From contig JAMPIT010000884.1 in assembly GCA_026261815.1 (NCBI GenBank), forward strand, positions 14,149,001 through 14,213,000: a stretch of 64,000 nt of DNA, given 5' to 3'. Position numbers and translations under genes: made by a program. Positions 1 to 64,000 of the stretch are shown here, piece after piece (position 1 is the first letter of the stretch; each line of letters begins with the position of its first letter). Below the pieces are notes generated by a model. The model had not been told where the DNA came from. It saw only the letters and a list, made by a program, of their open reading frames with translations, and searched no databases. Source of the DNA: Monarcha castaneiventris obscurior. Its lineage: Eukaryota > Chordata > Aves > Passeriformes > Monarchidae.

Positions 1-741
1 TGGAAAGATGGAAAAAGCATCTAGCCCTGTCAAAATTATTTCCTACACCTCTCAGATTAAAAGTTCAAGGAAACACAACGTCTTTCAAAAATAGCAAATT
101 AATACATGCAGCTTTTTTTTTTTTTTGTTTTGTTTTAAATGGTGATTGCCACCACATAGAGAAGTAGATCAAGATGTCTCAAGGTGAGGAAAGAGCAGTA
201 GCTAAGACGTGGATGCTAATGCAGAAACTTGGGGGGTGTGAACTTATCCCTCTGTTGAACAGAGGGTATTGCAGGGCTGTGGAGTCTAAATAAAAAATTT
301 GTATCACTGCAAAGATTCAGTCTAAATTCAGATGTCTCAGTGCTACTGACACATACTTAGAGCACTGCAGAAAATTTACCTTGGATCTCTGTTTATACAT
401 CACTGCAGAGACATTCCAACTACCAGCACCTTTAAACCACTGTTATGTTGTGTGCTGTGTAGAAAGAAGTGGTTAGAAAAGAGAAGAAAGCTTCTAAAGT
501 GCTGTGGAGAGTGAAAAGCTCTCATTGTGGTTATCACTAACTGTCCCAATTTAAGCAGAATGTGTGTGAGAACAGAAAAAAAAAAAAAACCACAACCCAA
601 AAAACAACCACTGTGAACAAGAAAGAAAAAGCTTTGGCAAAGCTACAGGAAAGGGCCGTTCAACAGGCCTAGGGAACCTTAAACAATCACCTAAAACAGG
701 GAAAGCAAACAAGTGAGAGAGAGAAAGAGAGAAGGATGGGA

Positions 742-999
742 GAAGGAAGGAAGGAAGGAAGGAAGGAAGGAAGGAAGGAAGGAAGGAAGGAAGGAAGGAA
801 GGAAGGAAGGAAGGAAGGAAGGAAGGAAGGAAGGAAGGAAGGAAGGAAGGAAGGAAGGACGGAAGGAAGGAAGGAAGGAAGGAAGGAAGGAAGGAAGGAA
901 GGACGGAAGGAAGGAAGGAAGGAAGGAAGGAAGGAAGGAAGGAAGGAAGGAAGGAAGGAAGGAAGGAAGGAAGGAAGGAAGGAAGGAAGGAAGGAAGGA
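742..999. repeat. (GGAA)n microsatellite, about 258 bp
   Basis: An almost uninterrupted run of the tetranucleotide GGAA, about 64 units, with two single-base interruptions (GGAC near 860 and 903). It is preceded by GA-rich sequence. The strand is pure purine, and the open frames across it (EGRK or SFLP repeats) are products of the repeat, not genes. Confidence 0.98.
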
Positions 1000-3900
1000 T
1001 TGATGTGGATGGGGCTCTTATTGGCACATCAAAAGCAGTTTGCTGTAAGTGACCCTCTCAGTATTATTACAGGAGCTCCTGAAATGAGTAATTTTGTCTT
1101 TTTATATTTCTCCCAGGTTGAGTGCAACACTATTCAAGAATGGTCTTTTCTTAAGCTGTCAAACAAAACCAAACTTACTCTTTTGCATACAGTGGGGAGC
1201 ATGTCCAAGCAAGCGCTTCTGTATTTTTAGAGGTGCTGTTTACTCCCAGCAGTTTTATTGTCAGCATAGTTTCCCTCGGAAGAGCCTTTATTCGTAGAGG
1301 GAAGTTGACCCTAAAAGAAAATCAGAAAAGAGAAAAATAAAAGTTAAAAAAATCTGAGCATTTTTGCAACAAGTGAGTTCTTTCTACATGTTTCTAGATG
1401 TCCTAACACATCTATCGAGCTATAAATTACAGAAGTTGCACTCTGAAGGAAAATGCAACTGACAGATCCCTTCAATACACTGATGAGTATTGGCAACCAT
1501 TAACTTGAGTCATGGTGTTTGAGAAGAGGTAGATAAAAACTCATTCACATCAGTGGTAACTGCTAGAGCTGGCAAAGGCAGCAAAAGCTTAATTAAACTT
1601 TGCTTTAGAATCACCTTATCAATGGAAGGCAATTTCAGAATAAAAAACCCGTTAAGGGTGAATCGTAAAGCAGTAGTTATTTGCTGTCTTGTGTCTTCAG
1701 AGGGAAACACCACTTAAGAAACCAAGAGTTGCTTCTGAGTATGATAATCATTCTCTTGTTCAGGTGTGCTTTGGTGGTGTGCTATTTCTCAACCACAATT
1801 TAAAGGCAGATGTTGTCTTAACAGCAATGACAGATTAACGTTTTTTTAACGAGAAAATTCAGTTTTCATCAATATTCATCTCAACTTTGTATTGATCATT
1901 AGCTTGCTTGGTCATTCAGTTCATTTACACAGTTTATGAAAATTGATCTAAAATCATAACTTAGAATTATTCTAATAAGCCAGATAGTTTCATGCTGTAT
2001 GGAAAGATCACATGTGTAATTACCCAGACATGTGCAAGTTGGCATTTTCTTTTCCCTGAAGAGAAAATTTTCTAGCCTTTTCCACATATATTCCGTGGAA
2101 GCTCAAATTTCTCAAGTGGAGAGTAAAATTAATTACATTTTTTCTGTATAAACAAAATCAATATAAGGAGCTAGGGGCTAAAAGGATTATTCCACATTGA
2201 TAATATAATCATTAAGAAAACAAAAGATCTGCATAAACTGGAGATTAGGAAAACAGACTAAAGATAAATTTGAATAATAGAGTGACGGAAGAATGCAACT
2301 CAGCATTTTAAAAAAGATATGGTCATACTTAAACAGCCAGCAATAGTAGAAACTGCATTTAAAAAGTATATTAGCCAGTAAAACATAAGAATTATGGGTG
2401 CTAGAAGTAAGGCATGGTAACAGGATAAGGAAAAATCAGCATAAGATTTTGCTCCCAGTTCCAAATCTATCAAATTTCTATTGAATTTGAGAAAGTTTCC
2501 TTGAATGTGCTGAGGAGCCACTGAAAGAAAATAGATGGTTTTCAGCTGAAAATCTGAAGTACTCCAAATTAGCATTAATGTCAAAATTTCAGATCATCAG
2601 TCTTCCAACATTTGGAAATTATGCAAATTTGCATACCTCCCTCTTTGAATAACAAAGCAAGACAGCCATTTCCCACTCTTTCTGATTACCATTAACAGAA
2701 TTGAGAAGCAATTCTCAACTGTCTTCCCACGTGTCCCTATTTATAGCTTTCAAGTTTGCTTTCCCTGTCTCATGTACTCTTCCTTACTCATAATTAGCTA
2801 GAAACAGTTATTGGGAAACTGAACTGGTTTACCTCCTAAAATTAACTTGTTCTGTCTTTTTCACTGAGAGGCCAACGCCACTGCCCTTGTTACATAAAAA
2901 TGTTTGACAGAGTTACACTTAACTTTAAAGAACCATTAATGCTTTGAAGAGACAAAAATAAAATATCGAGACGTGCATTTTCTGATACAGACAATTGCTC
3001 CCTGTGAATGTGGAGCAGTGAAAAAAACCTCTCAGTATCATCATCACTGTAGAAAGTATATTCTTGCCAGAGTTTCCCTAGGACACACTATATAGCACTT
3101 TTACCAGCAGGAACAGAGCCTGGAAACTCTGACAAGCTACACATCCCAAGAGTTTAAGTATGGACCAAAGAGGACCAAAATTTCCCTTCTGGTGACGTGT
3201 GATACACAAAGGAGAGGAATATCTGTATTGCTTTTAAGAACTTTAATCAATGCCCATCTGAACTTACCCAGCTGGTCTCACCCTTTGTGACTAGGACACA
3301 GAGTCATATGGATGACCAAGAAGAAGGGGATGGAACTCTGGCCAGGAATAAGACATCCCATGGGTGAACAATTTTGACAGCAGTTGAGAAAAACAAAGAA
3401 GCTGCTCACTGAGAAGATGCCATTCACAAATATCAGATAAAGTTATACAACTTATTTCCTAAGAGCACTCAACACAGAAGAGCTCTGGAGCAACCCAGGC
3501 TGTGCCCTGACAGAGTGGAAACAAAACAGACAAGCCAAACAAAATATGGAGAAGAGGGAAACCCAGTGCCAAGAAGGTATCTGAGGTGATGAATGGTAGG
3601 CTTAATGTTAATTCCATACTTCATGTCTGTAGGTTTAACGTGAATTATGAAGGATGGAAAAAGAGGAGATGGTGAAATAAATACATTAAGAGCAACCAGC
3701 TAAGACCAAAGAAAATAACTAAGAGATCTCAGCCACTGAAAAATGAAACTGATGAGAAAATAAGGGGGAAAAGTTTGGACTTTACACATTACAAGCTAAA
3801 TGATACCAGCCTGTTTGGACTCTGCACCAAGAAGAAAATCATACTTTCCAAAGGTAATATACAAGTTCTAAAGCAAAACTATACTCACAAAAAGAACAAA

Positions 3901-5103
3901 TGGATGAAACACTACACAAGGCCACTTCCTTAGGTATCAAATTATTCCTATAGTTTCTGAGAACATTCTGGGAAAGATTAAATATGATAACAGACTTTAA
4001 CAGAAGCTCATATTTATACATAAGAATGCATCATGTTAAAGTTCAGATACTCACTGGTTAAAGCACTTGAAAATAGAAACTAAATTCATGAATATCAGCA
4101 AATAAAGCAAGCCTTGTCTTTGGTAGAAGCTCTCCACCTAGATCCCTAATCACCAAAACACTGCTCTCCATTTTTTTTTCCTCCTGTTCAAATCAATTCT
4201 AATGTAAGATCAGAACTCATTTTGAATTATCCAGGTTTATTTCATGGCCTGACTGATCCATAGCTATATAGAGAATATCTGACTTCTTAACATAATAGAT
4301 GCCCTTCCTGGTGACTTTTTACCACATGCATTTTTAACATCTGTGGTCAGCTTCTCTGGGCCACATGTGCCAGGGCCTCCCCACCCTCAAAGTAAAGAAT
4401 TTCTCACTAATATCTAATCTAAACCTACTTTCCATTTAAGGCTGTTACTGATCTAAAATGCTCACGTGGTAGCTCCATTTTGACTCAAAAAAAGCATTCA
4501 TTCACACAACCCAATTTTGGATACAAGTTAAACATCCAAAAATAATGGCATACCTGGTTCCCCAGATTCTCAGCGTGGACCACAGGACACTGGGTTCAAG
4601 AAACCTCCCCTCATGTACTCAGACTCAAAAAAATCTAGGTGGTAAATATGTGAATATCTTTAATGTTTGAGGAAAATATTCAAAATCCTGCCAGACAGAT
4701 AGACATTTTCAGGTTTTTACTTTTGAATCTATTTGAAATGGATTTTGAAAAATTTTTTTAAAACTCATGGAACAATAAGAAGTAAAAGGGTGCTCTTTCA
4801 AATGGATGCTATTATGTTCCACACACTTCTAGATCTGATATTAAGAGCCTCTTACAAGTGTCTATGATCTATGAAAGGATTTGGTCTGCATATTTAATTT
4901 CTTCTTTTTCCAAGAAGCTTTTGGATGGAATGGTGCACATTCAACAATGATTTTTCAAGGGAGAGGTTTTAATGGAAAGCCTGAAGCTTCAGTCTGATTG
5001 CTTTACATTTTCATGAAATGGGAGAAGACGACATTTCTGCTTCAGTTATGCTAAAAATTTATTTCTGTTCTATCTTTTGTTTTAGACAATGTTTGTAAGA
5101 TGC

Positions 5104-5769
5104 TGTCTTGGGGTGACTTTATGATGTGTATACCCTATCACTTCTCTATTGCCCAGAAATTAATTTTGTGCCTTTTCTATGCCTCTAAACTGAGCCTGAG
5201 AGGGGAGAGAGACAAAAAACCCAGCAAACTTTCAAAGCAATTGTTCAAGGACACAGATAAGACTCCTCTGCTTTCTGCTCTGGCAGCAAGGAGGGGGGAG
5301 AACACCCTTGGTGCTTCTCAGCCAGTTTTTTTGGCTCAGATTTTTTTTTCTCTCTAGAGAGAGAGGGAGAAACAGAGAGTTGAACTTTGTTTTCTTGACA
5401 CTTTGTTTTGTTTTTTTTTTTTTTCTTCCTTCTCTTCTGGACTGGTTCAACAACATCAGAACACAGCTGGAGAATTTTCCCCCGAGGCCCCGGAGGTGAG
5501 CCCATGCCAGCTCCAAGGAGGAGAGAGACCAGAGAGACCACACCTACAGAAGGACTCTAAAATCTTCCCAGGTTTTCTCTCTATAGCAAGAGGTTTTACT
5601 ATGTAGCATTATTATCCTTTCCCTGTGTGTTTGTTAATAAATAGGTTTTCTCTCTTTCACTTTCCTTCGAGGAAAAAGTTTTTTTTTCCCGAACCTGGTG
5701 GGGGAGGGGTGATTGTAGCATGCTTTCTATCAGAGGATATTTTCCTCCAAATTTGTCCAAACTGGGACA
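5104..5769 (+). mobile_element. Solo LTR of an endogenous retrovirus with 5-bp TSD
   Basis: A 666-bp element that starts TGTCTTGG and ends GGGACA, flanked on both sides by GATGC (5099-5103 and 5770-5774), so a 5-bp target-site duplication. It contains a pyrimidine-rich centre and an AATAAA signal at 5636-5641. The same LTR family, about 20-25% different by eye, occurs on the minus strand in every unit of the tandem array. No internal retroviral genes flank it, so it is a solo LTR left by LTR-LTR recombination. The exact family name is not assigned. Confidence 0.88.
5636..5641 (+). promoter_or_regulatory. LTR polyadenylation signal
   Basis: AATAAA inside the solo LTR, in the context TTGTTAATAAATAGG. 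The equivalent site is present in the array LTRs, which supports it as the original retroviral signal. Confidence 0.7.
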
Positions 5770-7117
5770 GATGCATTCCAGGAAGGCATTAGCCACATTT
5801 TTGAAGCCAAAACTGCTCATAAGAAATATAATCCTGCTCATACACTTTAATGTTATCTGCCTATACGTACCCTAAGAAACTACTTGACCAAAACTGGGAC
5901 ACAGTGAAAATTCCTTCAGAGGAAAATGGAATGATCTGATTTTTTAAACACAAGCACAGCAGCTACTTTCCAATCATTCAAAAGACTGAGGGTTATGTAC
6001 TCAAATGCTATGGACACTACAGAGGCACCAGATGTTAAGCCCTAAAATAACTTATTTGGATGCTCAGCAGAAATGCACCCATTTTGTTTCTTAATCGTAG
6101 GGCAGACACACTAATCCTCCTATATCCCTCCAGTAAGATAAATGTGTTTGGCATGAAAAGCTCTTCTTCCATTTGATCAGTTTGAAACTGTCGTGTGTCT
6201 CAGAAAAAGGCAAACAGAAGTTATGAATTACACTCTGTATTCAACTGTAATTAAAAAACCACACAAACCTTTTCAGACTTGTAGCCTTTGTTCAATGCTA
6301 ATGTAATCAAGCTGCTTTCAGATTTAGAATACAGTAAACAGTGATGTAAAATACCAAAAATTACAAAGACTGTTAAGTATAAATATGTCAAGCTCAAGAA
6401 GCTGAAAGAATTCCATATCACCACCAAATCATTAAAAAAAGCGTATTTCTCTCTCACCTATTGCAAATATACTTTTTGTCATGCCATTGCCTTAAATCAA
6501 TGTTGTTTGAGTGAGACAGACAGGTAACAGGTAGCCTTTACCCTAAAAATTCCAGTCTCACATTAATGTCCTCATTTTAAAACTGCAGATCCTTCTTATA
6601 AAAAAAAACCCAAAAAACCCAAACAAATAAAATAACGCCCTGAAAGTTAAACAAGCAAGCAAACAAACAAATAAAACCCCAACCCAACAACCCCCAACAG
6701 CCCTGTTGTTTTGTAAAAAAAGAAACTTGAAGAAATGTTACAGTAGGTCCTCAAGCTGGATTGCAGATGGTAGTTCCAAAAGGTGGAATTCCTCAAAAGA
6801 ACACAAATACAGCCTTTGGTAGCACCTCCTTTCAGTTCCAGTACTCCTGCATGTCTCCAGTGAACAAAAGCTATTCACAGACCAGCTTAGTTTAGTTTAT
6901 TGTCAGACCAGACTTACCTTAGTCCTATTCCCCTTCCTCTGGTTATCCCATTTGTTTCTCATTCTGATCTCCCTAAGTTTCTGTGACTTCTGTGTAGTTT
7001 AATTTGCTCAGAAGAACATCCATAAAAAACACGCATGGTTTTTTTTTTTTTTTTTAATTAATATTTTATGCATAATATCTGTCAGAAAACATATATTAAA
7101 CATAGACCAAAACTTAC

Positions 7118-7240
7118 TTCTCATTCCAGTTGGCCAGGAAAAACAAGGATCTTTTAACCGGAGTACTTTTGCAAATCTTCACTTGACATATTGTCTTCCC
7201 AGCATAAGTTAGTGAACAGGAAAAAGAGAAAACTTTGTAG
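7118..7240 (-). CDS. PIK3C2G: PIK3C2G exon, first C2 domain
   Basis: A 123-bp exon with acceptor CTCCTTTGTAG and donor GTAAGTT. One base completes a codon, 40 codons follow, and two bases remain. It runs from YKVFSFSCSLTYAGKTICQV to SLFFLANWNE, matching human YKAFSFSCWLTYAGKKLCQV and the LVNWNE motif at the same spacing. It is the last exon found. The next one should start with a strand like INFPLEI and was not seen in positions 1-7110. Confidence 0.92.
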
Positions 7241-10218
7241 CTACAAAGGAGAAAAAAATAATAAAATTGTGATATACCATGTCCAGAAGAGCATATTTGG
7301 AGTTAACCCCTCAAACTTATGAAGATCCATCCTTACATGAGAAAAGGAATTACAGTAATTGATCTCATATTAATGTGTGCGTGGAGGGGTGTTCATGGTT
7401 TTTTGCCTTAAAGTTCAGAGTTCAAGAGAAGTCCTAAAGACATCTGGGTTCTGTTCCATGTCTTCATCATTAAGATTAATTCTTTTTTTTTTATTATTGC
7501 ACTGAATGAAAATTTGGACATAAGTTGTGAAGTGTTGCTACTTGCTCATCACACAGTCAACAAGAAATTTCCCACCTGGAGATCTGCATCCAGCTCCGGG
7601 GCCCCCAATATATGAAAGACATGGAACTGTCAGAGCAGGTCCAGAGGGGGACACGAAGATGCTCAGAGGGCTGGAGCATCTCTCCTGTGAAGACTGAGAG
7701 AACGGGGGTTGTTCAGCCTGGAGAAGAAAAGGCTCCAGGGAGACATTAGAGCACCCTCCAGCAGCTAAAGCGGGCCTACAGGAGACCTGGGGAGGGACAT
7801 TTTACAAGAGAATGCAGTGATAGGACAAGGGAAGGCTTTAAACTGAAGGAATTTAGATTTAGATTGGATGCTAGGAAGAAATTCTTCCCTGTGAGGGTGT
7901 GAGGCCCTGGCCCAGGGTGCCCAGAGCAGCTGTGGCTGCCCCATCCCTGGAAGTGTTCAAGGCCAGGTTGGATGAGGCTTGGAGCAACCTGGGATAGTAG
8001 AAGGCATCCCTGCCCATGGCAGGGGGATGGAAGTGGATGATCTTTAAGGTTCCTTTCAACCCAGGGTATGCTATAATTCTATTTATACCTTCCTTTCCCA
8101 ACCTGTAAAAACCAGATCAGTACTCAAAGGAATCTGCACATTTTTTACAGCAGAAGCACTAAAGCCCTCTGTGTTGGCCTTCAGAGAGTGAACCGAGCAG
8201 CTTCACAGTGAAATTCAGGTCTGGGAATATCTCTTGTTTCACATTCCTCTTACTGAAATCTTTTAAAATATTAGTCAAAATAGATTATAAATAACTAATG
8301 TTACTACTTAGTCTTGTAACTTCCAGATCTTCCTGCCACGCTCAGCTTTAGACCTCATTCTGGACAAGAATGATGATCATGGGAAACAGTCAAATGTGAA
8401 CAGGAAATCTGAGGCAGTTGTAGATTGAAGGTGCCTGACTTTGCCATATTTGTAAGAATGATGGTTTATCTCTTCCAGAACATTATAACATCTTTTATAA
8501 TTCTTGGGGTTTTTTTATTTTTTCTCTCTCTTTTTTTTTTTAATTAAAATAAAATGATCTGTAGTCTGCAGTACCTATCAGGTGTCAGTGCAGAGAAGGA
8601 AAAAATTTCCTTGTAGGACTCGGAAATACCTCCCCTAGAGTCTAAACTTTACAAATAGTTAGAGGATAGTTCAGGAAATAATAGGTTTTAATACAATCAA
8701 ATGATAAAGTTTTGCTGTTTAAACAGCAGTATTGATACATAATACAATATATATTATAATAGGTATACTTTCTTATATAATCCTTTCTATACATTATATG
8801 CATCCAGGAATAATGACATATTAAATACGTGTTAAAACAGCTGCAAGATCATAACGTGACCTTTGGAAAAGGAACATGAGATCCATGACACTTCCAGCAT
8901 GAATTCATGCAGTGCAGAAAAACAAGAATGGGGAACATGCATGTGAATGATGTTAATAAAAGCACTTGGGGAAACCAAGTGTTAGAGCAGCAGTTCATAT
9001 TAGGAATTCCATGCCATGCTAGCCATGAATATTGGAAAGACTGGAAAGGGAGATTAAGGAGGAAGAAATATTCTCATTTTTATGTGCTTGAACATAGCAT
9101 TGAAGTCATAAGTGGCCTTTAGGCTATGTGTAATATCACATTTTCCTGGTAAAACAAAAAATGCCGTGGGAAGGGTATAACCATCTGAAATCAGGATAGT
9201 GATTATAGTTCTGTATTTATTACCTTAACTAATGCGAAGTCTCTCAGATTTTTATTAAACTGCTAATTACAGGCAATGCTGTATAGTGCAGTCTCTTGCT
9301 CACAGTCTAATTCAAATGATCCCACAGTCATTTGGGATTGAAGGTAAAGAGGGAGCAAATGGAAAACTAGCAAAACCTTTGAGAACAACTTTTTGACTCA
9401 TAAAAATAATGCTACAGACTGTGATCACCTGTCCCCCTTTCATCACACTGGAGTGGTAAGAGAAGGACACCTGTTTTGCTCAGTGTAGGAAAAGCAGCCA
9501 CTTGAAGAGACAATGTTTTACCAAATTTGAGCAATGCAGAAGAGAATACTTCTACTAGCTTTTTATTAAAGTTGTCTTTTTTTTTTTTAAAGTTGTCCCC
9601 TCTGTGCTATGCTAACACTCGGTACCCTTATATCCGTAAACTTACTTTAATCCCATCTATAAAGAGCACCACCAATTCAGGTGCTTAGCCACATGACATG
9701 GTTTCAACACACCAAGAGCAGAAATTGCTGAGAAAGCCTCACTGAGACTGGGTTCAAGCACGAGCACCCCTCTGTTTAACTTGGCAAGCTGGCCTCCAAC
9801 CCTTCCAGTTACTTGTCCTGCAGAAACCACACCAAGTCCTGGTCCAAACACCCTCCTTTTCCTGCCTCCTGCCGAGCAAGCCAGCCATGGAAACATTTGT
9901 ACACGTACCCATCAAGGCCAGTGGTCTGATGTCCCTTCTATCACCTACCGTCCTTCCACACCAGTCAAGGACAAGCAGTTAAGGTTTCCCTCCTTGATTT
10001 TCCATCTATCTGTGAGGCTTGGATGTCTCCTAGTCAGTCAAGCTTAAGAAAATACATTTTATGCTAGAAAAACCAGTAGAGACACACCCACTCACTCAGT
10101 CTCTTATATTAGTTTAGGACCATCACCAAAGGAGCAGAGGTGAGCTGGTATCTGTGAAAAATTACTGTTGTCAAAGAGACAACACCCCTCTATGAACACT
10201 TGCTGGACCTCCTCCTAC
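7241..10218. other. PIK3C2G intron with a CR1 fragment
   Basis: About 3 kb between two C2-domain exons. Apart from the CR1 3' end at 7583-8083 it is AT-rich sequence with short homopolymers, for example near 7488 and 8530. Nothing else can be supported. Confidence 0.75.
7583..8083 (+). mobile_element. CR1 LINE 3' end
   Basis: About 500 bp matching the last part of the CR1 second ORF and its 3' UTR. It shows the typical phrases TGGAGCATCTCTCC, GTTCAGCCTGGAGAAG, GAAGAAATTCTTCCCT and CATCCCTGGAAGTGTTCAAG, and ends with CTTTAAGGTTCC and a decayed terminal octamer. Truncated at its 5' end as usual for CR1. Frame-disrupted and inactive. Confidence 0.92.
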
Positions 10219-10414
10219 CTGGTTGCCCAGGCTTCTGGGATGTTATGGGCAGCATATACGGTGAAGCTCAGCTGGGAATTTAGGCTGATATCTGCACATA
10301 AAGGGCTTTTAGGTATGCTGGCAAGCTGGAAATTTGCATCAAAGCTGCTGCCGTAGACATGGATGAGACGAGAGATGGCCATGGAGAGCTCAGTCACAGC
10401 AGCCTCTATTAACA
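10219..10414 (-). CDS. PIK3C2G: PIK3C2G exon, start of first C2 domain
   Basis: A 196-bp exon with a strong acceptor (CTGTCTCCTCTCAG) and donor GTAGGA. Two bases complete Val, 64 codons follow, and two bases remain. It begins LIEAAVTELSMAIS, continues to NSQLSFTVYAAHNIPEAW, and ends at AT. The block SFTVYAAHNIPE is nearly identical to the first strand of the PI3K-type C2 domain of human PIK3C2G. This is the clearest single piece of evidence for the gene. Confidence 0.93.
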
Positions 10415-13400
10415 CTGAGAGGAGACAGGAATAAATAAAGGTTAGCAATAGGTCATTTATGAAGAACTATATTTATCTTAAACCATCAGTTATGGCTTTG
10501 AAATGCTTCCTAATAAAATTTAATTAAAATGACATAATCTACAACTGAAGCCAATTAGCCATCTGTGCTTCTGAAACCAGCCTCAGCTCATTTCTGGTGT
10601 ATCATTAACAGACTTTCATTACAGTGCTTTCAAATTAAGGCATTTTCAAAGTAAGCATTTTCAACTACAGCAAGCTACTGTGTACCTCAGATATGCCATT
10701 TGAGTCTTTGAATTTTTGTGCTGGAAGGATTTTTATTAAGTAGGTATTCTGTCATTTCAGCAGCTAAGTAGCTACTTACTTCAAGGGAACTGGCAAGGCA
10801 GCAGTAAAAGGGAGAAAAGGCACTGGTTAAATTTTAAGACTATAAAGCTGTTGCAACTGTAGGTAAACAATTAATAAAACATATAAAACAGCAGCCACAA
10901 TCAGAAAAAGTCAGCATTCAGGTGGTCATGGGCTGGTGATGATATTACACAAAAATGGACACTGAAATACATACCTATATAAACATATATGAAATGCAGG
11001 CTGTATCCTAACCTATGCCACACCTTTATTTACATCATTCTTTCTGGCTTCAGCTCTGCAGTGCTTTTTTTGGGGGTGGTTTTTTTTGGGTTTTTTTTTT
11101 TTGTTTCTTTTTTTTTTTTTTTTTTTTTTTTTGCAATTACTGGCTTTTATCCATCTCCCCTCTCTGTTTTTGGAGCAGTTTGGGATTGCCTGATTGCCAG
11201 TGCAAATTAAAATCCTCAGTCCTGGCAGCCTGCATCATGTGAAGAGAGCTGTTAAGAGCACTCATTTCTCAAGCATGGGCTAGGTTGAGAGAGAAAGTGT
11301 CAGAGTATATTGAATTGTTCCAAGATCAGGCTGATTTGTCTTCCAAGAGGAGAACCCAAAATTCTCCTTTTTTTACCCTTGTAACTCACGTTTTCCTACA
11401 TGATCAAGAACATACTCCCACTACCCGTTACAGTTCTTGATGTATTCCCTGGACTTGTCTGGCCACTGAAGTCAGCAGCCATTTATCAGCTAATAGCACG
11501 TATTGAAAGAAAAAAAGGGAACAGAAAGAAGAAACAACCCAGGAATAGGAAGCCTGAGACTCCTATTATTATACAAAAATTATTATTTTTGTACTTGGGA
11601 TAGGTGCAGGTTTACTGCCCAGCAACAGATACAGACACCACCATTCACTGGACTGAGCTATCTCAGTTTACTGACAGAAATGTGTCCAAAAAACCCCTGT
11701 CCTCACTCAGGAATTTCATTCTCCTTCTTTGATACCTTTTGTGTTTAAACCAACAAATACCCAGAACTATTGAGTCACAAAATACATTGCAAACAGTGCA
11801 AAGAAATTATCTTCATTTTATAATAGACAAATGTTAATTATTCTCTTAACAATAGAAATACACATAAAATTGAAATAGTTTGATATATAAAGAGGTTAGC
11901 TTCTGAAAATACTGAAAGGAAATTATTGCATGTATGAAGGACTGGCTAGAGTACTACACCTTGTAATGTCATCATCTTCTACATATGAAAACTGAATAAT
12001 TTTAGAGATCAAGAGGTTAAAAAAACTTGGTCCTTCTCTCTGTCTACCACTTGGTTTTAATTGCCTTTTTATTTATTCTCTTTAGGATTTTCACCATTTA
12101 TCACCCTTCACCATAATAGTTTTGAAAAAATCTTTGGCTCTAGCTACTTTTTCCCCTAGAATACAATTTAATCCTCATTCCCAGTCCTCTTGGATGAGTA
12201 ATCACTTAGTACCCCAAACTAACTGTTTAATTTGCACTGAATTCTTTTACATTCCAAGAACTTACCCATAGTCATACACATGAAACCTTCTTAAGAGGTC
12301 CAGAAGAGGACATCAGCTGACTACTATTTGAACCAGTACTTTATCTGAAAAGTGCCACCCTATTTTCATTAAGGACCAACACTCCCTGGGAGATTCCTTG
12401 TTTCCAATCTGTTCAAAGTGGTTGACAGGCAAATGCAATGTAATAGCAAACCCCTTATTTATGAAAATTGGCCTATTGAAGTCAATGATTTCTGAATGGA
12501 ACCTTCTCAGCATTTTCTCTGAAGAAAATGTAGTTCAGAATCTGTGAAAATGTACAGTTGTAACATAATCTATATTATAGCTGTAAAGCAACATTTCAGA
12601 CTTTGTCTCCAGAATAAGAAGAAATGTATTCTGCCTCAGCTAAGCCACAGATATAGAAGGGAACACTCCGCGAGCAAAGGATTCCCAAACAATAAAGTCA
12701 GGAGAAACACACACAATGGAGTATTTTCGTAACAGGAAATTTACACGTGCCAGACAAGGAAGTGATTAAGATGCCTGTCACTATATCCAAGCTACCCTGC
12801 CCATTGACCATGTTTGCAGAAAAATTATTTTCATGGTTTACCTGAGCCACAAAATTGATGTCAAAAATGCAAAAACCAGACAAGCAAACAAAACCCCTCA
12901 ACTTGCAATAACAGCATGTGAGGGCGAAGGCAACAATGGAACAACTGGGGGCAATCAGTTCAGCTGCCAGCCAAAGGAGAGAAATGACCTTCAGCATTAT
13001 TTATCTAATTAGTAAGACATACAGAATGAAGATATTTTCAGGAACAGAGTTCCTCAGGTTTAAGCAAATGTCTAAATATTACCTGGTCTGCAGGTCCAGG
13101 ATTTTTTTCAACATTCATTTTCTTACTTTTGCTAGCTCTCAGTTATAAAACAGTCTGGTTTCTGTGCCAGATTCAACCCTTTTCCAACCCCCATTCTTCA
13201 GTCATTAGGACCAGTAGCAATTAACTGAATTAGAGGGAAACATCTTGGGTAGTCTGTAAACATCCATTACCCACAAAACTTGGTCAGCATTTTTTCACTG
13301 TATTTTAATGAGTTGCTGAATAGGATATGGTAGGCTGAAATTGTATCACTCATTCATGAAGTTTACTGCTTTTTATGCCTTTTATGATTAATAAATCTCA

Positions 13401-16200
13401 GCTGAGAAAGGACTGTGTTGTTTCACAGATTTACATAGCACAGGCCATGGACTTCCTACAGCAGATTCATACTTTCAGTTATGTCAAAACCTATTTTCTT
13501 GAAAGGTGTCCCAGGCATACCCAGTATGTAAGAGACAACGAATGCACCACATTGCAAAGTGAACTGTGACCAAGATTAATAAACTCACAACTCAAACCTT
13601 GTGATTTATTTCTGGTGTGAAATTATTTGCCATCACCTTCTCACTGAAGGTGAGGAGAAATCTGACTTGCAGAAATGAGATGAGAACAAGAGAAATGAAC
13701 CTTAACCACAGCTGCCAGATACGCTTATTTCTGACACATTCCTATTCCTTGTACAGGAACTCTGAAGGAGTAAATCCTACCCTTAGTGAGAAACAGAACA
13801 ATGCTCACAATCCTGAAATTGTTAATGAATACACCTGCAGGAGCCTTCAAGATTTAGTAAGGAATAGAATAGCTTATTCCTTACAAAAAGCCACTTATTT
13901 TTTTCTTCTCAGTCCAGTATTACAATTCACATATTATTTTAGTGCCAGATCTTCCAACAGAGCAGGGACTTTGCTGTTACTGCACCAGCAGATGATGTCA
14001 GTTCAATACATGTTAAACACTCTCTCTGACCTGTACACGTTTTCTCTGGGTAAAACATGACAAAAATCTGGTTTAACAGAATTTGGAATGAAGGCTTATA
14101 ACCCTTTTGACAGATTAAAAATAATTTTGAGAAATGGAGCTTTATTTTTCCTTTCCAACTTATTTTCAGAGAGAAAAAGGAAGAGCAAGATCCTGAATAC
14201 AGTTTAGGACACACACACACAAAACCCCAAAACCAAAACTACAGAAAAAAAACAACTTGACCTTTAGGTAAAGTGCTAAGCAGCATTAATTAGATCACTA
14301 TTGTAATAGGAAAGGGAAAACATGAAATGGCTGTAATGCATATAATGATCAGATGCAGTTTCCAAGCACCAATATTTACTGGATTGTTTCATCCTACTTG
14401 TTGAAGAAACCTGTGGATTATCCTTTGAAAGCAACTTAAAAATCTCCTGCTGTCCTGGTACCAAAAATATCTCTGCTCCTATATTATTTATTATGCTTTT
14501 GTCTACTTTTTGTGAAGAACTGGGGGGTTGCAGCTATTTAAAAACTGTTCTTGATTAAAAAGCCTCTGTCTGTAGGGCCGACAGATCAGGATGCAAATGG
14601 CAAGACGTGAAGAGCCATGTTCTGGTTTGGAAACAGTGCAGGAGACACGTAGAGAGATGAAATGAAATCAGTAAAAATCCCTTAAGGCTTTTCCATATTG
14701 TGAAACAAAAGGAGTTTTTCCCCAAACAAAAATGTAATGGGTTTGTGCTAGGAAAAGAAGAAAGTGAATCTTTCAACTCCAAAGGAAACCCTAACAAAAA
14801 GCATTTCATTTTTCCCCTTTCCTCCTTTTTTTTTTTAAAGAAAGCCCTTCTGTTGGGAATGCTTTTATTATCAGGTCGAGAAGCAACTATCAAATCCCAA
14901 GCACAGTTAGAGAACCTTCATGCTCTTAAATGTAATGATGACTACATTACATGTACTGTAAGCATTACACTTCTGCATTCACTCAAAAAGATAACTCCAG
15001 CAATTCAGCTGGAAAAGACTGCTGATTCAATATCATCAGTTCCTGGTGCATACCAGTCTTTCTGGATGGGTCCCAGAGAACTACTGATCAAATTCTGAAA
15101 GCTGCTTATTATGTCTGATCTGGTGAAATCCCTGCCCGAAGTAGCAATGCTGTAGGCACGGAATAAACATTCATTCATCAGCTTTTGAGAACCACACACA
15201 GGCTCAGTTCTGTACCAGCCTGCAGCCTTTTCATACTCTATACTGCAGCAAACTCCAATGCTAAATCAATATTAATGTGAATAGTCTTTATATTGTATGA
15301 ACACTCGATGCTGAAGAAAGGTACTAATGTCTAGAAATGCCTATAACTCCTCCCATTTAACAAGAAATAAAGAAAATATTTTGAGCATTAAAACTTTAAT
15401 GTAATCTTCTAAGGACTTCACAGAGAGGAAAAAGAACATGATCCAGACTTAGGCATAACGTGGATAAGTACTGCTTTATTCACAGCAGTGGCATAAATTG
15501 TTCTCCAGAGATAACACTGTTAATAGTTATTGCAACACTAAATCAAGGCTAGATATTTTGAATATAGTCTTTGACTTGCTTGCTCCATGGTGAATGACTA
15601 ATAATAAACCTCTGAGAATCTGTTATTAAAGAGCAAGGTTAAAGCAGTTTCTAAACAAATTTTTAAGTAAGGCTTTAATTTTAATAGTACCCTTTATCTT
15701 TTTCTCTTTTATGGTAGACAGAAGATATAATGGAGAAAAATAAAACTCTTATGATACACAGGGTAATAATCATGTCTTGGGGAAAAAAGGGGAAAGGAAA
15801 AGGAAGTTATTAGTTGGAGTAACTGATTGTTGCTCTTGCTGTTAAAATTTGATCCTGTTTTCTTCAAGATAAACATGAACACATACAAGAGACAGAAAGG
15901 AACAGTACAAATGGGAAAACCATTCTGTCCCTTCCTCGACTGTCAATTCTGACTTCATCTGCAAATGTGCTGCTTGAGGAAACAAAGCACATGGATTTTA
16001 GCTTCCCCGAGATCTGGAAAGATTTAACACCACTGAGCTAAGGCTATGATTTTCCTTTAATTTTGGGTCACAGGCTTGCAGATTTTTGCATGCCAGCAAC
16101 CCTAGACAGCTAAGCATTATGAAGTAAAAAAAACGGGTGGGAAGCAAATGAGGTGGAAAAGGAAACACAAAGGTGAATTTGGCAGGAACTTACAACTCAC
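10415..16200. other. PIK3C2G intron
   Basis: About 5.8 kb of AT-rich intron. It contains a poly-T rich stretch at 11064-11132 and small low-complexity runs. No conserved coding block or mobile element was recognised. Confidence 0.7.
11064..11132. repeat. Poly-T / T-rich tract
   Basis: About 70 bp of T runs broken by a few G and C. Possibly a homopolymer expansion. No flanking retroelement body was recognised. Confidence 0.9.
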
Positions 16201-16246
16201 CACTTTTTTGGCTTTTACTTCTAGCTTCAGCAGGTGAAAATACCAT
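16201..16246 (-). CDS. PIK3C2G: PIK3C2G small exon, variable linker
   Basis: A 46-bp exon of 15 codons plus one base, with donor GTGAGT and acceptor AATCCAG. It reads MVFSPAEARSKSQKS. The leftover G and the TG at the start of the next exon form Val. The phase-0 entry matches the previous exon. The human protein has a similar short, poorly conserved serine-rich segment here (NFYQSSETSAKG), so the support is from splice sites, phase and position more than from sequence identity. The pyrimidine tract before the acceptor is weak, so the exon may be alternatively used. Confidence 0.65.
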
Positions 16247-18759
16247 CTGGATTCCTCTCAAGGTTAGTGTCCCTAGATCAATTGATGGGAGGGCCCATGG
16301 CATTATTATGAAGGCAAGCACTGAGAAGACAAGGACTAAGGAAAACATGTGATGCCCAAAAGAGAAGATGTAGTACAGCTTTCCCCACTTCTGGGAGTTC
16401 AGACCTAGGCTCCTGCAGATCAGTTTTGGTCACTGCACTCACACTTGGTTTTTCTCAGACATGTTCTTAACACCAGCTTTGACATGCTAGCTCATTAGCC
16501 TAACTTTAAATATTTTGCTGACTTTTAGTCTATTTAGTTTATTTATTAGGTGCAGATGTAAGGCATGTAGCATGTTAGAACACAATGAAATGTGTATCAC
16601 TGCTTGCAAAAGGGCAATTGGAAATTTGGTTACCTGAGACAAATTTGAATGTAGGCTTCTCCACAGAATGACTAATGGCCTGGCAAGTTCTGACTTGCAA
16701 TCAGTAAACTGCAGTTTCTAATATTACACTGCCAAAAGGATTCTGCAATTGTTATGAAATTAGGGTGTGCCAAAAAACAAACAGAGAAATTTTCACAGTT
16801 GAAGATTTCCTGGCATAAATAAATAGGTACAGAGAAATAGGGAGTAAACACTGATTCCTTCACTGTTACTCAGTAAAGAGATTTTCCTTGAGAGAGCTGC
16901 TGATTCAATGAAGTTCAAATTTGGAAACACCTGTGAGCAGAGGAGTGTTTTAAATCCATTCCAATTACATTTTCTGAACTGTGCATGGAGGAAGATGTTT
17001 CTAAGGTAGGTGTTTATTAGTAACTATGGATTGTTTTTAACATGAGCAATTAGCTGCCATTAAGGGTGTTAAAAAATGCAGGGGATAAAGGACTATATCC
17101 AAGGACGAAGGTAAACTGCATTTACCTTCTCCCTTCTGCACCTGCATGTTCTCCCAGTCTCCTGGCCCTCCAGCTGCCTAACTTTTCCTGGCAGTTTACA
17201 AATTTAATTGCTATTTCCTTTCTCTGCTATTCATGAAGTTGAATAATGCTGAAACAAGCCTGGCATTTGGAAACCTGCATTTGAACCATCTTTGTGCATG
17301 AAAGGCTGCTGAAATCATTGCAGTTGATTCACCTTTTTTGCCTCTCCGAGCACACTGCAATCCAGAAAAGCAAACAGAGAAAAGAGAGGAAAGGAGCACC
17401 TTGGAGGCCAATTTTTTCCTCAAACAAAATGGAGAGAGACAACCCTTGCACAGCCCACCCCAGTGCTCAGCTGGAGGGCCCTTTGATGGTATCCATGCAG
17501 CATCCCCAGCTGCACTTGGGCAGCCAGAGGGGAAGAGCAGCACCTGATGTGGCAGGAGCCCTGATGTGGCTGTTCCCTCCTGGAATCCAAGCCATGACAG
17601 AGCAGACTCCTGCTCATGCTTTGGTCTGAGCGGTGCTTCACAGTCATGCTGACAAGTGCTGGGCATCTCTGAGCCAGGGAGAATTTAAAAAGGCAGAGTC
17701 TATAATTTTGTCCATCACTGTTAATTAACCTACTCTTCTTATGACAGTCTATCATTAGACAAGACACTACATATACAACAAAAGATCGCAAAGACCTAAA
17801 GCTTACGGAGGGAGGAATGGAAGTTATTGGAGTCAGGTGCAAAAGTCATACAGAAAAATAATTTTTCAGGCTTCCATGAAGCTCATTATTTTCCCTTTTC
17901 TCCACATGGAAAGTTGTGATTAAAGAAAACTACCATGACCACCACCACCTGTACTCAGTTCTTTCACTCTACTATTCATTCTCCATATTTGAATCTCCAT
18001 ATTATTTTGTGGAAATGCTCTTTTATTTAGACTTTTAGATCACTTCACTTTTACCTTATTGTAATTACCTTATAATACACCTAAACATGTAAACATCTGC
18101 AACATGCAACATGCCCATTCTAACAGTTTAGTAAAACAAATACCAAAACATGTGTTTTCTGATGATACATCTTGAATTAAAATATTTTAAAAATAACACT
18201 CTACCTTTGCCTGGTGTTTCCACACTTTGAAGAGAATTCTATAAAGACAAAACCAGAGAGGAAAAAAAGTAATCAGTCACTTCAGAAAAGACCAGGTAGC
18301 AGTTATAATGGTTGCAACAGCAGCACTCACAGAAAATACAGTGAAAAGGGGGAAGGATTTACCTTAACATTACGATTTCACAAGACATGACTGGGATTCA
18401 GAGCACCAGGACCTGCTTCCTCTACCACCTCAGACAAGCTACTTAAGACCTGATTTCTGACAGTATTTGGGCATGTCAAGATGCAAGGAAGCACTTATCA
18501 ACATTAGAGGTGCACACACGTTCCCAGCCTCTGCAGAGGTACAACAGAGATAAGAATTTCCTCTCCATCCCTTTGCAAGCCTTACACTATCAGATGTGAA
18601 GCCCACAAGGGCAGAGTCTCGGCATCCTTTCAAAGGTGAGGAGCAGCAAGTCTCCACTCAAGTGCCCTCCATTTCACCTATGTTTCTGTGCCAGATCAGT
18701 GAAAATAGCTGTGCTCTTCGAGGGTCTGTGAGCAGGCAGCTGACCAGGCGTGGCCAACA

Positions 18760-18907
18760 TGAAATATTAAGTGAGGGGTGACCTCAAAGTGCTCTCCAGC
18801 TTCCTCTTGAGGGGAGGTGACAGGCACTGAGGTCTTCTCCCTGGAGATCAGTGACAGGACCCAGGGGAATGACATAAAGCTGAGCATGGGGAGGTTTAGG
18901 TTGGATA
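18760..18907 (+). mobile_element. CR1 LINE, left half of an interrupted element
   Basis: Matches the end of CR1 ORF2 on the plus strand (GTGACCTCAAAGTGCTCTCC, CAGTGACAGGACCCAGGGG, GGAGGTTTAGGTTGG). The expected continuation (AGGTTTTTC, AGAGGGTGGTTGGGCA) is found about 960 bp further on, at 19867, after an opposite-strand CR1. Confidence 0.85.
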
Positions 18908-19866
18908 TCACAGAATTACCAGGTTGGAAGAGACCTTCAAGATCATCGAGTCCAACCTCTGCCCTAACACCTCAACTAAACTAAACCATGGCACCGAGTG
19001 CCACATCCAATCTCTTTTTAAACACGTCCAGGGATGGTGATTCCACCACCTCCCCGGGTAAACCATTCCAATACTTTATCACTCTTTCTGTAAAAAAGTT
19101 TCTCCTAATATCCAACCTATATTTCCCTTGGCGCAACTTAAGACTGTGTCCTCTTGTTCTGTCAGTTGTTGCCTGGAAAAAGAGACCAACCCCCACCTCA
19201 CTACAACCACCTTTCAAGAAGTTGTAGAGTGATAAGGTCACCTCTGAGTCTCCTTTTCTCCAGGCTAAACAACCCCAGCTCCCTCAGCCGTTCCTCACAG
19301 GGTTTGTGCTCCAAGCCCCTCACCAGCCTTGTTGCCCTCCTCTGGACACGCTCAAGCGTCTCCACGTCCTTCCTGAACTGAGGGCCCAGAACTGGACACA
19401 GCACTCAAGGTGCGGCCTCACCAGTGCCGAGTATAGGGGAAGGATGACTTCCCTGCTCCTGCTGGCCACACTATTCCTGATACAGGCCAGGATGCCATTG
19501 GCCTTTTTGGCCACCTGGGCACACTGCTGACTCATGTTGAGTCGGCTGTCAACGAGTACTCCCAAGTCTCTTTCTGCCTGGGCACTCTCCAGCCACTCTG
19601 TCCCCAGCCTATAGCGTTGCAGGGGGTTGTTGCGGCCAAAATGCAGGACTCGGCACTTGGACTGGTTAAACTTCATCCTATTGGACTCAGCCCATCTATC
19701 CAACCATTCCAGGTCTCTCTGCAGAGCCCTCCTACCCTCCAACAGATCAACACACGCTCCCAGCTTAGTGTCATCCGCAAATTTACTAATGAAAGACTCA
19801 ATGCCCTCATCCATGTCATCAATAAAAATATTAAACAGAGCAGGTCCCAGCACAGACCCCTGAGGG
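18908..19866 (-). mobile_element. CR1 LINE, inserted in another CR1
   Basis: About 960 bp of a 5'-truncated CR1 on the minus strand. The translated part shows reverse-transcriptase blocks [12 protein letters not shown], the catalytic FADDTKLG, and [12 protein letters not shown], followed by the LINE C-terminal region ([22 protein letters not shown]) and the 3' UTR ending near 18908. One frame stays open for much of it but the ORF is broken near 19.3 kb, so it is not active. It is less decayed than the CR1 around it. Confidence 0.93.
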
Positions 19867-20095
19867 ACAGGTTTTTCGCCTAGAGGGTGGTTGGGCATCG
19901 GAACAGGCTCTCCAGGGAAATGGTCACAGCCCCAAGCCTGACAGAGTTCTGGAAGAGTTTGGATGACAGTTTCAGGCACATGGTGTGGTTCTTGGAGTGC
20001 CCTGTGCAGGGCCAGAAGTTGGACTTCGATGACCCTTGAGGATCTCTTCCAACTCAGCATATTCTATGATTATACGAATCTATGATCAGACTTGT
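19867..20095 (+). mobile_element. CR1 LINE, right half of the interrupted element
   Basis: Continues the CR1 of 18760-18907: AGGGTGGTTGGGCATCGGAA, GGACTTCGATGACCC and GATCTCTTCCAACTCAGC, ending in ATTCTATGATTATACGAATC, the degenerate terminal octamer repeat. Confidence 0.88.
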
Positions 20096-21639
20096 ATCTA
20101 CCAAAGTAACACAAAAATAAGTAGCGAGTCTTGACCAGAGAGACTGGAAAGTTAATTCTGCGTTTCAGTATTGTCTGTTGCTTGCAGGGCTTGAACCCAC
20201 ATCCCTGAAAGGTTTTATGCCCTTTACAGTCATTAATCCCTTTGCAGTGAGCTGAGAATGCTTCATGGTAGTACATAAGTATTCAGCATGATGCTTCTTA
20301 AAAATTACAATGCATGCAGAGGTGGCAGAAGAAATACAATCCTGGATGTACATTCTCCCTCTGGCACCCAGCTTGGAGCTGCCAGCATTTGTCTGGTGAA
20401 GATGAACAGAAGTAGTCAAATGCTTACTTGAGGGGAGAAAAGCAACATCCAGGCTGAGAATTATGTTTTCACAATCTTCATAATGCAGTGAGACAAATGG
20501 GAACAGAGACCTTTGTTCAGTTCTCTCAAATTTTGGAAAATAAACAACCTTTTGGCACAGTATTTATAATTTCAACATAGTATAGCATGCTTAATATATA
20601 GAGGATTAGTGCCTGTTCTGGCAGGATTTGATCTCCTAGGACATTTTGTGAGCTGCTGCAAGAAAGGAATGGGGAAAAAAAAAAAGAAGAGGTGAAAAAC
20701 ATTAATTGTGCATCAGGCCCAGAGCCTCCCCTGAATGGATTTTAAAATCCCAGGGTTAGGTTGGTTAGAGACTGAAATAATCACATTTACAAAGAGATGC
20801 AATCAGTTAAGAAGAAACTAGCATTGGTGCCAGTTGCTTTCATAATCTCTTAACCACGGTACAGGAATGCACAGTACTGGCAGTGAGGAGGCAGTAAAGA
20901 GGTAATAAGTACAATTTAATTAAAGACAGAAGATTGAAAGTCAGTTTCTTTGTTGGTTTTTTTTTTTTTTTTTTGAAACCCAAATTAAATACAAGCACAT
21001 TCAATTTTTTTTTGTTTTTCCACGTGGGCGAGCACACATGTACAGATAGGTATAAACAAACATATCCTGGCAACCTGTGTAAGTTACATTGGAAGAAGTA
21101 AGCAGTGGTTTCCCTAAGGCTTTATGTGCACATGTGCCACATGGACGTGTTAAAAAATATTCCACACAAAACCACACCATACATCACACTAAAGCATCAG
21201 GAAACCATGTGAAAAGGCAGTCAGAACTTTTTTCTGGCACTTCTTCCTTACCTGAGTGTAATGCTGCAGCACCTGAGATGTAACAGGTAGCCTCAAAAAT
21301 GTCACTTAATTAGTGGGGCAGTTTACCTGCTAATCTGAAAAAAGGCTCTCTTCCAGCTAACAAAATATTTTGGTACTACACTGATGAACATAATAGAAAT
21401 AATTCAAGCAATATGGAAAAATAATATTGCAGCATTTAGTATTTTTTTCAGTACCCAAAATTCACATTAAAAATGACCCTACAATTCAGTATGAGTTCAA
21501 ATCAAAAAGAGGTTTGAGGGAGTTCGTACTCCATCAAACAACTGGCTGCTGAGTACTAATTTTAAATACATATGTTGCTACAGACAGGAAAGCTGGTCAA
21601 TTGTATAAATACTGATAAATAGAGATGCAATCTGATTTA

Positions 21640-21790
21640 TTATATTTATATACTATTCTATAAACTATACTATACTATATTATATAGTATATATAATACT
21701 ATATATATAAAATAATATTATATATATATTCATAATATAATATATATATATTTATATATATACTATATATAATAATATATATATTCACTA
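21640..21790. repeat. AT-rich microsatellite
   Basis: About 150 bp of nearly pure A/T with TATA and ATAT runs and several local inverted repeats. The open frame read through it is a by-product. Confidence 0.9.
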
Positions 21791-24722
21791 TACATGTGAG
21801 GTGGTTGCATATAAGGTCTAAATGACTATTTTCATAAAATGGGAGAGTGCTCAAGTTACAAATGCAAGAATATATTTTACTGCTTTTATGACATTTATGT
21901 TTCATCTGCTGAGAAAATGAAGTTCTTTATGGAATCAAAGCCAAACCTTTTCTAGATTGCTGAGGTCTATCGACTGTCCTAGCAGCTATTTCTCAAAGGA
22001 GTAAAAAGCCAGCAGCAGCAACAGCAATTGCTGGTGCAGGAATAGTTGGGCTTTTTTTTTTCCCCACCACTTGTTTGAAGTCAGTTGTTAGTCAGGTCTG
22101 CTCCAGCACAGAGGGAGTCAGAGGGAGAGGGGTGTCAGCCAAGGTCACAGGCAGCTTTTACAGGAAGGTTTCAAGGGACAGACAACCAGCTCAGCTCACC
22201 AAGCCCGGAAGGCAGCGTTAAGAGAACAAAACCTCAATCACTTTAAAACATGAGTGACAATCTAGTCAGTAGTTTTCAAGAGATATGTGAAGCAGCTCCT
22301 TATGGAACATTAGGACAGAAAAATATTTAAGGCTATTCAATCAGGACACAATCTCTTTAACATTCAGAAGAGGCTATTCAGGAACAGTATCATTTTGCTC
22401 ATTACAGACGAGCAAACGGTATCATTATCATCACCACTTATCATCTGTAGCCTCTGGAGATCACAGCCAGGACCAGCACTCTGCTGTGCCGGGGACTGTA
22501 CACACAGATAAGGAGAGGCACTCCTTGCTCTGGAGGGCTTATAATCTAAATAGGTACTAGGGGAAAAGGAAAGTGTATTACTCCCTCCATGTGAGGAAGA
22601 ACATGGAAGTTGTTTCAGGAGAACCTGTATATATTGGAGACAGTCAATACAGCGGAGTTGGAAATTTGACGTGCTGGAGAACGAGCAATGGCAAACAGGG
22701 AACATTTGGAGCAGTGGTTTTTTGTTTGTTTCTTTCTACAACAAGATAGATAAGCTCAATTTAATTATTTGCCCATTAATAGCTACTTCATCTTGAAAAT
22801 AAAATCAATATTTGCATGAAAATGACTCTAAAGACAAGCAGAAGCAAACAGGAGCATCAACAAAAAACCTAAGACTTGAAAAAGATGACCTGTACTCTTT
22901 TGTTTTTATCCCATTATATAAATCTGCATGGCATGTTAGGTTTTCTGACTTAGGATAAGCCACACTAACAGGAACTGATTTGTCTCTTTGACCACTGCAC
23001 CTATTTCTCTGCTCAAATTTAGAGAGGATGGGGCTGCAAATGGACCAAGGGATACTCAGGATATACATGCCAGTTACAGGAAGCAGTTTACACATTGGGT
23101 TCACAGGGCTGACCTGAACACTAAAAGAGAAAAATACACTAAATTTTTCTTCCCTCAATAAAAAAACCTTTTAAAAAATTAGTCCCGATACATTTCTTCT
23201 GATCTAATTCCTTTCTAAAGGAAAGTTCTGTTACTGTCCTCTCTATCTTTTACCTGGACCCAGCTCTTTGTCTACCTCTTAAGAAATATTCTGGATTGAC
23301 AAAATACTTTTCTGAAGGACAAGACACTGACCATCCTGGTGCCTCTTAAAAGAGTCTGGAGTTTAACTGAAAAGCAAACCACATGAATCCCTTTTTACTT
23401 TCTTCATCTCTTTCTCTATGGTATTTGCCCTCTAATATCCAAGAAGAGCTTTTCTTAAGTGGAGATATTCTTATTTCCATTTGATCCTACATCATGCCAG
23501 ATAAAATGTGAGCCAACACAGACTCATTTATGTTGGAATTTACCCTCAATAGTGACTTCTAATAATTGATGCCAAAGCAGACATTAAAAGATTTTGGACA
23601 ATACAGAAGCAAGATTTGCAGTGAATCATGAACTAGAAGGGATGCAAGAGGCACCACTCAAGTGAGTCAGCTGGTCAGGTCTGAGCAACAAACCAAAAAC
23701 CCTAGAGCTGTCTTGGTTCTTCCAGTCCTTGGTGTTCTTACACATATCACAAGCCATGGGAAAAACAAATCAAAACCAACAATAAAGAGAAAGGATAAAA
23801 GTCTTGGAAGCAGGTGATGGTCTGAATGCAAGCATCCCATCCAGTTTGGCATGTTTTTCTAAATAGTATTTGCTGTGAGAAAGAATGACAAGAGACCATG
23901 CAAGGAAAGAAGAGAATTCCTTAGTAACCTATTTTTTTAAAAAAAAAAGTGTGAGGAGGGAGTATACTTGGGGTGTGAAAAAATTATCACGACTTACAGG
24001 TACACCAGAGTAAATCCAAGTGATTAATGGCTTGATTTTCAAATTTGCTGAGCACCCGTATCTCCAAGATGCTGACTTCAAAAAAATCTTTGGGTGCTCA
24101 AGGCTCCTATAAATCAGGTCAGAGTGACTTGTCTAGGGTCATACCAAAGCAGCTGATGAACAAACTGAGAACGGATACTGCCCTCCAAAGTCCCAGTTTA
24201 CAATTAAACAGATATCCCTGGAAAATCCATTTCAGTGGATTTCAGTGGATTCAGAAACTCCATTTCTAAGAGTATTTCACCTAAAATCAGGACTGTATGA
24301 TCTTGGTACTTTTTCACATAAATAGCAGGGACATTTCAATCTGAAAAAATCATGATTTAAATGACATTCATGAAAGATTTTTTAAAATTATTGACAACCT
24401 GTACTGAATATCTGAAAATCTAATACTTTGAAATCACATGATTTGGTAAATAGGTGATGTGGCAAAGCAGAGATTTGTACATTGAGTAGAAACAAGAAAG
24501 AACTGGAGGAGAATATCAGTTCCAGTTAAACACCTGACAACTCTTCTGTTGCTCCTCTGTCACATCACACATTCTTTTTCTACAGTGCCTCTACCCAACA
24601 CTTGTCAAAGGGAAAATATGTATCTAGACAGTAAAATGGACTTGATCAATCAAAAATTAAGTGATACCCATTCAAGTTCCAGTTTTAAAGAGAAGAATAG
24701 GACATGAACATGCATCTTTTAC

Positions 24723-24839
24723 CTGTGCTTTCACCAATGCATGGAGTTTCCTGACTGAATCAGTAATGTCTCTGGTTTCCACAAAGCAGAGGACACTGCA
24801 GATGGCTTTAGCTGCTTCAATCACGTTATCAACTTTATT
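24723..24839 (-). CDS. PIK3C2G: PIK3C2G exon, helical linker
   Basis: A 117-bp exon of exactly 39 codons, phase 0 at both ends, with acceptor CTAACAACAG and donor GTAAAAG. It starts NKVDNVIEAAKAICSVL and contains CFVETRDITDSV, which matches the human ICSVLGCVETKQITDAV region very closely. It ends LVKAQ. The small 46-bp exon that follows continues the frame. Confidence 0.9.
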
Positions 24840-27800
24840 CTGTTGTTAGGAAACAAAGGGGGGAAAAAAGGGAAACAGTAGGCACAGAGCATTTGCCAGA
24901 AATACCTTACCATAAACTTCTTGCCAGTGAGGGTGTAGAAAATCCTACTCACTCAAGCAAAATTCAAACACCATGCTTTAGTCTGGCCACACTGAAATCA
25001 CCACAGGCCAATGGTTTCCTAAGGATAGCATCATGTCTGTTGAAGTCCAGTTATCTTCCACAAAATGTACCCAGTTCAAAACTGCAACAAATTTGGTTTC
25101 AAAGGCTGATTTTAAGGCAAAATATTGGTTTTTCTGAACTCCAGGAGTGTAGAAGCACTGTAAAGAAACTTCCGAGGGAACCTGAAGCCAAGTGATTCAT
25201 AAGGGTTCTGAGGTTTTGTGATTCTGTGAATTTCTCCTCACTATTGTCTCCTACCCATCTCTGTGAGAGTTGGAAAACAGCCATGTTCCTCCTAAAAATA
25301 GAGACTCTGTGGGAGGCTGCATAATCTGACACCTGTGGACTGAGTACTTCTGCAACCACTTTTCTGCAAAATTATGTATTTGGTTAAAACTATGGAATCT
25401 TATTGATGGTAAATTTAGGTTTTTAAATATTGCCATATAAAAAAAAAGTTTCTAGATGAATAAGCACGGAAATACTTTGGAATACACGGAATTAAAAAAA
25501 AAAAAAGGATCCCCGCAGGAAGGAAAACACAATCTTTAAATATCAAGTACTCTATGTTCAGGAAAATAAATAAATAAATAAAAATTAATGGGCTTTCTGC
25601 ATAGTTATATCACTTCATTAAACCTTAAAATACATTCTCTGAACAAGCAGAAGCTCTCCTATAAATATTCTCCATGTTTCTCTACTGATAAATGCTCCTT
25701 TTAGTGCACTATAACATGCCTACATCCCCATAAAACCATTTCTCTAACTCATGCATTTCATGCCTGAAAATAAAAATTGTACCAAGATGAACTTTCTGTT
25801 TTCAGGTCTAATATCTATAACCAGGCTGTACTGAGAAGGTTAACACCTGTCATTATTACAAATAAATAATAAAATGTATTGAGCTTATTAATTCCACATT
25901 ATCAGCCTTGAGCACAACTAAAGCAGGAATGAATTACATGAAATACCCACAAATACTTGGTGGTTCAGATTCTTTTAAATGTAAGTTGTTGGGGTAATTT
26001 TTAATAATTAAGGACAGCAACACCTTTTCATACTACAGGTTCTAGGGAGGAAAAGGCTGATTGTGGTCTCTTAAGAATTGTAGATCTTTCTTTGGGGTGA
26101 AGCTGGTTGACTGCTCAATTGTATGGTTTATGTGCAACACTGACAAACCCAAAACATTGTAAATGCTGGTTTACTCTGAGCTCTTAAAGAAATAAGTGAG
26201 TATATGTGTGTGTATATATATATTACTATATACAGTTTGTAATTAATATTAACTATCATTCCTATTTTGCATTTGTTTTAAATAAATTTTAACTTAGCAT
26301 TTTTCTTCTTCACAAGTGGAGATGTATTATTAGAAGAGGGAATTTTGTGCCTATAAGTACAGCTATGCAGGGTGATTTCTGAGCAGTACACAAGCAATAG
26401 AAACACACAAAAATAACCCCTGAGTAGAAAAACAGCCCTCTGGATGGAGAAATAAAAAAAACCAAAAACACAAACCCACTAACAGTTTCTATATTTTTGT
26501 ACATACATATAAATGCTATTCCATAAAGAGAAATGGTATCTTGAGGAATGTATCAATTTCTGTTTAATATGTTACTCTGTTTCTAGATAAACTACCAAAG
26601 TACTTAATATTTATAGAAGCTACTTTACCATACACTTTGGTTTTATGGTAGCTACTTCTAAGGAGCATATTGCAGATGAAGAGTAGGAACATTAAATGAT
26701 GTGATACTGAGTACTATGCATGATGACTTCTTCCACACTATTTCTCTGCTGTGAAGAGTTTTCTTTTTTCATCTGTAGATGTATGACATTGATTTTTGTC
26801 CCAAAGAAGGGAAGACAGAGATTCATTTCTTACAGAAATTTTACATCTTCTGAAATTCCAAAAGGACTACAGTCAACAACTTCTAATTTTTTCCCCTCTA
26901 CATTTTTAAATACAACAGAATCTTAGAAGGAAATTTTGGCACTTCAATAATTTATCAGATAAAAAATGTTATTTCATTCTAGAACTTCTGCACTCTGTAT
27001 AAAAAATTTACAAAGTCCTCTCTACAGTAACAGTACATTTTGAATGGATTTCAAAATGAAGTACACATAAAGTGGTTATCAGGGCAATCAAAATTGGCTG
27101 CTTGTTTGACTGCACATATGGTCTGAGAATTACCTTTCCAAACTTACATTTCAACCCTAACAGCCCCAATCCCATCTTTGTGCCAGACATCTTAATTCTT
27201 TTTTTTTTTAATTTTTCCTTTATAGAGTCATTATCCATCTCAAAATTAATTTCCCATTTATTTACCATTATTACTAATTAGATTAATAATGATAGTGGGC
27301 TTATCCCATAAGTCAAAAGTACTGGTGTCCCCATGTCTATGAATGAATACATTTGGAAATAGGTAGAAAAATGTGCAAAATATTAATGTTTTTTGTTGTT
27401 TTTTAAACTGAGAATCTCAAGGTGTGTCTGGTTAAAACTGAATGCTTAAGAAACTTCCAGCTGAGTACAGAACTGAGTGTGTACTTAATTTACAGAATGT
27501 GAGTAGCTCCCAGTGTCTTAAATTCCATAGTGTGATGAAGGTGGATTGTGGTGAATCAGAGGAGAGTAACAACAATCCCAGTAATGTAAATGGGAATAGC
27601 TTGGAAAATTGACTTAATTACTCCTGTGCAGACTTGGGATATGGGGCAGCTATAATGACCCCAACTTTAGACTTTCTTCAAGCAATTTAATCACAATTTA
27701 GAGAAAATAAGTAAACAAGGATTCAAAGACCAAATAAAGGGTCCCCATTTTTTGCTTTCTTTACTACATTTTTATGACTATAACTTCTTACATTAGAACT

Positions 27801-29594
27801 CCATAATTTTTTGGGTCACTAATTAAAGCAAATCATATTTCACTACTGAAGGTTTGAAAAGCTCCACACACTCTGAATGAAAACATCCATGATATGACCT
27901 ACACCATTAACTTGCAATCCTGCTCTTTTAAGCAATTCATATGAACTTTATTGAGTGTCCCTGAGTAGAAAAGGCCTTATTAAAAAAAATAAACTACAGA
28001 GAAATTTAGCTCTAGATGCACACATATTTGTTGGATGGTATGAATATTTGGAAAATGTACCTCCTTCCCTTTATAAAAAGTTAATGATTTCAAGAAATTG
28101 CTTACTCAATGGAAAGATCTTTAGCAAAAACAAATTTAGGAATGCCTCATTATAGGTCTGAGGAATATCTGCACAGTGTCAGTTGCAGAGGGTGGATTGC
28201 AAAGTCTCATTAATGTTGAGGTTATGGCTTTTTTTGAATTTAGAATCCTCTTACTTCAGGTCCTAAAATTTCAAGTGAATGTAAATAACTACCCTAGTGG
28301 GTCTACTTCAGTAAAGAAATATACCTGTGCATTTGAGCTTGGGGACCTAACTTTTCCAAATGGTTATGACTGCATCACATTTTATACACTAAACACTTCC
28401 CTTTGAGATGTTGCTTACAAAGGAAAATTCAGCAAATACCTGCACAGTATCAGACCCAGAGCTTTACTTTGTAACCAGGCACAGTTCAACACCTTCTAAA
28501 TTTGTGGTTTGCATTTTGAAAAAGCATCAAAGATTTACACAAAATGTAAAATGTTTGTATATATCTATTTTAGTTTATGTATTTATATATAGATATCATA
28601 TATTATTGACATATATTTATGTATTCATGTACGTCTCTGTATGTTTATGTGAATTTCTATATATGCGTGTATATGTGTAAACATTTGTGTGTAAATGTAT
28701 GTTTTCCAGCTATTCAAAATAGAAATACTAATGGATCAAGAATATCCAGAGAGATTAAAATCTGAACTTAAATGTAGGTGACAGAGTTCTGAAGCAAAAT
28801 AATAATTTTATGTTGTAACATATATTTCAAAGAAATCCATAATTTTGCATAACGAGTTATAACTCTGGAAGGGATGCACTGGAATATCTGCATGCTACAT
28901 CAGTATTCTCTGGTTTCACTAAATCTTTTGTTTTCTTTCCAGTTTTAAACCCTAGAAAATCAGTTATCATGCCAACTTGAAAGTCAGATCAAATCAGTTA
29001 TCATGCCAAGTTGGAAGTCAGAGCAAATAAACATGTGGGTTCTTCCAAGCTATGACTCAATTTGTCCTTTAGACATTTGTCCTTAAAACACTGGAGAGCA
29101 GAGAAGATTTCCTAAAAGATTTTTCCTTCAAGCATGTAGCATTCAATTGGCAGCCCACAATGCTTTAAAGTAAAGCTTTTGGGAGTTTTGCTGCTTAAAC
29201 CTAATCCTTCAAACTACCACATGCTTGCATATATATCCTAAATATGTAAACACTAGGCCTGGGGGGTTTGCAAAATCAGGGACAAATTTTGCAGATACAT
29301 ATATGCATTATACCTCTACCAATTCCAGGTAGTATATTGCCAACCCAAACAAGACTGGTGTTATTTACAAGTTCCTTGGCACTTAGAAATTGTCACCTTT
29401 GATATTTTAAATTTGTAGCACTTTCTTCCTAACCTCAAACCAAGTTTTATTTAGAGAATTTATATCCTTTCAAAGTCAGATGAAGCAGTCGTAATTAAAA
29501 GTCTTCCTTAATTGCATCTAAGACAGATTAATAATTAGATACCTTTCATGTAGAAGTTAATGCTTTTCTGGTACAACAAACTGAGAACAAATAC
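24840..29594. other. PIK3C2G intron
   Basis: About 4.8 kb of AT-rich intron with a short (AAAT)n run at 25564-25584 and TA-rich runs near 26210 and 28560-28680. No gene or element recognised. Confidence 0.7.
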
Positions 29595-29658
29595 CTCATT
29601 TTGCAGCAGATATTCCACTTGACCTCTGTAGTTCATAATAACAGAGACAAGGTTCTGC
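29595..29658 (-). CDS. PIK3C2G: PIK3C2G exon, helical linker
   Basis: A 64-bp exon with acceptor GATTTCCAG and donor GTATTT. One base completes Arg, then 21 codons follow from QNLVSVIMNY to EYLLQNE. This aligns with human PIK3C2G LLTLIRKYDFHLKYLLKTQE without a gap. It leaves in phase 0, as the next exon requires. This helical stretch lies between the Ras-binding region and the first C2 domain. Confidence 0.87.
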
Positions 29659-30087
29659 CTGGAAATCAGAAAATAAAGGAAACAATGTCAAGTTAATAAG
29701 AATTAGATGAAGAGAACAGGTTTGGGTTTGGTTTTTGGTTCTTGTTTGGGTTTTTTTTTCCCCACATTCTAGAAATTTGAAATAATTTGACAGTGATTTT
29801 ATGTTAGTATAAAATAAAGACAAGTGTGTATGTAGACATCATGCAATTGAGCCTGGAAGTCCCTGGTTTTTTGGTAGCCATTTGACACGAAGAATAAATG
29901 CAACAATCTACTTATACATGAGGATACAAATTTCCCAAGTTAAAGAACTCCAATAAGTGATTTACTGTTTCAGTTTGTATTGAAATTCATTTCCCATTTA
30001 TTTTACTCTTTACAGTTAAGCAAGTGCTTAAATATTACTTTCAAGAAGGATGGACTCAAGTACATACTACATTCTTATGGCTAGAGT

Positions 30088-30132
30088 TGAGGATCTTAAA
30101 GATCTTTTCCAACCCATATGATTTTATGATTC
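30088..30132 (+). mobile_element. CR1 3' terminal fragment
   Basis: About 45 bp: GAGGATCTTAAAGATC, then CCAACCCATATGATT and TTATGATT, the CR1 3' terminus. Very short, so moderate confidence. Confidence 0.6.
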
Positions 30133-32312
30133 AAAGACCAAATAAGTTGGCTTAAGTTGCCTAGAATCAGATAAAACATCTGCACAAGAGCTGGAAAATC
30201 TCTGCGCTTCAAAAGTACAGGCTAAGCCACAAGTACAAAAGTGTGTTGTAAAATGGTACAGCATTGCTACATAATCCATGAAATTGCATTTGCATGCAAT
30301 TCTCAAATTTATGTGCTCAAATTGTTTCAGCAACTGCATTTACCATAGCATTACCTAAGTTGGGAATTTGTTTTACTTCTGTAGACTGACATACACCACT
30401 GTGTGGTTCCATGAATTTGTCATACTGCAGAAGTCGCCACAAAATTTGTACAGGCAGATTGCCAAATCTTACCAAAGCATCGCTAAATTAATTAGGATTA
30501 TGAACAGGAGCATACACCTCTACACTAAACTCCTCAACCGATGCTTCGGCTGTAAATCTCACCCTTTTGGAACCACAGGCTCCAAGTGCTATCTCCAGCA
30601 GATAACCAGAATCAGATTTTTGCTTTTAAGAAGTATTTTTGTAATTTTCTGTGTTTCAAGCACTGTGAAATCCTTGCTGTTGTTTATTTGTTGGCTGGAA
30701 CAAAACAAAAAAGGTGCCACCGAGACCATTGCTAAGGTATGTGTCAGCCTCTGTAGGGTCAAATCATCAGGAAAGGATATGGAAATCGTAATTTCCAGTT
30801 TTACACCTTGCCTAGCCCACTGATTAGTAAAAGTGACACATTATTACTTTGATTGCCATCAGAGGTAATTGGGGTTTGCACATGTTTATATGAAAAAGTG
30901 GAAATTGCAATTTACATTCTTTCTTCATTGTTTGTTTTACTCTATCACTTTATCCTTGGCTTTTTTTTTTCTCCTCTTAAATGCCCCAACAGTCTTTAAG
31001 ATTCTCCCTCTTCAGGAGGCTTAGAAGGAATTCCCTCCCACTCTTCCATACCCATTGCAGTCTGGTAGCTGAAAGTCCCAAAAGTATTTTGATTTTTTCA
31101 GAGCTTCAAAGAAAATGAACAATTCACAGAGAAACTGTGTGTGTCCTCATGTATTTTATTTGGGCTAAATGAGCAACCAGAATTAGAATTGCAGCTACGG
31201 CCCAAAGTACAGGTTTCATGGTACATGATGAGACTTTCATTATCGATATTGCATGGCTAGAAGAGGAGAGAGAGTCCCTGCACTGAAATAACACACAGAA
31301 GAGAGAAACGTTAGGTGGCCTTCCCTGTGGTAATACCGCAGTGCCATTTCCCTGGAGATGCCAACTCTTCACTTCCTCCTAAAGATAGTTTTGCCTTTAC
31401 AGCTTTTTATTTCCAATCTGCACTAGCTTTATCTAGCCAGGCAGTTTGTACGTGGAGCAGCTGCCTGGAAATTCCTCCTGTAATCCTGTTAAATCATAGC
31501 TAATACGAGTTGTTGCTCTGCTTTGACCGTGTCTTCAGGCGTAACTTCTTTTTCATAGCCTTACCCAGCTTGAAAATATTTCTGAACATACAAGTTTGCC
31601 TTGTCTTTTTCCATACAGGTGAGCATGCTTATTTAGCATGGTTGGTCTAAACACAGGCTCCAGAATAATTTCCTAAATTACAATGCTAGTTCAAAAAATT
31701 AGCATATTTTCCATCAGTTTATTGTACCCTGGAGAATTTTCAGTATAAAGTAGCCATAATTTTCCATAATTAATAGGAAAGAAATCCAGCAAGTTGTAAC
31801 AATGATTGAAATACCTCTACCAATGCCATCCTGAGTCTTTGTCTGCTAGATAACTAATAATATCCATATCTTATCACACAGACGTGCCTCATCCTTGTGC
31901 ATCTTTATAGCTGTGTATAAATATGGCAAGCCTAACCAACCCACGAACACTTAGTACTTCTTTGATGTTAAGGACGTTTTTTAAGCTTTTAGCAAGTCAA
32001 TATGGTGCAAGAGTTTTGAAAAGGAAATAAGAAAAGCACAAACAACTTAAGAGAGTCAGGCTTTGCTCCCAGCTAGTCTTTATGGGAGGAGGATGACAAG
32101 TATATAGCACATACTTGCAGCTTTCACTTTTCAGTCTCTTGGCAGCAGCACCCACTATGGAGAAATGTTAGATTCCCCTTCTAAAATGCTGTTTATCACC
32201 AGTCTGCCTCACTAAACAGTGCCCAAGTGCATGCCTAGGCCCAGGAATTGTTGGGAGCTGATCCCATGTGATTGTCCTCAGGCCTCAGAATTGGGCTTCT
32301 CACTACAAGAAA

Positions 32313-32440
32313 GATATTGAGGTGCTGGAGTGCATCCAGAGAAGAGAGCAGAGCTGGGGAAGGGTCTGGAGCACAATTCCAGTGAAGAGAGACTAATGGA
32401 GATGGGATTGTTTAGCCTGGAGAACAGGGACCTACAGTAA
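32313..32440 (+). mobile_element. CR1 LINE fragment
   Basis: Shows GAGGTGCTGGAGTGCATCC, GGGAAGGGTCTGGAGCAC and GTTTAGCCTGGAGAACAGG, the stretch around the end of CR1 ORF2. Truncated at both ends. Confidence 0.82.
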
Positions 32441-33320
32441 GTGATCCTGATCTGCAGACATTCTGTGTGCCCCTGAATTTCATACAGTTGTCATCTATAA
32501 AATACCCATCTTCTAGAGATCTCTTTATAATGAGGACCAAAATGGAAATTTGGGCCATGCTCCTAGGAAACCAGATGGGTCCTCAGTAAGCACCAGATAC
32601 CCACCTCAAAAGAGCCACTACCTCTCTGTTTTCCTCCATCTGCTAAATGACAGGTGTGTCATTTAAGTTTACTATTGTTGGCAAAGTACTTCATAACGCA
32701 GTGATGAAAAACATCACAAAAAGTGTCAACAGCTCCTTTATCTAAAACTGGAATTTATCTAAATGGAATACAGTGAAAGGTGAATGAGGGATCTATCTCA
32801 TTTAGTGTTTTTCCATCACAGGCTAGCTTTACAATCAGCTTCACTTTGACTGCCAAGTTAAAAGCTCATCATGGTTAGCCTCTATTAAAAAACAACAACA
32901 AAAAAAGAAGAAATAAAAAAGGTTTAGAAATCACTGAACTGTGAAAATATAGTGGTAATGAAGAGTAAACCTATTATTTTTACAGTACTTAATCTCAAAA
33001 ATTCTCTAACAGCAACACACAAATGAAAATTATGACAACTTCAATCTCAGGAATCTTTGGGAAATATGAAACCGCTAATGAAAACGTCAGTGATATGAAA
33101 AGGAAAGAATTGGGAAAAATTACATAGGTCCAAAAAACATTGATTTTTGCAAAGCAATAACTAAGGCCTGAAAACAAAAAACCTGAAATATCGAACCAAT
33201 TGTCTTTCTCTTTGGTATCATTCCTGTTCCCAGTAGTTCTCAGAGCTTTCATTTGTAGCAAGGAGGCTCCCTACAAATATAAACAATTAGAAACATAAAT
33301 ACTGCCAAAAACCAGCTTAC

Positions 33321-33391
33321 CGAGTCAGTCTCCAGGCAAAAGTGTCTTCTAACAGCTCATTCACACAGAACCTTCTTTGGTCATCCCCACA
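33321..33391 (-). CDS. PIK3C2G: PIK3C2G exon, linker after Ras-binding region
   Basis: A 71-bp exon with acceptor TCCCACAG and donor GTAAGC. It enters in phase 0, has 23 codons and leaves two bases. It reads CGDDQRRFCVNELLEDTFAW. The spacing of F-x-x-N-x-LLE and the Trp match the human PIK3C2G linker (FYLNQLLEF, then W). The two leftover bases join the first base of the next exon to give Arg. The exon is about 5.3 kb downstream of the previous one; that intron contains the opposite-strand RING gene. Confidence 0.87.
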
Positions 33392-33894
33392 CTGTGGGAG
33401 AGAGGTGTATAGTGACATAAATTATTCTGATAAGAAGCATATACATTGGAGAGATTTACATGGTATTTTCCAAAGTCAGCATGTTCTCAATCATGTTCAG
33501 GATGTTTTGATCTGAAATTTTATTTGGTGAGTATTTTATGTTACACTGAGTGGTATTATATAGGTACCAGTGGGGGCAAGAGTTTCAGGAAAACAAGTTA
33601 GCTTGACTTAGAAACTTTAAATTAGATTCAGTGGGGGAAGACGATGTGCTTGGATCCAGGCAAGGAGAGTGGAGGCAGCAGCATATACCAGCGCCCTATC
33701 TACATGGGAGACATGAAGAAGGCAGACAACATGGCCTAAGTATACATCAATTGTGCTTTGGTTTCACACTGATGTGGGCCAGAGGGAGAGATGATGCAGA
33801 GTTAGAGTTGAGCTGTGAGGGGAAACATCACCCTGGGCAGCTGAGAGGCTTTGCCTCTTGAGGGACCTGGGTATTTCTTCCACCAGCTTTTGTT

Positions 33895-34200
33895 GTGCCA
33901 GAAAACGAGGTAATTTATTATGTCAGTAGCAAGTGGGTGTCCAAGGAAAACATCGGATCTGTACTTGATGAAGATGGGACCCGGGAAAATAGGTGTGAAG
34001 AAAAAGCAGAGGTGTTGAGTGCTTGTTTTGCCTCAGTCTTTAATAAACTTTGGGCTCTCCATTCCTCTGAGCTGGACAAGCACAGCTACAGCAACAGAGA
34101 CCTTCCCTTTGTGGACACTAGAATTATAAGGGGTCAGCTGCAACAGCTGAATGTTCTAAAGTCCACAGAGCCTTGGTGGGATTCGTCTCGGAGCACTAAA
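33895..34200 (+). mobile_element. CR1 ORF2 fragment upstream of the RING gene
   Basis: The plus-strand frame reads ENIGSVLDEDGT, EKAEVLSACFASVFNK and QLQQLNVLKST. This is the CR1 ORF2 linker between endonuclease and reverse transcriptase (consensus like ENIGPLLDEDG, EKAEVLNAFFASVFNS, LLQLNVHKSMGPD). It degenerates after 34200. The 133-codon open frame here is LINE-derived, not a host gene. Confidence 0.85.
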
Positions 34201-34680
34201 GGAAGGGAAAGAAGAAGGGAAGAACAGAAGAGAAAAGAACACAGTTCATTTGCCAGGAATCTAGAGCAATCATCTAGTGCAACTGCTGGATTATGACATC
34301 ACCAATTATGGATCCAATCTGATGACGGATTCACGTAGCAATGGGTTATAATGTCACAGATGACCCAGCATTCTGTGCCAGCTCGATCAGCCCAGGATTT
34401 TTCCCAGCCCTAGCATATTTAGGCAGTGTGAGCACCCAGGAGGTGCACTCTTAGCAACAGAAGGGGACTGGAAGGGGAAACTTCCCCCTGGGAAGCTGGG
34501 AGGCTTCCCTTCTTGGAGGACCTGGGCATTTCCACCACTCCCCCTGCAGGGCAGCCTCTGTTCCTTTGCCTGTGTGACAGCCGGTGCTGCAGCACTGGTG
34601 AGAGGGAGGGGCTCAACATCCCGAGCAAGCCCCTCCTGCCAGACAAGCTCCAGGACTTTACACATCTCTCTTGGCAGGAC

Positions 34681-35184
34681 ATGGCATCCACTGCCAAAGA
34701 AAACATGGGGCAGAGCAGCTTGGCTGCAAGTGATGGCAGCCTGAGCCAGCCCCCCCAGGCGGGACTGCCGGAGGCAGCAGACGACTCCCAGTGCCCCATC
34801 TGCCTGGGACCCATGAAGAGGCCGGCCTACGTGACCTACTGCATGCACAAGTTCTGCTTCAGGTGCATCCAGCAGTGGGCCAGGGCCAGAGACAACTGCC
34901 CCGTGTGCAGGCAGCCCATGGAGCAGCTGCTGCACTCCGTGCGAGGGGACAGCGACTACAAGGAGTGTGCCATCGGCCTGTGCACCCGCCTGCCGAGGAG
35001 GGTGGCCACGGAGAGGGGCTTGCAGCCAGTCACCGCAGTGATGCTACGGATGATACAGGCAGTGCATGACCACCAGCACTTGGCTGGCAGAAGCAGGCCC
35101 ATGGACACCGAGAGCCCAGACGCAGGAAGCTGCTCCAGGGCCCTCCAACGCCCATTCCCAGCAGGGTCCTGCAGCCTCACATGA
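34681..35184 (+). CDS. TOPORS-like short RING-finger protein (putative E3 ligase)
   Basis: A 167-residue ORF starting MASTAKEN, chosen because TOPORS has a similar internal MASAAKE; an in-frame extension to 34513 is open but unlike TOPORS. The RING is complete C3HC4: C38, C41, C54, H56, C59, C62, C73, C76, with HKFCFRCIQQW between. It is followed by LHSVRGDSDYKE, the TOPORS extension after the RING. TOPORS is a nuclear ubiquitin and SUMO ligase of about 1,000 residues; here everything after the RING region (SUMO-binding, Arg-Ser-rich parts) is missing. The usual RING role is to bind a ubiquitin E2. A splice-acceptor-like CTCTCTTGGCAG lies just before the ATG, so an upstream non-coding exon is possible. 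AATAAA follows at 35297. It sits antisense in a PIK3C2G intron between CR1 fragments. GC-rich relative to its surroundings. It could be a functional small lineage-specific gene or a decayed copy; the intact RING favours function. Confidence 0.75.
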   Translation: MASTAKENMGQSSLAASDGSLSQPPQAGLPEAADDSQCPICLGPMKRPAYVTYCMHKFCFRCIQQWARARDNCPVCRQPMEQLLHSVRGDSDYKECAIGLCTRLPRRVATERGLQPVTAVMLRMIQAVHDHQHLAGRSRPMDTESPDAGSCSRALQRPFPAGSCSLT

Positions 35185-35296
35185 GATGACCCCACTGAGA
35201 GAAGGTGAGCACCCGGCTGGGCCTGCTGCTCCTCTGGAACCACAAAATGGCACCAAATGACTTCGGCTTCTCAGCATCCCCTCTTCTACTGCATCC

Positions 35297-35302
35297 AATA
35301 AA
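35297..35302 (+). terminator. Polyadenylation signal of the RING gene
   Basis: AATAAA in the context CATCCAATAAACTGC, 113 bp after the stop codon of the RING ORF. No poly-A tail is encoded after it, which argues against a recent processed retrocopy. Confidence 0.55.
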
Positions 35303-35344
35303 CTGCATGGTCCTTTTCAGGATGTGCGTTTCATGACCAAAGAA

Positions 35345-35515
35345 TGTTTTTAAGTCCACAAGGCCTCAGTGGGATTCATTCCAGAGCACTAAAGGAGCTA
35401 ATGGATCTTACAGCTGGATCCCCTCAGTCCTCTACCAAAGGTCTTGGCAGTCTGAAGAGGTCCCAGCTGTCTGGAAGCTGGTCAATGTCATCCCAATTTA
35501 CATGGGCACAAGGAA
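35345..35515 (+). mobile_element. CR1 ORF2 fragment downstream of the RING gene
   Basis: Matches CR1 ORF2 around the start of the reverse transcriptase: AAGTCCACAAGGCCTCAGTG, TTCCAGAGCACTAAAGGAGC, GAAGAGGTCCCAGCTG and GGAAGCTGGTCAATGTCATC. Its first 45 bp repeat the end of the CR1 fragment at 34158-34200. Confidence 0.8.
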
Positions 35516-35577
35516 ATGGAACGGGATGCAATGAAATGGGATGCAATGGAATGGAATGCAATGCAGTGCAACGGAGG
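35516..35577. repeat. Degenerate GGAAT/GCAAT pentamer repeat
   Basis: Repeated units such as GGATGCAATG, GGAATGGAATG and CAATGCAGTG over about 60 bp. Confidence 0.8.
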
Positions 35578-35596
35578 GGAGGGAGTTTAGTTTAGC

Positions 35597-35770
35597 TGGT
35601 GGGGACCTACAATATTCATGTAGTCCAACTACCTCATCTCTTGAGGGCTGACCATGAATGAAAAGCCCATTTATGAAGGACATTGTCTGAATGCCTCTTC
35701 CTAAGGGACTTATAGACACGAGGCATCAGCCACCTTTCTGGGAAGCCATATCCGGTGTTTGACCACCCAG
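35597..35770 (-). mobile_element. CR1 LINE 3' end, minus strand
   Basis: Plus-strand reading shows GTAGTCCAAC, then CAGCCACCTTTCTGGGAAGC and CATATCCGGTGTTTGACCAC, the reverse complement of an older CR1 3' end. Considerably diverged. Confidence 0.65.
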
Positions 35771-38664
35771 CCTGTAAAGAATCACGTATGTGTGATTGAT
35801 AGGATCCAAAGAGGATTTGATGAACTACAGCAACAGGTGGGTATACATGAATTATTTAGTATCTGATTGCACATGGTTGATTATTATATACAAGATGTGT
35901 CAACATATTCATGTTTCTATGACATCAGTTAAACTAAAAACTTAGTGGAGGCTTCTATAATGAAACATATTCTATATTTCAAAATTTCAAAGAATCATTT
36001 AGATCAGAGGTGAAATTCTCCCCAAGAGCACATTACTTCACAAAAATACACAGTAGCTGCATATGTGCATAAGTGTCTGAGATAGCTGAAGAATCTTAAA
36101 AATCCTAAAGTTTCTGTCTATTTTGGTTTTTAAAAGCATAATTTTTGCATCTTTTTATACGAATTCTGAGGGAAGGAAATTTTTTTCCTACAACCTGACT
36201 CTAAGTCTGTGACTTTCCAATGCATTTTACAGCCACATGTTCTAGGTAACAGCACCAACAAAATTAACTGTGAGCTCAGAGTAGACTACATCAGATCCTT
36301 GAATCCTGTGTGACTTGAGCAGGGTTCAGTACACCTAAAGAAACATATAGAACCAGGTCCAGAGTGAAAGAAACACTGCAGCTTTCAAGGCACTGTATCT
36401 GTCTTCTCTGCTAGGAATTTTTCTCGCCCTGATAGATTTGCTGGCACTCCTGCCTGCGAGCAGAACCTCTCCTTTCTGTACCAGTGTCCTGTCACAAACA
36501 TGCCCTGGAGCTGGGGGAAAACTCTGTGTCTGTGACTTATTCCACCTCAAGGGCTGCTCGTGCTCTTCGCTATTATTAGTAACACGAAGTAACTTCATGG
36601 CCTGAAGCTTTCAGAGCTGTGTCTGTCACTGTGAAGGGGTAATCAGTAATTCACTTGAGGAGACCTTAAAATGTCACCCTTCCTGCTTAAACCCTATTGT
36701 AGGGTCCACAATTTCTTTGAGATGCTGAATGTTGTCTAATGGCCTAAACACTGCTAATTTGTCTTCCAAACTTGTTAAGTACCTGCCTAGAAGCCATTAT
36801 TGTTTATTTGTAATCATGCTAGTTGGTAATTATAACCATTTCCAAAACCTGAAGCATCAGGGATGTTCTGTGACTGCTCCTGGCCTCCACAGTGCACTGG
36901 AGGATGTTAAACCTTGTTTAAACACGTCAAACTGCAACAGAGGTGAAGGAGACTTTGAACATATTAATAGAAATGCAGCATTTTACAGTAGCAAAATTTC
37001 AAGGAATACTTAAATACAGGAAAATACTCCCTTCTATCTGAAGAACTACACAATCCCTCTAGAAAGTCACAGATATTTAAATAATGGCAGTCTCCACCTT
37101 CTCATCATGATGGGTCTCTGACTTTTCTCATCTGTGATTATGCTCACAATGTTAACACTTAACTCATTATGTCTGGCAAAATATTAACACTGATATATAT
37201 GAAAATAAAAAAAGTTTCTGAACTCTCAGGAAATATCACTTCCTGTCTGCTTTAGCTCAAAAATCCTTTTCTGGAAACAAGTGAAGCTCTTGTTAGAAAC
37301 CTGTAAGTATTTTTTGCTGCCTCTCCACTACAAAGATTAACTCTTTCCCGAGATGATCAGAATGTGAGAACATCTGAAACTCTGAAAAAATTGGATTTCT
37401 TGGATAGGCAGAGCATTCCCTGGAATTTCAAGGTGTGGTAAGGCTGATAAATCTCATGCCTCAAAAAACCAAAATCTAATTAAAGGTCACCCACAAACTG
37501 AAAGAACGGTGATTCCATGTAAAGCAAATGGCCAAATTTCTTGCCTGTAACTGCTCAGCTGAAGAAAATTTCCTGCTCTGAATACTTCATAATAGAATGC
37601 TAACTTTCCACAAAATGAAAGAAAGCAAATATTCACCTTATTTTTTTTTCCTTTTACAAAGGAATTGTGAACATTTAGTTACTGGCCAAAGTTCGAAAGA
37701 TGTCTGGTAAAAAAAAAAAAAAAGTAGTTGCTCATTACTTGTAAGTATCCACTTACATTGGTTATTAAACATAACAGTAACTTGCATGTACAACCAGATA
37801 TTTTTAACTATGAAACCTGAATTCAGCAGTGTTATGTAAGGTAAGCAAAAGTCATGAAGGCAGCCTCCAGATACCCTTGGTATAGAGTTGGGCTTCCTTA
37901 GCACAGAAACAAGCTTTGAAGGTTCCCTAAGAGGCTCCTAAACATATCATAGTTGTGAAGATCTGTAGTAGTAAATGCTGACCTAGAGAAGGTAAATTAT
38001 TTTTTAATCTATAAACTGGTTAAAATGTTAAATAGCTATATCTATCTATCTTTATTTATTTGTTTTGTTTATTTGACCTCACTGTAGTCCTTTTTTAATG
38101 GTCCAGGTAAGATGCTGTATAGAACTTGATGTTTCATTTCTGTTTTCCTTCTGACAAAACAGATACGGAAAGAAAGCCCCTACCCTTTTTTGCTAGACAT
38201 CTGTCATCTGACCCATACATGGGCAGAGTCAGGCTATTATCAGAAATCAGGTTATTGGTACAGTCTGTGAACAGAGACAACACACTGCCAGTGAGCACTG
38301 CCCAGAGCAGAGCTTCTGCTGGACTGCAAATCTGGGGCTGGAAGTAAATCAAAAGTAAGAATTCTCTGATGACTTGAAATAAAACAGGATTAAATTCTGA
38401 CAAAAGTGACTTTTTTTCTGAAGAGGTAACCCTTGGTATTTTTCAGTAGTTTCTTCTCTGCAGTTACTTACTAGGTAAGTACAGGAGCAAAGCACAAGTG
38501 TTCCCCAGGACATTTCAGCTGCAGCTCAGCAATAATATATGCATCCTCAGGAAAGCAAATAATCTCTCTTTGATTATTACTTCAGGTTGCTATGTAAAAG
38601 GATTGGTGGAATTTCTTTCCTTCAGGGATGCTGCAGGAAAGAAGAAGAAAAAAACGCTACTTAC

Positions 38665-38767
38665 TGTTCGAGCCAAACTTCGCTTCAAATTCCCAGTGTG
38701 GTGTAGTCGCAGCTGAATGCAGGTGGTTGCCTTGCGAAGACTTTCATGGCTTCCCAGAGTACAATTG
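38665..38767 (-). CDS. PIK3C2G: PIK3C2G exon, end of Ras-binding region
   Basis: A 103-bp exon, the most 5' one found. The acceptor lies after a pyrimidine-rich stretch ending in TACAG and the donor is GTAAGT. One base completes a codon from the previous exon, then 34 codons follow, beginning NCTLGSHESL and ending LART. The pattern LGSHESLRK then IQLRLH matches the segment of PIK3C2G just after the Ras-binding fold, where human has LGSHKMFQK and IQLHLQ. The preceding Ras-binding exon was not found between here and the array, so it lies in unresolved sequence or beyond the window. Confidence 0.85.
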
Positions 38768-41700
38768 CTGTAGTTTGGGGGAAAAAACACCAAATAAATG
38801 GTTATCTCTGCTTGCCACTTCCTTCTTTTTTCCTTGCTACCTCTCCTAAAAGCACCAGCAGACTCAATTCTAAGTGCAAAGAAGACTGAATAATACAAAA
38901 CCAGCTGTTGGCACCTACTTCTGTGGAAGCTGATGGGGTTGGTTCCTGCATGTTTTCCAGTAAAACAAATCCTAATTACTCAGTTGTATCATTGACCATT
39001 AAGTTCTGTAACAGAACAACAAGGAAACAGAGAAAGAATATCCTTAACCAACTGCACGTGCTCCCAAACGTTGAGATTATTTATGCATATTCTTCAAACC
39101 CAAACTAGTGCCATATCCTGGCTATGACTGCACCACTGCAAAATGACTTGTAGTGTCTGATACCCATCTCAAAAATCAAATATTAGCTGTAGGTCTGAAA
39201 ATCACATACATCAACACAGGTGACCCTTGATTCTCAAAGAAGTCAAAGTTCTCACCCTGTGCAGCTCACACAGAGGCGGTAAAAGGAGAATTCATATTTT
39301 TATTTCTCAAATATTATGCCAGCTAAGATCAGACTCACTCAGCTAGAGTGGTTCCTACAAACTAAGCTGCTGGCCAAGGATGATCCAACAGCCCATGACA
39401 GGGGAATTCCTTAATTTTATTTGCCTTTTTCCATTTACCACTCTAGGCAACTTTTTTAAGTTATAACACAGCCTTGGTTTGTCACTCTTAAAATTACTTG
39501 GAACAAAAATAATTTCATTTTTTACCCCTTCACATCTTGTTTGGAACAGGTGAAATAATTCAAAAATTATTTCAGAGTTGAGGCAAACATCTTTTTACAT
39601 TTGAAAAAGTCCTTCGGGAGTAATGGATAGGAAAAACAACAAGGATTTTTACAAAGGTAAATTCTTCACCAAAAGAAGTTAGTATGCATCATGAGTTACA
39701 ACTTTGGTGTGTGTTCAGCTGGATTCAGGAGGCTTTGTTGAGCCTTCAGACACAGAAACACAAAAAGGGATATTCCATATTTATACAGTTTTACAGCATG
39801 GCAACTTCTTTCAGAACTCCCTGGACCATGAAGGAAAGATGATTTTTTTTAGCTCATCAAGGGTCATGGAAAAACTCAGAATTTAAATGTAAATTGTATT
39901 TCTACCTAAAAGGGTTTTTGATGGAATGTCTGAATAAAAATGGCTGAATTTAGTTAAAAAAACCCAAACAAACAAACCAAAACAAAACAAAAATGCTCAC
40001 CTATGAATAAATCATGGAAAATGTGACTTAGATGAGACTCATCTCACATGAGCAGAAGCCTTCAGCATAAATGAATGGATAATCTTAAATGTAACTGCCT
40101 TTCAGCACAATTACAGGGAATTTCTACATCTTGTACATGTTATGCACTCACACTATGCTGTAGCTAAGTAAAATACAGACTGTCCATAGAGGTTACAAAA
40201 GCTCTAAATGTCTATCTAGGATTCTTTTTAAAATAAACATATTAAACATCACAAGGGACAAACTCATTTCCATCTGACAAAAATACCTAAAGCAAGGTTC
40301 ACCTCTGATAGCACCTCCATACATTTGCAAAATTTCTTGATTTCAAGAGCATAAAGTACAGACGTAAGAGTGGGAGAAGCGAACACCAGCACAGTGAAAC
40401 ACCTGTACTGGTGAAAAGCACATCACTGTTATAGCTAAACCCTTCTCAAATCCCTCTTCAAAGCAACAGTCCAAGTGACCAATTCCCAGTTCCTGGGGCT
40501 GTACCAATGCATACGTTCTCTTCTGTTGCTCCTCAGCTCAGAAGGTTCAACTCTGTGTTCTGCATGCCCATGGCTTTCCTGAAAGTTCTTCCTCTCCTCA
40601 TTTCACCTAATCGTGTCTGCCCCAAGACTAATGATAAACTGCACCACAATATTTATACCCTTTGGCTGAGGAATACATTTAGTGCAGTGCAAGCTGCAGA
40701 TGCTGCTCCAGGTGGAGGGAAAGGGCAGCAGTCCTGGCAAGAGGCCATGAACTGGCACAGACTCTTTTCACAGCAGAGGGAGTGTGACTGCCAGAGACCC
40801 CCCTAACTGGTCAGACTGGGGAGTTTCCTTGCCATTTTAGAACTGCTTCAACACATGTTTTTTATTCTATGCCTCACCATTATTCCTGCTCTTTTCATTC
40901 TGCCTCACCTTCAGCCTCTGGACAGGCGTAGCATCAAGAATATTACAGAGACACATCCATGAGTCCTGAGTCACCTTTTCCTGATTCCTCCAGGATACAG
41001 ATTCCTACTGCAGTTCCAGTGACAGGAATTGGTACAGCTAGACCAGTACAGAGGAGCTATACCCTCCTATGAAGTAACAATCTTGTGCCACAGATATATA
41101 AAAACTGTGTTTTCCAAGTGTAGTTTTTCCATGTCACCATGCTTCCAGGCAAAACAAGCTACACCAAGAGAAACCTAATTTTGTTATTATAACTGCTTTT
41201 ACATTAGCGGTTTGTGTTAGCTTCTGCTGTGCCAAGCAGATACTATCCATCAGCAAAGCCTTTATTGACATAGCAATGCTGCCTGAAATATTGCAAGCAC
41301 AAGTGGCCATGCCTTCATGAATGGATTTAATTTGCGCAAATACGAAAAGTATTGACAGCTATTGTTACACAAGAGACTAGACAAAATGGATTAATGCCTC
41401 AACAAAATAATGTGGAAACCTGGTCTAGATGAAAAGTGAGCTACAAGAAATAGAAGTGTTGTTTTGCCACAGATTGACAAACTACCTTTTAGCTGTACCC
41501 CAGGCAGGTTTGCTACCATACCAGGACAACTAAGACAAAAGTAATATATCCCCTTTGGAGAATAACATGATTATTAGTAACTGGTTTACTGCACTTTGAG
41601 CCCTGTAAAGGAAGCAAAAATGAAAGTGTTACAACTTTGTTAACTCAACAGCTTTCTCCTTATTTTTTTGCTGAAATTATATGGAGATTACAGCTCTGAT

Positions 41701-42384
41701 GAGAATGCCATGAAGAGAAATGCAGTCTTTGTCTTTAGGAGACATGGTAATGACTGGTCCAAGTGACTTGCCTGTGGTCTCACAAAATATCTAAATATAA
41801 GAAAGGGAAAATCCCTGTCTCTTGAGACTCCCTCACTGCTTGCTTCCCCACAGCAAGGGTCTCTGATGTGCTATAAGCTCCAAATCCTAATACAGTTCAA
41901 TCAGACTATTTTTTTAAGTAACTCAGCTAAGCAGCATCTCTGAATGAGAAACTTAATCTGCAGTGACAAGAGAAAATTAAGTTTATTTTTCACAAAGAAC
42001 ATATTCATCCAAAGGTGCTTGCTTCTTACGATTTCAATCTGCATGATTATGTCTCTGTCAGTCTATAATTAATAGCTTAAACTTCACTTTGAGTGAAAAC
42101 TAATTTTTATTTAGGTTTCAATTCCCAGAGAACAGAATTAGTAAGGCAAAAAAAATGTCATCAATAAGGTCACAGGCAAGCAGGTTAGAAGAAAAGATAA
42201 GCATTTATATTTTTCAATTCCATTCCCCTGCTCACTGTGGTGGCTGAACTGCAAAGCAATAGGGAAGCTGTGCAAATTATACCATGTGAGAGTGTGGATG
42301 GAACTTTAAATACTCAGATGCCTTAGAATAAAACAGAAAATAGTTTAGAAATAAAGCTTATAAGGATTCTTGTACTACATTCTT
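38768..42384. other. Non-coding stretch between PIK3C2G exon and the repeat-bounded block
   Basis: About 3.6 kb of AT-rich sequence. It is presumably PIK3C2G intron or upstream region. One weak exon-like frame at 40308-40400 was considered and rejected. No mobile element was recognised. Confidence 0.6.
42378..42384. repeat. 7-bp outer direct repeat, left (CATTCTT)
   Basis: CATTCTT directly before the left copy of the long direct repeat; the same 7 bp lies directly after the right copy at 63663-63669. This placement is what a target-site duplication would give for the whole block. Confidence 0.6.
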
Positions 42385-42997
42385 ATTAAATTAAAATGTG
42401 AAGGTTGTGGGGGTTATAGGGCTCACAGAGGTGGCTACTTGCTCCCCAAAGTGCTATGTGAGAACAGCACCTCGGGTACAGCCTCAGCTGTTGCAGCCCC
42501 TCGTTTGCCCAGCGCAGCTGGAAGCGCTGGTGGTATTCAACCCCACACCTTAGGCTGGATAGCTCAATATTACCAGAGACAAGGAGCCAAGGAGGGCCCA
42601 ACGCCGCCCAGGAATTCCATGGAGCTGGTTTGTTTCATCCACAGAGGTGGACAGGCGGAGAGAGGACGGCGAAGAGGAGGACACATGGGCTGGGCAGCCC
42701 TTACAGAGTGATCTGAGGGCACAGGGGCGGTACAGAGGCATGGCCGAGGAACGCAGCCAATGGACAGAGGGAAGGGGCAGGGAGAGGACCAGGGCAGGGA
42801 GCAGCCACACAGGCTGCTGGGAGAGGTGGTTTTACATCCACGGGGGCTAGGGGTAAAGTTACATTCTAACCGCGAAGGCTTGTGGGAGAGGCTTTTCCTT
42901 TAGAGGTCAGAAGATACATTGTTAAATGCCTAGGTTTTTCCACCAGCCCATCTCAGCCCTTTTCCCTGGCTCACCAGCTGGCCCAGTGACCCCAACA
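42385..42997. repeat. Long direct repeat R, left copy (613 bp)
   Basis: Starts ATTAAATTAAAATGTGAAGG and ends GTGACCCCAACA. The right copy at 63051-63662 is in the same orientation and nearly identical: only a small change in the GCGCAGCTGG segment, one T/C change and one A/T change near the start were seen by eye. GC-rich in its centre. It begins near TG and ends CA like an LTR, but no polyadenylation signal or adjacent primer-binding site was seen, so the class is uncertain. The open frames in it have no recognised similarity. Confidence 0.93.
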
Positions 42998-44609
42998 TAG
43001 ACCCCAGAAGCCAGGCGGATAATTGTGAGAGAAACTGGTGCCAGGACAGGAAAATCCCACTGAGGGTTGCTATTTCCAGTGAAAAGATTGGTTAGACTCA
43101 AACACCGAGGAGGCTTTACGCAATCTGTGGGGAGGAGAAGGAATGATTCAACAGTGTTTCCAGTTAAGAAAGTTATTAACTGTTCCTGGCCTCGTCCCTT
43201 CATCTTCAGGGAGCAGCTGTTCAAATTCGACCAGGCAAAACTTGGGCAGCTTATCTAAACCAGGTGGCATGAAAGGAACTTCGGTGTGCAGGAGAAAATA
43301 AGTTTTGTCTCTAGGCGAACAGATTGGGGCAGGGTTTATCTGTGGCTCTGCGCTCCCATAGAGCCCGAGAGCAGCCGGGTGCTGGTAACGATCAAAGAGA
43401 GCTGGGGCCGCATCAGGCAGCCTGTTCCTAACCCAAAATACAGCATTTAGCCCAGATGAGAACCTGAGATGGGGCTTTGGGATCCTAGACTGTGATCATT
43501 GTGTCTTGTACAGCACTCCTGAGATACTCAGAATTTCTGCTTTTCCTCTGAGCCTGATTCCCAGCAGGCTGGGGCCGGGTGGACCAGGGAATGCTGAGGG
43601 GGCCATGACTCCAAGGCTGTTTGGGAATTCCTGTCCAACCGTGCCAGCCTGCCCTGGAACTGCACAGCCCAATCCTCACATGCTGAAATGAATCAAAGTT
43701 GTTTAGTCTGCTTGAGCAACCAGCATTCTTGGGGTCAAATAAAAATTCTCTGTGAAGCAGATGGTGCAGTTCAGCCCCAATTGCCCAGCTTGCTTCAGGT
43801 TTCTACAGGTCACTTTTTTGTGCACCACCAGCTTCTGAAAAGTCAAAAAGAGAAAAGGAATCAATAGATAATAAGTAGATTCATAAAAAATCGAGACGCT
43901 GAAATAACACAGTTTTATTCCTGATACCCAGAAGGCAAAAGTTTATTAAGTATCTGCTGGAGCTTCCGGTGTTTTCCTACTTAGTTCTGCAGAGGCTGTG
44001 TCCAAACCCTAAGTATGTTAATCTGCAAAAGGGTGACACAGGGTTTTCCCTGTTGTTAAGACCTGGAAGACTTTGAGGTTTATAAATATAAGGGGGAGTA
44101 ATTGCAAGGCGCTGTACAGTATTTCTATTGGTGTTTTTATAAGTAATAGATTAGAGCTGGACCATGATAGGAAAATAACTTGCTGCAGGAAGAATTTCTT
44201 GGGATAGCTGGTTATTCCCAAAATCTACCACTGTAATTTAGTAAGGAGAAATGGACAACAAGCCATGTCTGATTAACAGCATGCTAATGTTTTGCTCTCT
44301 TCCCGAGTCTGCTCTCAAAAGATCTGAGACAAAGATGAAGGAATTTTAAGAGCTCCTTTGGTTATTTCAGAGGAAGTTTAAAATGGAGAAGGGATTGGGG
44401 TGATTAGAAGGCTGTCATTACCAATCGTTTTCAGTGCTGCCTTTTGTAGCAAAATGTGCCCTGTTGGTGTTGTGGTGGTGCTTAGATTTTCTGAGTCCCT
44501 CAGGCCTGAGTTCGGTTCCCATCCTGGTGGAACTGTCCTGCCTGTTGCTTCCAGGATGCCCTGGAACACATCCCCTGCCCCATCATCCACAGGCTGCTTT
44601 GCTGCACAT
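42998..44609. other. Single-copy segment between left repeat and array gap
   Basis: About 1.6 kb of mixed composition without recognised genes or elements. Its last 17 bp before the gap (44591-44607) match the array unit at 49859-49875. Confidence 0.6.
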
Positions 44610-44709
44610 NNNNNNNNNNNNNNNNNNNNNNNNNNNNNNNNNNNNNNNNNNNNNNNNNNNNNNNNNNNNNNNNNNNNNNNNNNNNNNNNNNNNNNNNNNN
44701 NNNNNNNNN
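44610..44709. other. Assembly gap of 100 N
   Basis: Exactly 100 N, the usual placeholder for a gap of unknown size. It falls at the left edge of the tandem array, so further units may be missing. Confidence 0.99.
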
Positions 44710-44755
44710 CTGCAGCTGGAAGCACAGGGAAAAAGGGAAGGGAAGGGAGTCCCAG

Positions 44756-44795
44756 AGAGAATCGCAGAATGCTTGTGGCTGGAAGGGACCCTGCC
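44756..44795 (-). mobile_element. Short CR1 3' end, unit 1
   Basis: GAGAATCGCAGAATGC followed by GGCTGGAAGGGACC is the reverse complement of a CR1 3' terminus. Only about 40 bp; repeated in units 2 and 3 (next entries). Confidence 0.5.
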
Positions 44796-44893
44796 CATGG
44801 GTTAGGATGGCCTGAGGGAGAGACGCCCGTGGCCCAGGGAAGGTGCAAGTGAGACCATGTGAGGGCAACAAACGGATTTCACTGGATGTGCAT

Positions 44894-44899
44894 TTTATT
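44894..44899 (-). terminator. Polyadenylation signal, array copy 1
   Basis: AATAAA on the minus strand (TTTATT as written), in CTCAATAAAATGCAC, about 1.14 kb after the ORF stop and beyond the TTC tract. Conserved in all three units. Confidence 0.55.
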
Positions 44900-44960
44900 G
44901 AGCAAGAAATGGGAGGGATGCGATTCTAGAGGATGTGTGGATGTGTATTTGAATTTGATC

Positions 44961-45448
44961 TTCTTCTTCTAACTATTTCCTATTTCTTCTTCTTCATCGA
45001 AGTGTTCTTCTTCTTCTTTGCCTTCTTCTTCTTCTTTTTAATTACTGCTGCTACTACTCTTGCTTCTTCTTCTTCTTCGTCTTACTCTTATTCTTCTTAT
45101 TCCTATTTTAATTTTTCTTCTTATTTACAACTACTATTTCTTCTTCTTCTTCTTTATCATATTCTTCTTATTCAAATTAATCTTATTCAATTGTTTTGCT
45201 TATGGTTATTCTTCTTCATATTCTTATTGTTTACTACTATTTCTTCTTCTTCCTATTCTACTTCTTCTTCCTATTCTCTTCTTATTCTACTTCCTATTTT
45301 TATCATTATTCTATTCCTTTTTCTTCTTTTTCCTATTTAGTACTGCTATTTCTTCATCATTATAATCTTCCCATTCCTATTCATACTCCTATTCCTATTC
45401 CTATTCCTATTCGTATTCCTATTCTTATTCCTATTCTTTTTTTTTTCC
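44961..45448. repeat. TTC/TTA-rich pyrimidine tract, unit 1 (about 488 bp)
   Basis: Long imperfect run of TTC, TTA and ATTCCT motifs, ending in poly-T. On the minus strand it is a GAA-rich purine tract within the presumed 3' UTR. It is about 30 bp longer than in units 2 and 3, the main length difference between units. Open frames through it are low-complexity by-products. Confidence 0.95.
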
Positions 45449-46037
45449 TGTGTGAGCAGGATTTTTTAATTTTAATTTTTTTTTTGTTTTTTTGTTTGTA
45501 TTTGTTTTTCTTTTGTTTTAAAGGACTATTTCTTAGACTCACTTCCTTTTGTTGAGTCCAAGTCCTTCAGTCATGTCCGGGGAGGCTCAGATTCAATATC
45601 TGAAGCAGTTTTTCCATGGAAGAGGTGCGAGGCCTTGGAAGAAGTTGCCCGGCGCGGCGGTGGTGGAGTCCTTGTCTCTGGAGCGTTGAGGAGCTGTGCG
45701 GATGTGGCCCTTGGGGCCGTGGTTTTGGGGCGACGCTGCTGCTGCTGCTGCCAGGGTGCCAGTGGCGCTGGGTGACGGGCAGGGTCTCTTGACACGGCCA
45801 TGGCTCCCCGGGCTTCCCCGCCGAGCGCGCCGGCAGCCAGGGCGCTGCGTGGGTGCTGTCTGGGGCTGGCCACGGCGGTGACTTTGGGTGCTGGGGAGAT
45901 GCCCCTGGCACGGCCCAAAGCAGCCGGGGCAGCTCAGGCTGCGGGGCCTGTCCAGGCCAAGGCCGCCCGTGTGGCTCCCGGGGGCCCGCGCAGGCCCCGG
46001 CCCGGCCGCCATCTGCAGGCCCGGGCTGGCGCGGGCG

Positions 46038-47147
46038 CTACTCCTGCGTCCGTGGGGCCAGGCAGCGGCAGCGGAACAGCGCCCGCAGCGCTCGCAGCGC
46101 CCGCCTGAGGCGGCCGGGCCGTTTGCTGGGGGCAGCCGGCTGCGGAGCCGAGGGGCTGCGGGGGCTGTGCGGAGCAGGCCCCGGCTCCTGCCAGGCCAAG
46201 ATGGGAGAAGCCGGGGGTTCCGTGGGGGCTTGGCCTGGCAGCGGGGGACGCGAGGCACAGAGCGGCTCCTGTGCACGCTGCTCGACCCAGGCCTCCCGCG
46301 GGATGGGCGCTGCTGCCAGGCTTCGGCGCCGCACTTCTTCGTGCAGCTCGATGAGGCTGATTCCGTCCCAGGAGGCGTCCTTCTGCAGCGACGGTGCAAT
46401 CTTGACGCAGAAGATGCGCGTGTATTCGGTGCCATCTTCCTGGATGGAAACCTCCTGGTAGACGTACTCTTGCCATTCGCTGAGTTCAGCGTGGCACGGC
46501 TCCGGCTCGATGCTGTCATCCCGGTCACAGAGGTCTTGGGAGCTGGTGGCCTGTCCTTGGGGCAGCTCGAGCTTTGCCACACCTCGGCACTCTGGGGACT
46601 GCTCCAGCTGGGTGTGGTAGTCGCCATCCTCGATGCCTCCAATTGAGGTCCCGTCCTCGCCCCCTTTCTCTGCCCTTTCTGCCTCCTCCTGCTGCTCGTT
46701 ACGGCTCTGCACTCCCAGCGGGCTGGACGAGGGGCTGGGGGGGCAGCAGGGGCTGCGTGCGGCAGGGCCCAGGCTCTGTGCCCCCGCTGATGGCACCTCC
46801 TCGCTTGGGGCAGGAGAACAGGGCTGCTGCTTCTGGCTGCTCTCGCTTCCTTCGCCCTGCTGAGACAACGTCGGGTCACTCACCACTTCTTCCCCTTGGG
46901 CCCCTTCCCACGCGCACAGCTCCTGGGGCTGAACGTCGCTCCGCTGGGCAGGCTCGGCTTCCATTCCGGGTTTCCTGGCCTCCTCTTTGATGGCAAAGGG
47001 CCCCTCCTCCTCTTCAGCCTCTTGCTGTGGCCAGACTGAGGCACTCTGTGCCCCCACCAAGTGCCAGCTCAGGGTCTGCTCTTGTGGCCCGCTGGGCACA
47101 GGGGTGGGTGGCTGGGAGGAGTTGGGCTTTGCCTTGTCCTCTTCCAT
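46038..47147 (-). CDS. Uncharacterised 369-residue protein, array copy 1
   Basis: Intronless ORF, ATG in good context (GAC before, G after), stop at 46038. I do not recognise the family. Visible parts: residues 1-200 acidic, rich in Glu, Gln, Ser and Pro and probably disordered (AEEEEGPF near 43-51, CCPPSPSSSP near 134-143); residues 212-277 look folded (SEWQEYVYQEVSIQEDGTEY, then IFCVKIAP and SLIELHEEVRRR); residues 300-341 are proline-rich; residues 342-362 form a basic, possibly amphipathic helix (RLRRALRALRALF) followed by CRC. No signal peptide or obvious transmembrane segment. The LTR ends 279 bp upstream on the same strand and an AATAAA lies about 1.1 kb after the stop. The protein is identical to that of copy 2. 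Conservation of the full frame in three copies supports coding, but other frames here are also open, so expression must be shown. Confidence 0.65.
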   Translation of the reverse strand: MEEDKAKPNSSQPPTPVPSGPQEQTLSWHLVGAQSASVWPQQEAEEEEGPFAIKEEARKPGMEAEPAQRSDVQPQELCAWEGAQGEEVVSDPTLSQQGEGSESSQKQQPCSPAPSEEVPSAGAQSLGPAARSPCCPPSPSSSPLGVQSRNEQQEEAERAEKGGEDGTSIGGIEDGDYHTQLEQSPECRGVAKLELPQGQATSSQDLCDRDDSIEPEPCHAELSEWQEYVYQEVSIQEDGTEYTRIFCVKIAPSLQKDASWDGISLIELHEEVRRRSLAAAPIPREAWVEQRAQEPLCASRPPLPGQAPTEPPASPILAWQEPGPAPHSPRSPSAPQPAAPSKRPGRLRRALRALRALFRCRCLAPRTQE

Positions 47148-47425
47148 GTCTCAGCTGCTGTAGCACAGAAGGATCGCGGGAGCTGCTTCCTTCTGCGACA
47201 GTGGCTCTCACCGGACTGGGCACTGCAAGGTTCTGCGCCCCTTGGATACCCTCAGCCGGGGCAGGGCTCTGTGATGTCACAAGGGTCTCTGGGCACCACC
47301 ATGCTGCGCACGGCCAAGGGCCCTGACACCACGCGCCTGTGTCACAAAGGGCCGCCCCCGGCGCCCCTTCCTTCAGCAGCCGAGGCTGCTGGAAGTAGCA
47401 CTAAGCAGGCCCTGGCCTTGGGCCC

Positions 47426-48036
47426 TATGCTGGTTTTGGCCAAAATCTAGCAATATATCCTCTGGGAGAAAGTCAGCTTACAACTAGCCTTCCCCCCACT
47501 GGGTTCGGGGAAAAATGTCCTCGAAGGAAAGTGAAGGAGATAAAACCTATTTATTAACAAACACACAGGAAAAGGATAATTATACTAAACAGTAAAACCC
47601 TCACTATAACGAGAAAAACCTGGGAAGAAATTAGAGACCTCTTGTAGGTGTGGTCCCTCCTTCTCGGAGCTGGCATGGGGGGTGGCCTTAGGCCCCCTCC
47701 GGGCCTGAAGAAAAGTTCTCCTGATGTGTTCTGATGTTGAAACAGTCCAGAAGAGGAAAAAAGGAAAAAAACACACAGTTCCAGGAAACATGCCAGAGAA
47801 AAAGGGAAGGGAAAAAAACCCCAAATAGCTGGCTGAAGAGACAGGCACGGGTGCTCCCTCCGTGCTACCGCCGCCAGAGAACGCAGAGCAGTCTCCATCT
47901 CTGTGTCCTTGGGAACTTGCTTTGAAAAGTTCATTTGTTTTTTCCTCCCCTCTCAAGCTCAGTTTAAAGGCACAAAATTAAATTTTTGGCATAGAGCCGT
48001 GAGAGTGGATACACACCATAGAGTCAGCCCAAGACA
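47426..48036 (-). mobile_element. Solo LTR upstream of the array ORF, unit 1
   Basis: A 611-bp LTR on the minus strand, from TGTCTTGGGCTGACTC (at 48036) to the terminus at 47426, flanked by the 5-bp duplication GGCCC (47421-47425 and 48037-48041). It is the same family as the solo LTR at 5104-5769. The terminal CA is mutated to TA on this side in units 1 and 2 but intact in unit 3. It contains the retroviral AATAAA. It lies 279 bp before the ORF start in the same orientation, so it could serve as a promoter. Confidence 0.88.
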
Positions 48037-48220
48037 GGCCCTGGTAGCCCTCGGGCTCAGTGAGGCTTTGGCCACGGTGCCGCTCAGCAGCCCAATCCCC
48101 ACCCTGCAGAGCCCTGGCTTTGGCGGGTGGGCTACTCAGGGCACGAGCCATTGGCCAGCTGGACGCAGCCAGGGGCTGGTGGGCGCTGGCTCCATGCGCA
48201 GCTGCAGGCCGGGGACGAGG

Positions 48221-48475
48221 GGTGTCCCTCAGGGCTGTGCCTGGGCCCTGGGGCTCTTGGGTGGCGTCCCCAAAGGCACAGGCAGGGGATGGAGCTCCCC
48301 CTGGGCGCGTTTGCAGGGGCCGGGGAGCTGAGTGTGGCAGGGGCACCATGGCAGGGTTTGGCCGTGCACGGGGAGCTGGGCAAGCTTGAGAAGTGGCACC
48401 ACGAGAAGCTTACGAGGTCTCCCAAGGCCAAGTGCTGGGTGCTGCACCCGGCCCAGGGCGATCCCCGAGTCCCGG
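48221..48475 (+). mobile_element. Degenerate CR1 reverse-transcriptase fragment, unit 1
   Basis: Phrases GGTGTCCCTCAGGGCTGTG (the CR1 GVPQGS block) and, further on, LGKLEKWHHEKL, KAKCWVLHPAQGDPR, which recall CR1 DLDKLEKWAHENL and KAKCKVLHLGQGNPR. The catalytic FADD region is scrambled. The 238-codon open frame over it is not a plausible host gene. Confidence 0.7.
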
Positions 48476-49080
48476 ATTCCCGCAAGCCGGAAGAGACCTT
48501 CCTATCCCTCAGTTTGGCGCTGCCCCCCCGGCCGCTCCCAGCGCCTCCAGAAGCAGCACTTGGCTGGGCCTTGGACCTTCCCGCTGCCCTTGCCCACTTC
48601 CAGCAGGGCTGGCCCAAGGGGAGCACCCCCAGCCCGTGCCTCTGCCCCACAGCCCCGTGGGCAGCGTGTCCGGCCACCCTGGCTGGGCTCCAGTGGGGAA
48701 TGTCCTTGCAGCAGAAAGTGCCGGAAAGAGCCCAGGGCCAAAGAGTCTCTCCCCTGCTGGCACTGCTTCTTCACAGCATTAAAATATTCCAGTGCTGGAG
48801 TGGGCTGATGGGGGTCTCCCCATCGCACCCAAAAAGAAGCTGATGGTTGGGTATTATTTGAGAATTTCTCTCTAGTTGAGCCTGCCAGGGGGTTATTTGC
48901 AGGGAGAAGCGGATACAATAAATACCACGATGCCTCCTCCAGGGTCTCTGTGTGTTTCAGCACTCTTGGGCTTTCTTGGCACTTCTCAAATGAAAAGAAA
49001 TTCTCGGGGCAGCAGCAATTTTACCTCTCACCATAAAATACTGCTACAAAAGTTGGTTTTCCAGTGCATCCAGCTCTTAC

Positions 49081-49167
49081 TGTGGGTATCCTGGTACGTG
49101 AGGAATTCGACATCCTTTTCTGTAGCCACGGTGTCCTCGTGCATCACCCAGATGTGCTGTTTGCATC
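49081..49167 (-). pseudogene. Exon-like remnant on the minus strand, unit 1
   Basis: An 87-bp open stretch between an acceptor-like CCCCCTCAG and a donor-like GTAAGAG, reading KQHIWVMHEDTVATEKD and on to EFLTYQDTH. I do not recognise the protein. Unit 2 has an identical copy at 54218-54304. In unit 3 the copy has lost one base next to the acceptor, so its frame would shift. Probably a fragment of a captured gene or chance. Confidence 0.25.
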
Positions 49168-49924
49168 CTGAGGGGGCACTGAATATCAGCTCCTGCTCTG
49201 TGTGCTGCTGTGGTGTCAGGCAAAGTTCTGGCACTGTTCCCCATCCTCTGAGTATTCCTTTCCTTCAATAAATTCTACCAAGCCTTGTCTTTAGAGTGCT
49301 GCAAGGCTGGGCAAAAAGGGGCACTTTGCTGGGGGAGAGCAGGGCAGGAGAGGCCTTCAGTGGCCTGGCAAAGATACTCAGAGTTTTTGTTGGTTTCCAT
49401 ATGCAAAAGGATTCCCCTTCCTCAGAGATACGGAGTGATGCTCTTTGCCGTGTGCTCTTTGGTCTCCTGCCTTCCTTTGCCTGTTCTTTTTCCCTCCCAG
49501 TGTCTCCCTTTAGCCAGGGCCGCTCCAGGCCAAAGACCCTCCCCTGATGTTTGGATTTTTTCCCCAATCCAGGAGCTAAACCAGCCCTGGATGAAGTGAC
49601 GGAGGCTGGCAGTGAAATGTCACTGTAAGATCTTGCTCCACTTGGGTTTCAGCCCCTTCAGAGCTTTGCCTTGAAGGGCAGGAACATCTTTTCCTGGCTG
49701 GCAACTGGAATTGCAGCCCATGGCAGGGCGGGCCCTGGGTCCCAGAGGGGCAGTGCCGAGGCTGCCAGGCTGCTGCTCCTGCCGTGCCTCCCCCGGGAGC
49801 TGTGCAGGGCCAGGGGACAAGGTCCAGCAGCCGGGTGGGCTCCCGGAGCAGACAGCAAAGGCTGCTTTGCTGCACGTTCTGCAGCTGGAAGCACAGGGAA
49901 AAAGGGAAGGGAAGGGAGTCCCAG

Positions 49925-49964
49925 AGAGAATCGCAGAATGCTTGTGGCTGGAAGGGACCCTGCC
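49925..49964 (-). mobile_element. Short CR1 3' end, unit 2
   Basis: Same CR1 terminus as in unit 1. Confidence 0.5.
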
Positions 49965-50062
49965 CATGGGTTAGGATGGCCTGAGGGAGAGACGCCCGTG
50001 GCCCAGGGAAGGTGCAAGTGAGACCATGTGAGGGCAACAAACGGATTTCACTGGATGTGCAT

Positions 50063-50068
50063 TTTATT
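50063..50068 (-). terminator. Polyadenylation signal, array copy 2
   Basis: The same minus-strand AATAAA as in unit 1, about 1.1 kb after the ORF stop. Confidence 0.55.
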
Positions 50069-50128
50069 GAGCAAGAAATGGGAGGGATGCGATTCTAAAG
50101 GATGTGTGGATGTGTATTTGAATTTGAT

Positions 50129-50581
50129 CTTCTCCTTCTAACTATTTCCTATTTCTTCTTCTTCATCGAAGTCTTCTCCATCTTCTTTGCCTTCTTCATT
50201 CTTCTTTTTAATGACTGCTGCTACTACTCTTGCTTCTTCTCCTTCTTCCTCTTACTCCCATTCTTCTTATTCCTATTTTAATTTTTCTTCTTATTTACTA
50301 CTAGAATTTCTTCTTCTTCTTCCTTATCATATTCTTCTTATTCTAATTAATCTTATTCACTTGTTTTGCTTATGGTTATTCTTTTTCATATTCTTACTGT
50401 TTACTACTATTTCTTCTTCTTCCTATTCTCTTCTTATTCTACTTCCTATTTTTATCATTATTCTACTCCTTTTTCTTCTTCTTCCTATTTACTACTGCTA
50501 TTTCTTCATCATTATAATCTTCTTATTCCTATTCGTATTCCCATTCCTATTCGTATTCCTAATCCTATTCTTTTTTTTTTC
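50129..50581. repeat. TTC/TTA-rich pyrimidine tract, unit 2
   Basis: About 453 bp, nearly the same as in unit 3 and distinct from unit 1 (for example CTCCTTCTAAC at the start and loss of some repeats). Confidence 0.95.
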
Positions 50582-51174
50582 CTGTGTGAGCAGGATTTTT
50601 TAATTTTTAAATTTTTTTGGGGTTTTTTTGGTTTGTTTTTGTTTTTGTTTTGTTTTGAAGGACTATTTCTTAAACTCACTTCCATTTCTTGAGTCCAAGT
50701 CCTTCAGTTCTGTCCGGGGAGGCTCAGATTCAATATCTGAAGCAGTTTTTCCATGGAAGAGGCATGAGGTGTCGGAAGAAGTTGCCCGGGGCGGCGGTGG
50801 TGGAGTCCTTGTCTCTGGAGCATTGAGGAGCTGTGCGGATGTGGCCCTTGGGGCCGTGGTTTTGGGGCGACGCTGCTGCTGCTGCTGCCAGGGTGCCAGT
50901 GGCGCTGGGTGACGGGCAGGGTCTCTTGACACGGCCATGGCTCCCCGGGCTTCCCCGCCGAGCGCGCCGGCAGCCAGGGCGCTGCGTGGGTGCTGTCTGG
51001 GGCTGGCCACGGCGGTGACTTTGGGTGCTGGGGAGATGCCCCTGGCACGGCCCAAAGCAGCCGGGGCAGCTCAGGCTGCGGGGCCTGTCCAGGCCAAGGC
51101 CGCCCGTGTGGCTCCTGGGGGCCCGCGCAGGCCCCGGCCCGGCCGCCATCTGCAGGCCCGGGCTGGCGCGGGCG

Positions 51175-52284
51175 CTACTCCTGCGTCCGTGGGGCCAGGC
51201 AGCGGCAGCGGAACAGCGCCCGCAGCGCTCGCAGCGCCCGCCTGAGGCGGCCGGGCCGTTTGCTGGGGGCAGCCGGCTGCGGAGCCGAGGGGCTGCGGGG
51301 GCTGTGCGGAGCAGGCCCCGGCTCCTGCCAGGCCAAGATGGGAGAAGCCGGGGGTTCCGTGGGGGCTTGGCCTGGCAGCGGGGGACGCGAGGCACAGAGC
51401 GGCTCCTGTGCACGCTGCTCGACCCAGGCCTCCCGCGGGATGGGCGCTGCTGCCAGGCTTCGGCGCCGCACTTCTTCGTGCAGCTCGATGAGGCTGATTC
51501 CGTCCCAGGAGGCGTCCTTCTGCAGCGACGGTGCAATCTTGACGCAGAAGATGCGCGTGTATTCGGTGCCATCTTCCTGGATGGAAACCTCCTGGTAGAC
51601 GTACTCTTGCCATTCGCTGAGTTCAGCGTGGCACGGCTCCGGCTCGATGCTGTCATCCCGGTCACAGAGGTCTTGGGAGCTGGTGGCCTGTCCTTGGGGC
51701 AGCTCGAGCTTTGCCACACCTCGGCACTCTGGGGACTGCTCCAGCTGGGTGTGGTAGTCGCCATCCTCGATGCCTCCAATTGAGGTCCCGTCCTCGCCCC
51801 CTTTCTCTGCCCTTTCTGCCTCCTCCTGCTGCTCGTTACGGCTCTGCACTCCCAGCGGGCTGGACGAGGGGCTGGGGGGGCAGCAGGGGCTGCGTGCGGC
51901 AGGGCCCAGGCTCTGTGCCCCCGCTGATGGCACCTCCTCGCTTGGGGCAGGAGAACAGGGCTGCTGCTTCTGGCTGCTCTCGCTTCCTTCGCCCTGCTGA
52001 GACAACGTCGGGTCACTCACCACTTCTTCCCCTTGGGCCCCTTCCCACGCGCACAGCTCCTGGGGCTGAACGTCGCTCCGCTGGGCAGGCTCGGCTTCCA
52101 TTCCGGGTTTCCTGGCCTCCTCTTTGATGGCAAAGGGCCCCTCCTCCTCTTCAGCCTCTTGCTGTGGCCAGACTGAGGCACTCTGTGCCCCCACCAAGTG
52201 CCAGCTCAGGGTCTGCTCTTGTGGCCCGCTGGGCACAGGGGTGGGTGGCTGGGAGGAGTTGGGCTTTGCCTTGTCCTCTTCCAT
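51175..52284 (-). CDS. Uncharacterised 369-residue protein, array copy 2
   Basis: Same length and identical protein to copy 1; only isolated nucleotide changes near the 3' end and downstream. The inferred crossover that made unit 2 lies in or just beyond the 3' end of this ORF, so the coding sequence is mostly or entirely of unit-1 type. Acidic disordered N-terminal half, central block near 212-277, basic C-terminal helix with CRC. Function unknown. Confidence 0.65.
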   Translation of the reverse strand: MEEDKAKPNSSQPPTPVPSGPQEQTLSWHLVGAQSASVWPQQEAEEEEGPFAIKEEARKPGMEAEPAQRSDVQPQELCAWEGAQGEEVVSDPTLSQQGEGSESSQKQQPCSPAPSEEVPSAGAQSLGPAARSPCCPPSPSSSPLGVQSRNEQQEEAERAEKGGEDGTSIGGIEDGDYHTQLEQSPECRGVAKLELPQGQATSSQDLCDRDDSIEPEPCHAELSEWQEYVYQEVSIQEDGTEYTRIFCVKIAPSLQKDASWDGISLIELHEEVRRRSLAAAPIPREAWVEQRAQEPLCASRPPLPGQAPTEPPASPILAWQEPGPAPHSPRSPSAPQPAAPSKRPGRLRRALRALRALFRCRCLAPRTQE

Positions 52285-52562
52285 GTCTCAGCTGCTGTAG
52301 CACAGAAGGATCGCGGGAGCTGCTTCCTTCTGCGACAGTGGCTCTCACCGGACTGGGCACTGCAAGGTTCTGCGCCCCTTGGATACCCTCAGCCGGGGCA
52401 GGGCTCTGTGATGTCACAAGGGTCTCTGGGCACCACCATGCTGCGCACGGCCAAGGGCCCTGACACCACGCGCCTGTGTCACAAAGGGCCGCCCCCGGCG
52501 CCCCTTCCTTCAGCAGCCGAGGCTGCTGGAAGTAGCACTAAGCAGGCCCTGGCCTTGGGCCC

Positions 52563-53173
52563 TATGCTGGTTTTGGCCAAAATCTAGCAATATATCCTCT
52601 GGGAGAAAGTCAGCTTACAACTAGCCTTCCCCCCACTGGGTTCGGGGAAAAATGTCCTCGAAGGAAAGTGAAGGAGATAAAACCTATTTATTAACAAACA
52701 CACAGGAAAAGGATAATTATACTAAACAGTAAAACCCTCACTATAACGAGAAAAACCTGGGAAGAAATTAGAGACCTCTTGTAGGTGTGGTCCCTCCTTC
52801 TCGGAGCTGGCATGGGGGGTGGCCTTAGGCCCCCTCCGGGCCTGAAGAAAAGTTCTCCTGATGTGTTCTGATGTTGAAACAGTCCAGAAGAGGAAAAAAG
52901 GAAAAAAACACACAGTTCCAGGAAACATGCCAGAGAAAAAGGGAAGGGAAAAAAACCCCAAATAGCTGGCTGAAGAGACAGGCACGGGTGCTCCCTCCGT
53001 GCTACCGCCGCCAGAGAACGCAGAGCAGTCTCCATCTCTGTGTCCTTGGGAACTTGCTTTGAAAAGTTCATTTGTTTTTTCCTCCCCTCTCAAGCTCAGT
53101 TTAAAGGCACAAAATTAAATTTTTGGCATAGAGCCGTGAGAGTGGATACACACCATAGAGTCAGCCCAAGACA
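52563..53173 (-). mobile_element. Solo LTR upstream of the array ORF, unit 2
   Basis: Same insertion as in unit 1, with GGCCC at 52558-52562 and 53174-53178. The shared position shows the LTR inserted before the array expanded. Confidence 0.88.
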
Positions 53174-53357
53174 GGCCCTGGTAGCCCTCGGGCTCAGTGA
53201 GGCTTTGGCCACGGTGCCGCTCAGCAGCCCAATCCCCACCCTGCAGAGCCCTGGCTTTGGCGGGTGGGCTACTCAGGGCACGAGCCATTGGCCAGCTGGA
53301 CGCAGCCAGGGGCTGGTGGGCGCTGGCTCCATGCGCAGCTGCAGGCCGGGGACGAGG

Positions 53358-53612
53358 GGTGTCCCTCAGGGCTGTGCCTGGGCCCTGGGGCTCTTGGATG
53401 GCGTCCCCAAAGGCACAGGCAGGGGATGGAGCTCCCCCTGGGCGCGTTTGCAGGGGCCGGGGAGCTGAGTGTGGCAGGGGCACCATGGCAGGGTTTGGCC
53501 GTGCACGGGGAGCTGGGCAAGCTTGAGAAGTGGCACCACGAGAAGCTTACGAGGTCTCCCAAGGCCAAGTGCTGGGTGCTGCACCCGGCCCAGGGCGATC
53601 CCCGAGTCCCGG
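53358..53612 (+). mobile_element. Degenerate CR1 reverse-transcriptase fragment, unit 2
   Basis: Same remnant as in unit 1 with one visible difference (GGATGGCGTC instead of GGGTGGCGTC), shared with unit 3. Confidence 0.7.
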
Positions 53613-55063
53613 ATTCCCGCAAGCCGGAAGAGACCTTCCTATCCCTCAGTTTGGCGCTGCCCCCCCGGCCGCTCCCAGCGCCTCCAGAAGCAGCACTTGG
53701 CTGGGCCTTGGACCTTCCCGCTGCCCTTGCCCACTTCCAGCAGGGCTGGCCCAAGGGGAGCACCCCCAGCCCGTGCCTCTGCCCCACAGCCCCGTGGGCA
53801 GCGTGTCCGGCCACCCTGGCTGGGCTCCAGTGGGGAATGTCCTTGCAGCAGAAAGTGCCGGAAAGAGCCCAGGGCCAAAGAGTCTCTCCCCTGCTGGCAC
53901 TGCTTCTTCACAGCATTAAAATATTCCAGTGCTGGAGTGGGCTGATGGGGGTCTCCCCATCGCACCCAAAAAGAAGCTGATGGTTGGGTATTATTTGAGA
54001 ATTTCTCTCTAGTTGAGCCTGCCAGGGGGTTATTTGCAGGGAGAAGCGGATACAATAAATACCACGATGCCTCCTCCAGGGTCTCTGTGTGTTTCAGCAC
54101 TCTTGGGCTTTCTTGGCACTTCTCAAATGAAAAGAAATTCTCGGGGCAGCAGCAATTTTACCTCTCACCATAAAATACTGCTACAAAAGTTGGTTTTCCA
54201 GTGCATCCAGCTCTTACTGTGGGTATCCTGGTACGTGAGGAATTCGACATCCTTTTCTGTAGCCACGGTGTCCTCGTGCATCACCCAGATGTGCTGTTTG
54301 CATCCTGAGGGGGCACTGAATATCAGCTCCTGCTCTGTGTGCTGCTGTGGTGTCAGGCAAAGTTCTGGCACTGTTCCCCATCCTCTGAGTATTCCTTTCC
54401 TTCAATAAATTCTACCAAGCCTTGTCTTTAGAAAGTGCTGCAAGGCTGGGCAAAAAGGGGCACTTTGCTGGGGGAGAGCAGGGCAGGAGAGGCCTTCAGT
54501 GGCCTGGCAAAGATACTCAGAGTTTTTGTTGGTTTCCATATGCAAAAGGATTCCCCTTCCTCAGAGATACGGAGTGATGCTCTTTGCCGTGTGCTCTTTG
54601 GTCTCCTGCCTTCCTTTGCCTGTTCTTTTTCCCTCCCAGTGTCTCCCTTTAGCCAGGGCCGCTCCAGGCCAAAGACCCTCCCCTGATGTTTGGATTTTTT
54701 CCCCAATCCAGGAGCTAAACCAGCCCTGGATGAAGTGACGGAGGCTGGCAGTGAAATGTCACTGTAAGATCTTGCTCCACTTGGGTTTCAGCCCCTTCAG
54801 AGCTTTGCCTTGAAGGGCAGGAACATCTTTTCCTGGCTGGCAACTGGAATTGCAGCCCATGGCAGGGCGGGCCCTGGGTCCCAGAGGGGCAGTGCCGAGG
54901 CTGCCAGGCTGCTGCTCCTGCCGTGCCTCCCCCGGGAGCTGTGCAGGGCCAGGGGACAAGGTCCAGCAGCCGGGTGGGCTCCCGGAGCAGACAGCAAAGG
55001 CTGCTTTGCTGCACGTTCTGCAGCTGGAAGCACAGGGAAAAAGGGAAGGGAAGGGAGTCCCAG

Positions 55064-55103
55064 AGAGAATCGCAGAATGCTTGTGGCTGGAAGGGACCCT
55101 GCC
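55064..55103 (-). mobile_element. Short CR1 3' end, unit 3
   Basis: Same CR1 terminus as in units 1 and 2. Confidence 0.5.
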
Positions 55104-55201
55104 CATGGGTTAGGATGGCCTGAGGGAGAGACGCCCGTGGCCCAGGGAAGGTGCAAGTGAGACCATGTGAGGGCAACAAACGGATTTCACTGGATGTGCA
55201 T

Positions 55202-55207
55202 TTTATT
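55202..55207 (-). terminator. Polyadenylation signal, array copy 3
   Basis: The same minus-strand AATAAA as in units 1 and 2. Confidence 0.55.
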
Positions 55208-55266
55208 GAGCAAGAAATGGGAGGGATGCGATTCTAAAGGATGTGTGGATGTGTATTTGAATTTGA

Positions 55267-55722
55267 TCTTCTCCTTCTAACTATTTCCTATTTCTTCTTC
55301 TTCATCGAAGTCTTCTCCATCTTCTTTGCCTTCTTCATTCTTCTTTTTAATGACTGCTGCTACTACTCTTGCTTCTTCTCCTTCTTCCTCTTACTCCCAT
55401 TCTTCTTATTCCTATTTTAATTTTTCTTCTTATTTACTACTAGAATTTCTTCTTCTTCTTCCTTATCATATTCTTCTTATTCTAATTAATCTTATTCACT
55501 TGTTTTGCTTATGGTTATTCTTTTTCATATTCTTACTGTTTACTACTATTTCTTCTTCTTCCTATTCTCTTCTTATTCTACTTCCTATTTTTATCATTAT
55601 TCTACTCCTTTTTCTTCTTCTTCCTATTTACTACTGCTATTTCTTCATCATTATAATCTTCTTATTCCTATTCGTATTCCCATTCCTATTCGTATTCCTA
55701 ATCCTATTCTTTTTTTTTTTTC
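55267..55722. repeat. TTC/TTA-rich pyrimidine tract, unit 3
   Basis: About 456 bp; differs from unit 2 mainly in the final poly-T length. Confidence 0.95.
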
Positions 55723-56315
55723 CTGTGTGAGCAGGATTTTTTAATTTTTAAATTTTTTTGGGGTTTTTTTGGTTTGTTTTTGTTTTTGTTTTGTTTTGAA
55801 GGACTATTTCTTAAACTCACTTCCATTTCTTGAGTCCAAGTCCTTCAGTTCTGTCCGGGGAGGCTCAGATTCAATATCTGAAGCAGTTTTTCCATGGAAG
55901 AGGCATGAGGTGTCGGAAGAAGTTGCCCGGGGCGGCGGTGGTGGAGTCCTTGTCTCTGGAGCATTGAGGAGCTGTGCGGATGTGGCCCTTGGGGCCGTGG
56001 TTTTGGGGCGACGCTGCTGCTGCTGCTGCCAGGGTGCCAGTGGCGCTGGGTGACGGGCAGGGTCTCTTGACACGGCCATGGCTCCCCGGGCTTCCCCGCC
56101 GAGCGTGCCGGCAGCCAGGGCGCTGCGTGGGTGCTGTCTGGGGCTGGCCACGGCGGTGACTTTGGGTGCTGGGGAGATGCCCCTGGCACGGCCCAAAGCA
56201 GCCGGGGCAGCTCAGGCTGCGGGGCCTGTCCAGGCCAAGGCCGCCCGTGTGGCTCCCGGGGGCCCGCGCAGGCCCCGGCCCGGCCGCCATCTGCAGGCCC
56301 GGGCTGGCGCGGGCG

Positions 56316-57425
56316 CTACTCCTGCGTCCGTGGGGCCAGGCAGCGGCAGCGGAACAGCGCCCGCAGCGCTCGCAGCGCCCGCCTGAGGCGGCCGGGCCGT
56401 TTGCTGGGGGCAGCCGGCTGCGGAGCCGAGGGGCTGCGGGGGCTGTGCGGAGCAGGCCCCGGCTCCTGCCAGGCCAAGATGGGAGAAGCCGGGGGTTCCG
56501 TGGGGGCTTGGCCTGGCAGCGGGGGACGCGAGGCACAGAGCGGCTCCTGTGCACGCTGCTCGACCCAGGCCTCCCGCGGGATGGGCGCTGCTGCCAGGCT
56601 TCGGCGCCGCACTTCTTCGTGCAGCTCGATGAGGCTGATTCCGTCCCAGGAGGCGTCCTTCTGCAGCGACGGTGCAATCTTGACGCAGAAGATGCGCGTG
56701 TATTCGGTGCCATCTTCCTGGATGGAAACCTCCTGGTAGACGTACTCTTGCCATTCGCTGAGTTCAGCGTGGCACGGCTCCGGCTCGATGCTGTCATCCC
56801 GGTCACAGAGGTCTTGGGAGCTGGTGGCCTGTCCTTGGGGCAGCTCGAGCTTTGCCACACCTCGGCACTCTGGGGACTGCTCCAGCTGGGTGTGGTAGTC
56901 GCCGTCCTCGATGCCTCCAACTGAGGTCCCGTTCTCGCCCCCTTTCTCTGCCCTTTCTGCCTCCTCCTGCTGCCCGTTACGGCTCTGCACTCCCAGCGGG
57001 CTGGACGAGGGGCTGGGGGGGCAGCAGGGGCTGCGTGCGGCAGGGCCCAGGCTCTGTGCCCCCGCTGATGGCACCTCCTCGCTGGGGGCAGGAGAACAGG
57101 GCTGCTGCTTCTGGCTGCTCTCGCTTCCTTCACCCTGGTGGCAGAGCTTGGGGTCACTCACCACTTCTTCCCCTTGGGCCTCTTCCAACGCAGACAGCTC
57201 CTGGGGCTGAACGTCGCTCCGCTGGGTAGGCTCGTCTTCCATTCCAGGTTTCCTGTCTGCCTCTTTGATGGCAAAGGGCCCCTCCTCCTCTTCAGCCTCT
57301 TGCTGTGGCCAGACTGAGGCACTCTGTGCCTCCACCAAGTGCCAGCTCAGGGTCTGCTCTTGTGGCCCGCTGGGCACAGGGGTGGGTGGCTGGGAGGAGT
57401 TGGGCTTTGCCTTGTCCTCTTCCAT
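56316..57425 (-). CDS. Uncharacterised 369-residue protein, array copy 3
   Basis: Same length, no frameshift, but 14 substitutions relative to copies 1 and 2: G32E, E56A, A57D, A64D, A67T, C78S, W80L, G82E, T93K, S95C, Q96H, E151G, D165N and I169V. Eleven fall within residues 32-96 and none after 169, so the central block and the basic C-terminus are unchanged. By eye about 7 synonymous changes accompany these 14. That pattern suggests weak constraint on the acidic region and either strong constraint or recent gene conversion on the C-terminal half. Same upstream LTR and downstream AATAAA. Confidence 0.65.
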   Translation of the reverse strand: MEEDKAKPNSSQPPTPVPSGPQEQTLSWHLVEAQSASVWPQQEAEEEEGPFAIKEADRKPGMEDEPTQRSDVQPQELSALEEAQGEEVVSDPKLCHQGEGSESSQKQQPCSPAPSEEVPSAGAQSLGPAARSPCCPPSPSSSPLGVQSRNGQQEEAERAEKGGENGTSVGGIEDGDYHTQLEQSPECRGVAKLELPQGQATSSQDLCDRDDSIEPEPCHAELSEWQEYVYQEVSIQEDGTEYTRIFCVKIAPSLQKDASWDGISLIELHEEVRRRSLAAAPIPREAWVEQRAQEPLCASRPPLPGQAPTEPPASPILAWQEPGPAPHSPRSPSAPQPAAPSKRPGRLRRALRALRALFRCRCLAPRTQE

Positions 57426-57703
57426 GTCTGAGCTGCTGTAGCACAGAAGGATCGCGGGAGCTGCTTCCTTCTGCGACAGTGGCTCTCACCGGACTGGGCA
57501 CTGCAAGGTTCTGCGCCCCTTGGATACCCTCAGCCGGGGCAGGGCTCTGTGATGTCACAAGGGTCTCTGGGCACCACCATGCTGCGCACGGCCAAGGGCC
57601 CTGACACCACGCGCCTGTGTCACAAAGGGCCGCCCCCGGCGCCCCTTCCTTCAGCAGCCGAGGCTGCTGGAAGTAGCACTAAGCAGGCCCTGGCCTTGGG
57701 CCC

Positions 57704-58315
57704 TGTGCTGGTTTTGGCCAAAATCGAGCAATATATCCTCTGGGAGAAAGTCAGCTTACAACTAGCCTTCCCCCCACCGGGTTCGGGAAAAAATTCCTCA
57801 AAGGAAAGTGAAGGAGATAAAACCTATTTATTATCAAACACATAGGAAAAGGATAATTATACTAAACAGTAAAACACTCACTATAACGAGAAAAACCTGG
57901 GAAGAAATTAGAGTCCTCTTGTAGGTGTGGTCCCTCCTTCTCGGAGCTGGCATGGGGGGTGGCCTTAGGCCCCCTCCGGGCCTGAAGAAAAGTTCTCCTG
58001 ATGTGTTCTGATGTTGTTGAAACAGTCCAGAAGAGGCATAAAGGAAAAAAAAAACAAAGTTCCAGGAAACATGCCGGAGAAAAAAGGAAGGGAATAAACC
58101 CGAAAAAGCTGGCTGAAGAGACAGTGAAGGATGCTCCCTTCACGCTACCGCCGCCAGAGAACGCAGAGCAGTCTCCATCTCTGTGTACTTGGGAACTTGC
58201 TTTGAAAAGTTCATTTGTTTTTTCCTCCCCACTCAAGCACAATTTAAATGCACAAAATTAAATTTTTGGCATAGAGCCGTGAGAGGGATACACACCATAG
58301 AGTCAGCCCAAGACA
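57704..58315 (-). mobile_element. Solo LTR upstream of the array ORF, unit 3
   Basis: Same insertion, 612 bp, with GGCCC at 57699-57703 and 58316-58320. The outer TGT (CA on the coding strand) is preserved here. It has several private changes, for example in the pyrimidine-rich centre and near the 3' end. Confidence 0.88.
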
Positions 58316-58499
58316 GGCCCTGGTAGCCCTTGGGCTCAGTGAGGCTTTGGCCACAGTGCCGCTCAGCAGCCCGATCCCCACCCTGCAGAGCCCTGGCTTT
58401 GGCGGGTGGGCTACTCAGGGCACGAGCCATTGGCCAGCTGGACGCAGCCAGGGGCAGGTGGGCGCTGGCTCCATGTGCAGCTGCAGGCCGGGGACGAGG

Positions 58500-58755
58500 G
58501 GTGTCCCTCAGGGCTGTGCCTGGGCCCTGGGGCTCTTGGATGGCGTCCCCAAAGGCACAGGCAGGGGATGGAGCTCCCCCTGGGCGCGTTTGCAGGGGCC
58601 GGGGAGCTGAGCGTGGCAGGGGCACCATGGCAGGGTTTGGCCGTGCACGGGGAGCTGGGCAAGCTTGAGAAGTGGCACCACGAGAAGCTTACGAGGTCTC
58701 CCAAGGCCAAGTGCTGGGTGCTGCACCCGGCCCGGGGCGATCCCCGAGTCCCGGA
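58500..58755 (+). mobile_element. Degenerate CR1 reverse-transcriptase fragment, unit 3
   Basis: Same remnant as in units 1 and 2 with a few private changes (for example CCCGGGGCGATCC). Confidence 0.7.
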
Positions 58756-59568
58756 TTCCCGCAAGCCGGAAGAGACCTTCCTATCCCTCAGTTTGGCGCT
58801 GCCCCCCCGGCCGCTCCCAGCGCCTCCAGAAGCAGCACTTGGCTGGGCCTTGGGCCTTCCCGCTGCCCTTGCCCACTGTCAGCAGGGCTGGCCCAAGGGG
58901 AGCACCCCCAGCCCGTGCCTCTGCCCCACAGCCTCGTGGGCAGCGTGTCCGGCCACCCTGGCTGGGCTCCAGTGGGGAATGTCCTTGCAGCAGAAAGTGC
59001 CGGAAAGAGCCCAGGGCCAAAGAGTCTCTCCCCTGCTGGCACTGCTTCTTCACAGCATTAAAATATTCCAGTGCTGGAGTGGGCTGATGGGGGTCTCCCC
59101 ATCGCACCCAAAAAGAAGCTGATGGTTGGGTATTATTTGAGAATTTCTCTCTAGTTGAGCCTGCCAGGGGGTTATTTGCAGGGAGAAGCGGATACAATAA
59201 ATACCACGATGCCTCCTCCAGGGTCTCTGTGTGTTTCAACACTCTTGGGCTTTCTTGACACTTCTCAGAGGGAAGAAATTCTTGGGGCAGCAGCAATTTT
59301 ACCTCTCACCACAAAATACTGCTACAAAAGTTGGTTTTCCAGTGCATCCAGCTCTTACTGTGGGTATCCTGGTACGTGAGGAATTCGGCGTCCTTTTCTG
59401 TAGCCACGGTGTCCTTGTGCATCACCCAGATGTGCTGTTTGCACCTGGGGGGACACTAAATATCAGCTCCTGCTCTGTGTGCTGCTGTGGTGTCAGGCAA
59501 AGTTCTGGCACTGTTCCCCATCCTCTGAGTATTCCTTTCCTTCAATAAATTCTACCAAGCCTTGTCTT

Positions 59569-62500
59569 AAACAATCTTCCAAGTAATTTTATTGCTTTGA
59601 ATTTCTGTTTTTTAAATGTGTATTTTGTCTTGCCATTGCTCCATCTTTGCTTTCGTTCTTAGGGCAGGTTCCTGCATAGTCCATCCCTTCCCAGCTGCAA
59701 TGTTCCCCTTGGACTGGTTTTTATTTTCCAGCCCTGGGGAGGCTGGGTTAGAGCGGGAACACCAGCTTTGGTGACTGGTTTTTGTTTGCTTTAACCTGAA
59801 TTTGCAGGTTTTCCCATCAGTCACAGGAGATAGACCCCACAGCTAAGTTTGTAATTGTTTTTTAGAAACTTGAGCAGATAATGCTTAAACACAAATGGCT
59901 TTTGGAGATTTGTGTAGGTTAATTTGCTCTGTGTTGGGATCTGATGGTTATTGGTGCCCCAACTCACAGAACAGCTGATGCTTTTTTCTTTTTTTTTAAC
60001 CACTTGCTTAATTGTTTTCCCTCTTCAACTCTCATTTTAGTGATGCAAGAACTGTGTCAGCTTTGAAAATATTTGACCATACTTTGAGGATATGTTTATT
60101 TTTTTAAACCAAGAAATACTGTCTCTAGAAAAAGGTTGAGTGGAAGACGATGAGCACGAATGATATATTGTCTTGTTGAGTCATGTTGGGGGCTTTCTTT
60201 CTGTGAAGGATAAACAAAATTTTCGATTATTCAGCTTGTGACGTTTGCAGATCCTATGAAAAGACCGGTTTTGGTTTTCAAACATGGTAGTTAAGTGTCT
60301 GGGCTGAACCGGGGGAGTTCCAGGAGAGCTGGAGGCCCAGGGGGTGCACAGGGATTCCGGGCTGGGGGCATTGGGATTTCTTTTCGTGCATAATTGGTCT
60401 TTGTTTAATCCAAACTGTCCGAACTGCTGCCATTCCCTGCCATTAAGCAGTGTGGATCCTGCTCATCCTGCTCCACATCCTCTGTCATGTTTTCCAGGGT
60501 GGAATTGGCACTCCCTGGAGTGAGCCAAATCCAAAATGGCAGTGTCATTATTTGCATTTTTATTTACCTGGGCTGTGTAAGCACCGTATTTGCCATCATT
60601 GCTCTCAGCTTTCAATACTTATCTGCTACTTGGTGACTTCAGGCAAGTGATTAAAGCCCTCAATCTGTTGGGTGTTAGGGTTCTCTCATTGCAGCTCACA
60701 GGTATTATTCCAGACGTGCTATGTAAGGCAAAACTGTAGGAGAACTTGCTGCTTAAAATGTGGAAAAAAGTGTTGTTACTCCTGTTTTAGTAACACTTGC
60801 AGTAGGGCCTTGTGGACAGTGTAAGGCACTCTGCTAAAAAAGAATTAAAACAACCTTTCTGCTGAATAATAGCTTTTACTTTTGCAGTTACATAATTCTC
60901 TTGTTAAATCTAACAATTCTTTTTTGAAGAATTAATGGAAGTGGTTTAAAGGGATTCCCTCACTATAAGAGATACCTGACAGCAGTGGTGAGTGAGAAAC
61001 ACCAACTGTGTGCAGGTGTCCTCAGCACTGGCAGAAATAGATGCATTTAGGACATGTAAGAAAGGAGGAAAGAGGGAAAAAAAGGCTCTGAAGCCACATC
61101 CTTTTTAAAAATTTATTGCATAAAAGTGCAGCTCAGAGCTTTATTACTGCCCTGCCCTGCCCTGTGTGGCTGCAGAGCAGCCCCTGCGAGGCTGGAGAGC
61201 AGGAGCTGCATTTTGGGTGCCTTTCCTCTAGGAAAACACAGATTTGAGGGTCGCTGATGCTGTGAACTGTGAGGTCTGAATCTCATCCAAGAGATAAAAC
61301 CATTGACACAAAGAACTGCTTTTTGACATCAGCACACTTGTTGGGAATCCACTGCCCTGGATGTGAAGGGTGTTGCTAAAATGATTGGGGAAATGTTATA
61401 TAACTGGTTTTGTGAGGCTGTATTTATTGAATAGGTGTTTATTACCTGCTTTTCACTGGTCCTTCTCAGTGTTACTGCATTCCAGCTACTCCAGAAATAA
61501 GGTGCAGAAAGAATCGTGGCTGAAGTGTCTCCAAGGGCTCCCTTTGGTAGCTCAGATCAAGCAATGTCATCTTCAGCTCAGAACAGCAAATGAAATTACT
61601 GAAATGTGGGGGTTTTGTCCAAGGGCACTAAAGGTGAGCACAAGATTTGGTCACCACACCTGTCCACGGAGTCACCTTGCAGAATTGTTCCATTTACTGG
61701 GCTCTCTTTAGGAAAAGAGAGGAGAGTACACACAAACATGTGGAACAGATTCCCTGGCCAGGCCGTGCCAGGTTTATTTGGACACATAATGAGCTGTGTG
61801 AGGGTTTCAATCCTTGCATTGTAGTGCTGGGACTTGGCTTTTGCTGCTTTTTTCTTCTCCTTTTTTCTTTTTTATCCGGGGACATACGTGGGTTTAGCTA
61901 CACTGATTTTCTTGAGCCACCAGAGTTGTGTGGAACAATTTTAGATCACTGCAAGTCCATAAAGCTGAGTTTGTGTTGATCACTTGAAACGTGGGGTTTT
62001 TCTTGCAGTTTAACAGCGCTGCCCATATTTCCACACAGGCCTGAGGCTCAGCAGGACACGTCATATGCTGCTCCATGAATGTATAGTTTAGCAAGAGTCA
62101 TGAAAAAGGCAGGATTATTTATCTAAAAATTATTAACAGAATTGGCCTTTTCTGAGGGATGGGGTAGTCTCAGTCTCATTATCATTCACAATGAGGCAAC
62201 CCTAGAGACTTTCTGAAGTCAAACATTCTTTGACCTTTCTGAAAAATTAGTCTGTGTGGAAGCACAAAAGGTGTTGATAAACAGATTTTTAGCTTGATGT
62301 GGGGTTACTTTTGTTTTGGGTGTTTTTTTGTTGGAAGTCAGAATATTTTTAAGCTTTCTTCATTCCTAATATCTGAGATCAAAATAACTGCAGAGATAAT
62401 CATTGTATTTTTGATTTCCTCAGCTGAAAATCGGCTCGGATTGTGAAAATGAGAGATAATTGTGTGTTTCCCCCTAGTCCCCTAATGCAATTCTTAGGAA

Positions 62501-63050
62501 TTTGCAAGCCCTTGAACACTATGAAGATGCTCAATGGCATGCAGGGGGGATTGGTCCAGCAGCATCTTCCCTGTGTGTGTCCTGCCCTGAGCCTGGCGTG
62601 GCTGGGCCAGTGCTGGGCCACTGAGTGCTGCTCCTGGAGGGCCAATTGCAGCTGAAATCACACGTAATTAATAAGGCTTTTCATAGATTGGTGCTGGCAA
62701 TGGTGACACCAATGCTGAGCTTAATTCTCCCCTGCGTTTGGCTGTGCTTGGCCTCCATGCCAGAAGCCTCGTGACACCAAGGGTGCCGGGATTTGCCCAG
62801 GCTTTGCCCAGGGTTTCCAGGCTGCAGATCCAGGCAGGGACACTCCTGGCAAAGTGGGCACTGGCTTGGAGAGCCATCAGTGTTCCTGAACACAGATCGG
62901 TTCGAGGAATGTGGCGGTGTTGACACGAATCCATCACTGGGGCAGCCACTTAGAGAAGGCACCTACACAGAGACTGGTTGTTGTTTTGAATTTCCCACCC
63001 AGATCTTCCTCTATCTCAAAATTTGGCTTTAAGAAATGCCGTTTATACCT
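59569..63050. other. Single-copy segment between array and right repeat
   Basis: About 3.5 kb with no gene I can support. Open frames around 61.4-62.0 kb and 62.7-62.9 kb overlap on both strands and lack similarity. No CR1 or LTR was recognised. A CCTGC pentamer run occurs near 61150. Confidence 0.6.
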
Positions 63051-63662
63051 ATTAATTTAAAATGTGAAGGTTGTGGGGGTTATAGGGCTCACAGAGGTGG
63101 CTACTTGCTCCCCAAAGTGCTATGTGAGAACAGCACCTCGGGTACAGCCTCAGCTGTTGCAGCCCCTCGTTTGCCCAGCGCTCTGGAAGCGCTGGTGGTA
63201 TTCAACCCCACACCTTAGGCTGGATAGCTCAATATTACCAGAGACAAGGAGCCAAGGAGGGCCCAACGCCGCCCAGGAATTCCATGGAGCTGGTTTGTTT
63301 CATCCACAGAGGTGGACAGGCGGAGAGAGGACGGCGAAGAGGAGGACACATGGGCTGGGCAGCCCTTACAGAGTGATCTGAGGGCACAGGGGCGGTACAG
63401 AGGCATGGCCGAGGAACGCAGCCAATGGACAGAGGGAAGGGGCAGGGAGAGGACCAGGGCAGGGAGCAGCCACACAGGCTGCTGGGAGAGGTGGTTTTAC
63501 ATCCACGGGGGCTAGGGGTAAAGTTACATTCCAACCGCGAAGGCTTGTGGGAGAGGCTTTTCCTTTAGAGGTCAGAAGATACATTGTTAAATGCCTAGGT
63601 TTTTCCACCAGCCCATCTCAGCCCTTTTCCCTGGCTCACCAGCTGGCCCAGTGACCCCAACA
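63051..63662. repeat. Long direct repeat R, right copy (612 bp)
   Basis: Starts ATTAATTTAAAATGTGAAGG and ends GTGACCCCAACA, same orientation as the left copy 20.7 kb away. Directly followed by CATTCTT, the 7 bp that precede the left copy. Confidence 0.93.
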
Positions 63663-63669
63663 CATTCTT
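63663..63669. repeat. 7-bp outer direct repeat, right (CATTCTT)
   Basis: Matches 42378-42384. If the block is a single insertion this is the second half of its target-site duplication. Confidence 0.6.
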
Positions 63670-64000
63670 TTGCTGATCTACATTACTGCAACCTATTGCT
63701 AGCACACACACCAATAAAATAATAAAGAAATTTGTTTTAAAAGTTCATTTCTCATGTACACTCATGTGTTTTATTAGGCATTTCAGAATGCCCTGAGATT
63801 GTGGCCTGTTTTTCTAAGAATGGAGGATTGATTCATTACTGACACATGAGAAGGGTTTGTTTTGGCTGGCTGCTGGCATTAAGAGCCAGGAGTTATTTGA
63901 CCCAAGCTGTTTAAGCACAATTTAATTTACTTTTATATAGTATTTTCCATAAAAGGCGTCATAAAATCATATTTAGGAGTATCCATTTTAAATCTAAGGA
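63670..64000. other. Right flank, nothing recognised
   Basis: AT-rich sequence resembling the intronic sequence left of the block. No gene or element seen. Confidence 0.6.

What the first reader, a model, noticed from the sequence alone, without database searches (positions are those of the whole stretch)
42378..63669. A 21-kb block bounded by near-identical direct repeats and by a shared 7-bp outer sequence
Seen: repeat R at 42385-42997 and 63051-63662, same orientation, nearly identical; CATTCTT lies just outside the left end and just outside the right end, while the inner flanks (TAGACC after the left copy, TATACCT before the right copy) do not match. Two independent insertions of R would each have their own duplication; instead the outer flanks match each other. 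Inference: either one large element with terminal direct repeats, or a single ancestral R with duplication CATTCTT into which a circular DNA carrying R and the gene array recombined. R-R recombination could also excise the array as a circle.
Basis: partly seen in the sequence, partly recalled or inferred. Interest (0 to 1): 0.82.

Follow-up and report, generated by a model that had tools for sequence, protein, structure and literature searches.

The report
Gene cluster spliced in through LTR
A block of three copies of a bird gene sits between two copies of an old retrovirus remnant, and the sequence at its edges indicates that it came from a gene cluster elsewhere in the genome, probably as a DNA circle that recombined with a matching remnant already here.

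Summary
The repeat pair is real: 614 and 613 bp, 3 substitutions and one 1-base gap. R is the LTR of an endogenous retrovirus dispersed in this genome (40 copies scored of 274 candidates); most solo copies carry 6-bp target-site duplications. The block is not a provirus: no retroviral domain in the ORFs scanned and no proviral inner edges. The inner flanks match as well: outer CATTCT/CATTCT (6/6), inner TATACC/TAGACC (5/6). So two LTR insertion sites, X-R-Y and P-R-Q, are joined crosswise as X-R-Q...P-R-Y. P and Q lie side by side without R in a tandem cluster of the same gene family on contig C263; the block is a circular permutation of it, cut at R. Best reading: a circle from such a cluster, carrying R, recombined with a solo LTR at X-Y. 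Open: the R copies (K2P 0.0049) are far more alike than block and paralogue (0.057), so conversion or a lost donor is needed; an assembly gap makes 21 kb uncertain; no other bird genome could be searched. A known kind of event, unusually legible.

The parts
40884..42383 (+). X: left outer flank, end of the recipient locus; single copy as far as the search sees
   Evidence: 1 match of 1 candidate, itself (the search skips very common words)
42378..42383 (+). CATTCT, left half of the recipient target-site duplication
   Evidence: 6/6 with 63663-63668
42384..42997 (-). R, left copy: LTR, canonical orientation on the minus strand (TGTTGGGG...)
42998..43003 (+). TAGACC, right half of the donor target-site duplication
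   Evidence: 5/6 with 63044-63049; homology of Q to C263 begins right after it
43004..44592 (+). Q: inter-gene spacer of the gene cluster, 93-94% identical to C263:1566940-1568536 and 1576599-1578195
44610..44709 (.). assembly gap (100 N) just inside the array; the sequence on both sides is in register with the array unit, one base missing
44710..49291 (-). b1: gene unit copy 1, 369-aa ORF at 46038-47147 incl. stop
49292..49878 (.). a2: spacer segment, no substitution against a3
49879..54428 (-). b2: gene unit copy 2, ORF 51175-52284; left part like b3, right part like b1
54429..55017 (.). a3: spacer segment
55018..59568 (-). b3: gene unit copy 3, ORF 56316-57425
59569..63049 (+). P: inter-gene spacer, 92-94% identical to C263:1573079-1576594, where Q follows with no R
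63044..63049 (+). TATACC, left half of the donor target-site duplication
   Evidence: the same six bases stand at both C263 P-Q junctions
63050..63662 (-). R, right copy (LTR)
63663..63668 (+). CATTCT, right half of the recipient target-site duplication; Y follows

Best explanation
An LTR-bounded insertional translocation. A solo LTR (R) stood at this locus, X-CATTCT-R-CATTCT-Y. In a tandem gene cluster elsewhere, of the kind now on contig C263, another R stood in the spacer between units, P-TATACC-R-TATACC-Q (the right half now reads TAGACC). Recombination between tandem units released a circle (Q-array-P-R). The circle recombined with the solo LTR, giving X-R-Q-array-P-R-Y. R serves only as shared homology; no retroviral enzyme is needed. 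R was homogenised during or after the event, and the array grew by unequal exchange. Shown: both LTR edge pairs, the crosswise joining, and P-Q joined without R on C263. Inferred: the circle, the order of events, the conversion, the unequal exchange.
For: R is a dispersed LTR family with exact ends. Of the 38 other copies examined, 24 carry a 5-6/6 target-site duplication at the exact R edges, 3 more with a one-base edge shift, 8 have a proviral inner edge by my reading, and 3 stay unexplained. In the window X/Y match 6/6 and P/Q 5/6, while the present neighbours match 2/6 (X/Q) and 3/6 (P/Y). Among 780 pairs of copies only this one matches at least 5/6 in both cross directions while lacking duplications of its own. 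P and Q lie four bases apart without R at C263:1573079-1578195, and P's last 90 bases next to Q at 1566846. Two further paralogues (C263:2.433 Mb, C439:3.3717 Mb) have P joined to Q without the 1.6 kb in the middle. X is single copy. Control: another same-strand R pair, 37 kb apart on C30, has its own 6/6 duplication at each copy.
Against: The two R copies differ by K2P 0.0049, but the block differs from C263 by 0.057-0.059, and R from the nearest other copy examined by about 9%. Two independently inserted LTRs should differ far more, and a crossover between them should leave two chimeras; neither is seen, so conversion, or an R duplicated within the donor, must be added. No extant unit with R between P and Q was found: none of the 6 Q places or 5 P places outside the window shows R beside it in the stretches read. 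C263 has five bases (TCTGG) after TATACC that the window lacks. The inner match is 5/6, chance about 0.007. No circle was observed; no second species or haplotype was available; Y was not tested.
Confidence: 0.66

Rival explanations
1. Linear transfer: the donor cluster carried R in two adjacent tandem units (R-Q-array-P-R), and this stretch was copied or crossed into the solo LTR by ectopic recombination, without a circle.
For: Explains why both R copies are nearly identical (duplicated with the unit). Tandem units are real: two C263 stretches of 5.6 kb are 97.9% identical. Recombination between 548-bp LTRs has inserted 110 kb in humans (PMC4222609: abstract and Discussion read).
Against: Needs R in two adjacent units; no R in the C263 stretch read.
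Confidence: 0.2
2. Assembly error: X-R-Y and P-R-Q are the true loci and the assembler swapped arms at R, then scaffolded the two contigs across the gap because X and Y are neighbours.
For: A 100-N gap lies 1.6 kb inside the block, so one R is on each contig. A swap at R gives this structure, and the two copies themselves are 99.5% identical, which would make a swap easier.
Against: Needs two matching misjoins at a 614-bp repeat, and two unlinked LTRs that are 99.5% alike while the 38 other copies are at most about 91% identical to either. No other N in the 94 kb read around it. The sequencing method is unknown.
Confidence: 0.08
3. A large LTR element (provirus-like or non-autonomous) that captured the gene cluster and inserted as a unit.
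For: Near-identical LTRs and an exact outer 6-bp duplication.
Against: No retroviral domain in the 86 ORFs scanned; no proviral inner edges; inner flanks are cluster spacer, contiguous without R on C263.
Confidence: 0.03

Closest known systems
Human extended pseudoautosomal region (insertional translocation by recombination between 548-bp LTR6B copies; PMC4222609, abstract and Discussion read)
   Same: Recombination between short LTR copies inserts a non-repeat block.
   Different: There a terminal X-Y exchange inserted 110 kb; here the order is permuted relative to the cluster, which points to a circle or a tandem donor.
Cattle insertional translocations through circular intermediates (Durkin et al., known here only through the citation in the PMC4222609 Discussion; that KIT is the gene is recalled)
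   Same: A circle as carrier.
   Different: The cattle junctions were not read; here both recombining sites belong to one LTR family.
Circle-mediated duplications in the human genome (PMC7188851; abstract and section 6 read)
   Same: Permuted paralogous blocks of about 20-130 kb, 95-97% identical.
   Different: Here the junctions are exact LTR edges with two target-site duplications, and the donor-type P-Q join is present.

Membership tests
Provirus / LTR retrotransposon | Two near-identical LTRs with a flanking target-site duplication | tested here: met
Provirus / LTR retrotransposon | Primer-binding-site and polypurine edges inside the LTRs, as in family proviruses | tested here: not met
   inner edges of 8 proviral LTR copies contain AGCCA before R (4) or TCTC after R (4); the window has TTTATACC and TAGACC
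Provirus / LTR retrotransposon | gag/pol coding remains inside | tested here: not met
   0 of 86 ORFs of 60+ aa with a retroviral Pfam match at E 0.05; 43000-50000 and 59500-63050 only, ORFs crossing the gap left out, array copies 2 and 3 mostly not scanned. Pieces of the C405 provirus do give RVP, RVT_1, RVT_thumb and rve (4 of 7 ORFs)
Insertion of a circle by homologous recombination | Inserted order is a circular permutation of the source | tested here: met
   P-Q joined on C263; Q...P in the window; C263 is a paralogue, not the donor copy itself
Insertion of a circle by homologous recombination | Same homology block at both ends, at the permutation point | tested here: met
   R at exact LTR edges
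Insertion of a circle by homologous recombination | Pre-insertion site carries one copy of the homology block | tested here: inconclusive
   implied by CATTCT 6/6; no second haplotype or species available
Insertion of a circle by homologous recombination | The circle itself detected | not testable with these tools
   no reads or circle sequencing
LTR-LTR recombination (LTR6B type; also assumed by the circle model) | Crossover inside the LTRs, leaving two chimeras as diverged as the parent LTRs unless converted | tested here: inconclusive
   expected divergence not seen: the copies differ at 4 alignment columns; conversion would erase it and the parents are unknown

The most novel reading that the evidence does not exclude
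Dispersed solo LTRs act as landing pads for circles shed by tandem gene clusters in the bird germline, a repeatable route by which fast-evolving multicopy genes found new clusters; this one may be recent, polymorphic and reversible by R-R excision.
Probability: 0.2. Interest if true: 0.75.

Novelty: new member of a known kind. Interest (0 to 1): 0.5.

Why it matters
It is an unusually legible example: the recipient target-site duplication, the donor one and an R-free donor-type spacer can all be read from one assembly, so circle-mediated movement of a gene cluster can be tested in a vertebrate germline. It also warns that LTR pairs with a matching target-site duplication are not always proviruses, and that LTR divergence need not date the event.

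Tried and rejected
A provirus or LTR element: rejected on inner edges and content. Two independent R insertions in place (X-R-Q and P-R-Y): rejected, own-site matches 2/6 and 3/6. Array arising in place with spacer a made of P and Q: a matches Q only over 20 bases near its end (E 0.002) and P only at chance level. An idea that the gap hides the missing spacer a1 (note) was dropped: contig A already joins Q to the array's a-b boundary before the gap. Searches that gave nothing: two R patterns in viral contigs, R in phage records, Rfam on the window at gathering scores, four array ORFs in Pfam, one in PDB sequences. The right flank Y could not be tested for copy number. Literature: six searches, of which I saw listings with starts of abstracts; from three papers I read the parts named. 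No listed title or abstract start describes such a case in a bird, which is not proof of absence.

Full report
OBSERVATION. The pair R is real: 42384-42997 and 63050-63662, same orientation, 3 substitutions and one single-base gap. CATTCT lies just outside both outer edges. Random pairs of local positions match 6/6 with P 0.0004 and at least 5/6 with P 0.007 (200,000 draws). A 100-N gap lies at 44610-44709.

WHAT R IS. R is a dispersed family in this genome (1.08 Gb in 688 contigs; 40 copies scored of 274 candidates, so a lower bound). I read the flanks of all 40 scored copies. Without the window's two, 14 of 38 have 6/6 and 10 have 5/6 target-site duplications at the exact R edges; 3 more reach 5-6/6 with a one-base shift of an edge (L012, L018, L044); 8 have a proviral inner edge by my reading (L004, L009, L011, L015, L025, L039, L040, L041); 3 remain unexplained (L027 4/6, L036 2/6, L043 3/6). 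Two pairs are proviruses with matching outer duplications: L015/L011 on C405 (LTRs 99.8% identical) and L041/L039 on C218 (97.9%). A third same-strand pair with proviral inner edges, L040/L009 on C587, has no matching outer duplication. A same-strand pair 37 kb apart on C30 (L037, L026) has its own 6/6 duplication at each copy, that is, two independent insertions. Pieces of the C405 provirus give retroviral protease, reverse transcriptase with thumb, and integrase core (4 of 7 ORFs). So R is the LTR of a retrovirus-like family with 6-bp duplications, in canonical orientation on the minus strand. That this suits the ERVK-like group is recalled, not tested.

THE BLOCK IS NOT A PROVIRUS. Family proviruses show AGCCA just before R or TCTC just after it on their inner sides; the window has TTTATACC and TAGACC. 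None of 86 stop-to-stop ORFs of at least 60 aa from 43000-50000 and 59500-63050 has a retroviral Pfam match at E 0.05. ORFs crossing the gap were left out, and array copies 2 and 3 were mostly not scanned, being 97-99% identical to copy 1.

WHERE THE INSIDE COMES FROM. Q (42998-44590) matches seven places of seven candidates, itself included; the two best others are C263:1566940-1568532 and 1576599-1578191 at 93%, and both begin at query base 7, just after TAGACC. P (59569-63050, the last base being R's first) matches six places of six candidates, itself included; the best other is C263:1573079-1576594 at 92%. On C263 P and Q are therefore neighbours, four bases between the two matches, and R has no match in C263:1548001-1598000; P's last 90 bases also stand next to Q at 1566935/1566940. 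The site reads GTTTATACC-TCTGG-CCAGAAGCC there, against GTTTATACC-[R]-TAGACC-CCAGAAGCC in the window: TATACC is the donor target, with one changed base in the right copy and a 5-base difference beyond it. At C263:2.433 Mb and C439:3.3717 Mb, P (to base 3237) is joined to Q (from base 1380 or 1381) without the middle, between gene units; whether that is a loss there or a gain in the others is open. P-Q is thus an inter-gene spacer in four places, three of them incomplete. The array unit has paralogues on C263 (1.57 and 2.41-2.44 Mb), C439 and C363. Whether C263 and C673 belong to one chromosome is unknown. X is single copy; Y did not complete.

MECHANISM. Present neighbours X-R-Q and P-R-Y match only 2/6 and 3/6, whereas X/Y match 6/6 and P/Q 5/6. 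Across all 780 pairs of the 40 copies, only this pair matches at least 5/6 in both cross directions while lacking its own duplications; L010/L017 also reach 5 and 5, but each has its own 6/6. The order Q...P is the permutation expected if a circle (or one period of a tandem array) was opened at R and joined to an R between X and Y. A tandem yeast gene array is known to shed circles (PMC6890164, start of abstract in the listing), LTR copies can drive insertional translocation (PMC4222609, abstract and Discussion), and ectopic conversion between LTRs is reported as common in humans (PMC4921805, abstract and opening).

TIMING, AND WHAT DOES NOT FIT. K2P distances: R pair 0.0049; window Q and P to C263 0.057-0.059; C263 Q copies to each other 0.0076. 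In a midpoint-rooted tree of the 40 LTRs the window pair has tips of 0.002-0.004 on a stem of 0.040, against a median tip of 0.046. Either the event is old and R was converted recently, or it is recent and the donor unit with R has been lost or not assembled. I cannot tell which. If two LTRs of the usual divergence had simply crossed over, the copies should now differ at many more than 4 columns.

THE ARRAY. The three copies differ as a mosaic: 45 of the 47 substitutions between copies 1 and 2 fall in their left kilobase, those between copies 2 and 3 mostly to the right of it, and the two a segments have no substitution. Unequal exchange in a two-copy array explains this. All three units carry another dispersed repeat of about 610 bp (unit 3274-3882; other copies 88-93% identical; probably an LTR, not tested), which the C263 units spanning that point lack. 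The 369-aa ORF is intact in all three. Of seven further copies examined, five on C263 have ORFs of 368-372 aa with the same start and end; one on C263 (L062) is broken, and one on C439 (L063) lacks the same start. Simple dN/dS between complete ORFs is mostly 0.45-0.65. Annotated relatives are predicted proteins of songbirds (Vidua, Taeniopygia, Corvus, Oenanthe, Anomalospiza; 5 of 11 hits, the rest unnamed), with no Pfam domain listed.

VERDICT. A structural event of known kind, preserved with unusual clarity; the circle is the likeliest carrier but not shown.

Noticed in passing
46038-47147, 51175-52284, 56316-57425 (minus strand): A fast-evolving multicopy songbird gene family without Pfam domain, alike at its basic cysteine-bearing C-terminus; further copies on C263, C439 and C363.
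   Followed up: partly
47435-48037, 52572-53174, 57713-58316 and 5103-5761: A second dispersed repeat of about 610 bp (probably an LTR) inside each array unit, lacking in the C263 units that span that point; a relative about 70% identical lies at 5103-5761 in opposite orientation, and another at C673:14223848-14224480.
   Followed up: partly
44592-44609: Q is joined to the array at the a-b boundary, skipping segment a, which follows Q in the other paralogues; the assembly gap begins about 18 bases later.
   Followed up: partly
L015 and L011 (C405:225703-233537): A provirus of the R family with nearly identical LTRs and an exact duplication, so the family may have been active recently (or its LTRs converted).
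   Followed up: no
L027, L036, L043; L040/L009 on C587: R copies, and one proviral pair, whose flanks lack a matching duplication: possible further LTR-LTR exchanges.
   Followed up: no
1-42384: Among 92 of 98 ORFs scanned, single ORFs match a RING finger and a reverse transcriptase domain; a Yae1_N match at 673-1227 lies over a GAAG microsatellite (731-999) and is probably low complexity.
   Followed up: no
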